Positions 1 to 64,000 of a DNA stretch of 64,000 nucleotides are shown here, in pieces. Position 1 is the stretch's first letter, and each line of letters opens with the position of its first letter. The notes under the pieces are model-generated. The model searched no databases, was not told the DNA's origin, and saw only the letters and a program-made list of their open reading frames with translations. The DNA lies in the NCBI GenBank assembly GCA_009746045.1, contig RPFO01000953.1, forward strand, positions 1 to 64,000. The letters are read 5' to 3'. The translations under genes were made by a program, and so were the position numbers. The stretch is from Mesostigma viride. Taxonomy: Eukaryota; Streptophyta; Mesostigmatophyceae; Mesostigmatales; Mesostigmataceae.

Positions 1-3000
1 TCGTCCCCTCGTCCCCTTGTCCCCTTTGTCCCTCGTCCCCTTGTCCCCTCGTCCCCTCGTCCCCTCGTCCCTCGTCCCCTCGTCCCCTCGCCCCCTTGTC
101 CCCTCGTCCCCTCGTCCCCTCGTTCCCCTCGTCCCCTCGTCCCTCGTCCCCTCGTCCCCTCGTCCCCTCGTCCCCTCGTCCCTTGTCCCCTCGTCCCCTC
201 GTCCCCTCGTCCCCTCGCCCCTCGTCCCCTCGTCCCCTCGTCCCTCGTCCCCTCGTCCCTCGTCCCCTCGTCCCCTCGTCCCCTCGTCCCCTCGTCCCCT
301 CGTCCCCTCGTCCCGTCGTTGCCTTCGTCCCTCGTCCCCTCGTCCCCTCGTCCCCTCGTCCCCTCGCCCCTCGTCCCCTCGTCCCTCGTCCCCTCGTCCC
401 CTCGTCCCCTCGTCCCCTCGTCCCCTCGTCCCTCGTCCCTCGTCCCCTCGTCCCCTCGTCCCCTCGTCCCCTCGTCCCCTCGTCCCCTCGTCCCCTCGTC
501 CCCTTGTCCCCTCCCTCGTCCCGCTCGTCCCCTCGTCCCCTCGTCCCCTCGTCCCCTCGTCCCCTCGTCCCCTCGTCCCCTCGTCCCCTCGTCCCCTCGT
601 CCCCTCGTCCCCTCGTCCCCTCGTCCCTCGTCCCGTCGTTGCCTCGTCCCTCGTTCCCCTCGTCCCCTCGCCCCTTGTCCCCTCGTCAGTCCCCTCGTCC
701 CCTCGTCCCCTCGTCCCTCGTCCCCTCGTCCCCTCGTCCCCTCGTCCCCTCGTCCCCTCGTCCCCTCGTCCCCTCGTCCCTCGTCCCCTCGTCCCTTGTC
801 CCCTCGTCCCCTCGTCCCCTCGTCCCTCGTCCCCTCGTCCCCTTGTCCCCTCGTCCCCTCGTCCCTTGTCCCCTCGCCCCCTTGTCCCCTCGTCCCCTCG
901 TCCCCTCGTCCCCTCGTCCCTCGTCCCTCGTCCCGTCGTTGCCTCGTCCCCTCGTCCCCTCGTCCCCTCGCCCCCTTGTCCCCTCGTCCCCTCGTCCCCT
1001 CGTCCCCTCGTCCCCTCGTCCCCTCGTCCCCTTGTCCCCTCGTCCCCTCGTCCCCTTGTCCCCTCGTCCCTCGTCCCTCGTCCCCTCGTCCCCTCGTCCC
1101 CTCGTCCCCTCGTCCCTCGTCCCGTCGTTGCCTCGTCCCCTCGTCCCCTCGTCCCCTCATCCCCTCGTCCCTTGTCCCTCGTCCCTTGTCCCCTTGTCCC
1201 CTTGTCCCCTCGTCCCCTTGTCCCCTCGTCCCCTCGTCCCCTTGTCCCCTCGTCCCCTCGTCCCCTCGTCCCGTCGTTGCCTCGTCCCCTCGTCCCCTCG
1301 TCCCCTCGTCCCCTCGTCCCCTCGTCCCCTCGTCCCCTCGTCCCCTCGTCCCCTCGTCCCCTCGTCCCCTCGTCCCCTCGTCCCCTCGTCCCCTTGTCCC
1401 CTCGTCCCCTCGTCCCCTCGTCCCCTCGTCCCCTCGTCCCCTCGTCCCCTCGTCCCCTCGTCCCCTCGCCCCCTTGTGCCCTTGTCCCCTCGTCCCCTCG
1501 TCCCTTGTCCCCTCGTCCCCTCGTCCCCTTGTCCCCTCGTCCCCTCGTCCCCTCGTCCCCTCGTCCCCTCGTCCCCTCGTCCCCTCGTCCCTCGTCCCCT
1601 CGTCCCCTCGTCCCCTCGTCCCTCGCCCCTGTCCCCTCGTCCCCTAGTCCCCTTGTCCCCTCGTCCCCTCGTCCCCTCGTCCCCTCGTCCCCTCGTCCCC
1701 TTGTCCCCTTGTCCCCTCGTCCCTCGTCCCCTCGTCCCCTCGTCCCCTCGTCCCCTCGTCCCCTCGCCCCCTCGTGCCCTCGTCCCTCGTCCCCTTGTCC
1801 CCTCGTCCCCTTGTCCCCTCGTCCCCTCGTCCCCTCGTCCCCTCGTCCCCTCGTCCCCTCGTCCCCTCGCCCCCTCGTCCCCTTGTCCCCTCGTCCCCTC
1901 GTCCCCTTGTCCCCTCGTCCCCTCGTCCCCTCGTCCCCTCGTGCCCTCGTCCCCTCGTCCCCTCGTCCCTCGCCCCCTTGTCCCCTCGTCCCTCGCCCCC
2001 TCGTCCCCTTGTCCCTCGTCCCCTCGTCCCCTCGTGCCCTCGTCCCCTCGTCCCCTCGTCCCCTCGCCCCCTTGTCCCCTCGTCCCCTCGTCCCCTCGTC
2101 CCCTCGTCCCCTCGTGCCCTCGCCCCTCGTCCCTCGTCCCCTCGTCCCCTTGTCCCCTCGTCCCCTCGCCCCCTCGTCCCCTTGTCCCCTCGTCCCCTCG
2201 TCCCCTCGTGCCCTCGTCCCCTCGTCCCTCGTCCCCTCGCCCCCTTGTCCCCTCGTCCCCTCGTCCCCTCGTCCCCTCGTCCCCTCGTCCCCTTGTCCCT
2301 CGTCCCTCGTCCCCTCGTCCCCTCGTCCCCTCGTCCCCTCGTCCCCTCGTCCCCTCGTCCCCTCGTCCCTCGTCCCCTCATCCCCTCGTCCCCTCGTCCC
2401 CTCGTCCCCTCGTCCCCTCGTCCCCTCGTCCCCTTGTCCCCTCGTCCCCTCGTCCCCTCGTCCCCTCGTCCCCTTGTCCCCTCGTCCCCTCGTCCCCTCG
2501 TCCCCTCGTCCCCTCGCCCCCTCGTCCCCTTGTCCCCTCGTCCCCTCGTCCCCTCGTCCCCTCGTCCCCTCGTCCCCTCGTCCCCTCGTCCCCTCGTCCC
2601 CTCGTCCCCTCGTCCCCTCGTCCCCTCGTCCCCTCGTCCCCTCATCCCCTCGTCCCCTCGTCCCCTCGTCCCCTCGTCCCCTCGCCCCTTGTCCCCTCGT
2701 CCCCTCGTCCCCTCGTCCCCTCGTCCCCTCGTCCCCTCGTCCCCTCGTCCCCTCGTCCCCTCGTCCCCTCGTCCCCTCGTCCCCTCGTCCCCTCGTCCCC
2801 TCGTCCCGTCGTTGCCTCGTCCCCTCGTCCCCTCGTCCCCTCGCCCCCTTGTCCCCTCGTCCCCTCGTCCCCTCGTCCCCTCGTCCCCTCGTCCCCTCGT
2901 CCCCTCGTCCCCTCGTCCCCTCGTCCCCTCGTCCCCTCGTCCCTTGTCCCCTTGTCCCTCGTCCCCTCGTCCCTCGTCCCCTCGTCCCCTCGTCCCCTCG

Positions 3001-6000
3001 TCCCCTCGTCCCCTTGTCCCCTCGTCCCCTCGTCCCCTCGTCCCGTCGTTGCCTCGTCCCCTCGTCCCCTCGTCCCCTCGTCCCCTCGTCCCCTCGTCCC
3101 CTCGTCCCCTCGTCCCCTCGTCCCCTCGTCCCCTCGTCCCCTCGTCCCCTCGTCCCCTCGTCCCGTCGTTGCCTCGTCCCCTCGTCCCCTCGTCCCCTCG
3201 TCCCCTCGTCCCCTCGTCCCCTCGTCCCCTCGTCCCTCGTCCCCTCGTCCCCTCGTCCCCTTGTCCCCTTGTCCCCTCGTCCCCTTGTCCCCTCGTCCCC
3301 TCGTCCCCTCGTCCCCTCGTCCCCTCGTCCCCTCGCCCCCTTGTCCCCTCGTCCCCTCGTCCCCTCGTCCCCTCGTCCCCTCGTCCCCTCGTCCCCTCGT
3401 CCCCTCGTCCCCTCGTCCCCTCGTCCCCTTGTCCCCTCGTCCCCTCGTCCCCTCGTCCCCTCGTCCCCTCGTCCCCTCGTCCCCTCGTCCCCTCGTCCCC
3501 TCGTCCCCTCGTCCCCTCGTCCCCTCGTCCCCTCGTCCCCTCGTCCCCTCGTCCCCTCGTCCCGTCGTTGCCTCGTCCCCTCGTCCCCTCGTCCCCTCGT
3601 CCCCTCGTCCCTCGTCCCCTCGTCCCCTCGTCCCCTCGTCCCCTCGTCCCCTCGTCCCCTCGTCCCCTCGTCCCCTCGTCCCCTCGTCCCCTCGTCCCCT
3701 CGTCCCCTCGTCCCCTCGTCCCCTCGTCCCCTCGTCCCCTCGTCCCCTTGTCCCCTCGTCCCCTCGTCCCCTCGTCCCCTCGTCCCCTCGTCCCCTCGTC
3801 CCCTCGTCCCTCGTCCCCTCGTCCCCTCGTCCCCTCGTCCCCTCGTCCCCTCGTCCCCTCGTCCCCTCGTCCCCTCGTCCCGTCGTTGCCTCGTCCCCTC
3901 GTCCCCTCGTCCCCTCGCCCCCTTGTCCCCTCGTCCCCTAGTCCCCTCGTCCCCTCGTCCCCTCGTCCCCTCGTCCCCTCGTCCCCTCGTCCCCTCGTCC
4001 CCTCGTCCCCTCGTCCCCTCGTCCCCTCGTCCCCTCGTCCCCTCGTCCCCTTGTCCCCTCGTCCCTCGTCCCTCGTCCCCTCGTCCCCTCGTCCCCTTGT
4101 CCCCTCGTCCCTCGTCCCCTTGTCCCCTCGCCCCCTTGTCCCCTCGTCCCCTCGTCCCTCGTCCCCTCGTCCCCTCGTCCCCTCGTCCCGTCGTTGCCTC
4201 GTCCCCTCGTCCCCTCGTCCCCTCGCCCCCTTGTCCCCTCGTCCCCTCGTCCCCTCGTCCCCTCGTCCCCTCGTCCCCTCGTCCCCTTGTCCCCTCGTCC
4301 CCTCGTCCCCTTGTCCCCTCGTCCCCTCGTCCCCTCGTCCCCTCGTCCCCTCGTCCCCTCGTCCCCTCGTCCCCTCGTCCCGTCGTTGCCTCGTCCCCTC
4401 GTCCCCTCGTCCCCTCATCCCCTCGTCCCCTTGTCCCCTCGTCCCCTTGTCCCCTTGTCCCCTTGTCCCCTCGTCCCCTTGTCCCCTCGTCCCCTCGTCC
4501 CCTTGTCCCCTCGTCCCCTCGTCCCCTCGTCCCGTCGTTGCCTCGTCCCCTCGTCCCCTCGTCCCCTCGTCCCTCGTCCCCTCGTCCCCTCGTCCCCTCG
4601 TCCCCTCGTCCCCTCGTCCCCTCGTCCCCTCGTCCCCTCGTCCCTCGTCCCTTGTCCCCTCGTCCCCTCGTCCCCTCGTCCCCTCGTCCCCTCGTCCCTC
4701 GTCCCCTCGTCCCCTCGCCCCCTTGTGCCCTTGTCCCCTCGTCCCCTCGTCCCCTTGTCCCCTCGTCCCCTCGTCCCCTTGTCCCCTCGTCCCCTCGTCC
4801 CCTCGTCCCCTCGTCCCCTCGTCCCCTCGTCCCCTCGTCCCCTCGTCCCCTCGTCCCCTCGTCCCCTCGTCCCCTCGTCCCCTCGCCCCCTTGTCCCCTC
4901 GTCCCCTAGTCCCCTTGTCCCTCGTCCCCTCGTCCCCTCGTCCCCTCGTCCCCTCGTCCCCTTGTCCCCTTGTCCCCTCGTCCCCTCGTCCCCTCGTCCC
5001 CTCGTCCCTCGTCCCCTCGTCCCCTCGCCCCCTCGTGCCCTCGTCCCCTCGTCCCCTTGTCCCCTCGTCCCCTTGTCCCTCGTCCCCTCGTCCCCTCGTC
5101 CCCTCGTCCCCTCGTCCCCTCGTCCCCTCGCCCCCTCGTCCCCTTGTCCCCTCGTCCCCTCGTCCCCTTGTCCCCTCGTCCCCTCGTCCCCTCGTGCCCT
5201 CGTCCCCTCGTCCCCTCGTCCCCTCGCCCCCTTGTCCCCTCGTCCCCTCGCCCCTCGTCCCCTTGTCCCCTCGTCCCCTCGTCCCTCGTGCCCTCGTCCC
5301 TCGTCCCCTCGTCCCCTCGCCCCCTTGTCCCCTCGTCCCTCGTCCCCTCGTCCCTCGTCCCCTCGTGCCCTCGCCCCCTCGTCCCTCGTCCCCTCGTCCC
5401 TTGTCCCCTCGTCCCCTCGCCCCTCGTCCCCTTGTCCCTCGTCCCCTCGTCCCCTCGTGCCCTCGTCCCCTCGTCCCCTCGTCCCCTCGCCCCCTTGTCC
5501 CTCGTCCCCTCGTCCCCTCGTCCCCTCGTCCCCTCGTCCCCTTGTCCCTCGTCCCCTCGTCCCCTCGTCCCCTCGTCCCCTCGTCCCCTCGTCCCCTCGT
5601 CCCCTCGTCCCTCGTCCCCTCGTCCCCTCATCCCCTCGTCCCCTCGTCCCCTCGTCCCCTCGTCCCCTCGTCCCCTCGTCCCCTTGTCCCCTCGTCCCTC
5701 GTCCCCTCGTCCCCTCGTCCCCTTGTCCCCTCGTCCCCTCGTCCCCTCGTCCCCTCGTCCCCTCGCCCCCTCGTCCCCTTGTCCCCTCGTCCCCTCGTCC
5801 CCTCGTCCCCTCGTCCCCTCGTCCCTCGTCCCCTCGTCCCCTCGTCCCCTCGTCCCCTCGTCCCTCGTCCCCTCGTCCCCTCGTCCCTCGTCCCCTCGTC
5901 CCCTCGTCCCCTCGTCCCCTCGTCCCCTCATCCCCTCGTCCCCTCGTCCCCTCGTCCCCTCGTCCCCTCGTCCCCTCGTCCCCTCGTCCCCTCATCCCCT

Positions 6001-6660
6001 CGTCCCCTCGTCCCCTCGTCCCCTCGTCCCCTCGTCCCCTCGTCCCCTTGTCCCCTCGTCCCCTCGTCCCCTTGTCCCCTCGTCCCCTCGTCCCCTCGTC
6101 CCCTCGTCCCTCGTCCCCTCATCCCCTCGTCCCCTCGTCCCCTCGTCCCCTCGTCCCCTCGTCCCTCGTCCCTTGTCCAATTGTCCCCTTGTCCCCTTGT
6201 CCCCTTGTCCCCTCGTCCCCTCGTCCCCTCGTCCCCTCGTCCCCTCGCCCCCTCGTCCCTCGTCCCCTTGTCCCCTCGTCCCCTCGTCCCCTCGTCCCTC
6301 GTCCCTCGTCCCCTTGTCCCCTCGTCCCCTCGTCCCCTTGTCCCCTCGTCCCCTCGTCCCCTTGTCCCCTCGTCCCCTCGTGCCCTCGTCCCCTTGTCCC
6401 CTCGTCCCTCGTCCCCTCGTCCCCTCGTCCCCTCGTCCCCTTGTCCCCTCGTCCCCTCGTCCCCTCGTCCCCTCGCCCCCTCGTCCCCTCGCCCCTCGTG
6501 CCCTCGTCCCCTCGTCCCCTCGTCCCCTCGTCCCCTCATCCCTCGTCCCCTCGTCCCCTCGTCCCCTCGTCCCCTCGTCCCCTCGTCCCTCGTCCCCTCG
6601 CCCCCTTGTCCCCTCGTCCCCTCGTCCCCTCGTCCCCTCGTCCCCTTGTCCCCTTGTCCC
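1..6660. repeat. 6.6-kb C-rich minisatellite, 8-bp unit TCGTCCCC
   Basis: The whole stretch is a tandem array of TCGTCCCC with 7-bp (TCGTCCC) and point variants (TTGTCCCC, TCGCCCCC, TCGTGCCC). A 16-bp variant, TCCCGTCGTTGCCTCG, recurs as a landmark near 311, 631, 928, 1123, 1269, 2803, 3043, 3163, 3560, 3880, 4190, 4380 and 4530. Plus-strand A is almost absent. Because 8 bp is not a multiple of three and the units lack stops, long open frames appear on both strands (RPLVPSSP-type on plus, RGRGDEGT-type on minus). These are artefacts, not genes. The G-rich minus strand (GGGGACGA units) could form G-quadruplexes. The array touches the window edge, so its full length is unknown. Confidence 0.97.
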
Positions 6661-7454
6661 TTGGATGTGACCCTTGTCTGCCTCACAAATTGAGGTATGT
6701 GCCGGCACACGCCTCCATTTCAATGATTCCCATGTACTGCCACTAGCCATTGCGACCCCCCCGCGACTTTGAACGTACTGGCGTACGCCCCCATGTGCCT
6801 GAACTGGGCAATTCAACCCTTTTTGCCTCACTGAGGTACTGTAAGTTAGGCATGCAATGCGGCCTCTTCAGCACAGTATGTGCTGGCACAAATCCCTCTC
6901 GCAAACCTCTAAAAACAATGTTGGCCCGAATCCAGTTGGCACGCCAGTTGGCTCAGGATCGGGAGGTGTGTTAGAAGGTCCCATGCTGATGTCCCCCCCG
7001 CCCCCTTCCGCCTCTTTCACTTATACCACCGCCCGCTAGCTATGCATGGGCGTCATGGGCCGTTCATTGCGGAGATTCACTATGGAGATGCTTTATGGAG
7101 ATTCACTATGGAGATGTGTGCGTAGATCCCCATTTCCGATGCCGTTACCTCCCCGTTTCTAATGCCATCACTTGCACCCACGACTTGCAACCAGTTTTCC
7201 TCCTCTCTTTGCTCGCCCCCGCCCCCTCCCCACCACCGCCACCTGCCAGCTAAGCATGGGCGGCACCTGCAACCCCTTCCCCTTCCCACACGATGCAGCA
7301 ACGGACTCCCCACTGTTTTGGACCCAATTCCTCTCTCCTCACACATCTCGTACAATTCCTACCCCACCCCACCTCTTTTGCTGCCACCCACTCCGCCCCC
7401 CCCCCCCCCCCCCCCCCCCCCTCCAATCTGCCCCACCCACCCACCCAGCTAACC
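6661..7454 (+). other. Upstream region of the LRR gene with two decayed copies of its start-codon region
   Basis: No gene is seen here. The segment leads from the minisatellite into the LRR gene. Copies of the start context occur near 7025-7055 (GCTAGCTATGCATGGGCG) and 7243-7275 (AGCTAAGCATGGGCGGCA), and the real start follows at 7446 (AGCTAACCATGGGCGGCA). Each lies downstream of a C-rich stretch, the last being a 26-base C homopolymer at 7396-7421. A short duplication (GGAGATTCACTATGGAGATG) lies near 7070-7115. The region is presumed to contain the LRR promoter and 5' UTR, but no core promoter motif stands out. Confidence 0.6.
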
Positions 7455-10400
7455 ATGGGCGGCACGTGCTCTGGGGCAGTGCCCTCGCCTGAACACCTGG
7501 ATGGGGCGGTCCTGCGGCGGCTGAGCGAGGTTGGACCCGTGCTGCCCGACGCCCCCAACTGGCCGCTGCTGCACGCCACGATGACGGCGCGCTGCCGCCT
7601 GAAGCACGTGGTGCCTTCGCTGCTGCACTTGACCGTGCGCGCGGTGTGCGCCAACATCCACAAGTACCAGTGCGTGAAACCAAGCTCGCGTGTGGGAGTG
7701 GGAATTGTTGATGTGTGGAAGTAGGAATTGCTCATGTGTGGAAATGGGGATCGTTTGAGTGTGGGAATAGGAATTGTTCCAAGTGTGCAAATAGGAATTG
7801 TTCAAGTGTGCAAATAGGAATTGTTGAAGTGTCCAAATAGGAATTGTTCAAGTGTGCAAATGGGAATTGTTCAAGTGTGCAAATGGGAATTGTTCGGGTG
7901 TGGGCATGGGAATTGTTCAGGTGTGGGAGTAGGAACCCCTCTCTTTCTATCAAGGAGACAACCAGCGCATCTATATTTACACGCGGTTGGATGACTAGGA
8001 TATCTCTGTACAGGGAAAGCACGGCTGGGACTATAGCGCCCCTGGTTTATAGGAGGGTAGTGGTTGATGGGAGGGTTGTGCCTGGTTACCGTCGCTTGCA
8101 TGTATATATAGTACTTGTACTTGTACTGGTATATATGCTATTTATAGTATTGCATATATAGTAGTACTTCTAGTATATATGCTATGTATAGTATTGTATA
8201 TATAGTAGTAGAACTTTGGTACCCTATATAGTATTAGTACTTTGGTTGTCTCCTTGATATTCTATATACAGGGTTGTATTTGTATAGTTCTAGTGCTAGT
8301 ATATCAGCATGATTGTTTCTACAGGCGTGCTTGTCGAGTTTGTGGAGTGTGTTCCCTGGGGGGGGGATGCACCTCCCTGGCAACCCTAGTGATTGGAATT
8401 TATATTTGTATGTCCATTCCACTGCCCTTCTACTTGTTTTTGCCTCACCTCAATTCCACCCGCATTTTTCCCACCACCCCCATTTTGTCGTTTCGAACCC
8501 TTTGCCTCCCCCCTTCCTCGGCCCTTTCCTTCCCATTTCCTCGTTCCCTTCGCCTCGCCCCCAAAGCAGGAACCTTGATGTAGAACAGGCTCCACCACTG
8601 CACCTCCACTGCATGCTTCTCACGACCCGGATTGGCCACAATTTCCCCAACAGGGATATTGTGGTGCAACGTCGCCACCATCTCCCTTCCCATTCCCTCC
8701 CACTTTGTTTTGCCTTGCCCCCAGCAGGCGCCTTGTCGTCGCATCCCACCTCCACCAGCAGCGTTGACGCAGAGTTATAGTCACGCAGTCCCGTTGGGGA
8801 GCCGCGGAGCATTTACCTTTACCGGCAGCAGACCGGCAGCGTGGTACCCTGCTAGAGCTGAAACGCGCATCGTTTCAACGTTTAATAAGGACCTTACCCC
8901 CCCCCCCCCCCCCCCAAACACCACCACCACACACACACATTATCTCATTTGGCCCCTGAGCAGGAGGCTTGGAACTGCACCTTCATCACTTACCTTTCTT
9001 ATTATAAATTATATTTACCTTTCTTATTATAAATTATATTTACCTTTCTTATTATAAATTATATTTACCTTTCTTATTAAAAATTATATTTACCTTTCTT
9101 ATTATATTTTTACTGGCTGTGCGGGAACCTGAAAATGCCCTTCTTAATGCCCTTCTTAGTGCCCTTCTTAATGCCTTCTTAATGCCCTTCTTAATGCCCC
9201 TCTCAATGCCCTTCTTAAGGCCCTTCTTAAGGCGGCCCGATTACACCCAGTTCCCTATAATTTCTCGCTATTCACTCTTACCCCTGCCCTTCCGTACATC
9301 ATGCCCTCGAGCAGGAGTCTCGACAGCCTGCCCCCTGACCTTTGCCAAGACGTGTTCAACGAGCTGGTGCTCAACCGCCAGCTCAGCGTCGCCACGCTGG
9401 CCATCTTCCAGAGCTGCGCGCTCACCGTGATCCGGTGGGCGGGCGTGCCGGGCGTGAACGACGAGTGGCTGCGGTTCGCCGGATCGCAGGTGTGGCGCGT
9501 TCGTGGGAATAAGATTTTGTAATGGTAAAACTCCCCCCCCCCCCCCACCCCATCACATGACTTGCCCCGTTTGTCAAACCAGGTTACGATATCATATCAT
9601 GGGAATCTTTTCTTTCATGCTGACAGCGGTATGTGTACGTTTTCCATGTCAAACTCCCATGGCAGGCCTCGGCTCACTGGTGGGTTCAGGATCGGGTTTG
9701 CTGCTCTCTCGTTGTGTCGACGACTACCCAGGGCAACCTCCTTTGCCTTTTTCTTTTTATCTGGGAGTGGGGATGGGAAATTTGCTTGAGCATCGCGCAC
9801 CCAGGCATCCATTCATCCCAAGTGTCACACTCTCACGTATGCGCGCACGTGCGTGTATGCGATGTACGGCATGTGCGGAATATTCCCACATGTGTCCACC
9901 ACCCAGCCTGAACCCTAAACACTGAACCCTAAACCCTAAACCCTAAACCCTAAACCCTAAACCCTATACCCTAAACACTAAACCCTATACCCCGAACCCT
10001 GCATCCCCCACCCACCCCTATCACAGGACGAGCCCCGTTTGTCATGCATTAGGAGTGATAGGTAAAAACAGATTGGGTGTCGGAGGCAGTATATCCCAAA
10101 GCATGTCACAGTACAACTTAATGGTTGAATTTCTGACCCCATGCCTATTCCCATCGCCGCCTGTATCCCCGCACCTAGCCGTATGCAAGTACTCTGAAAC
10201 CAGGCCAGGCTGCTGGAGCGGGGCATGGCCCATCGCCCTTCTCCCATGCCCCATCGCCCTTCACCCATACCCATTCCCATTGTCTCTCACCCTTGTTTTT
10301 TTCGCCTTTGTTTTTCGCACCCTTGTTACTCTCGCCTTTGTTTTTCACACCCCACTTGTTTCCGCCTTTGCTCTCCAGCCCCTTGTTTTCTTTGCCGTTG

Positions 10401-13400
10401 TTTTTCACGCCCTTGTTATTTTCGCCTCCCGTGACTTGACTCTGTAAACTGTCACCAGACCGGCCTGCTGGAGCTGGACGTGTCCAAGTGCCGCGAGATC
10501 ACGGATGCAGGCCTGGCCCATCTTCGGAGCTGCACCAAGCTGCGGTCGCTCAGCGTCAGCTCCTGCATTCAGATCACTGACGCAGGGTTGGCCTTCTTGG
10601 AATGTGGGTCACCAGAGGATTGAGTGGGGGGTAGGGAGCAGAGTGGAGGGGGTGGCGGGGTAGGTGGACCAGCGCGAGGTTCGCCTTTTGGGAATGTGCG
10701 TCAGCGACCGGTGTTTTCTTAGGGAGCCGGATGCAGGGAATGGCGGGGTACGTGGACCAGCGAGGGGTTGGCCTTTTGGGATTGTGGGTCAACGACCGGT
10801 GTTTCTTAGAGGGCCGGATGGAAGGGGTGTCAGGGTACGTGGGCCGGCGCTGGGTTGCCCTTTTGGGAGTGTGGGTGAGCGGTTTGTGGTTTGTTGGCAA
10901 TGTGGGGAATGCAGGGCTCTGTTGCGGCCCATAGGCAATGTTCTACTGGCGTACCATAGTAAGGATGCAGGGCTTTGTTGCGGGCTGCTATGCATGAAGG
11001 GCCCACTATAGTATGCATGCAGGGCTTTGTTGCGGGCTGCTATGCATGAAGGGCCCACTATAGTAAGGATGAAGGGCTTTGTTGCGGGCTGCTTTGCATG
11101 AAGGGCCCACTATAGTATGCATGAAGGGCCCACATTCCCGGCACACAGTTTTGGTGACGGCATCAAGAAAAAGGGTTCTGGGTGGAGCGATTGCCTTCTG
11201 TGGGGGTTGTGGGTGGAGGGCGCGTCTTCCCAGAGCGTCTATATTTGTAGATAATTGTATAATGGGGGCGCTACGAAGCATTTGGAAAATTATGAGCCTA
11301 TGGAGGATCTTCCCTTGTAGGCGCCGCGGCAATATTTGTCACCACCTTACCGCGCTGTGGCACGATCCGTCACCCCCTTACGGCCACCCCCAATGTGCTC
11401 GCGCCGTACCCTCCCCAACCCACGTTGGCAACGCCGCCCTTCCCATCCCACCCCACCTGGAACCGCTCCTCCCGACTAATCACTTCCACCACCTTGGCAA
11501 CTCTGCAGACCTGCCCAACACCCACAGCATGCCCACCCCCGACCTGCACCCTATGCCATCACATACCCCTTAATCAACTAACAACACGTAGACTGCATCA
11601 CCTACCCTTGGCCTTGGCCACTCTGCCCCAAAACACCCCACCCCATCCCACTGTGCTGTAGACCTGCCCAAGCCTGAGCTGCGTATCCTGATATGACCCC
11701 CCCCCCCCCCCCCCCCCAATTACCCCCCCCCCCCCCCCCTGTACCTTGACAAAAAATATAATCATACCACACTGCAGACCTGCCCGAACTGCGCACCGTG
11801 TCCATGGAAGGTTGCGACAACATCTCGAGCGCCTGCCTCGAGTACCTGCGCAAGCTGCCCCGGCTGGAGCGGCTGGACCTGGAGATGTCCAACGGGTTGC
11901 AGGGGGGGCTCGCGGCGCTGCAACGTGAGCGGGCCTAGGCCTAGCAAAAGCTCTTGGTTCTTGGCTCTTGGCTCTTGGCTCTTGGCTCTTGGCTCTTGTT
12001 TTGGGGCCTTGGGGAATGTTGTGGATGCGGCTTCCTTGGAATGTGCTGCGGCCCGCAGCACTGTAACGTGATCGGGCCTAGCGAAGACTTTTGGGTCTCG
12101 TTCTCCCCACGTTTGATGTCGCGGCCTTCATGCCCTTCCCAGTCGTTTGCATTCGTCGTCCATACGACATATGTGTTGTCCCTTTCATAGCGCTTCCCAC
12201 GGTTGCTTGGTTGCGGCAAGCAACCAAGCAACCGGTTGGCCTGGTTGGCACCCCCCTGATCCATATCCCCATCCCCATCCCCAGGGCGCACGTCCACATC
12301 CACCTGGTCCGGCCTTGCGCTCGTCACGGCCAGCCGCACCTCACTGGATCTCTAGTAGTCTTTCGTCTGCCAACGAATCTGCCATGGACCTTGCCCTTGT
12401 TTCAACTGTGTGCTCCCAACAGACATGATCAGCCTCAAGTCGCTGGATATCGGGTGGTGCAACAGCCTGGAAGACGGCAACATCCACCACCTGGAGGGTA
12501 CGCACCTGCTTGACCACATCGCTTATTGTTGTTAGTACTGTAGTAGTATATCATTATTTTGAAGTGCCTGATTACGTCATTATTTGAATTATATTTTTGG
12601 CCACCCGTGTCCGTCTTGTTTTTTACCGCCCATCAAAGACAAGGTTTTTTGACCCTCTTTGTGTCACCCTTGTCTTGATGGGGTGTGATCGGGGACCTCT
12701 CCTTTTCGAGTCCCCCCTCGGTCAGGGTCCACCAGACGGGGAGTGGGGACTGCCCTCTTCTCTCTTGCGATTTCCACTCCCCCCCGCCCCCCGCCCCTTC
12801 ACAAAGCTCTTGTGTCCAATACCCCACACTGGTGGTGGTGTCTGGCGCCGGACACTCTGTGGTTCTGTGGTGCCGATTGCCATTAATGCGCACTCCTTTA
12901 GGTAATTATGGAGACTAGAGGTGTGCGCTGTGTGATGCTTTTTCCGTCTTCCAGCATTAACGGGCCTGGTGGAACTCAACGTGGCGCGCTGCAAGCTGGG
13001 CGAGCATGGCGTCGCCTTCCTGCAGGGTGAGCGAATCAGCATGGGCTTGTAAGCTAGCCATATGAGTTCTTATTAGTTAGTTTCGGCTACGTCCTCTAGG
13101 TTTGTACGTCACACTACAACCAGATTCCAGCCGTGGTCAACCTGCCTACTTCGGCGATACTAGAATATCGCGTAGGTCCGTGCGTAGTACTCCTGCGCAC
13201 TTAGGTCTAGTGGTGAGTCATCTTCTATAGATTCAGCAATATCGGACATATTGGCACCCCTCTCCGGTAAAGAGGTTTTTCGCAGTTGGGCTGTTTCGAA
13301 ATGTTAAGTGAGATGCCTTCGGATCAGGAGACTCACACAGCCGCGAAATCATGCCAAAGGTCCTATGTTCGATTCCTTGCTGGTAGCTTCTAGGCTTTCT

Positions 13401-16400
13401 TACTTTCTGTGTTCCGCGGAATCTCAGATTTGGGCAGCTAGTGTTTTCACGTTTGTTGCTTTCTGACGTCAATATGAGTTGTTGATCATTAGCATGTGCC
13501 TATAAAGTAGCGGTATGGCTTCTTAGTAATTAGCATGTGCAAATAAACTGGCTGTTTGAGCTCCTGGTGTGGGACTTTCCTGGTGTTGTTGCGGCGTGGC
13601 CTTCCTGCTGGGTGAGCGCACCTTGAAACCGAGAAAAATAAATTAGATACAAGAAACATGTCTTTGAAAGTTATGTGTGCTAGAATTAAGTGGCAGGACC
13701 CGTCTGACAGGGCAGTGAGTTATGAGGTTGTGTTGTGGGCATGCCATTTTTCTTTTTGGGGGGAGGGGGGGGGGCGGAATACCTTCAGGTTGTATTTGCC
13801 TTCTGTGATTGCTGGCCAGCATGCTAGACCTCGCTATCTGTATGCCGCGCGACCAAGCTGTTGGTCATGTGCTCATTGTACCTACCACTGCATCAGTGTT
13901 TAAATCACTTTGCGACAAATTGTTTTGCGACCCAAAAACAAGGTAAAAGTTTATAATTGTTTTTAACAAGGCATAACTATTTCAACAGGGACATTGCGAC
14001 GCGGCGCTTTTTTAGTATGATCCGATGAAATTCGTAGAAAATGTAGTAGACAAGTACAGTGGCATGTTTGCAAGCCAAAATTAAGCAAATTAGTAGAAGT
14101 TTGCGAGGTCGATTCGCAAAGTACTTGTCGCAAAGTAATTTTGACCACTATGATGGTACCTACCTAAACCGCTAGTTACAAAGTATCGGTGCATCTGTGG
14201 AGGCATGCACCATTGAACCGATCTGTCATGCATGAGCCTCATCTGACATGGTATTATGTCTTGACCTGGCATAGGCCTCGCGTATGTCTCTGTTTACATG
14301 ACGGTTTCGTGTTTATCTACTTGAAGGAATATCCTATTGTACCTTAATGGTCCACCAATCAATCGCTTACTAGCATGACCCTCTTAACCCACCGGTTGCT
14401 CATGACCGCATCCGTTTTCTGGCTCCCGTCACATATGCGCCTCGATATGATTTAATAACATGATGACAATAATATGAGTATGATATTATTATTGGCGCAG
14501 GCATGACGCGCCTGACCAAGCTGTCCCTCATGGGCTGCTCGGTGAACGACGCCAGCATGAAGGTGATCTCGCAGTTGAGGGAGCTGGCGGACATCAACCT
14601 CGAGTGGTGCGAGATCACAGACGAGGGGATGAAGAGCGTGGCAGGTGAGGGTTGACAGCAGTGATTGTAGCATTGAAAACGACAGGGATCCGTGGCAGCA
14701 TGACTCTGTGGCACAAGGGTGTGGGGGGAGGGGGGGAGCATTTAGTGAAGGATAGTAAAAATGCTGACAATAATGATCATTATAATCTTGCAGAGTTGAG
14801 CTCCTGGCAGAAACGTGACATACGGCATTGGCCTTTTGCCATTTGGGGGGGGGGGGGGGGGGGTGATTGAGTCTTTGCTCCTGTTGGTTTCCTGCCCCAT
14901 GTGTGTCATGGACGCAATGTTTATCAACCTTGTGCTGTTCCCTGTCACTGCCATCTGTGATGGGGTACCTTTCTTCTGGAACTTTACTGCCGCGTGTGCT
15001 TCACGAACTTCAGTGCACGTTGCTGGCCAATCTTCCCTCTCGGATCCTTGCCCTTGCCGCCGCGTGCGCAGTGCTGACCCACCCCTTGCTGTTTTTCTTT
15101 GCCATGGTCCTCTCTTGCGGAATGTGTCGTTGGAACCGTTGCGCGCTTTCCTATGAGCTGTCGATACACGCCGGGCTGACAAGCCTTTCCTCTCTGGCCC
15201 ACGCCCCTTGGCTCTGGCGGCTGTGTGCGCAGTCCTGACCAACTTACGGGTGCTCAACGTGGCCTACACGGGCATTACGGATGCCGGGATCAAGCACATA
15301 ACTGGTGGGCATGTACTTGGTATCGTTAGTAGTTTTGGTGTCATTGTTAGCTTTGTATGCCATCAAGTGCATGGCTGGTGGGCATGTACTTGGTATCGTT
15401 AGTAGTTTTGGTGTCATGGTAAGCTTTGTATGCCATCAAGCACATGGCTGGTGAGCATGTACTTGATTAGCTTGGGGTGGCATCGGGCACTTTGCCGGTG
15501 AGCATGTACTATAAAGCTAGCAAACACTACGACCTATAAGCCGCTCAATCAGCGGCCTCTTGTTCCCGCATTCACGTATAGAAGAAACTCTGTTCAAAGA
15601 ACCCCGATTAGGTTTGCTTCGTGTTGCAGCAAGCACATTGCCGGTGAGCATGGATGCACGATCACTGTTGAGTATTGTGGTAGCCACCAGCATTCTTGCT
15701 GTTGCTGTTGCTCTCTCTCATTAAAAAATTAAATTAAATTATAACATGCCTCTGTTGGGGGGTCATGTAGCACATATTCCATGTTGGGTGGGTGGGTGGT
15801 TTCTCTCTCATCAACCAGCACATTCGTGGCACGCAAGGCTGTACTTGCCTGATGGCACGGAAGAATGGACTTTTTTCAGCTTTCGGTTCCATGCGTTGGC
15901 TTCTGTGTTGCTCTCGTTTCCCAGAACGGTCGTTCCAGCGAATATTAGCTATCACCAGTTAATATCTGCTAATGTCCGCTAGTTGTTTGTCAAGTTCCTC
16001 ACAGCCCAAAGCAGGCCAGGGTGACAGCCGTTTTCTTTTCCTATTTTTCAACTGCTTGTGTTCTTTGTTTGCGTTTCTCCCCTCCCTCCGTCTCTGCCAG
16101 GTCTCCTAAAGCTGGAGGTGCCCACCATGGACTGTTCTTGTTGGTTGTGTTGTTGGTGGTGATGGTGTGAACGAGCGTTAGTACTCATGATCTCTCTACG
16201 TGGTTGTGACAGGCCTTCAGCAGCTGGAGGTGCTCAATCAACGTGGACTGTTGATAACGAGCGTTAGATCGTTGTCAACATCATTCTCTCCCCACATTTT
16301 CGTGACAGGCCTTCAAAAGCTGGAGGTGCTCAACATGGACTCATGCCACATCCGCGATGACGGCCTCAAGCACCTGCCAGGTGAGATAGGAAAATCCTTA

Positions 16401-19400
16401 ATATAAAAATAACGTGTAAGCGAGGCAGGGTTTTAGTTAGTGCTAGGTGCAGTCGTGGGCTTGGCGCTTGGTGCACTTGTGGGCTTGATGCTCGGTGCAG
16501 TTGTGGACTGTGTCGTACATGGCGTGCAGCGCTGTCTGACATGAGCATGGCGTAGACTAAGTCAACTGGTACTGCATCATGTGCTTTTAATGAATGGCAT
16601 AGATACACGTGAGCTGGCATATGTCACGGTCTATGCCATGGTTGTCGTCATCTGAGAGATTCGGCATGAGACGCTCCACGGTCCACCAGGGGTGTCATTT
16701 TGTGCAGTACGGCGAGGTCCCGTCGCGTCACTGTGTGTAGCACGGAGCGGCTTCGACTCGCTGCACATGGCTTCTTGGCCTGTGGCACACCAACCGCTTT
16801 GTAACGGGCCGCAATCGATCGTACGTTGATGGGCTGGATGTGTCGGCCGAAAATGATGCAAAAAATGGGCTGGCCGTGTGGCCGCCTCCCCTTAGCTTCC
16901 CTTAACCCTTAACCCTTAACCCTTAACCCTTAACCCTTAACCCTTAACCCTTAACCCTTAACCCTTAACCCTTAACCCTTAACCCTTAACCCTTAACCCT
17001 TAACCCTTAACCCTTAACCCTTAACCCTTAACCCTTAACCCTTAACCCTTAACCCTTAACCCTTAACCCTTAACCCTTAACCCTTAACCCTTAACCCTTA
17101 ACCCTTAACCCTTAACCCTGAACCCTCAGCCCTCAACCCTCAACCCTTAACCCTTAACCCTCAACCCTCAACCCTCAACCCTCAACCCTTAACCCTTAAC
17201 CCTTAACCCTTAACCCTTAACCCTTAACCCTTAACCCTTAACCCTTAACCCTTAACCCTTAACCCTTAACCCTTAACCCTTAACCCTAAACCCTTAACCC
17301 TTAACCCTTAACCCTTAACCCTTAACCCTTAACCCTTAACCCTTAACCCTTAACCCTTAACCCTTAACCCTTAACCCTGAACCCTCAGCCCTCAACCCTC
17401 AACCCTTAACCCTTAACCCTCAACCCTCAACCCTTAACCCTCAACCCTTAACCCTTAACCCTTAACCCTTAACCCTTGTCGCTGGCCCTTGAGCATCGTG
17501 CTTCTCTGATTCCCGAATGATGTCTTCTATCTGATGCGTATTATATTGTATCTGATTCACATGTCTGATGCATACCCTATCTGATGATTCTGTCTCAAAA
17601 ATCGGGGACTCTTGACTCGTTCGTGATCCCAGTTCAAGCTTTGCTATATAAATACCTGGTGTGCTCTGGCCGCCTCGAATCCTGCTGTTGAGCCATATAT
17701 GCTGCCGTTATATTGTACTGTCTCCGGTATTGCCGCTATTGTCTTCTTGACATATGCTGTCGTTCCGCATTCCTCGGTGGCCGCCACGGCCCTCACTGGC
17801 CATTACCCACCTGCCCTTACTCAACCTGTCGTCACACCGGTCTGCCGTGTGCTGTGCCATGGGTGTCATGCAGCCCTCACCAACCTGCGCTCGCTCGACC
17901 TATCCGACACGGCGGTCGGCAACGCCGGGATGGTCCACCTATCAGGTGAGGCGGCGCGCACTCTCGATGTTAGGTGGTGCGGCACAACTATCCTCTGTCT
18001 CGGTGGGATCGAGAGGGCGCACTGCAGGAGTACAATAAGCATTCTTCAAGAGCCTTCTTCCAGGCCCCTTTCGTTCTGAAGCCCAGGCTTTTTTTTTTGC
18101 CAAAAGGTTTTTTTCTTTTTTTTTCTTGGTACTGGTTTATCGGGCAAGTCTGTCAGGTTCGGGGTTGGGCACGTGTGGCTGGTGGGCTTGGCTGAGTATA
18201 GCACGGATGCTTGTCCTGCGCACGGATGCTTGTCCTGCGCATGGATCCTGAGTAGAGCTCCACAGTTCGGAACCCGCAGTGCTGGTGTGGCAACGCACCG
18301 ACAACGGCACGCCGATCGCGTATACTATCCCATGTATCGCATTATCTATGTATTATGTATTATGTATTATGTATTATGCATTATGTATTATGTATTATGT
18401 GTTATGTGTTATGTGTTATGTGTTATGTGTTATGTGTTATGTATTATGTATTATGTATTATGTATTACGTATTATGTATTATGTATTATGTAGTATGTGT
18501 TGCATGTATTATGTATTATATGTTGCATATAGTATATGTATTTCATGGGCAGGCTCGGCTACACCACCCTGTTCATGGCTCGTTGGTCGCCCATGTGTCA
18601 GGTGCTAGCATCGTACCAAAAGATCGCTGCCCCTCTCTTGTCACCTCGCGAGGCTTCATGCCCCACCGCGTACGAGAGCGCAAGGCTGCAGCAAACTGTT
18701 TTAGCATCCTCGCCACCTCTTTGTTGATTGCCTCGATCCTGTCCCTGTTTGTACCGCAGCGCTAAAGGGCCTGGAGGAGCTGAGCCTGAGCTACACCAAC
18801 GTGAAGGACGGCGGGCTCATCCCCATCGGGGCCATCAAGTCGCTCGTCTCCCTCAACCTCGATTCTCGGAACATCACCGACCACGGGCTAGCGTGCCTGA
18901 CCGGTATGCGACTTGTTCGCCCGCTCTATGTTCGCCCGCTCTATGTCCATCTGCTAGTGAATGGATGGATGAACTATTTTTTGCCATTCCCTCAACCTGG
19001 ACACGCAAAACGCGATCGACCATGGGGTGGTGTGCCTTACGGGGACGTAACGGTGTTAATCAACTAGTGAATTAACAGATGCCCTTTGCAACTGTACTTT
19101 TCGTCTATTGAAGAAACAAATGCCCTTTCTCCGTCCGACGCGAAACCTCGATTCGTGAAACATCACCGACATGGGCTAGCATGCCTGGCTTGTACATGCT
19201 TGAAATTCTTAACTAAATGCTACACTATCCATCGGAACATGAGTAGAGGCACACACCACAGGCGAGCATGCCTGACCGGTGCATGCTTGCAATGCCCCTG
19301 ACCGGTGCCTCTGTGTTTGTGTACCCCCATCCATCATGCACAGGCCTGCAGGGCCTCACCTTGCAGGATCTGTGGTTGTCTACTTGCGCACGGGTTTCCT

Positions 19401-22400
19401 ACGTTTGCATCGGCCTACATATCTACGTTGTCTGGGTCGTGCGCAGGATTGCATGGCCTCAGTTTGCTTGATCGGCTCGTTCTTTTCACTTGCGCATGTA
19501 TTCTTGCCCATGTCCATGTACGCGCAGGCCTGCACGGCCTCACGTCGTTGGATCTGTTCGGCTCTGCCATCACCGACCGCGGCGCCGCCCACCTGAAACG
19601 TACGTGGGCAGCATAAGATGTCGCTGCGGGAACTGCTCAACGCCCATATTATAAGCGGCAGGTTTCATCATTCATCATTTTTCTATCATTGCTATTGAAA
19701 AGAGGGAGTATGGACAGTAGTGTGGGTATAGTGCCCCACATTGGGCCCCGTTGTCGGCGCGAGAGCAGCATCAGAGGGAGCCAGGATTGTCGGTAGTGTG
19801 GGTGTCCTATCGCACTTTATTGTGATATGATCGTTCGAGGGATCCTGTGATCGACGATACCATACGACCGAGCAGCATAAGAGGGTGTGAGGACGGTGGC
19901 GCGGGTGTCCTATCGCACGTGGTTGTGATACGATTATGTCATTCCATTGACAAGTATTGTTTGGACGGTGCGGTCGTCAGTGTGTTCAGATCAGATCAGA
20001 TCAGATCAGATCAGATCAGATCAGATCAGATCAGATCAGATCAGATCAGATCAGATCATGCCAATGACAGTCCGCACCGTGAGAATCCTGGCGTCTCGAC
20101 ACATCGCGTTACCTGGTACTGGATTCCCCGACGACCCTACTACTAGTACACTACTTTCCCCCCCCCCTAGTGCTAAGCTGCTATCTTACTGCCTAGTAAA
20201 CTATCGATGGTTTACTGCCTAGTAAACTTTGAAAGTCTAGCTTTGAAGTGAACGTACTTTCTTCCCCAGAATCGTGGATCTCTGAACATAGTTTCTTTAT
20301 AGTGAGATGGAAGGGTAGCCGCAATAGCTAGGTGATAGGGTTCACGTGACATAGCTTTTGAGGCCGGTGCGGCCTGATCCGGATCAGTCGTGGCCAAAGC
20401 TTTGGCCAGTTTTTCTTGGCCAGGTGGCAGGAGCTACGTTGAGATATAAACCTGCCACTGTCTAGGTTTCTTTGTTAATGACGTAGTGATTAACTAGATC
20501 TAGATTCTTTCTGTCACCCAATATGTGATCTAATAGCCCCGGAAGCCTTACGTAAGCTGCCGGCAATGAGAACGCCACATTGCGTCATTTGTTCAGACGC
20601 AACATTTGCGTGGCGAAAAAATGCCGTCCGGGCCAAGGGCGCATGACACGCAAAAAAGACAAAAACAAGCCCACCTAGCTAAGGCCGGCCTCTTTTCTTT
20701 TTCTGCCCACCCTCCCTGTTTGCGGGTAAGGCTAGCCTTTGCCAAGCAATAATTGTTCTCATGAGCATATAAGTGTTTCCATGAGCATCGGCGGCCCGGA
20801 TGTGGCCTGTCTTTTGTATGTGCTCCACTCATTGTTTTGATAAAGAGTTTTGTTACCCTGGAGTTCCACGGTTAATAGAATGCATTTTTGTTGTGTAAAT
20901 CAAGCCACTACTGTGGCCTCGCCTCTTCCCATGCACCACCCTGTTGACCTCTCTGGCTGGCCTTGAACCGTCTGGTGGTATGGTGGTCGGGGGCTCACCC
21001 ATCACCCGTCACCTGTCATCATCCTCTGGTGTTTTGCGTTTGGGGTCGGTGGCAACAGATTTCAAGAAGCTGTGGACGCTCGAGCTATGCGGCGGCGCGT
21101 TGACGGATGCCGGTGTGCAGCACATCCGAGGTACTGGGGGGGATTGGGGTTGGGAGTAGTTGGGGGGTGGGGTCGGGGGTGGGATATAGGGGGGGACGGC
21201 GGGGGGGGGGCGGGGGGCAGACCACACCTCGCTTATGTGTACTGTGATAATGATGTCAGTCTTCCCGTCCTTGGACAACATGGTGTCAGACAAAGTGATG
21301 TCATTCTCTGCGCCCAGCGCCCTTGTGTCCAACCGGGCACCATCTGCAGACCGGACCGCCCTCGCGCCGGCCCCCCTTGCGTCATTGCCCCGGGCTATAT
21401 CATCGCAAGGCAAGACCCCATTGCCCACCTCGTATACTCCATCGCCCGATCTACCCCGCCGGCACGCACTTGCCGCGCGCAGGCCTGACCTGTCTCACCT
21501 CTCCTGTGGTGTGGTGCCACCCATTGTGCCCTTTTGTCCGCCGCTATTGTGCCCTTTTGTCCGCCACTGTTATTTATTGGCACGCAGACCTGACCTCGCT
21601 CACGTCGCTCAACTTGTCGCAGAACCACCGGCTGTCGGACGCGTCCATGCCCATCATCAGCGGTGGGTGGGGCTGTGATAGAACTTGATTAGTACATATC
21701 TATTGAGGAAGCTACGTTCAAAAGGGTCATCGTAGTTTGGGTATAAGCAGACAGGGACATGACAGCCGCGTCGTGTGTGTGTTGACCACTGCCTGTTGGA
21801 TGTGTTCATGCCTATCATCCCTGGTGGTTGATGGGACAAAATGGGTAGGAAGGTGATGTGCCCGTTAGATTTCGAACGTAATTGTCATGGTCCTGTGTTC
21901 CTGTATCAGCAGTCTGGTTGCGGGTGGCTCCAGCTTCTGTTGCATCGTGCTGGCGGGAGATGTATCTTTGACACAGGACTTATCATTTATCTCTCAACCC
22001 ATATAATGCTTCCAGCTTACAGACAGAATATGGCAGAATTCGGCAGAATATTGCTGCCATTTTCTCGCGCAGCCTGCTGAATTCCTAAAGTCTGGTCAAG
22101 ATGTTTCCGGCCTCGTTTTCCCTGGTTTGCTTTGCCCCCCCCCCCTTCCCTCCCCCCTTCCCGCCCCCCCCCCCCCCCCCCCCCCCCTTCCACCGCCCCC
22201 GAAAATGGTTGCACGGTTGCTGCCGGCCTCTGCCCACCCACAGGCCTGACCAACCTCGTGTCGCTCAACTTGTCGCACAGCCGGGTGTCCACGCTGGGCA
22301 TCCAGTACCTGAAATGTGAGTGGAGACGATTGAAGCCGTGAGCAGGTTACGAATGAGTATGAATGTGGCTATGAATGTGGCTATGAATGTGTGATGCATG

Positions 22401-22779
22401 TCAATGCTACTTCTGCAGTATGTAACCCTTAACAATAATGTATATTTTCATAACATACGAAAGTAGGGATGTGCGAAAGTGGGGTGGGGTATGTCCCAAA
22501 TCTGTTACTTAAGTTTGTGACGTTGCTATCAAAACTGCGCCTGTGTTGCATATTTCTGCATCATGTTTCTGTTGAGCTGTTTCTGCTTGCTTCTGGCGCC
22601 GCAACTCCTGGCGCCTCAACTTTTGGCGCCGCAAATTCGCCCCACCGGACATCATGGGTTCATGCTTGCTTGCGCACATTTCTGTGTGCCCTGTCGCCAC
22701 ACCACAGCGCTGCCCCACCTGACGTCGCTGGCGCTGCACGGGTGCAAGGTCTCCCGCGCGTCAGTCGAGAAGCTGAGGA
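7455..22779 (+). CDS. LRR protein (plant RNI-like LRR family) with N-myristoylation motif, at least 16 exons
   Basis: Exons: 7455-7669, 9315-9489, 10459-10603, 11778-11924, 12423-12497, 12955-13026, 14501-14644, 15233-15304, 16309-16380, 17874-17945, 18760-18903, 19528-19599, 21059-21130, 21588-21662, 22244-22315, 22708-22779. They give about 565 residues. The start ATG sits in AACCATGGGC and opens MGGTCSG: Gly2 and Ser6 fit N-myristoylation and Cys5 could be palmitoylated, so attachment to membranes is inferred. An N-terminal domain (SLPPDLCQDVFNELVL, PGVNDEWL) precedes about 16 LRRs of 24-25 residues with the pattern LxxLxLxxtxITDxGlxhL. Order and length match the plant LRR family typified by Arabidopsis At1g15740 from myristoylation motif to last repeat. 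The first intron is phase 2, the second phase 0, and all later ones phase 1 at the same point of the repeat. Function is unknown; the fold suggests a protein-binding scaffold. The last about 6-13 residues are not certain. Confidence 0.9.
7685..7935 (+). repeat. Intronic minisatellite, ~23-bp unit
   Basis: About ten copies of a 20-24 bp unit, AGTGTGCAAATAGGAATTGT plus TC, run through intron 1 of the LRR gene. The first copies are G-rich variants (GTGTGGGAGTGGGAATTGTT) and the middle ones are nearly identical. The array stops at the left end of the TIR element at 7948. Confidence 0.85.
7948..8259. mobile_element. MITE-like element with perfect 16-bp terminal inverted repeats
   Basis: TATCAAGGAGACAACC at 7948-7963 is exactly repeated in inverse orientation at 8244-8259 (GGTTGTCTCCTTGATA). 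The 280 bp between are non-coding and AT-rich in the right half, with many TATATAGTA motifs. The outermost TA at each end could be a TA target duplication, as in Tc1/mariner-type MITEs, leaving 14-bp TIRs starting TCAAGGAG. The same end plus its CAGCGC extension occurs in short dispersed copies at 36.7 and 41.0 kb. The element lies in intron 1 of the LRR gene. Confidence 0.75.
8985..9110 (+). repeat. AT-rich tandem repeat, 24-bp unit
   Basis: Five copies of a 24-bp unit (TTACCTTTCTTATTATAAAT plus TATA) sit in intron 1 of the LRR gene. The copies are nearly identical; the last two have small changes. Confidence 0.85.
9137..9236 (+). repeat. Tandem repeat, 12-bp unit TGCCCTTCTTAA
   Basis: About nine units of TGCCCTTCTTAA with minor variants (one short by a base, later ones AGGCCCTTCTTA) lie about 80 bp upstream of LRR exon 2. 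Confidence 0.85.
9903..9995 (+). repeat. Interstitial plant-type telomeric repeat (CCCTAAA)n
   Basis: About 12 heptamers of CCCTAAA, some degenerate (CCCTATA, CACTAAA, CCCGAAC), occur in intron 2 of the LRR gene. This is the complement of TTTAGGG, the telomere repeat of plants and many green algae. It is short and imperfect, so it is an interstitial relic and not a chromosome end. Confidence 0.9.
10640..10890 (+). repeat. Three ~90-bp copies derived from the LRR exon 3 / intron 3 junction
   Basis: The exon 3 end reads GGGTTGGCCTTCTTGGAATG then the donor GTGGGTCAC (10583-10612). Copies follow near 10675 (GGTTCGCCTTTTGGGAATGT), 10762 (GGGTTGGCCTTTTGGGATTG) and 10850 (GGGTTGCCCTTTTGGGAGTG), each followed by a GTGNGTNANCG stretch like the donor. 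They share further flanking sequence (AGCGACCGGTGTTTCTTAG, GTACGTGGACCAGCG). Confidence 0.8.
10910..11140 (+). repeat. Minisatellite, ~57-bp unit with GGGCTGCTATGCATGAAGGGC
   Basis: Four or so copies of a unit containing GCAGGGCTTTGTTGC, GGGCTGCTATGCATGAAGGG and CCCACTATAGTA lie in intron 3 of the LRR gene. The core GGGCTGCTATGCATGAAGGG also occurs in a different minisatellite at 53.6 kb in the cyclase gene. Confidence 0.85.
11947..11999 (+). repeat. Heptamer repeat GGCTCTT
   Basis: Seven units of CTTGGCT/GGCTCTT directly follow exon 4 of the LRR gene, within intron 4. Confidence 0.85.
15300..15510 (+). repeat. Tandem copies of the LRR exon 8 end and donor
   Basis: Exon 8 ends ATCAAGCACATAACTG with donor GTGGGCATGTAC. 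Copies ATCAAGTGCATGGCTGGTGG (15363), ATCAAGCACATGGCTGGTGA (15437) and a weaker one at 15482 follow in the intron, each with GGGCATGTAC or GAGCATGTAC after the pseudo-donor. Another partial copy (AAGCACATTGCCGGTGAGCA) is at 15632. The first two units are about 75 bp and nearly identical. Confidence 0.85.
15722..15800 (-). mobile_element. 3' stub of the RT-bearing LINE family, minus strand
   Basis: The plus strand reads (TTAAA)n, TTATAACATGCCTCTGTTGG, GGGGTCATGTAGCACATATTCC. Its reverse complement is the last ~60 bp of the LINE 3' UTR and tail seen at 39985-40070 and 59722-59790. It is a severely 5'-truncated insertion inside intron 8 of the LRR gene. Confidence 0.75.
16893..17477 (+). repeat. 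Telomere-like heptamer array (CCCTTAA)n within an intron
   Basis: About 83 heptamers of CCCTTAA (TTAAGGG on the other strand) run without interruption between LRR exon 9 (ends 16380) and exon 10 (starts 17874). A variant block (CCCTGAACCCTCAGCCCTCA followed by CCCTCAA units) occurs twice, at about 17116 and 17375. The offset is 259 bp, exactly 37 units, showing a higher-order duplication. One CCCTAAA unit occurs near 17285. The unit differs from the CCCTAAA repeat at 9.9 kb. Confidence 0.95.
18346..18530 (+). repeat. Microsatellite, 7-bp unit TATTATG
   Basis: About 24 units of TATTATG with GTTATGT variants in the middle lie in intron 10 of the LRR gene. Open frames through it (YYVLCIM repeats) are artefacts. 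Confidence 0.9.
19984..20057 (+). repeat. Pentamer repeat (GATCA)n
   Basis: About 14 units of ATCAG/GATCA in intron 12 of the LRR gene. GGACGGTGCGG before it and CCGCACCGTG after it form a loose inverted flank. Confidence 0.9.
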
Positions 22780-23144
22780 GTAAGTGCTTGCTTGCCCCAT
22801 GGCTCACGGGAGCCCCAGGGGGGGAGGGGGGGAGGGGGGGACGGACGGTGGGTAAAAAACTCAATATTACAAGACGTCACAGAGAGAAGTTATATCAAGA
22901 GGACCTATTGATACAGGGAACCTAAAAAAATTCTTTGTTGTGTATAATTAGCGTCTGGCGTGGTTGAGTATGGTTTGGTGTGGTTGTGGACTTGTGGCTG
23001 GTAGTACGCCTCGACCTTTCCGGATCTCTGTGTTCTTTTTTCTTTTTGCTGAGAAGGTCTACATGTTCCTCCGAGGCTGCGGGGGGGCAACCCTAGTCTG
23101 CTTGATCAGGCATTTGCTGCGAGGAACAACGTTGTCTGGAACCC

Positions 23145-23250
23145 TAACATTCTGGTTGTTGTCTGGCACAGTCTTGCTCATTCTGGTTGTTGTCTGGCAC
23201 AGTCTTGCTCATTCTGGTTGTTGTCTGGCACAGTCTTGCTCGGGTGTGGG
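23145..23250 (+). repeat. Tandem repeat, 31-bp unit
   Basis: Three near-identical copies of a 31-bp unit beginning TCTGGTTGTTGTCTGGCACA lie downstream of LRR exon 16. Each copy contains an acceptor-like TCTGGCACAG. Confidence 0.85.
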
Positions 23251-23736
23251 GATCTAGCTGCTCAATCAACAAATAAAATATAAAGTATTATAATTCACGT
23301 AGTTCATATAATTGTTGCAGTTAATATAATTTATGTGTCAATATAATTATTACAAGCAATATGTATTGTTCAATATATAGGCCTGTAAATGTATGTGATT
23401 TCTTTATCAATATAAAGGCCTGTTTTGGAAAGGCCTTTTGTTGAGCCACGTCATGTCCCTGTGGTCACAGTGTTGCCATGGTCATTGGATGGCAATTATT
23501 TTCCTTACAAGGTCCCTGCAAGGCATTACAATCTTGGCGTTTGACCCCCATCCCTGCTTTGACGTCCCATGTATTCCCGGCATCTTCCTGTGGCTTCCCC
23601 TCATTGCACAGGCCTCTGGCTGCCTCGCCTCGCGGTGATTGGAGTCACCTAGACTGGTCCAATGATGGCATCAGTTCTTTTCCACCGCACCATCCCCGCG
23701 AACCTTGTAAAATATCCTCTGTCGTTGTCTGCACAG

Positions 23737-23756
23737 GCCTGACAGTCCTATCCTAG
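23737..23756 (+). CDS. Candidate terminal exon of the LRR gene
   Basis: Exon 16 of the LRR gene ends in phase 1, so a last exon must begin with two bases completing a codon. After TCTGCACAG at 23736, the 20 bases from 23737 read S (split codon), L, T, V, L, S, stop, which closes the frame at 572 codons. A similar acceptor (TTGCACAGGCCT) lies about 116 bp upstream near 23622, the same decoy-then-real spacing seen at other exons of this gene. Plant relatives end with about 13 more residues that I could not find. Another downstream exon is possible. Confidence 0.35.
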
Positions 23757-24286
23757 CTAGGGGCCACACCCCTGCTATTCTGAGTCTATCGAGTCCATTA
23801 GTCATTCATTTTGTTGGGTGGTGCCATGTAAAATTCCAAAGCCCCTGCATGTGGGGCAGTCCACCCATGTGCAGTTTTGTCCAGGTGTACACAGGATCCA
23901 CGTTATAATTTGCACGAGCCTCCTTCTCAACACAGCCACGCTAGCTATGTGCAACCTTGGCTATCCTAGTCAAAGTGCACGTGCAGCTGAGCCCTGTGGT
24001 GAAAGCATGCACACGTGGAGGTTAGAGTGTCCAGCCCAGCTGCAAAGAAATCACGCTATGTTTCCCATTCCCCCCAACCCAGCCAGATGCCTGGGTTTTT
24101 GAGAAATTTTCCACTAAAAATTCGATTTGGGTCGTCCAGGGGTCGTCAGGTTTTATCAAGTGTTACATTATTATATGTCCAGGTTGCGCAAACGTGCACC
24201 AAGTGCATGGACTGTTGTAGGCTAGACCATTGCAATATCAACCACCATGAAATTTCCCTATACAAACTGACCCCTACATATTCACT

Positions 24287-24610
24287 GAGAATGATAAATT
24301 ACGGAGGTGAGAATGGCATGCAACATAATGAAATCATTTACCCCGAAAAGAAGAACCCCCAAGACAATATTTAATAAATATCCGACACGGGCATGCAAGG
24401 ATCAAGCCTGGAGGCAGAAAGGTACAACGAACGACAACGTACGCCAAACTACGACATGCAACAACACCTCTGCCGGCCCACCAGGCCGGGGAAGTGACCT
24501 ATACGTACACCTCCTGGGTCGCAACAAAGTCGGCCCGGACGCGACGGAATTAATAACACATCAGCCACCGTGCGAGTGAGGGCGAGGGACAGTCGCACCT
24601 CTATATAACC
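24287..24610 (-). mobile_element. 5'-truncated LINE 3' end, minus strand
   Basis: This segment matches 62495-62800 over its length with about 80 percent visual identity: ACTGAGAATGATAAATTACG at the 3' terminus, then CATGCAACATAA, GCCGGCCCACCA, and TCGCAACAAAGTCGGCCCGG inside the ORF end. It therefore carries the last codons and 3' UTR of the element at 62.5-63.8 kb, truncated at its 5' side near 24610. It contains no intact ORF. Confidence 0.8.
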
Positions 24611-25263
24611 TCACAAAGCTGCACGTGGTACCTAGCTAGTGGTGTACATATTGTGCTCAGCAGGGCCTACATCCATTAATTAATTAATAAGCACGTGACT
24701 GCGTCACGTGGGTGCCAATACAGAGTAAAGGAACCTTCAACCCTATATACACTCCTATAGTCCTATAGTCAGCAAAATTGGTGCGAGAGGTCCCCAGTTC
24801 GATTCCGGTCGGATTCATTTGCAGATCGCGTTTTTCCGCGTTTTCCGCGGCCCGGCACTGAACGCAAATGGTTTTCACCTTTGCGGAGTGTCTGATCAGA
24901 CTATATACACTGCGAGAAGGAGGGAGGGCGACCTAGCTTCTCTCACTGCCGCAAGTGGGCAGGCCACATGCAGAGCGCTCTCTCCACAGCATGGTCGGTG
25001 CATGTCGGGCGCAACACTGTGGGTTCAATACAACCAGTGCAATACCATAGGTAGGCTGACGCATAGCTTATGCTACAAAGGTGAGGTGGGCTCAAGACGC
25101 CGGCTAAGGCGCAAGCTGACTATCAAGGAGCTGACTATAGGAGCTGACTATGACCACAAGGTGCCAGAGCTGATTGAAGGTACTACAGCGCTGTGCGCTA
25201 ATATCCGGCATTTCAAGTGCTATAATGCCTAAGCTATCCCATAATCGATTGCCCCCATCTAGA
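24611..25263. other. Non-coding stretch with a tRNA-like B box
   Basis: No gene is seen. GTTCGATTCC at about 24809 resembles a pol III B box, but no tRNA fold closes around it. A similar GTTCGATTCC at about 13369, also followed by a TTCCGCGG stretch, hints at a tRNA-derived SINE family. Confidence 0.3.
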
Positions 25264-25735
25264 CAACTAGCTTGAGTGCTCTATCCTGGGGGAGCTCCCG
25301 GGGGGGCTTCCGCCACAGTTTCTTGTTGACATAAAGGTCCCCTCCCCGCCAATACACTTGGGGCTTCTCGGGGTTGGTCTCATTGTGGCGGATGTAGTCG
25401 GGCCACTGATCCGGCGCGGCATTGCTGCTGCTGGGCTGTCGTCAGGTTGTCGGTCGTCAAGCGACCAGGAGGTGTTCACCAGCTTCTTGCGGCGAGAGAG
25501 GAACCGACTGACTCGGGCTGTGATGATCGGTCGGTCGCTGAAGGTGAGGACCACTGGAGGGGGGCCAGCCTTGGCCCGTGGATGGGGCAGCCGGCAGGCG
25601 GTAGGCGCCCTGCAGTGTCGCACCTGGCAGCGCCATGCACGCCAAGAGTTTATTCTTCAGCTCGTCGAGAAAAGAGTCTCTAGAGGGTCTCCTCCGGCTC
25701 GCCGGAGCCTTGCGAGGATGACGTGCTGCCCGTCG
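25264..25735 (-). pseudogene. LINE ORF1 C-terminal fragment, frameshifted
   Basis: On the minus strand the frames give GPPPVVLTFSDRPIITARVS, FLSRRKKLVNTSWSLDD and PKCIGGEGTFMSTRNCGGSP. These align with GPPPLLLTFKTPADKISFLR, RRKRLEKTLFTLDDDL and PVYWKGAAIYVGHKPW in the ORF1 copy at 58639-59280. The N-terminal part (DSFLDELKNKLLACMALPG) continues in a second frame at 25457-25792, so at least one frameshift separates the halves. Sequence divergence is clearly higher than among the copies in the 55-64 kb cluster. Confidence 0.75.
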
Positions 25736-25736
25736 G

Positions 25737-25776
<40 letters not shown>

Positions 25777-25812
25777 GTCCCACGCCGCACATGGGCAGCA
25801 GAGAATCTATAG
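25736..25812 (-). repeat. (TTG)n with a conserved 30-bp flank; poly-Asn in the minus frame
   Basis: Thirteen TTG units (minus-strand CAA/AAC, read as 13 Asn) are followed by TGTCCCACGCCGCACATGGG and CAGCAGAGAATC. The same (TTG)n plus TGTCCCACGCCGCCCAGGGC and AGCAGAGAA occurs at 47229-47276. It is therefore part of a dispersed sequence, probably an element end with a (CAA)n tail, and probably not coding. Confidence 0.7.
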
Positions 25813-26546
25813 TGGCCGATAGCTACCCGTCGGTGCTGATTGTGAATTTTTTACATTCCGCTCATCATCGCGTGTTCCGTATTGGGTCACATGAAAAGTA
25901 GAAACTGCCAATCAACAAGCAAGGAACATGGGACGGAATGCAGCTTGCCATGTGGCAACGGAACCAGCGAGCAATCAGTGCGACCACGAAGAATTATGAA
26001 ACAACAAGAACTGCATGGCTGAAGGTTCTCACCCTTATAAGTCGCCATTAGAGAAAACTCGAACCAGCAATACCTATTTTCAGCCTAATTTGTCTACTGG
26101 AAGGCAACAACGCATTTCTAGCCAGCTCACCTTGGGGCTATGGTCAGCTCGTAAACGCAGCCCATCGCCCACATTACCTTACGTCCAGAGGTCTCTCATA
26201 GTCAAATGGCAGCCGCAGCCACCTTGTCTGCGTTCGTGACACACCGGCCAATTGACAGTGCAGCTACCACACCATATAACTGTCCCTTCTACACTCTATA
26301 CACTTGGCGTCCAGCCCGTCACCCAAAGAAGCTCGCTGTAAGCGATTTGGTGTTATAAACTATAGCGAGAATATCGCAAATCGGATTCTTTATGTTGCGA
26401 ACAGGCTAATTGACGGCCCGCTCATTGTACGTTACGTTATACATAATTTCTGTAAACGCGATTGTATGTGCAGGCGAACGTCGCGTGGCCCCGCACGAAC
26501 TGCTCCGCCGATGGCGACCAGCAGGCACTGAGGAAGTGCAGGTCAA

Positions 26547-26554
26547 TATATAAA
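26547..26554 (+). promoter_or_regulatory. Candidate TATA box of the kinase gene
   Basis: TATATAAA lies about 150 bp upstream of the kinase ATG (26707). The rest of 25813-26706 shows no coding signal. The site is chosen by motif and distance only. Confidence 0.3.
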
Positions 26555-26706
26555 CTAACGATGCTTATCCACCTTCCAGGCGATCATATACGCCAATAGT
26601 ATATTCGCCATATCTGCCTTCCTTTACTTATTGTTCATATGGCACAGATCCTACTTATAACGTCTGCGATGTCTTCACCGTTTCCTCCCACGCATTGTGC
26701 AGAACG

Positions 26707-36263
<9,557 letters not shown>

Positions 36264-37140
36264 TAATGAGACGGCACCCACTTTATATGGTTCCCAAGCC
36301 ACGCTGGATATGGACGTCCGAAATCAAATTTAAGCACCGAATGCGTCGCGTGAAGCAACATCCTTGCTAGTGAGGCAAAATGAAAATATAGAGAGCTGGT
36401 TTGCTAGCTATTTATGATCCTGCACGTGGGTGACTGTCTTCAACAAAGGTAGCATGACGCCTGGCATGAGTCATTAACGGCAATGCGTCTGAAAAATACA
36501 GGTGGTGTACTTGATGCTTCATTGAGGTGGTTTAGTTGTGGAATCAATTTACAATAAATACGTTAAGTGAGTGAGCGTTTGTGTGCCATGTGCAGGTTGA
36601 GGTATGTACCGCGGAGAATGCAACAATAAGAGATTTGAAGGGCCGGAGAAAGTGCCCCAGTGCAAACGAAGGTATATTATATTAATACTACTATCAAGGA
36701 GACAACCAGCGCAGGCCAGAAATAGGGAGAATCCGGACCATGCATGGTATAGCTTGAGCCTGCCGTTTTTATTGTCCGCGCTACTATGCCTATTATTAAT
36801 AAAACTCGTGCTACCGGCCGGTGGGGAGTCTTGACCCCGATCCGGTACCGATGGGTGGAATTGTCGATGGGTTGAGCACACAATCCTACCGGTCTATTCT
36901 ATCTAGCTAGTCTATGTAGATGAGCCGGATCGACCCTAGAAGTCGCACCGGCCGATTGCTTCCCGGCCTCGGGAGCACTCAAACAGTAAGCTTCTTCCCC
37001 ACAGCAGGGGGGTCGTTGTCTTCTTCTTCTACTTTGGCCCATGCATCTGGCCTCAGTACGTTGTCATGCATCGATCTTTTTCCAAATCACGGAGAGGCCT
37101 ATCCTCCCCATTTCCTCTATCAGTTGCTCTTTAATTAATT
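36264..37140. other. 3' flank of the kinase gene and intergenic DNA
   Basis: No coding signal is seen. An AATAAA at 36553-36558 is a possible but distant poly(A) signal. The segment carries dispersed element copy 2 (36692-36764) and an (ATTA)n run at 37131-37147 abutting the LINE. Confidence 0.45.
36692..36764 (+). mobile_element. Short dispersed element, copy 2, with MITE-type terminus
   Basis: It starts TATCAAGGAGACAACCAGCG as in the MITE at 7948, then GCAGGCCAGAAATAGGGAGA, ATCCGGACCATG, AGCTTGAGCCTGCC. The interior is a near-palindrome of the copy at 41.0 kb in inverse orientation. Confidence 0.65.
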
Positions 37141-40072
37141 AATTAACTAATGAATTGCTCTTTGAATGTGCGGGCCATCCGACACCGCCGCCTCCTCTTT
37201 GCCGGCCTTCTTGCCCGCACAGACCAGGTGAATACCGATGTGGGCCCTGCCGGGGGGCTTAAGATCGACGGGCCAACCAGGTAGACACCTCCTCCTATGG
37301 CAGGGTCCCATTGTCCCATCGCAACCCACTAGCTGGCAAACTTGCGCGCGCCGGGCACCGGCGCGGCGCGACCCGGACCTATGTGACACAACTGCTTGAA
37401 GATGCAGGGCTTCTGGGACTAGTATCTGTACTCCGCGCCCGCATGATTGACAATTGGAGAGCTGGGCTGCCATCTGCGACAAGACACGCCGACGGTGTGC
37501 TCTGACCACCGGTTGGTGCGCGCGACCCGGCCTTCGGCTCCGGTTCCACGTCCCCGCGCGCCGCGCCCCAGTGGTCCGCCCTGACTGGTCTGCTCTACGT
37601 CCGGTCAAGGGAGATCCTGAGGACTGGACGGACGCCGAGCACGAGCGGAACCGGTGCCGACGGGAGTACCTGTCGGCCCTGGACGCCCGGGCGGACGTCG
37701 ACGAGCTGGACAATGGTGCCCCCAACGCAGCCATTTTTGCGGGCTTTGCGGCCCGTGCCCCGTTGCTGGCGGCCCGGCACCTGCCGGTCATGCCCCGCCG
37801 CCGCCCCGGCCCGCTCTACCGCCAGGACCCCAAGGTCTTGGCAGCCCGGCACCGCCTCAAGCGTAACCGGGACCCGCTGCAGAAACCATTGCTTAAGGCC
37901 GCCCTTGTGGAGGCCTACGAGCACGCTCAGGACGCCGAGGCGGCCCAGTGCATCGCAGATGCCATTGAAGGCCTGCCAAGCTCGCAACCAGGGCAAGGAC
38001 ATGTGGTACCACCTCGACCGGCTCGGCGGCCGGCGGCAGCGCACCCCGGTGGAGCACACGGGGGACGGCACGGCGCCGGTAAGCCTTGACCGCTGGTTGG
38101 CCCACAATGTTTCCTTGACCGGTGGGGCTCGCGCCCCCCCCCCGCCGCTTCACCCCGAGACGGCCGCCCGCCTCGGGGTCGCCGGACCCCCGCCGCCGCC
38201 AGCGCCCCCCTCCTCGGCCGCGGACTACCAAGTCCCCGCCTTGCAGGAGGGCTGCCTTGCCACTGACGACGTCGTCCCCCCTTCACTTTGAAGGAATTGG
38301 ACGGCGCCCTTGCTCGCCTGCGGTACGATGCGGCGGTCGGTGCCGACCACCTTTCTGCTGAGCTGCTGAAGACCCCTGATCTGGCGGTTAGGGATCTTCT
38401 GCTGGCGTTCTGCAACCGTGTCCTGCTCTCTGACGAGCCTCCGCCTGCTGAGTGGCAGACGGCCATCCGCGTCATGCTGTACAAGAAGGGCTCTGCTGCT
38501 GACCCCGGTAACTACCGGGGTGTCTGCCTCCAGAGCGCCGCGCTGAAGGTCTTCATGCGCATGATGCTGCACAGGCTCCGCGCCGCGCTGGACCCACACC
38601 TGGGTGAGTCTCAGATGGGTTTCCGTCGTGGTCGTAACACTGTCATGGCTGTGTTTGTCGCGCGCCGGTTGATTGATGGAGGAGGTGCGTCGACTTCCCC
38701 CTGACAGTTTGCCGCTGGTCTTCATTTTTGTTGACTATATCAAGGCCTTTGACACGGTTCTCTGGGAGGCTCTTTGGGCCATCCTAGCTCTGGATCGGGT
38801 ACCACCTGCGTTTATTGCTGCCATTCGCCGTCTGTATGAGGGTTCACAGGCCGTAGTGCGGACTGCGGAGGGCACCACTCCACCATTCCCCCTTCACCAC
38901 GGGGTGTGGCAAGGTTGTGTCCTGTCATACCTGTTCATTATTGTCGTGGATCACGACATGCGCCGGGCACGTGCGCGCTTTACTGCTCTGAAGGGGTTCG
39001 AGCCAGGCTTGGACATCCTTAACGTGAAGGAGCACGGCGGGGTTAGACCTGGTTACCGCCTTGCCGACCTGATTTATGCGGATGATACCACCCTCATCGC
39101 GAGCCCCGAGCACATTCAGACCTGGCTGGACTGCCTGGGCCTGGAGGCGCGGGCGGTGGGGCTGGAGATTAGTGTCAAAACTGAGGCGATGGTGATAGGG
39201 GCATCCAGTAAACCACCGCTGCCGCGCCTGCTCGACGGGTCGGAGGTCCCGTTCCGCGACCGCTTCAAGCTGTTGGGGAGCTGGCTTCCTGACACCGCCG
39301 ACGATGTGGACACCCGCATCGGCCTTGCCTGGGCCAAGCTCCGTTCGCTCACACCCTACTGGCGCTCGAAGGGCCTGGACGGGCACCGCAAGCGCATGCT
39401 CTTCAAGGTCCTCGTCCTCACGGTGCTCACGTATGGCGCCGAGGCGTGGACCCTCCCACCCAAACTGGCAGCTCGGCTCGACGGCACCGTTTACAGGATG
39501 CTCCGGCAGGTCCTTAATGTAGGTTTTTCCGAGCGTCCGTCATCAGAGTCTCTGTATCATGGCATGCCTCGTGTTTCGGACGAGATTAGGCAGCGTAGGA
39601 TAGCATTTGTAGGACACCTTGCCCGCACCAGCCAGGTCGACACCACCCTTGGTCTGGCCGGCCCCCAGCGGCTTGGACAGCCAGGGCGGCACATTCTGAC
39701 CTGGCCTGGCCCCAAGGACATTCCCAAAAGGGTAGGGAAACCTGTCACCAACTACGTTCAGATGTTGCTGGACGACCTAGTGGTCCCAGCCCAGTTTGAG
39801 CACCGCATCCACTCTCTCTCCCGTCTTTGGACTGCCATGCAGGACAAGACGCGGTGGAAGAAGATTGTCAAGGCGCACACGCCCGACCCTGTGGGCAAGC
39901 CACCTCCCCCCAAGCGGAGGAGGCGTTTTGATGAGTAGTGTAGTTAGGATTTTCTAGATAGAGTTAGGATAGTTCGATCACGCGGCTTCCCCCACCCCAT
40001 CCATCATGAAATATGTGCTACATGACCTCCCCACGGAGGCATGTTATAATTTAATTTAATTTAATCTGCGAT
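37141..40072 (+). mobile_element. Non-LTR retrotransposon (LINE), ORF2 degenerate, plus strand
   Basis: The 5' part opens with an endonuclease-like start (MNCSLNVRAIRHRRLLFAG at 37153), breaks by 37285, and most of the endonuclease domain is missing. The linker region (DPEDWTDAEHERNRCRREYL) and reverse transcriptase follow. The 3' UTR (39939-40072) ends CCACGGAGGCATGTTATAAT plus (TTAAT)n. Related copies are at 59722-61945 (minus), a remnant at 56795-56907 and 57612-57700, and a stub at 15722. Confidence 0.9.
38288..39938 (+). pseudogene. Reverse transcriptase of the LINE ORF2 (two frames)
   Basis: Frame one (38288-38704) carries ELDGALARLRYDAAVGADHL, PPPAEWQTAIRVMLYKKG and ESQMGFRRGRNT, the N-terminal RT blocks. 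Frame two (38673-39938) carries FVDYIKAFDTVLW (motif A, catalytic Asp), HHGVWQGCVLS, LIYADDTTLIA (motif C, YADD) and a C-terminal region ending GKPPPPKRRRRFDE. The frames are split by a 4-bp TTGA duplication (GTTGATTGATGG here, GTTGATGG in the copy at 61.1 kb). Another break lies near 38286. Catalytic residues are intact but the ORF as present cannot make one polypeptide. Confidence 0.88.
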
Positions 40073-40395
40073 AAGCACCTTCCCAAGGGGTATGCTCCTG
40101 TTTTCTCCCCACGGGCCCCGCGGCCCGTTGCTAGCCAGGGTAGAAGTCCGCATGCAGGTGGAGGTTATTGGTCCTGAGGATAGCCGCTACACTACCGCCT
40201 CATCTGCCATTACAGTAGAGGACAGCTCGGATGAGGATTACATCCCCATCTAGTGCTTAACGGTTGGGGGATGATGCATGCAGACGATATTTGTTTAAAC
40301 TTTTGTGTAATTATTTTTCTAATGAGATTAGCATAGTACTCCGTGGCATGCCTTTGCGCATGACACGAAAGTACTTACTTACTTACTTAATGTGC
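40073..40395 (+). pseudogene. C-terminal ORF fragment and 3' end of a third element, (TTAC)n tail
   Basis: An open frame without start runs to TAG at 40250-40252 and ends VEVIGPEDSRYTTASSAITV, EDSSDEDYIPI. It is followed by a 3' UTR (GATGATGCATGCAGACGATA, TTTGTTTAAACTTTTGTG, GATTAGCATAGTACTCCGTG) and a (CTTA)n tail at 40371-40390. The UTR recurs in inverse orientation at 62398-62490. I do not recognise the protein; an acidic C-terminus of a retroelement ORF is likely. Only the 3' terminus was retained. Confidence 0.6.
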
Positions 40396-40479
40396 GGGCC
40401 TGCATGTGCATGCACAGCTTGAGCTCACCAACTCGAGGGTCATGCACATGGGGCCGGCAAGGGTTTTGTTCGCAAACTC

Positions 40480-40950
40480 CTGTGCAAGCTTCTAGGGAGT
40501 TCTCACCTTCCACAAGGTCGAAGTGCTTGACGATGATGTTAAGGCTGCGCTTGTCAAGCTAGGCCTCCTGGCGGAGGTCGAACGTCTGTTGCTTGAGCTG
40601 TGCTAGCTCAGTGCAATGGCGGGGGAGGTGGTGCCTGTGGTTCAGCTAGCAGCATAGCGGCCCACGTCTGGGGGGGAGGAGCATCGCCTGCCAGGCCGGC
40701 CAGCGCGGGGGCTGGCTTAATTGGCGGCAATGTCCTTCACCGCCTGTGCGGTGAGGCCTGCGGTGTTTTGCCAGGCACTCGATGGCGATGGCATTGTCCT
40801 GGAGGCGCTTGTCGATGTGACGGAGCTCCAGGGGCGGTGATGGCGTCACGTGGTGGCGGTGGAGGTGGAGGCGAGGAGGGTGGAGGCCGGTGGGGGTGGA
40901 GATGGTGGGGAGCTCGGCAGCTCAGCGTGCTGCCCGCGACATAATTCCAT
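40480..40950 (-). pseudogene. LINE ORF1 middle fragment, minus strand
   Basis: Reverse-complement reading follows 58440-58860 of the intact-like ORF1: the Pro-rich run, the ILRDIDQRL-type stretch, AVKDIAAKPAPA, and QTLDLREEAELAKRSLNVIV, with stops and indels. Example plus-strand match: GGCGATGGCATTGTCCTGGA. The piece lacks both ends of ORF1. Confidence 0.7.
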
Positions 40951-41000
40951 CTCCATTCATATTCATCATCCTCAACGAATCGAAAACGCGGAGAAGATAA

Positions 41001-41072
41001 TGGCAGGCTCAAGCTACCATGGTCCGGATTCTCCGGCCCGATTTCTGGCCTGCGCTGGTTGTCTCCTTGATA
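41001..41072 (-). mobile_element. Short dispersed element, copy 3, with MITE-type terminus
   Basis: It reads GGCAGGCTCAAGCTACCATG, GTCCGGATTCTC, TTTCTGGCCTGCGCTGGTTG, TCTCCTTGATA, and its reverse complement begins with the 16-bp TIR of the MITE at 7948. It lies downstream of the RING-CH gene. Confidence 0.65.
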
Positions 41073-41426
41073 ATCTAGTGCTCCCGCACAATCAGGCTAG
41101 TTTACAGATCACTTTAAGTTAGCCATATGTAATGATAGTAATGTGCATGTATCAGTGCATGGACCATATGCATGCATCCGCGCATGACCCAGTTTGGCAT
41201 TCATAGCGATTCAGGCCGTGGCTGGTGCCCACAACCCGGTAACTAGGAACTAGATCGCTAGCATCATCCGTTCCATTCCATCCCGTGTTCCCCTCCCACT
41301 GAGGACTTATGCTCACGCAACGCAGTCACGTGTACATTCATTAGTAATTAATATGCATGGTCTACATGGCCCCCCTTGACCCCGAATGGACATCATGCAA
41401 CTAGGCACGTGTTCCCGACATTTCAG

Positions 41427-44400
41427 TCATCCCCCGTTGGCGCCCCGCGAGTACGCGGAGGAGCACAGCAGGGTCCCTGACAGGATCACAAACGGCCCCG
41501 CAGTCAGGCTGAGTATCTGCGCGGCCACAAAGTCGATGTTGCCGTACTCGACGGTGGTGAAGGAGATGACAAAGGAGACGACGAGGTAGAGGACGGCGTA
41601 GATGCAGAAGTTCCTCGTCGTGATGTAGATGCCCGTGATGTTTATGATCTGCACGTGCGCACAAGCATGCACGCATGAAAAGAAAAAAAGCGCATGTACA
41701 GCGCCAGTAGTTAGGTTGACACCCTAGCTCACCACGACTGAAAACAGGAATACCAAATGGCTTACACGACAACGTGCACCCTGGCAGGCTGTAGGTTTAC
41801 ATTAGCCGCATTTCAACAACTTGCATACCAACAACATGCATACTACAGACAGGTCCCCTAGGGTAGCGAGCTTTTGATGTTGTAGATAGATGTTGTAGAC
41901 AGATGTTGTAGATAGATTAGACCGGTAGGCCTGTTTGCATCCATCCATCCATCGGGGTTAATGCTCTGTGACTCCCCAACGGGATCACGAGTCTAATTAA
42001 TTTATTAATACTAACGGGACAACCAGAACATCTCTCCTATGCTGGTTGTACCTTCAGAAGATAGAAGCTACGTATGGACGGCCCTCACCGTGATGAAAAA
42101 GAGGAACACCGACGTGAAGAGGAAGCTCAGTGGAAGCGCGATTGCCGGCGCTGCATCATGCACGGCGAGCAAGCACAGTTGTTTATCATTATGACATTTG
42201 GTCGATTGTATGATGAGATTGGTCGCTTGTATGATTAGATTGGTCAATTGGATTAGTATGGCAGTGGTCAATTTTATTAGTAGCATGACATTGCATGGTC
42301 GAGTTGGTACACAATTGCCGGCTTGACGCTTTTGACAAAACCAGCTCATGCACGACCGATGCTGTGCAGATCGCGGGGGGCTGTGGCAACACAAAAAAGT
42401 TCTTTCTGAGGAATTGGTAGAGGCGTGGCAAAAGGGCCGAATGCGCCACGGGCATGTGATTTTGCGTTCCAAGAATACTACATCTAAAAGTGAACCAACC
42501 ACTTCTGTGCTGAAAGAAAAAATTGCGATGCTAGGCCGGCGATAGCCTCGAGCCAAGATGATGCCGAGAATGCAAAAAACAATGCAATGAACACTAATCA
42601 ACAAAACCAATAATATAATGGGCTGCAGCAGCCCGGGGCGAAACCATGCATTAGGATTACAGGCACACACCGCGAGACTGCACGACCGGGAGGGGAAACT
42701 ATACCCAGATAACAGGGTGGAGAGAATAGATACTACAACAGGGTGGTGAGAATTTAGATACTAACATGGTGGAGAGAATAGATACTACAACAGGGTGGTG
42801 AGAATTTAGATACTAACAGGGTGGAGAGAATAGATACTACAACAGGGTGGAGAGAATTTAGATACTAACAGGGTGGAGAGAATAGATACTACAACAGGGT
42901 GGTGAGAATTCAGATACTAACAGGGTGGAGAGAATAGATACTATAACAGGGTGGTGAGAATTTAGATACCAACAGGGTGGAGAGAATTTATATACTTAAA
43001 AAGAGAAGCGATACCAACAGGGTGGAGAGAATTTATGTACTTAAACAGAGAAGCGATACCAACAGGGTGGAGAGCATTTATATACTTAAACATAGAATAG
43101 ATACCAACAGGGTGGAGAGAATTTATATACTTAAACAGAGAATGGATACCAACAGGGTGGAGAGAATTTATTTACTTAAACAGAGAATAGATACCAACAG
43201 GGTGGAGAGAATAATGAACACATGCAAGAAAGGAGACGCCCTCAACTGCCTGTCAGGGGTCGCGGTCCCAAGGCTCAACATTATGGGCCAAGAACTTAAG
43301 GGCGGAGTCGGCCTTGTGGATGTGGTCAAATCTACCGATCGTGCCGCACGAAAGCATGGTATGTTACGAGCAAGGTGCAGAATTGAATTAACTGCATCAT
43401 TCTCTTCATCATCACGGCAGCACAAAGTACTTTGTACGCACTCACACTTCACGACAGATAGTCATGTAGAGGATGTCAACATAAAAGCAGACACGGAAGC
43501 ATGCATGCACATGCCCACATTCAAAGGAACCAACGGCACCAACCCCAAACAGGAACTAACCCTAAACAGCACCCCCCCCCCCCCCCCCCCCCCCCTTCCA
43601 AAGAAATAATCACAAATGGAAAGTGCCGCACGGGAGCCCCATGAACAACAGCAGGCTCCACGGACACGGCGGTGATGCCCCTCATCAGCCACGAGTTGCT
43701 AGCCAGCCGTTGCGAGAATAGTCCATGCTAGACAAGCCGTTGCTCATCAAGCCGTCGCTACACAAGCAATCGCCAAACAAGCAATCGCTAAACAAGCAAT
43801 CGCCAAACAAGACATCGCTAAACAAGCAATCGCTGAACAAGACATCGCTAAACAAGACGTCAAACGGAAGGATCCATAAAGCCAGAGTTGAGGAAGGCCA
43901 GATGGCCGCGTGGCCCGCATGCACAAACAGCCAGTGAAAAACAGCCTGCATGAAAAAATCTCATGCACAAGCACCAACAGCCTGGTGGTTGTTGGAGGCT
44001 GTTGAAGGGCATGAGCACTCCCCCTCCCCAGGTCCCAATCGGTACAATTCTGAGAAGATGATTTCTGGCTCATGACATTATCAATTATCTTTTAGCCCAT
44101 TCGCTTCTTTTGCAGCCTCGTTCTTTCTTCAACTCTCATGGCCCTCCCAATCACAAACTTTGCTGTCTTCTCAGCCTCATGCTCTCTCAATCTCTCCAGC
44201 CGTGCGCTATAAATATAACAGCCAGAAGTGCGCGGATACGACAGCCGGACAGACCCATCAATTGCACTAAATGTTTACAAAATCGGGGTGGGATGGGGTG
44301 GGAATTAATGTGGTGGCAGAGGCAGCCAAAGCAGCCAATTATGTTGCAGGTAACACAACGGTGCCCCACGAGATAAAAAAATACCATCAAGCCAGAGAGC

Positions 44401-46772
44401 GAGTACTAAACCAAATGCTGCCTGCAAAAAATACGTACAGTAGATAGTGTAATACATACAGTCATATACAAACAGTAGGTAGTGTAATAAGCACACTTAG
44501 GTGAGGACATTGACAGGTCGAGCACACTCACCTGGGACCGCTCGCTGCCCGGGTGTATGGCATGCCTTGATGCAATATAGAAATGAAAGCATGGCGCACA
44601 CTTAGAACCCGGCCTCCCCTTAATCAATCAATAAATTACATGTAGACTGCGTCCTCTTTCCCATTCACCCTAAACGTAGACATCAGTCACGCAGCATACG
44701 CAACGGTCACACGGCACTATACATAGACACCACCCAACATCGATGATTGACCCACCGATCTCAAACACGGCGATGTAGAGGATGGACGCGACCAGGACCA
44801 TATTGACGATCACCGACCAGAAAATACACGGGTTGGGGCCCATGCCCCGGACCGGCCACCCCCGACGCGGGAGCCCCACCCCACCCCACCCGCTGCCATT
44901 CCCCCCTCCATCCCCACCCCTCCCATGCCGATGTGCCTCCTCCCTTATTCTGGCCGCCCTCTCTTCGGGCGTCTCCCCCCTACGGCCCAGCTCGTTCTCT
45001 ACCGCGACGCGGTCAAGAAACGCCTGCATCTCGCGGAGGGAAATCCGGACGACAGAATGTGTCTCACCGGACGCCGATTGGCCCCCGATCCCGTGATAGT
45101 TGTACTGGCCGCCTTGGTGGGTCGGTATCCCACTCTCCATCTGACCATGCACCACGTTGTCATTGGGATTATGCTCACCGCCGACACCGCCAGATCCTGC
45201 TCCTCCCCCACCCCCAGCAGCCCCCCCTCCCCCGCCCACATAATAATACTCGCCTCCACCTCCCTCTCTCGCATCCCTCCCCCCCGGCCCCCCGATGACC
45301 CGGATCCCCCCCCCAACAAGGGACGCCCTCCGGTCCCTCAGACCCCGTTGTGCCTCTCGGGTCGTCGTTTCACTTGGCCCGTACACCGTGCGCCGCGAGA
45401 TGACCTCGCCATCCGCATCCACGGTGAGGATCGTCTGGACCGGCAAGTAGAAGGGCGGGGGCGGCGCAGGGCTGATCCAACGTGCCATGCCAGCTGGCGC
45501 GGGTGGGTGCGGCATGGCCACATCCGATGGTCCGGGATGCATCGTCACGTCTGGCGGGGGATGCTGCATGGTCGAATCTGTGGGGGCGAGACGTTGTGGG
45601 CTCAAGATTCCAGGGAAAGACGCTGCTGGCGTTCCGGCAGGGCCCAAGGTTCCAGGGAATGATGCGGCTGCTGCTGTTGCTGCTGTCGCTGTTGCTGCGG
45701 TCGCTGCTGCTGTCACCATCACAGGTCCCGATGGTTGCGTGGCAAAAGAACCCGCGGGAGCCTGGGTCAACTCAGCCCCCGGGGGTCGGCTTGCCTGCCC
45801 GTGTTCGGTGACCCCACCATGTTCATGGACCAGCCCATGCCCATGCTCAACCAGCCCATGTTGAGTCGTCGCATGACCCGTCAGCCTGTGATCGGTGATT
45901 CCCCCCGGGGCCGCCCCCGGGGCCGTCGGCACCCACTGCTCGCCCCCCCCCCCAGGCGTGGCCTGCGCCCGCAGCTGCCACCCGCCACTCTCCGTGCGCC
46001 GCCAGTGCGAGGTCAACTTGGCAACCAGCGCCGTCACGTGCGCCACCTCGTGACCGCAGATCTCGCAAAAGGGGCTGCGCTTGGTCTTCACGAACCAGTG
46101 GAGGGCGCAGCCCTGGTGGGAAACGGCCAGGGATCCTGCGCAGCGGCAGCCCAGGGTGAAGGCCGCTGTGGCCGGCTTGCTGGCGGGGGAAGCAGGGGCC
46201 GGGCCTGGGCTGGGCATGGCGCCGCCGTGGGCCTCTAGGGGCAGCTCGGCGGGGTGGCGCGGCACATGGTCGGGAAAGAGGGCACCGGCGGAGCAGTGCG
46301 AGGGGGCTCCCACAACGGCGTCGGGGCTGGGCCTGGCGGCGGGAGGGAGAATCACGGGCAGCAGGCAGATTCGACAGACGGGGGTCTCGTCGGCGCTACG
46401 CCTGCTGCTGGGAGAGCTCGCCTTGAGTATATCATCGGCAGTCTCCGCCGGTGCGTCCGGAGCATCGGTGTGCGTTTCGGATGCAGGTAAGTCTGCAGGG
46501 GGGTCGAGAACGGCCGGGCTACGAAAGGAAGGGCTTGTCTGTGTCCCGCGGGACGGTGTCACTGGCTCGGCCAGCGGGTGCACGGAGCTGGGCACAGCAG
46601 CAGGCGGAACCGCAGGTTCTTCGCGGGGAGACTGGGGGGCTCCATCGTCCCGAGATCGGTCAAAACTGGGAAATTCACGGCCTCGTGCTGGCGAACATGG
46701 ACTTCGCAAGCTGGGATCCTGAGCATGGCTAACGTTCATCTCAATGCCACTACAACTATCTTTATCAGGCAT
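41427..46772 (-). CDS. RING-CH (MARCH-like) transmembrane E3 ubiquitin ligase, 3 exons
   Basis: Minus-strand exons 46772-44756, 42150-42089 and 41648-41427 total 2301 nt (766 residues, stop TGA). Residues 133-239 form a C4HC3 RING-CH finger: CRIC (Cys133, Cys136), CRC (209, 211), seven residues, His219, QG, Cys222, then CEIC (236, 239). The interval between the first two pairs is stretched to 72 low-complexity residues. Four hydrophobic segments follow: FWSVIVNMVLVASILYIAVF at the end of exon 1, IALPLSFLFTSVFLFFI in exon 2, and FCIYAVLYLVVSFVISF and ILSLTAGPFVILSGTLL in exon 3. Middle regions are His/Gly-, Ala/Thr- and Gly-rich. RING-CH proteins recruit E2 enzymes and ubiquitinate membrane proteins, so that role is inferred. 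ATG 46772 is the first in frame; 46739 is an alternative. Confidence 0.88.
42706..43215. repeat. Minisatellite with core AACAGGGTGGAGAGAAT in RING-CH intron 1
   Basis: About 16 copies of a 29-37 bp unit (AACAGGGTGGAGAGAATAGA plus TACTAC or TTTATATACTTAAACAGAG). The first half alternates two unit types (GGTGAGAATTTAGATACT and GGAGAGAATAGATACTAC), giving a ~60-bp higher-order unit. The plus-strand frame (VERIYILKQRSDTNR) is an artefact. Confidence 0.93.
43569..43592 (+). repeat. Poly-C homopolymer
   Basis: A run of about 24 C, one of several such tracts in this window (also 7396-7421, 11697-11718, 11723-11739, 22164-22187, 34537-34550, and a G-run at 14846-14862). Confidence 0.9.
43725..43862. 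repeat. Tandem repeat, 14-bp unit AACAAGCAATCGCT
   Basis: About nine units (AAACAAGCAATCGC, AAACAAGACATCGC) lie in RING-CH intron 1. Minus-strand open frames (ACLAIACLAIACLA) are artefacts. Confidence 0.85.
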
Positions 46773-48102
46773 ATTGGTGCGGTCAGACCTAGCGGGAAGC
46801 CGCAATTGGCGGTAATCAAGCGGGCCATCCAACTACAGGCGAGCAACACATTAACGTATAAAAGATATCATTGTCTATTCGTGCACTCGTTTTCTAGAGG
46901 CATGCTCATCACAGGCTTCCGCGTGCGCAGTTCATTATTCAACCCAGTGTCCGCAGCGTTTTTCACGTAAGAACCAACTCGTTCTAGACGACCTGGAGTA
47001 AAGCTTTTCTAAAGAGACAGCTGACGTATGGATGCGCGGAGCTCCCGCGCTCGGAGCAAAGTTGAGCAAAGTTGAGCATAGCACAGGACGGTTATTTGTC
47101 AACGTCCATTTCCATAGGTCAGTCATGACCATCAGTTCAGTTGGATCCCGCGCCTAGACTCTCTGCTCATGGGCGGCGCGGGATCCACTAAGGCACTGAG
47201 CCACTGACCATTTCCCTCCAGTTTCTTTGTTGTTGTTGTTGTTGTTGTGTCCCACGCCGCCCAGGGCAGCAGAGAATCCAGTTTCTTTAGGCAACGTCCG
47301 TGTCCACAAATGGCAGGCAGCCGTACGTGACGGCGGACGGCGAAATGTACAATCATCACCTCGATGTTGCCACTTGCCATCTCTCCTTTTAAGTTACAGC
47401 TGGTGGAAGTATCCGAGCGGGGTCCCAAGGATACGGTAGCCAGTTGTCACTAAGACGTCGCACCCTGTCGTCAGCCGCAAGCATCTTACTGTGTAAGACC
47501 CTACAGAGTACAGACGTCTGTATAAAACCTTGCTTTGTACAACTTCAGAGATTGATCGCCCACGTCGCCACTGCCAGTTTGCCACCATTTTCCATACATG
47601 ATTATCTTCTTCTTTCTCCTGCTTTGTTACTCGAGCTTGTAGCGTTTTCTCAGCCAGGGGCTATGTACTGGCTGCTATAGGTGCTCCTGAGGACCTGCTT
47701 GATTTATATGAACTTGCACTCGAGCACATTATCAACTATCATTAGTAAATGATAAGTGTATAGACCAGTTTAATGATAATTAGTCTATATATCCGCGATT
47801 GCCAGTGCAGCAATAAAACTATTGACGGGGCCCAATGCTAAAGGCTTGTTGGTATCCAATATCTTATATCTCCGTCGCTCTTGCTTTAATTTGTCGGGGT
47901 TGATTGTTTTATTTGCCCTGGTGGCGTTTTAATCGAATTGTCTGCCAGTGCAACAAGAGGTTTATTTCAATGGGTTTCAATCTAATAATTGATTAGGCGC
48001 GTGCGTGTTATCTGCATAGTTGTGAATGAGGAGCACAATGGACTAAGCGGAAGGAGAAAGGACGCAGAAAGGTCTTAAAACTAGAAAATTAGACAGGGGC
48101 CC
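46773..48102. other. Divergent intergenic region between the RING-CH and cyclase genes
   Basis: The two genes are transcribed away from each other from this 1.3-kb spacer, which must hold both promoters. The only recognisable feature is the 48-bp insertion at 47229. The right half (47690-47990) is AT-rich. No clear TATA box was assigned. Confidence 0.5.
47217..47288 (-). mobile_element. 48-bp insertion flanked by 12-bp direct repeats
   Basis: TCCAGTTTCTTT occurs at 47217-47228 and again at 47277-47288, as a target-site duplication would. Between them are seven or so TTG units and TGTCCCACGCCGCCCAGGGC, AGCAGAGAA. The insert matches 25738-25810, so it is a tiny 3'-end copy of an element with a (CAA)n tail on the minus strand. 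Confidence 0.7.
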
Positions 48103-51100
48103 ATGGCATGTCTGGGCCGCCTCGTTTTCTCGACCCCGGAGGGCAGAGCGGCGCTGGAGGAGATTCGGCGCAAGCGCAACCCGCCGCAGCAGGGGATGCC
48201 CATTGCGGCCATCATCACAGGTACGGACGCCGCCGCTTCCGTAGCGCAGGGACGAAGACTCTTATTTGTACAGCGGGTTGGGAAAAGTTAGATGCTAGAC
48301 GTGACGCACTGCCAAGGAAACCAGGAAACGACGTGCTGATGGAAGGTACTCTGGCAGGCAGCACGTGATTGATGCTGCTGCTAAGGGAGTTCAATTTACG
48401 CATGCAGCTGCGCTGAATTAAGGATAAGCCAGGCAGGTGGATGTTGGAGCCCACGCAAGTGCGCTTGGCATGGCGGGTGTGCCATGTGTTCCTGACCAGC
48501 CATCCTGGTGTAGCTAGTTACACCATTATTTGCGCATCCAGTTGGTGGAGGTCAGGTAGTCCGCGCGTGAAATAAGAGGGGAGGTCGTTTTGGATATGCG
48601 TGGAACACATTTCGGCAGGTATGCATGCAGTGGTCACTATACCGAGCATGTCCAGACCTTATATGTGCGGCATCGCAGCAAATACTTTACTTGATAAATT
48701 GGATGATCTTAGACCGTTGAAGGGGGCTGGCCTCTGTAGTCAAGTGGGTGAGTACGCAGTGGTCTTCATTACAGACATTCATGGACCTCCATACGGCATT
48801 AATTAATGGCATCTTGATTGTGCGTTGCCTTGCCAATCGGGTAGCGTTGGCTTACAACAAGCACAAAATCGCCATCAAGTGAACCCCTTGGCCGGTGTCA
48901 GTCTGTCCCTCCGCCACAAATCGTCGAGGGCTCCACGTCCTTTGCCCTCCTCCTCCCCTAATCGCACATGGCCTTGTAAATGTCATCTGCACCCTTGTCT
49001 GCCACTGCCTGAAACAGACTTGGAGGGCTGGATGTCCCTTGCTCTCCTCCTCCCCTAATCGCGCATGGCCTTGTTTATCCCATCCATCTATGCCCTTATC
49101 TCCCTCTGCCTGAAACAGACATTGAGGGCTCGACATCCCTGTGGGAATGGAACCCGGAGGTGATGAAGCGCGCGCTGGCCATCCACCACAATGTGAGCGC
49201 AGCACTTCTTGTGGCAAAGTGCGGCTGTATCCGCTGACATGTGGCCATCCATCATGTGAAGCGTGCGCTGGCCATCCACCACAATGTACGTGCGCGTGGG
49301 ATCGCCCTTGCCTCGGTGGCCGAGGAACCAGATGTGCATACCATGAATATAGTCAATATAGTAAATATCGTTACACCATAATTTATTTTTTCTCTTTTAT
49401 GCCTCTTTTTCCCTTTTCCCGTTCTTTCCCTTCTATGCCTATTTTATCCCTTTGCCCGTTCTTTCTCTCCTATGCCTCGTTCCCCCACTGTGCCCCTTCT
49501 TTCTCTCCAGTACAGTACTCCACTCCCTTTGCCCACTCTCCCGCTTCTATCACTTTTCTCCGGCACGGCATACCCATGTAGCTCATTTCCTTCCCCTTCC
49601 CCTTCCCCTTCCCCTTCCCCTTCCCCTTCCCCTTCCCCTTCCCCTTCCCCTTCCCCTTCCCCTTCCCCTTCCCCTTCCCCTTCCCCTTCCCCTTCCCCTT
49701 CCCCTTCCCCTTCCCCTTCCCCTTCCCCTTCCCCTTCCCCTTCCCCTTCCCCTTCCCCTTCCCCTTCCCCTTCCCCTTCCCCTTCCCCTTCCCCTTCCCC
49801 TTCCCCTTCCCCTTCCCCTTCCCCTTCCCCTTCCCCTTCCCTTCCCCTTCCCTTCCCCTTCCCCTTCCCCTTCCCCTTCCCCTTCCCCTTCCCTTCCCCT
49901 TCCCTTCCCCTTCCCCTTCCCCTTCCCCTTCCCTTCCCCTTCCCCTTCCCCTTCCCCTTCCCCTTCCCCTTCCCTTCCCCTTCCCCTTCCCCTTCCCCTT
50001 CCCCTTCCCTTCCCCTTCCCCTTCCCCTTCCCCTTCCCCTTCCCCTTCCCCTTCCCCTTCCCCTTCCCCTTCCCCTTCCCCTTCCCCTTCCCCTTCCCCT
50101 TCCCCTTCCCCTTCCCCTTCCCCTTCCCCTTCCCCTTCCCTTCCCCTTCCCCTTCCCCTTCCCCTTCCCCTTCCCCTTCCCTTCCCTTCCCCTTCCCCTT
50201 CCCCTTCCCCTTCCCCTTCCCTTCCCCTTCCCCTTCCCCTTCCCCTTCCCCTTCCCCTTCCCCTTCCCCTTCCCTTCCCCTTCCCCTTCCCCTTCCCTTC
50301 CCCTTCCCCTTCCCCTTCCCCTTCCCCTTCCCCTTCCCCTTCCCTTCCCTTCCCCTTCCCCTTCCCCTTCCCCTTCCCTTCCCCTTCCCCTTCCCCTTCC
50401 CTTCCCCTTCCCCTTCCCCTTCCCCTTCCCTTCCCCTTCCCCTTCCCCTTCCCCTTCCCTTCCCCTTCCCCTTCCCCTTCCCCTTCCCCTTCCCCTTCCC
50501 CTTCCCCTTCCCCTTCCCCTTCCCCTTCCCCTTCCCCTTCCCCTTCCCCTTCCCCTTCCCTTCCCCTTCCCCTTCCCTTCCCCTTCCCCTTCCCCTTCCC
50601 CTTCCCCTTCCCCTTCCCCTTCCCCTTCCCCTTCCCCTTCCCCTTCCCCTTCCCCTTCCCCTTCCCCTTCCCCTTCCCCTTCCCCTTCCCCTTCCCCTCA
50701 CCCGCACCCGCACCCGCACCCGCATAGGTGGTTGTCCTGGGAGCACAGAGTGAGTGCACTTGGGGCGCAGGCCCTTCTCTTGCACTCGTGACTTCCAGCT
50801 CAACACGGCGGAACCATCCTGCCATCCTTGCGCTCAAGCTCAGGAGCAGGCAACCACTCCCTGGCCACTCCGCCATTTATGCCGACTCCAACAGGACCAC
50901 TGTATCTGCTTTGTTTTGACTACCATAGCCTTTTTTTTCTAATTGACTAGCGTTGCCTTTTTTATTTGCTGGCCAATGTGTGGTCTTCCATGGCATTTGT
51001 TCCATGCGCCGCTGGCCAGGTCCCAATGTTTTAACCAAAACACGACCAGTGATGTTGGGAGACCAATGATGCTGCGACGAGGAATGATGTTAAGAAACAA

Positions 51101-54100
51101 TATCTATTGAAAAATTAATCGTCAACATCGATTTACTGCGTTGTTGTGCCTTGATCGTCCACCGCTGTGCCCAAGTGCCTATGTCAAGGCAAGTACTACT
51201 GCCTAATGACTCATCAAAAGTACATCCCCCCCTCCCCCCATGTTTAAGAATGGGGTCTGACGGAAACCTGAAATCAAATTCAGGGCTGAGAATCTTGAAG
51301 TTGAGACCTGTACGATCTTAAAGCTGAGGCGGTAAACCTGAGCACATAACCTATGTTGCGCCTACCGCTTAGCAGCCTTTTGTACCTACTTTAAGATCTT
51401 TTTGCCCATAACCAGCCCTGCGATCTCAAACCAGAAATTCCAAAATCCAGGGTCTCAAGATCTTAGATCTGGGAATCTTACGCGTGTATGGGGGGTTGTA
51501 GTAGTATTAACAATCTTTCTTGTTTTGCTTTGCTAGCCATGCAGTAAGCCCAGCCGCGGCGCGCTGCTGCCAAGTTCCATTGCCTTGAACCAAACCACAA
51601 GAACTGTTAGTCTTATCTTTTTCGTTTTGCTCGCCATCCCTGGAGACTGGGGGTGCCGTGCGCTGGTGCCCAAGTTCCCCTTATTGAAACAAAGGATACT
51701 AGTAGTCAATGTGAATATGTATATTGCTTATATATCTACGACTGTAAGTATGTCTTTGCTTGCTTGATTGTTATCCCTTGAGCCCAGGTGTGCCGCCTGC
51801 TCCTGCCCAAGTTCCACGGCTACGAATCTGACACGGAAGGGGACTCGTTCACGCTCATCTTCCACGACGCGCTAGACGCGCTGGGCTGGGCGATGGAGGT
51901 CCAACGCCACCTTCTCTTCCCCCTCAACCTGTTCTGCCACATGGGCATGCTCCCCGAGGGAGGCACCTCCTCCAAGTCCAAGAAGAGCTCCCAAAGCCGG
52001 AGCCATGGGGACGACGCCTACTCTGACTGGCCCGCGGAACTCCTGTCATACGGCACTGGCGCCGAGGTGGCCGACCCGACCAATGAGCACCGGGTCCTCT
52101 ACCGCGGCCTGCGCGTGCGCATGGGCATCCACAGCGGGGTGCCCGAGCGCGTCGTGGCCCACTCCAACGGGCGCCAGCATTACCGGGGGGCGGTGATGGA
52201 CATGACCAAGGCGGTCCAGGACGCGGCCGCGTCGGGCGGCCAGGTGCTCATGTCCATGGCCGCGTGGCAGGCGGTGGGCACGCACTTCCCAGGGATCATC
52301 TGCCTCCACATGGGTCTTCACGAGGTGGGCGAGAAGCTGCCACCTGTCCACCTCATGCAAATGGTCCTTGAGGAGACGGCCCACCGGGCTCCATTCCTCC
52401 CGCTCCGATCCAAGCAGCTCACACCCTCCTTCTTCGATGCGCCCTGCGCGGCCGACTGCTACGTGCACCTGCGGGCGCCGAGCGACCCCATTGTGATCGC
52501 GTTCATCTACGTCGGCCACGCAAAGACCCTGCGCCGGCGGCCAGGGTACCAGGAGGGGATCGAGCTCCTGGGGAAGCTCGTGCAGGAGCTCGAGCGCCGG
52601 TTTCAAGCGTACGAGGTGGAGGAGAAGGAGGGCAGCTACCTGCTGGCGTTTGCGTCGGCGGCCAAAGCGTCGTCCTTTGCCTTGAACCTGCAACGGGACG
52701 CGATGGCGCTTCCGTGGGCCGATGATCTCTTGGAACAGGAGGATGCCTCCGAGGTGCTCAAGCCGGTCACGGCCAGTGACGGCACACCGCAGCCAGATGT
52801 CCTTGTCTTCCGGTGGGCGGACAGAATTACACGGGCGTGCGGTTGTTCATGTTTTAGTATAATAAGGATTGTATGCCTGATTGTTGTTCTTGTTTGTCTA
52901 TTTCCCCTGCCTTAGGTTGATGATGTGCCATATCTATCCATGATTGATCAATATGTGGTATCCACTAATGATTAACATATACTGCAGTATCCCTGATTGA
53001 TTGATATGTAGTATCGATGAACGATTACTATATAGTATCCCTGTTTGATTACCATGTAGTATCCCTTATTGATGAATATATATATATATATATATTCATT
53101 GAGAATGATAGATAACGGAGGTGAATATATATATATTCTACTACCTAAGCATGCTCCATCCATCCACCTACAGGCCCCGCCTGTTGCTTGGCCAAGCGCA
53201 CGCGCATCGCCGTGCCTGTGCCATGTCATGTGGTTGTTTTCTGCTGATGGCTGGTGGTGTGCCACCTGCCTGCATGATAGCAGCCACTGCCTCTCTCACA
53301 CCCCTGCCTTTCCCTGCCTCTCTCACATCACTGCCTTTTCCTGCCTCTTCCTTCCAGGGGCCTGCGGCTGCAGATCGGGATGTGCCTGGCTGTGCCCAGC
53401 GACTGCCAGCCGCACCGAGCCACCGGCCGCGCCGCCTACTTTGGCCCCATTGTGAACCGCGCCGCGCGCATCGCCGCCACGGCGGCATGCGGGCAGACGC
53501 TGGCCAACGCGGAGCTGGTGGCGGCTGCTAGAAGAGAGGAGGGCGAGTTTATTTTCCGAGAGAAGGGCAGGTTCGACCTCAAGGTGAGCTGGCGGACGAT
53601 GCTGCATGCAAAGTAAGAGCCGGTGGGCTGCTACGCATGAAAGCTTACGCTGACCGATGGGCTGCTATGCATGAAGGGCTTACGCTGCGGTGGGCTGCTA
53701 CGCATGACAGCTTAAGCAGGCCGGTGGACTGCTACGCATGACAGCTAGCTGGCCGGTGGGCTGCTACGCATGACAGCTAGCTGGCCGGTGGGCTGCTACG
53801 CATTAAGGGCTTACGCTGGCCGGTGGGCTGCTACGCATGACAGCTAGCTGGCCAAAGAGCGTAAGCTTGTGAGCTTAGGCGGAGAAGGTAGCGGTGACCT
53901 GTTGACCGTTGTTTGAATGTGTACAGTTCTGGGGACTTGACTGTCTGTCCGGTCATCATCGGCGTACAAAAAAACTGACTGACGTACTGGCTAACAGTTC
54001 TGTGGGGATGGATGGCAGCCAGTTTGCCAATCGCGTGGAAGGAAGGGTGGTGCTTATTGTAGTGCTTGCAACATAAAAGTATACATGGCTTGCTGCTTGT

Positions 54101-54885
54101 ACGTTCCACTTGCTAATAATCATCTAAATGGAAATGAGGGGAAATGTGGCAGTGGACACGAGGCGTGCACATGATTTGCTTTCCATTGTGCAAGTGCATG
54201 GTGCCTGCCGCTTGTTTGGGAAACCAGCCAGGTTTTTTGTTGCACATATACCATGCGAGGACATGTTATGGGTCCCAATTGCACATGTTTTTGGTCCAGC
54301 AGCAGAGACTCCCTCAGAGTAGTGTTACTGGCGGCGGCAAGCCCAACCAAGCTGCACAAAGCCGAGTGTATGTGAACAGAGCATTGCTGAAGTTGCCCAC
54401 TGCGGGAAACCTTCCCTCCCTCCCTCGTACCCTCCTCTCTACCTCATGCCCACTCCTCTTTACCTCATGCCCACTCCTCTCTACCTCATGCCCAACGCCA
54501 TGCCACACAGGGCATCAAAGAACCGATGCACCTCTTCCAGGTGTGCAGCAACTCCTGCCCCTCCCTGAGCTCGCGCTTGTTCCCCAAAACGCGCCGCCTG
54601 GCTGAATTCCTCGTGACCGCCCTCGGCCTTGATAATGACGGGATGCCTGGGTCCCCCCCCGCGGCGGACGGGAAACTGCCGGCCCCCTTGAAGGGCAGTG
54701 TCTCGATCCGGAATCCCCCCCCCAGCGTGCACAACTTGGTCTCGTACGACTTGTCGTTAGTGGCCAAGGAGAAGGAGCCCGACTACGCGGGCATGGGGCT
54801 GGACGAGGCGGTGCTGCTAATCAAGCGGTACCGGGGCGAGGTGGAGGCGCTGCGTAACCTGTTGGCCCAGTACCGGCGGGCATGA
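48103..54885 (+). CDS. Protein with tandem class III nucleotide cyclase domains, 5 exons
   Basis: Exons 48103-48220, 49119-49192, 51788-52812, 53358-53583 and 54511-54885 sum to 1818 nt (605 residues). Domain 1 (about 33-250) has [16 protein letters not shown] with metal Asp40 and [10 protein letters not shown] with the second Asp83, but where class III enzymes have Asn-x3-Arg it has Asp202 and Ala206 ([14 protein letters not shown]). Domain 2 (about 296-500) has Tyr305 and Ser347 in place of the two Asp ([22 protein letters not shown]) but keeps [13 protein letters not shown] with Asn439 and Arg443. The halves thus complement each other into one possible active site making cAMP or cGMP. The C-terminal ~110 residues (KEPMHLFQV to LLAQYRRA) have a helical end. 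No transmembrane segment is seen. ATG 48103 is in GCCCATGGC; an unseen upstream exon cannot be excluded. Confidence 0.9.
49588..50698 (+). repeat. 1.1-kb hexamer array (CCCCTT)n in cyclase intron 2
   Basis: About 185 units of CCCCTT with periodic 5-bp CCCTT variants in the middle part (about 49840-50580). It ends with CACCCG repeats at 50698-50724. The purine strand reads AAGGGG. Open frames ([16 protein letters not shown]) are artefacts. Confidence 0.97.
50725..51787 (+). other. Distal part of cyclase intron 2, with decoys of exon C
   Basis: Non-coding. Copies resembling the start of the third exon (CTGCTCCTGCCCAAGTTCCA at 51798) occur at about 51566 (GCGCTGCTGCCAAGTTCCAT) and 51660 (GCGCTGGTGCCCAAGTTCCC), each after an AGCCCAG- or GGAGACTG-like stretch. 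The rest (51000-51530) is unique AT-balanced sequence. Confidence 0.6.
53092..53124 (-). mobile_element. ~33-bp stub of the 62.5-kb LINE 3' terminus
   Basis: TTCATTGAGAATGATAGATA then ACGGAGGT matches the 3' end of the element at 62493-62525 (TTCATTGAGAATGATAGATT, ACGGAGGT). It is set within TATATA runs in cyclase intron 3. Either an extreme truncation or a rearranged remnant. Confidence 0.6.
53620..53855 (+). repeat. Minisatellite, ~35-bp unit GGTGGGCTGCTACGCATGA
   Basis: Seven imperfect units (GGTGGGCTGCTACGCATGAC plus AGCTAGCTGGCC, or AAGGGCTTACGCTGGCC) start about 35 bp after the donor of cyclase exon 4. The core resembles the 10.9-kb minisatellite. Confidence 0.9.
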
Positions 54886-55386
54886 GAGACTGGGATTATT
54901 GTTCCTGTACAACCTGGTACGCTGTGGCTTGCCTTCGGGAATGATGGAAGAGGGGAGTCCCTGCCCCATTCTTGTTGTGCAGCCCATAGGGATTATAAAT
55001 AAGCACTCTCTAGCGCTCTCTAGTGCTCCGCGTTTCTGCCATCCAGGTTCACGTGTAATTTATCAATCACCAGAGACAACCAGAGATATTTAATGATGAC
55101 CTGGCATTCTGTCTTGTATGTGGACCTTGACAAGGCTTATGTATTACTTGTACGCCAACCAATCCTTCCGTAAACCCTATAGTAGACAGCTCATGCTAGC
55201 CGGCCAAGCCCTCAAAGTCATGCAGTCGGGGCACCACGTTCAATTCCACATGTCGCAATGTATGCCGGCCGGGTACCATGGGTGCTGTAAAATCGAACTC
55301 CTGACCCAAAATCCAAGATCGCCTAGGTATGCACATCCCCATATCCCAGCAATGACCTCTTTCTTTCTTTAACTTCTTTTGTTATT
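54886..55386 (+). other. 3' flank of the cyclase gene
   Basis: No coding signal. It includes the presumed 3' UTR with TATAAATAAG near 54995 and continues as unique DNA to the ATGATT microsatellite. Confidence 0.45.
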
Positions 55387-55862
55387 GTTATTATGATTAT
55401 GATTATGATTATGATTATGATTATGATTATGATTATGATTATGATTATGATTATGATTATGATTATGATTATGATTATGATTATGATTATGATTATGATT
55501 ATGATTATGATTATGATTATGATTATGATTATGATTATGATTATGATTATGATTATGATTATGATTATGATTATGATTATGATTATGATTATGATTATGA
55601 TTATGATTATGATTATGATTATGATTATGATTATGATTATGATTATGATTATGATTATGATTATGATTATGATTATGACTATGATTATGATTATGATTAT
55701 GATTATGATTATGATTATGATTATGAGTATGAGTATGATTATGATTATGATTATGATTATGATTATGATTATGATTATGATTATGATTATGATTATGATT
55801 ATGATTATGATTATGATTATGATTATGATTATGATTATGATTATGATCATGATTATGACTAT
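55387..55862 (+). repeat. Hexamer microsatellite (ATGATT)n
   Basis: About 78 units of ATGATT (minus strand AATCAT) with very few changes. It directly abuts, through an ATT-rich bridge, the 3' end of the minus-strand retroelement stub at 55905. Confidence 0.97.
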
Positions 55863-55904
55863 TATGATTATAATTATTGTTATTATTTCTATCCTTATTA
55901 TTAT

Positions 55905-56178
55905 TGAACGAACTCCGTTGGGAGTACACGTAACACATGGCCCTGAGAAGGGGCCCATGGTTTTTTATACATTCTGGGCTACAACCTGCAGGTGGGGGAT
56001 GTAAACTGCCACCTACTCGGTAGGTGCACCTGCACCACCATGTATTCCAGCAGCTAAGGTGCGTCCATGGGGCCTGGAAGATGATTGTGGCTAGGCAAGA
56101 TCAGCTAGGGCATGACATCTCAGCAGAGAGTTTAACCCTCTGCATGGGCAAAACATAAGTAAGTAAGTACTTGCGTGC
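55905..56178 (-). mobile_element. Retroelement 3' UTR copy, minus strand
   Basis: The reverse complement runs from (CTTA)n and TTTTGCCCATGCAGAGGGTT through CCCACCTGCAGGTTGTAGCC, CAGAATGTAT to GTGTACTCCCAACGGAGTTC, in the same order as the 3' UTRs at 59430-59690 and 62120-62370. No coding part is present. Confidence 0.75.
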
Positions 56179-56235
56179 CATGCACATGGGCTTTGCTTAC
56201 ATGGGATTTGCTTAAGCAGCACACCACCTCCACCA

Positions 56236-56722
56236 CCTCCACCATCACAGCACAACTCAAGCTAGCAACAAGCCCTCGACCTTCGCGAGGAAGCCGACAT
56301 CGCCAGGCGCAGCCACCATGTCATCGTCAAGCACTTCGCCCAGCCGGCAGGTGAGACCTCCACGAGCCTTCTTGAGGCATTTAAGCGCGACATTTTTGCC
56401 CCCATGCTACTCACTGGTGAGCTGGACATGTTGACTGTCCGCCTCCCCCGCGCGCGGGGGAAGGCTGGCCCGGCATCCGTGCTCCTCACCTTTAAGTACA
56501 TGGCGGACAAGCTGTCGTTCCTTAATGCCGCAAGAGGCTCTCGGAGACTCGATTCACGCTGGACAACGACTTGACCCTGGCCCAGCAACAGCGGCGACGC
56601 GAGCTATGGCCGACCTACCTTCAGCTCCGGCAGAGCGCACGGGGGAAGCCGGTATACTGTAGGGGGGCGGTCATCCACGTTGACCACAAGCCCTGGCAGC
56701 CCCCTCCTGCCACCTCAGACTA
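56236..56722 (+). pseudogene. LINE ORF1 C-terminal half, frameshifted, plus strand
   Basis: The frames give LDLREEADIARRSHHVIVKH, RLPRARGKAGPASVLLTFK and, after an indel near 56530, the RRRELWPTYLQLRQ-type end. The order matches 58745-59270. Its 3' end runs within 75 bp into an RT C-terminal remnant, so most of ORF2 is deleted. Confidence 0.75.
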
Positions 56723-56794
56723 GGAATATATACCAGTAGTGTAGATTAGTCAGGCTTAGCCTAGCATAGTGTAGATTAGTCAGGCTTAGCCACA

Positions 56795-56907
56795 TGCCAG
56801 CCCCTGTGGGCAAGCCGCCTCCCCCCAAGAGGCGGAGCCGTTTTGATGAGTAGCGTAGATAGGCTTTTCTAGACTAGTTATAGCTTAGAGTCGGGGTAAA
56901 ATTGGCT
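56795..56907 (+). mobile_element. LINE ORF2 C-terminal remnant and 3' UTR (continues at 57612-57700)
   Basis: CCTGTGGGCAAGCCGCCTCC and what follows encodes PVGKPPPPKRRSRFDE and a stop at 56851-56853, the exact C-terminus of the RT ORF at 39938. The 3' UTR is interrupted at 56907 by the TIR element and resumes at 57612 (AGGTTAGTTCGATTACGCGG to ATATGTGCTACATGACCTCC). Confidence 0.8.
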
Positions 56908-57591
56908 CCAGAGTTCTCAATTCTCGAATTCTCAGAGGGCGGGGGCCGAGATTAATTAAGAGGTACCTTGAAATTAAATAAGAGGCATGGCTGTATCGAG
57001 ATATATGTTCGGAGGCGAATTTCTATTGGCGTTAATTTGTAGTATTGTACGAAAACATGTCAAGGGTGACGGAAAGAAGGACTTATGTTCCAATGCACGA
57101 CGGTATTGGACGGAGTTCCCGGTCTGGCAAGCGGATTTTGGATCTCACGTTCAGAAAAGGGCTTGGGTACACGACGCGGCGCGACGTACGTTGTAAAATG
57201 GCTCGCAGAAAAGGAACCGTGGCGACTATTTGGCGCCGCGTCGGTCTTGACGTTGTTTGCTCCGTTGGATCTGCATCTACGGCGTTCGTGGGTTGTTTCG
57301 AAACCCGGTCGATGAGATTTTACGGAGAAGTAGGGTATATAAGTGATCTTTGTTGTTTCCTTGATATAAGTGATCCTTTTTTGACCAAGCGGTGAACTGA
57401 ATGTAGAAGTCGGAATAAATTATACGGTCTGACACGTTGTCGTACTATACTACAACTTAACGCCAATGGAAACTCGCCTCCAAAAATATATCTGGATAGA
57501 GGCATGCCTCTTATTTAATTTCAAGGTACCTCTTATTTAATCTCGGGCGGCGCCCTCCGAGAACTTGAGAATTTGAGAACCGGACTCGTGG
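56908..57591. mobile_element. 684-bp element with ~160-bp terminal inverted repeats
   Basis: The left end (CCAGAGTTCTCAATTCTCGA, then GAGATTAATTAAGAGGTACC, TTGAAATTAAATAAGAGGCA, GGAGGCGAATTTCTATTGGC) is repeated in inverse at 57425-57591 with about 85 percent identity. GAGTCGGGGTAAAATTGGCT occurs at both borders (56888-56907 and 57592-57611) as a 20-bp direct repeat. The 360-bp core has no recognised coding capacity. The direct repeats and the interrupted LINE 3' UTR show it inserted into that LINE remnant. Confidence 0.85.
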
Positions 57592-57719
57592 GAGTCGGGG
57601 TAAAATTGGCTTTAGAGTTAGGTTAGTTCGATTACGCGGCTTCCTCCACTCCACCCATCCAACCTGGAATATGTGCTACATGACCTCCCACGAGCCTAGA
57701 GAGCCACGAGCCACGAGGT

Positions 57720-59700
57720 AGCCATGGCTGACGGCGGAGCTCATAACTTTCACGTTTGAGCACCGAATTTAGTCGTGAATATCACAATCGCTTCGTCTTT
57801 CTAAGACGCACATGCTGATATAATTTTCCGACGCTATTACGCAATATACGATGAGCAAACGCCCATCGACGCAACGCAGCCTGACGGCTGCGCTCGGCAA
57901 TGAAAATACGTCTGCAGCTCCGGCTGCAGCTTCGCCATCAGGTCCGGCAGGCGGCAGTGACACTAGTCACGCACTGGTAGTCGCCCAGCACCCTCCCGGG
58001 CTTCCTGCCTCGCCCTCAGCCTCGCCTGATCCCAAGCGCAGTCGCTCAGACGAACCTGGCTGGTCTGAGCGAGATATTGACGTTGATCGGCTTTTTGCCA
58101 CCTTCGACATCAACAGGCTTGCCTTTTTCGAAATTCATTGCTCCAAGTTACTGGAGCTCGTGTTTTACGGGTCCCACGCCTCACTGCTGGCCCTGTGCAA
58201 GCAGTTCCATTCCAGAACCCACCTTTTCCGCAACGGAGCTGACGGCCGGTTTTCCGACCGCCCAGCTGACGCCCCTACCTCGGCCAATATGGCCGGCTGG
58301 CCTCGCCCCCGCCTTCAGCTCGCAGCTCTCTTTACCATCACTCAGCGCTCGGCCTTCGACCTTTTGCAACCCTGCCCCGTTACCGAATCCACCTTCCTCC
58401 GCCACCTCCACGACGCCTTCTCACAGCACGTGTCGCCCATTGCTGCCAATGTGCGCACGCTGGCTGCTGAGCTCCCCACCATCCCCACCGCCACCGCCGC
58501 CCTCCTCGCCTCCACCCCCCCCCCTCCGCCTCCACCGACTCCATCACCGCCCAGCTCCGCGACATCGACCAGCGTCTTAAGGATAACGCCATCGCTATCG
58601 AGGTTCTGCAGAACACCGCAGGCCTCACCGCCCAGGCGGTGAAGGACATTGCCGCCAAGCCAGCCCCGGCTGGCCTGGTCGGCGATGCTCCTCCCATCAC
58701 CACCTGGGCGGACATGCTTAAGCAACACACCACCTCCACCACCTCCGCCGTCGCAGCCCAGCTCCAACGGCAGACGCTTGACCTCCGCGAGGAGGCCGAG
58801 CTCGCCAAGCGCAGCCTTAACGTCATTGTCAAGAATCTCAAGATGGAGGAAGGTGAGAATTCCGAGAAGCTTGCGCGTGCTTTTGAGAGAGAAATCCTTG
58901 ATCGCATGGGCCTTACTGGTGAGATCGAGCTGGCCGCCCACCGCCTTCCCCGCGCGCGGGGTAAGGCAGGGCCGCCCCCGCTCCTTCTCACCTTTAAGAC
59001 CCCGGCGGACAAGATTTCTTTTCTCAGACGCCGCAAGCGGCTCGAGAAGACTCTCTTCACCCTTGATGACGACCTGACCCTGGCGCAGCAACAACGGCGA
59101 CGGGAGCTATGGCCGACCTACCTCCAGCTCCGGCAGACCAAGGCGGGCCAGCCGGTGTACTGGAAGGGGGCGGCCATCTACGTCGGCCACAAGCCCTGGC
59201 AGGCGACACCCCCCCCCCGCGGCCCCAGCGACTCCAGACGCCCCAGCTTAGGGGAATACAGCAGTAGTAGTGTAGAATAGATAGACCGTGGCCATGTACA
59301 TGTACGCCTCCTAGAGGCACTATCCCAGCTAAGCCACGCGCTTTATTTAATCATGTACATGTGTGCCTATGATGAGCCACACTCCAGATGATGCCTAGCT
59401 TTATTTAGTTAGTTATGTTGTGCCCATGCAGGGAGTAACTCTCTGCTGAGAGCCACGCTTTAGCCTTTGTATAGCTATGCTGATCTTCCCCCCCATGACA
59501 GGCTCCCCCTTCGCTGGGCATAGCTTGAAGATCATGGGGATGCACGTGCCCTGGTGCACCTAGAGCAAGGGTCCTTTACATCCCCACCCTTGCAGGAAGT
59601 AGCTTAGGATGTATGATAGGCCATATGCCCCCTCTCAAGGGCTATGTGCTACATATACTCCCAACGGAGTTATGTTACAATTCAATTCAATTCAATTCAA
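57720..59700 (+). mobile_element. Retroelement with ORF1 only and (CAATT)n tail
   Basis: It comprises a 5' UTR from about 57720 (GGCTGACGGCGGAGCTCATA), ORF1 (57851-59280, one frameshift), a ~400-bp 3' UTR, and the terminus TACTCCCAACGGAGTTATGT, TA plus (CAATT)n at 59675-59700. There is no reverse transcriptase. The 3' end resembles that of the RT-bearing LINE (ATGTGCTACAT, CCAACGGAG), so it is either an internally deleted copy or a non-autonomous partner. Confidence 0.8.
57851..59280 (+). pseudogene. LINE ORF1-like nucleic-acid-binding protein, one frameshift
   Basis: ATG 57851 opens MSKRPSTQRSLTAALGN. The first frame runs to a Pro run (STPPPPPPPTPS) at 58510-58535. The second frame, from before 58639 to 59280, carries AVKDIAAKPAPAGLVGD, a helical stretch (QLQRQTLDLREEAELAKRS), LNVIVKNLKMEEGENSEKL and RLPRARGKAGPPPLLLTFK, RRKRLEKTLFTLDDDLTLAQ, RRRELWPTYLQLRQTK. 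This order resembles L1-type ORF1 proteins (coiled coil, RRM-like, C-terminal domain). The break falls in a C/G-poor homopolymer-like C tract, so a 1-base indel or sequencing error is the simplest cause; about 475 residues otherwise. Confidence 0.75.
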
Positions 59701-59721
59701 TGACCTCCCAACGGAGGCATT

Positions 59722-61945
59722 AAATTAAATTAAATTATAACATGCCTCCGTTGGGGGGTCATGTAGCACATATTCCTTGATCGATGGGTGGTGGAAAGGA
59801 AAGAGCCGCGTAATCGAACTATCCTAACGCTAAGCTACCTAGTCTAGAAAATCCTAACTGCCCTACTCGTCAAAACGCCTCCTCCTCTTGGGGGGAGGGG
59901 GCTTGCCCACAGGGTCGGGCGTGTGAGCCTTGACAATCTTCTGCCACCGCGTCTTGCCCTGCATGGCAGTCCAAAGAAGGGAGAGGGAGTGGATGCGGTA
60001 TTCAAACTGGGCTGGGACCAGGAGGTCATCCAGCAGCACCTGTACGTAGTTCGCGACATGTTTCCCTACCCTTTTGGGAATGTCCTTGGGGCCAGGCCAG
60101 GTCAGAATGTGCCGCCCTGGCTGGCCAAGCCGCTGGGGGCCTGCCAGACCAAGGGCGGTGTCGACCTGGCTAGTGCGAGCAAGGTGTCCTACAAATGCTA
60201 TTCTACGCTGTCTAATCTCGTCCGAAATACGAGGCATGCCCTGATACAAAGACTCTGATGACGGGCGCTTGGAAAACCCTACGTTCAAGACCTGTCGGAG
60301 CATCCTGTAAACTGTGCCGTCTAGCCTAGCTGCCATGCAGTGTGGGTGTGAGTGTCCACGCCTCGGCGCCATACGTGAGCACCGTGAGGACGAGGACCTT
60401 GAAGAGCATGCGCTTGCGGTGGTCGCCCAGGCCCTTGGAGCGCCAGTAGGTGTTGAGCGAACGGAGCCTAGCCCAGGCCAGGCCGATGCGGGTGTCCACA
60501 TCGTCGGCGGTGTCAGGGAGCCAGCTCCCTAACAGCTTGAAGCGATCGCGGAACGGGACCGTCGTCCCATCGAGCAGGCGCGGCAGCGGCGGTGTACTGG
60601 AGGCCCCAATCACCATCGCCTCAGCTTTGACACTAATCTCCAACCCCACCGCCCTCGCCTCCAGGCCCAGACAGTCCAGCCAGGTCTGAATGTGCTCGGG
60701 CGCGCGATGAGGGTGGTGTCATCCGCATAAAGCAGGTCGCGGCCAGGCGGTAACCAGGTCGAACCCCGCCATGGTCTTTCTCGTTAAGGATGTCCAAGCC
60801 TGGCTCGAACCCCTTATTAAGAGCAGTAAAGCGCGCACGTGCTCGGCGCATGACGTGATCCACGACAATAATGAACAGGTATGGGGACTGTCAGGACAGA
60901 ACCTTGCCACACCCCGTGGTGAAGGGGGAATATGGTGGGGTGGTGCCTTCCGCAGCTAGTCCGCACTACTGCCCGTGAGCCCTCATACAGTCGGCGAATG
61001 GCAGCAATAAACGCAGGTGGCACTCGATCCAGAGCTAGGATGGCCCAAAGAGCCTCCCAGATCGAGGACCGTGTCAAAGGCCTTGATATAGTCAACAAAA
61101 ATGAAGACCAGCGGCAAACTGTCAGGGGGAAGGCGACGCACCTCCTCCATCAACCGGCGCGCGACAAACACAGCCATGACAGTGTTACGACCATGCACGA
61201 CGGAAACCCATCTGAGACTCACCCAGGTGGGGGTCCAGCGCGGCGCGGAGCCTGTGCAGCATCATGCGCATGAAGACCTTCAGCGCGGCGCTCTGGAGGC
61301 AGACACCCCTGCAGTTACCGGGGTCAGCAGCAGAGCCCTACTTGTACAGTGCATGACGCGGATGGCCGTCTGCCACTCAGCAGGCGGAGGCTCGTCAGAA
61401 AGCAGGACACGGTTGCAGAACGCCAGCAGAAGATCCCTAACCGCCGGATCAGGGGTCTTCAGCAGCTCAGCAGAAAGGTGGTCGGCACCGACCGCCGCAT
61501 CGTACCGTAGGCGAGCAAGGGCGCCGTCCGATTCCTTCAAAGTGAAGGGGTGGACGACGTCGTCAGTGGCAATTAAGGCAGCCCATCGTCAGTGGCAACT
61601 AAGGCGGGGACTTCAATGGTAGTCCGCGGCCGAGGAGGGGGGCGCTGGCGGCGGCGGGGCCGGGTCCGGCAACCCCGAGGCGGGCGGCCGTCTCGGGGTG
61701 AAGCGGCGGGGGGGGGCGCGAGCCCCACCGGTCAAGGAAACATTGTGGGCCAACCAGCGGTCAAGGCTGACCGGCGCCGTGCCGTCCCCCGTGTGCTCCA
61801 CCGGGGTGCGCTGCCGCCGGCCGCCGAGCCGGTCGAGGTGCATGTACCACATGCCCTTGCCCTGGTTGCGAGCCTGGAAGGCCTTGCATGGCATCCGCGA
61901 TGCACTGGGCCGCCTCCGCCTCCTGACTCCTGAGCGTGTTGTGAA
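59722..61945 (-). mobile_element. 5'-truncated LINE with reverse transcriptase, minus strand
   Basis: The minus strand repeats the plus-strand LINE from about 37920 to 40070: SLDRWLAHNVSLTGGARAPP, SDGALARLRYDAAVGADHLS, FVDYIKAFDTVL, LYADDTT (codons near 60716-60733), a C-terminus ending GKPPPPKRRRRFDE (59863) and 3' UTR with (TTAAA)n at 59722. Visual identity is high, but many small indels split it into at least seven frames, so it is a pseudogene. The 5' truncation is at about 61945. Confidence 0.88.
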
Positions 61946-62375
61946 CGGAGGCATGTTATAATTTAATTTAATTTAATTTAGCCTAGCATGTGGCCCACGC
62001 GCATGTGCGCCCATAATGGCCCCGATGGATGATGCCTTCAGCGTTTAGCCAAGCCATGTCTATAATGGGACCCCCATGGATGTTGCATTAAGAATTTAGC
62101 CATGCTATGCCTATATGCAGAGAGATGCTCTCTGTTGAGAAGCCATGCCCTAGCTCCTGTATAGCCATGATGATCTTCCTCCCCCGGCCGTGCCGGGATC
62201 CCCTTAGTTGGGTTGAACCCGAGACAGCATGGTGGTGCCGGTGCCCTTGAGGCACCTACAGCAAGTGTTGCTTACATTCCACTCTTGCAGGAAGTAGCCC
62301 AGAATGTATTAAAAGCCATTTGCCCCTTCTCCGGGATATGTGCTACATGTACTCCCAACGGAGTTATGTTTCTAT
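61943..62375 (+). mobile_element. Retroelement 3' tail followed by a second 3' UTR copy, plus strand
   Basis: GGAGGCATGTTATAATTTAA with (TTTAA)n at 61946-61972 is the plus-strand version of the LINE tail. It is followed by TAGCCTAGCATG and a UTR (GCAGAGAGATGCTCTCTGTT, TTGCAGGAAGTAGCCCAGAA) ending TACTCCCAACGGAGTTATGT at 62349-62368, parallel to 59430-59690. Confidence 0.7.
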
Positions 62376-62397
62376 ATGGGCGTTTCTATGGGTGTAC

Positions 62398-62490
62398 ATG
62401 GGCATGCCACGGAGTACTACGCTAATCTCATTAAAAAAAAAAAAATTACACGAAAGTTACAAATATCGTCTGCATCATGCCCCAACCATA
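62398..62490 (-). mobile_element. 3' UTR stub of the third element, minus strand
   Basis: GGCATGCCACGGAGTACTAC, GCTAATCTCATTA, an A-run, TTACACGAAAGTTAC and ATATCGTCTGCATCATGCCC is the reverse complement of 40262-40360. It butts directly onto the 3' end of the next LINE at 62493. Confidence 0.75.
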
Positions 62491-62492
62491 TA

Positions 62493-63777
62493 TCTTCATT
62501 GAGAATGATAGATTACGGAGGTAAGACAGGCATGCAACATAAGGAAAAACCCGATAACTGGGAGAATAACCCTGAAGAAATTAATAGTAATCTGACACAG
62601 ACATCCAAGGATCACGCCAGCGGCACAAGGTACAACTAACTATACATCACAAAACTACACGCAGCAACAGCGCTGCCGGCCCACCATGCAGGCCTGGAAG
62701 TGATCTAGACCGCATGGGTCGCGACAAAGTCGGCCCGGGTGCGGCGGAATAACACATCAGCCACGGTGCGAGTGAGGGCGAGTGACAGGCGCTGCCGCCA
62801 ATACGAGGACCACGTGCGGGCCGACCACGGGGCGGTCTGACCCTCGAGGTCGAGGCGGTCTTCACGGCGCTGGCAGCACTCGTGGAAAAACTCCGCTGTC
62901 TTGGGGCCCATGGCCCCGAACTCCTCAAGGACAAAGGGGATGACCCGGTGGGGCCCCACATTGCCGTAGGAGGCAAACTTGTCGCGCTCAGCCACAGCGG
63001 CAGCAGCGCCGGCATCCACAGCCGCCCGGAGGATGTGGCGACCGGAAAGCGGCCGAGCCACGGAGACATCGATGAGCAGGTGGCAACCCTGCCCGTCGTA
63101 GTCAAGCACGGTAATGTCGGGGCGGTGGTTGGGTGAGTAAAGGGCGGCCCCATCCGCGTCCTCGCACTTGATGGTGGAGTGGGGAAAGACCGACCGAACC
63201 ATGGCACACACCACCCGGAGGAGAGCGCGGTATGGAGATAGAGGAACCAGTTCTGGTTCTGCTGGCCACCCATGCACGCGATGTAGTGCGTCCCAGTAGT
63301 ATCCAGAGCAAGCCCGCAGCTGCCGCAGGACGCACCCGCCGTGATGAGAGGTAATTGCGGGGCAAAGAGCTGGTGGCGGAGAGCGATGGCGTAAAGGGCC
63401 GGAACCAGCGTGAACAAAGGGCTCATGGGGAGGGCGCGCAGGAATGCGGACCCCACGCTCCCCTCAAGGGAAACGGAGTGAAGCCAAGCCTTCCCCTGAT
63501 CGTTCAAGCTCGCATGCAGACCCATCCAGTCGGCACAGTGTAGTATACCCGCGTAGGTCTTTTGTTGTTTTTCATGAACGCAGGCAGGGAAGACACTAGG
63601 ACTGACGACAGTGGACACGCCGGGCGTGCCCCGGGGCAGGCGACGGTGGACGGCCTGAGCGGGGCGGACGAGGTCGCAAGCCTGCTGGATCCCGAGGTAA
63701 GAATCCTGCACAGCCTGCACAAAGGGGAAGGGGGATGGGGTGACCAAGTCGGGAATGGCCATATATCTAGTCACTAG
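62493..63777 (-). mobile_element. 5'-truncated LINE, C-terminal ORF part, minus strand
   Basis: One frame (63774-62647 on the minus strand) starts mid-protein and carries GLHASLNDQGKAWLHSVSLE, AGASCGSCGLALDTTGTHYI and ACMGGQQNQ, a CxxC...H..C pattern. A +1 shift near 63260 leads to the second frame (63277-62705): DADGAALYSPNHRPDITVLD, DGQGCHLLIDVSVARPLSGR, AERDKFASYGNVGPHRVIPF, LEEFGAMGPKTAEFF, RTRADFVATHAV. This is the C-terminal domain common to plant and algal LINE ORF2 proteins. The RT is absent. The 3' end is CCTCCGTAATCTATCATTCT, CAATGAA at 62495. Confidence 0.8.
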
Positions 63778-63834
63778 AGGGGGATATAACCCTCATCTGA
63801 GCTGTACGTCCTGAAGACACTTAATTCAGAAAAA

Positions 63835-64000
63835 TGCCGGCGGTATATGGCGCTGACGGCGTAGCTCAGAACTTTTGCGTCTGAGCCCGAAATTCAGTCA
63901 GATCATGCACTTGCATTCAATGCGCATTTTTTAGACGCACTCGCCAGTATAATCGGTTGCAGCTGAAACGCAATATCGAAAACGTTACGCACATGACAAG
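63835..64000 (+). mobile_element. 5' UTR of another ORF1-type retroelement, cut by the window end
   Basis: GGCGCTGACGGCGTAGCTCA, then GTCTGAGC, GAAATTCAGTCA, TTTTTAGACGCAC and ACGCAATATCG follow in order the 57720-57850 leader of the ORF1 element (GGCTGACGGCGGAGCTCATA, TTTGAGCACCGAATTTAGTC, TAAGACGCAC, ACGCAATATACG). An ATG at 63993 would start ORF1. Confidence 0.65.

Follow-up and report, generated by a model that had tools for sequence, protein, structure and literature searches.

The window, that is, the whole 64-kb stretch of DNA that was analysed, comes from one strain of Mesostigma viride, a unicellular streptophyte green alga and relative of land plants, and belongs to an assembly of 439.9 Mb in 2243 contigs. 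The published Mesostigma genome measures 441.8 Mb and its introns average 1141.9 bp; in the paper that describes it, repetitive elements make up 30.1% of the intron space and long introns are tied to them (PMC6947507). Three genes of the window, all on the plus strand, were remodelled from the sequence and together provide 28 introns and 56 exon edges. An Rfam scan of the window gave 0 matches.

The first gene (7455..23652) encodes an F-box/LRR-like protein in 17 exons separated by 16 introns. No Mesvir1 protein was found among the 85 matches listed for its product (best 7991 candidates scored, E up to 1e-60), and the model therefore rests on a frame that is open after splicing until a TAG codon, on introns that are all GT-AG, and on plant homologues, which are named F-box/LRR-repeat protein 14. 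The second gene (26206..36263) encodes a uridine-kinase-like protein (PF00485). Modelling from the sequence gave 9 exons between 26707 and 36263, to which the annotated protein Mesvir1|29530 adds two exons upstream, so that the exons are 26206-26337, 26474-26541, 26703-26777, 28613-28796, 29747-29777, 31156-31214, 32828-32901, 33537-33626, 34612-34673, 35589-35617 and 36153-36263. The exon at 28613-28796 is the one called kinase exon 2 in the edge tests below. The protein spliced from the kinase model agrees with the annotated one at 100% identity over the whole of its own 236 residues, and it is by such protein identity that the species was recognised. The third gene (48103..54886) is adenylate/guanylate-cyclase-like (PF00211) and has 5 exons (48103-48220, 49119-49192, 51788-52812, 53358-53583 and 54511-54886); the annotated protein Mesvir1|29533 is, over all of its 574 residues, identical to this model from residue 32 to the end.

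Exon-edge copies in the adjoining introns

Each exon edge was aligned to its own intron with either an exonic probe (40 nt of the exon edge) or a border-spanning probe (30 nt of exon plus 10 nt of intron), and matches were scored as z-values relative to shuffled introns (100 dinucleotide shuffles in the window). An inverted probe and a swapped intron (one other intron per edge) served as further controls and are a safer yardstick than the shuffle-derived z-scores. Long introns were searched in part, that is, over 1500 nt on the tested side for border-spanning and long-exon probes, 3000 nt for exonic probes and the list of copies, and 4000 nt for dynein and for the unit and coverage analyses. 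With the border-spanning probe, 20 of the 56 edges in the window had a direct match at z>3, compared with 3 for the inverted probe and 2 for the swapped intron, and the exonic probe gave 15/56 direct and 3/56 inverted. The copies of exon edges that the earlier note had seen in the adjoining introns are thus real. Iterated masking yielded 21 copies at 14 edges. The border-probe matches were distributed over the three genes as 15/32 edges in the LRR gene, 2/16 in the kinase gene and 3/8 in the cyclase gene.

All individual copies lie on the plus strand. Most of the examples named beforehand were upheld. In the LRR gene, exons 3, 4, 8, 9, 11, 12 and 14 were borne out by their z-scores. The start of exon 3 (10459) has a copy at 10194..10237 that includes the acceptor side (z 7.6) and for which this edge itself is the best match, and the end of the same exon (10603), together with its donor, recurs in an array of ~88-bp units at 10632..10881 (TRF period 88, 2.9 copies), within which lies a copy at 10765-10791 (z 8.2). 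Exon 4 has copies of both its start (11778; copy at 11500..11535, z 6.5) and its end (11924; 12050..12077, z 7.3), and further copies correspond to the end of exon 6 (13026; 13593..13618, GTGAGC kept, z 8.4), the start of exon 7 (14501; 13842..13873, z 7.1) and the end of exon 8 (15304; 15430..15460, z 9.2), the last one being part of an array with a 73-bp period at 15289-15465 (TRF). Two copies each were found for the start of exon 9 (16309), at 16103..16133 (z 10.3) and, with tgacag kept, at 16206..16249 (z 11.6, border probe 13.0), and for the end of exon 11 (18903), at 19159..19187 (z 10.0) and 19250..19286 (z 10.1). The start of exon 12 (19528) is copied at 19338..19373, where gcacag replaces gcgcag (z 9.9), and the end of exon 14 (21662) at 21785..21830 (z 9.1, border probe 6.4). 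For exon 1, the claim of edge copies stood for the start, where the single supported upstream copy, at 7246..7270, is a decayed version of the start-codon region (original at 7455; z 7.3, no inverted match) and not of a splice site; it failed for the end (z<3). The start of exon 2, which looks suggestive by eye, stayed below z=3 in three tests.

In the kinase gene, the signal is nearly confined to the start of exon 2 (28613), for which three copies were found, at 27597..27619 (z 4.7), 28332..28368 (z 8.8) and 28489..28535 (z 12.7, border probe 11.4); it is weak at two exon ends, those of exons 2 (z 3.3) and 8 (z 3.1). Both edges of cyclase exon 2 and the start of exon 3 are likewise confirmed. 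That is, the start of exon 2 (49119) lies in an array with a 97-bp period at 48926..49140 (TRF, 2.2 copies) that contains a copy at 49008-49039 (z 9.4), its end (49192) is copied at 49257..49295 with a donor-like GTACGT site (z 25.9; 97% identity over 29 nt), and the start of exon 3 (51788) at 51643..51678 (z 5.4). The statement that the true exon always sits at the distal end of a series is largely a consequence of searching within introns.

The comparison was extended to a total of 91 introns (182 edges) by adding kinesin, guanylate cyclase, CCT and dynein genes to those of the window, so that sampling beyond the window was limited to motor proteins (kinesin and dynein), guanylate cyclases and chaperonins. 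A Pfam search of the same genome located the kinesin and guanylate-cyclase exons. Where domain coordinates abut, this led to models of 40 introns, of which 38 had good splice models. The Pfam rows chosen were those in selected stretches whose neighbouring exons abut (kinesin 88/129, cyclase 14/41, CCT 32/58, dynein 12/44), as non-abutting or outside rows gave no intron. Introns with a splice-model score <7 were discarded (2/40 for kinesin and guanylate cyclase, 2/21 in the second set, 1/7 in the third), and three exon pairs, one per set, were without any splice model.

Over the whole sample, the border-spanning probe matched its own intron directly at 51/182 edges at z>3 and at 38 at z>5, the controls giving 3/182 (inverted) and 2/182 (swapped) at z>3 and 0 at z>5 for both (Fisher p about 8e-14 for direct vs inverted counts). 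When the LRR gene is set aside, the counts are 36/150 direct vs 2/150. The test proposed in the earlier note, of each edge against its own intron relative to shuffled introns, was thus passed on 91 introns and with inverted and swapped controls added. Beyond the window, the border-spanning probe matched at 21/62 kinesin, 3/14 guanylate-cyclase, 6/38 CCT and 1/12 dynein edges, the single dynein match being weak. At z>3, exonic probes matched at 15/38 donor and 4/38 acceptor edges of the kinesin and guanylate-cyclase genes (inverted 0/76, swapped 1/76, exon-interior probes 2/75), and at 3/19 and 1/19 edges of the 19 CCT chaperonin introns (inverted 1/38, swapped 1/38, exon-interior 1/37); pooled, exon-interior probes matched in 3/112 cases at z>3. 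The CCT edge rate (6/38) is comparatively low and, like the dynein result, it counts against the explanation that we favour below.

The phenomenon is not universal across genes. In the six introns of the dynein heavy chain, a later test set, none of the 12 edges was matched by exonic probes, and none of the four edges of the two short upstream introns of the kinase gene shows a copy. The border-probe rate by intron length was 0.19 below 500 nt, 0.20 at 500-700 nt, 0.33 at 700-1000 nt and 0.40 above 1000 nt.

Anatomy and decay of the copies

Probes with up to 150 nt of exon gave z>4 at 22 of 170 edges (inverted 1, swapped 0/170). All 22 matches start within 4 nt of the border, and most span only part of the probe. 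That is, the copies are direct and anchored to the border. The youngest ones, at loci L039, L050, L053 and L056, extend beyond the splice site into the intron, and the duplications therefore span the border. At L039, where the unit is 70 bp, the original and a copy located 70 nt further on are identical over 23 nt of exon and 59 nt past the border, and a third copy at 140 nt is slightly decayed. At L050, with a unit of 88 bp, the 28-nt exon tail and its GTGAGT recur at 88, 171 and 254 nt; L053 and L056 are young cases that resemble these two. Another stretch, L078 (C622), was considered as a second allele and proved uninformative, its sequence being nearly the same as that of L056 outside the first 500 bases.

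Among the old copies (<95% identity; 24 donor, 18 acceptor), identity to the original is about 0.8 in the aligned exon part and 0.68 (donor) or 0.63 (acceptor) in the splice hexamer, and falls beyond the hexamer, to 0.36/0.34 over the first 6 nt and to 0.25/0.31 over the 12 nt after these, the background being 0.25. Such a one-sided profile would be expected if selection held the original exon and splice site while the copy drifted, and if the adjoining intron sequence drifted next to both original and copy. The dinucleotide is kept in 15/24 (GT) and 11/18 (AG) old copies. These values are near the neutral expectation, and selection that would either keep or kill decoy splice sites was rejected as a candidate; the copies, splice site included, would thus decay about neutrally. 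Similarly, the idea that the exonic share of a unit is selected to be short, prompted by a KS p of 1e-5 obtained with spacing taken as unit length and with five exonic lengths set by hand, was dropped, as the measured units of the five youngest cases gave a mean share of 0.47.

Across the 50 listed copies the spacing ranges from 47 to 1016 nt, which includes but is wider than the 80-200 bp previously given for the tightest sets, and by hand count 13 of the 50 spacings are multiples of three, which is no enrichment. In many cases the spacing exceeds the length of the matched unit, and later deletion or insertion, or non-adjacent copying, is therefore needed as well. The ten isolated two-copy cases, a small number, are adjacent, with junction overlaps of -8 to +4 nt. 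The guanylate-cyclase genes at L062 and L063, close paralogues whose exons are 98-99% identical, have one decoy copy in common by descent, so that their copies are not independent events; the numbers of nearby repeats differ between the two, and duplication therefore looks recent and continuing.

Local duplication and the probable lengthening of introns

The same process is seen away from borders. Local direct copies at z>5 were found for 49 of 317 intron-internal 40-mers, compared with 26 of 166 exon edges, and a test of 434 intronic tiles (16 low-complexity tiles skipped) gave 74 direct and 6 inverted matches. Over 215.5 kb of the window and other stretches, repeat pairs within 1 kb numbered 405 direct and 4 inverted, with arrays counting repeatedly. 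Of the 78.3 kb of intron analysed, 19.2% lies in direct local repeats (inverted 0.1%, shuffled 0.4%), a coverage that includes the short-period satellite (TRF period up to 12; 6.5% of intron bp), whereas in exons they occupy 92 of 30,099 bp. The coverage increases with intron length (rho 0.61), from a mean of 0.00 below 500 nt to 0.26 above 1 kb. Since the rate at edges does not exceed that of tiles inside introns, duplication is generic and not particular to borders. The earlier reading of the copies as tandem duplication across exon borders that lengthens introns is upheld and recurs in kinesin, guanylate-cyclase and CCT genes; as a habit of exon borders as such, it is not supported in view of the equal rate of intronic tiles and of the many direct local repeats in introns.

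The explanation that we consider very probable is that introns grow longer through short tandem duplications, which occur frequently in all non-coding DNA, and that at borders alone such events can still be recognised, through selection on the original. Local tandem duplication, with units some tens to a few hundred bp long, would be frequent across the non-coding DNA of M. viride. Duplications within exons would be purged by selection, and those within introns would make the intron longer, their traces fading on both sides. Where a unit straddles a border, the intron would gain either an extra exon tail with its 5′ splice site or a 3′ splice site with an exon head, and the outer, original site would stay in use. 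As the outer site would still be spliced, the protein would be unchanged and the inner copy free to decay. Protein-family continuity and, for two genes, the annotated proteins point to splicing at the outer site. Border events would outlast the traces left inside introns because selection freezes the original exon and its splice-site hexamer. Unless the 5′ untranslated region has an intron at this point, the copy at the LRR start codon also suggests that the process can do without splicing.

A different possibility is that duplications are targeted to borders, e.g. by transcription-coupled or splicing-linked DNA damage. Each of the 22 long-exon-probe matches touches the border, but matches confined to the border would also result from generic duplication from which coding sequence is spared, and intron-internal tiles are duplicated as often as edges. 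Donors were matched more often than acceptors beyond the window (23/63 and 8/63, p 0.003), but this excess is missing, and indeed reversed, in the window (8 vs 12 of 28), and with p 0.10 over all genes we regard it as only a hint. Targeting of this kind seems unlikely. The copies could also be alternative exons or splice sites that either function or were lost recently. In exon duplication with mutually exclusive exons, a second exon copy lies in the neighbouring intron, and the Mesostigma introns resemble this arrangement in that exon sequence is copied in the adjoining intron. However, the matches are partial and anchored to one edge, and do not represent a whole exon with acceptor and donor. 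About 60% of the old copies retain GT or AG, and near-perfect donor copies are present at L039, L050 and cyclase exon 2, but such retention is about that of neutral decay at 80% identity, the spacing shows no enrichment of multiples of three, and the annotated kinase and cyclase proteins contain none of the intronic copies, which makes this reading quite improbable.

For the LRR gene, it could be argued that the copies are remnants of duplicated LRR exons, i.e. of repeat units, given that many of its exons are one-phase modules of 72, 75 or 144 nt encoding similar repeats. When the copies were compared with all LRR edges, however, the adjacent edge was the best match in 15 of the 16 tested, and they are therefore not relics of LRR repeat evolution; in addition, the same pattern occurs in kinase, cyclase, kinesin, guanylate-cyclase and CCT genes, which refutes this as a general account and leaves it very little probability. 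Introners, which are dispersed copies of one element, are associated with introns genome-wide, and the present repeats, also intron-associated sequence across the genome, might be thought to be transposable or introner-like elements. This would fit a repeat-rich genome in which long introns are tied to repeats, as stated in the genome paper (PMC6947507). The edge copies, however, lie in their own intron, a single swapped intron for each edge giving just 2/182 matches, and inverted pairs are rare among the local repeats (4 vs 405 direct within 1 kb), so that such an origin is most improbable.

Generic tandem duplication, as preferred here, has relatives among known systems. Intron gain by tandem genomic duplication was reportedly treated by Gao and Lynch in 2009 and by Hellsten in 2011. 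It is an established route (PMC3443670), with cases in Drosophila (PMC2891723), in which, as far as these accounts describe it, an exonic segment is duplicated and its two AGGT copies serve as the splice sites of a new intron. Both processes involve local duplication of coding sequence together with splice sites, and in both the additional copy can be spliced out, so that the protein may stay the same. In Mesostigma, by contrast, the duplicated unit extends over a border that is already there, and what grows is a pre-existing intron; the young units consist of an exon tail and an intron head, with the copy inside the intron, and not of an exonic segment with AGGT sites. Among open-licence full texts, a body that leaves most subscription journals outside, no description was found of border-spanning lengthening of existing introns or of a genome in which decayed copies of exon edges are a general feature. 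A second relative is small tandem duplication through break repair, to which insertions in rice, reportedly described by Vaughn and Bennetzen in 2014, also belong. In mouse and human cells, small tandem duplications have been described as arising via fill-in end joining at staggered breaks (PMC8355091). The Mesostigma copies are similar in being short and direct, and the ten isolated cases are adjacent and compatible with fill-in end joining or slippage, so that the duplications may have originated through break repair or slippage. They differ in that many pairs are several copies deep and >100 bp apart, and not strictly adjacent.

The growth of introns without transposons is difficult to follow, as neither copy of a duplication escapes decay. 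At an exon border, one copy is frozen, which makes it possible in this streptophyte alga to count duplication events for each gene, to date them and to locate them. More tentatively, and with somewhat less than even confidence, intron length in Mesostigma might mainly reflect the balance of local duplication and decay rather than transposons, in which case long introns would be palimpsests, of which the 19% covered by direct repeats is the young part, and exon borders a genome-wide fossil record. If so, borders would repeatedly offer the spliceosome decoys in a near-identical context, which it would have to reject. The young loci L050, with three further tails carrying the same GTGAGT, and L039, with one exact and one nearly exact copy, are also natural experiments on how the spliceosome chooses among identical splice sites.

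Satellite arrays and putative retrotransposon frames

The 8-bp satellite TCGTCCCC occupies about 6.6 kb at positions 1-6660 of the window (844 copies according to TRF), and this array lies directly upstream of the LRR gene. Within LRR introns 2 and 9 are the telomere-like arrays CCCTAAA and CCCTTAA, at 9907-10000 and 16899-17477, respectively. Inspection by eye also revealed a putative reverse transcriptase frame resembling those of non-LTR retrotransposons (37500-39940, plus strand), carrying what we take to be a YADD-type motif, and a similar copy of this frame on the minus strand at approximately 59800-61900.

AG content of short-period intronic satellites

Large short-period arrays were found in four introns of the window, that is, 26778-28612 (CT/CTCT, 138 copies), 49193-51787 (CCTTCC, 188 copies), 29778-31155 (TGACATTGCT, 47 copies) and 16381-17873 (CCCTTAA, 83 copies). 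When TRF rows with a period of at most 12 and a span of at least 60 were tallied, AG was absent from the coding strand in 15 of the 23 rows, some of which are redundant. Exceptions include the TCAGA satellite of LRR intron 12 and the ACAAGGGG satellite in L050, a stretch outside the window. The AG-poor composition of intronic satellites could possibly reflect selection against false acceptors.

Duplicated genes and intron divergence

The kinesin gene at C2:6329800-6335200 is repeated almost exactly on contig G000:C622, and CCT matches occur in pairs with equal scores on contigs C1641 and C887, which suggests that redundant contigs were left over in the assembly. On G000:C1945, the two guanylate-cyclase paralogues L064 and L065 lie about 8 kb apart. 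Their exons are 98-99% identical, whereas their introns (1152 and 490 nt) can be aligned only over the first and last stretches. This pattern points either to introns that turn over very fast or to exons subject to gene conversion.
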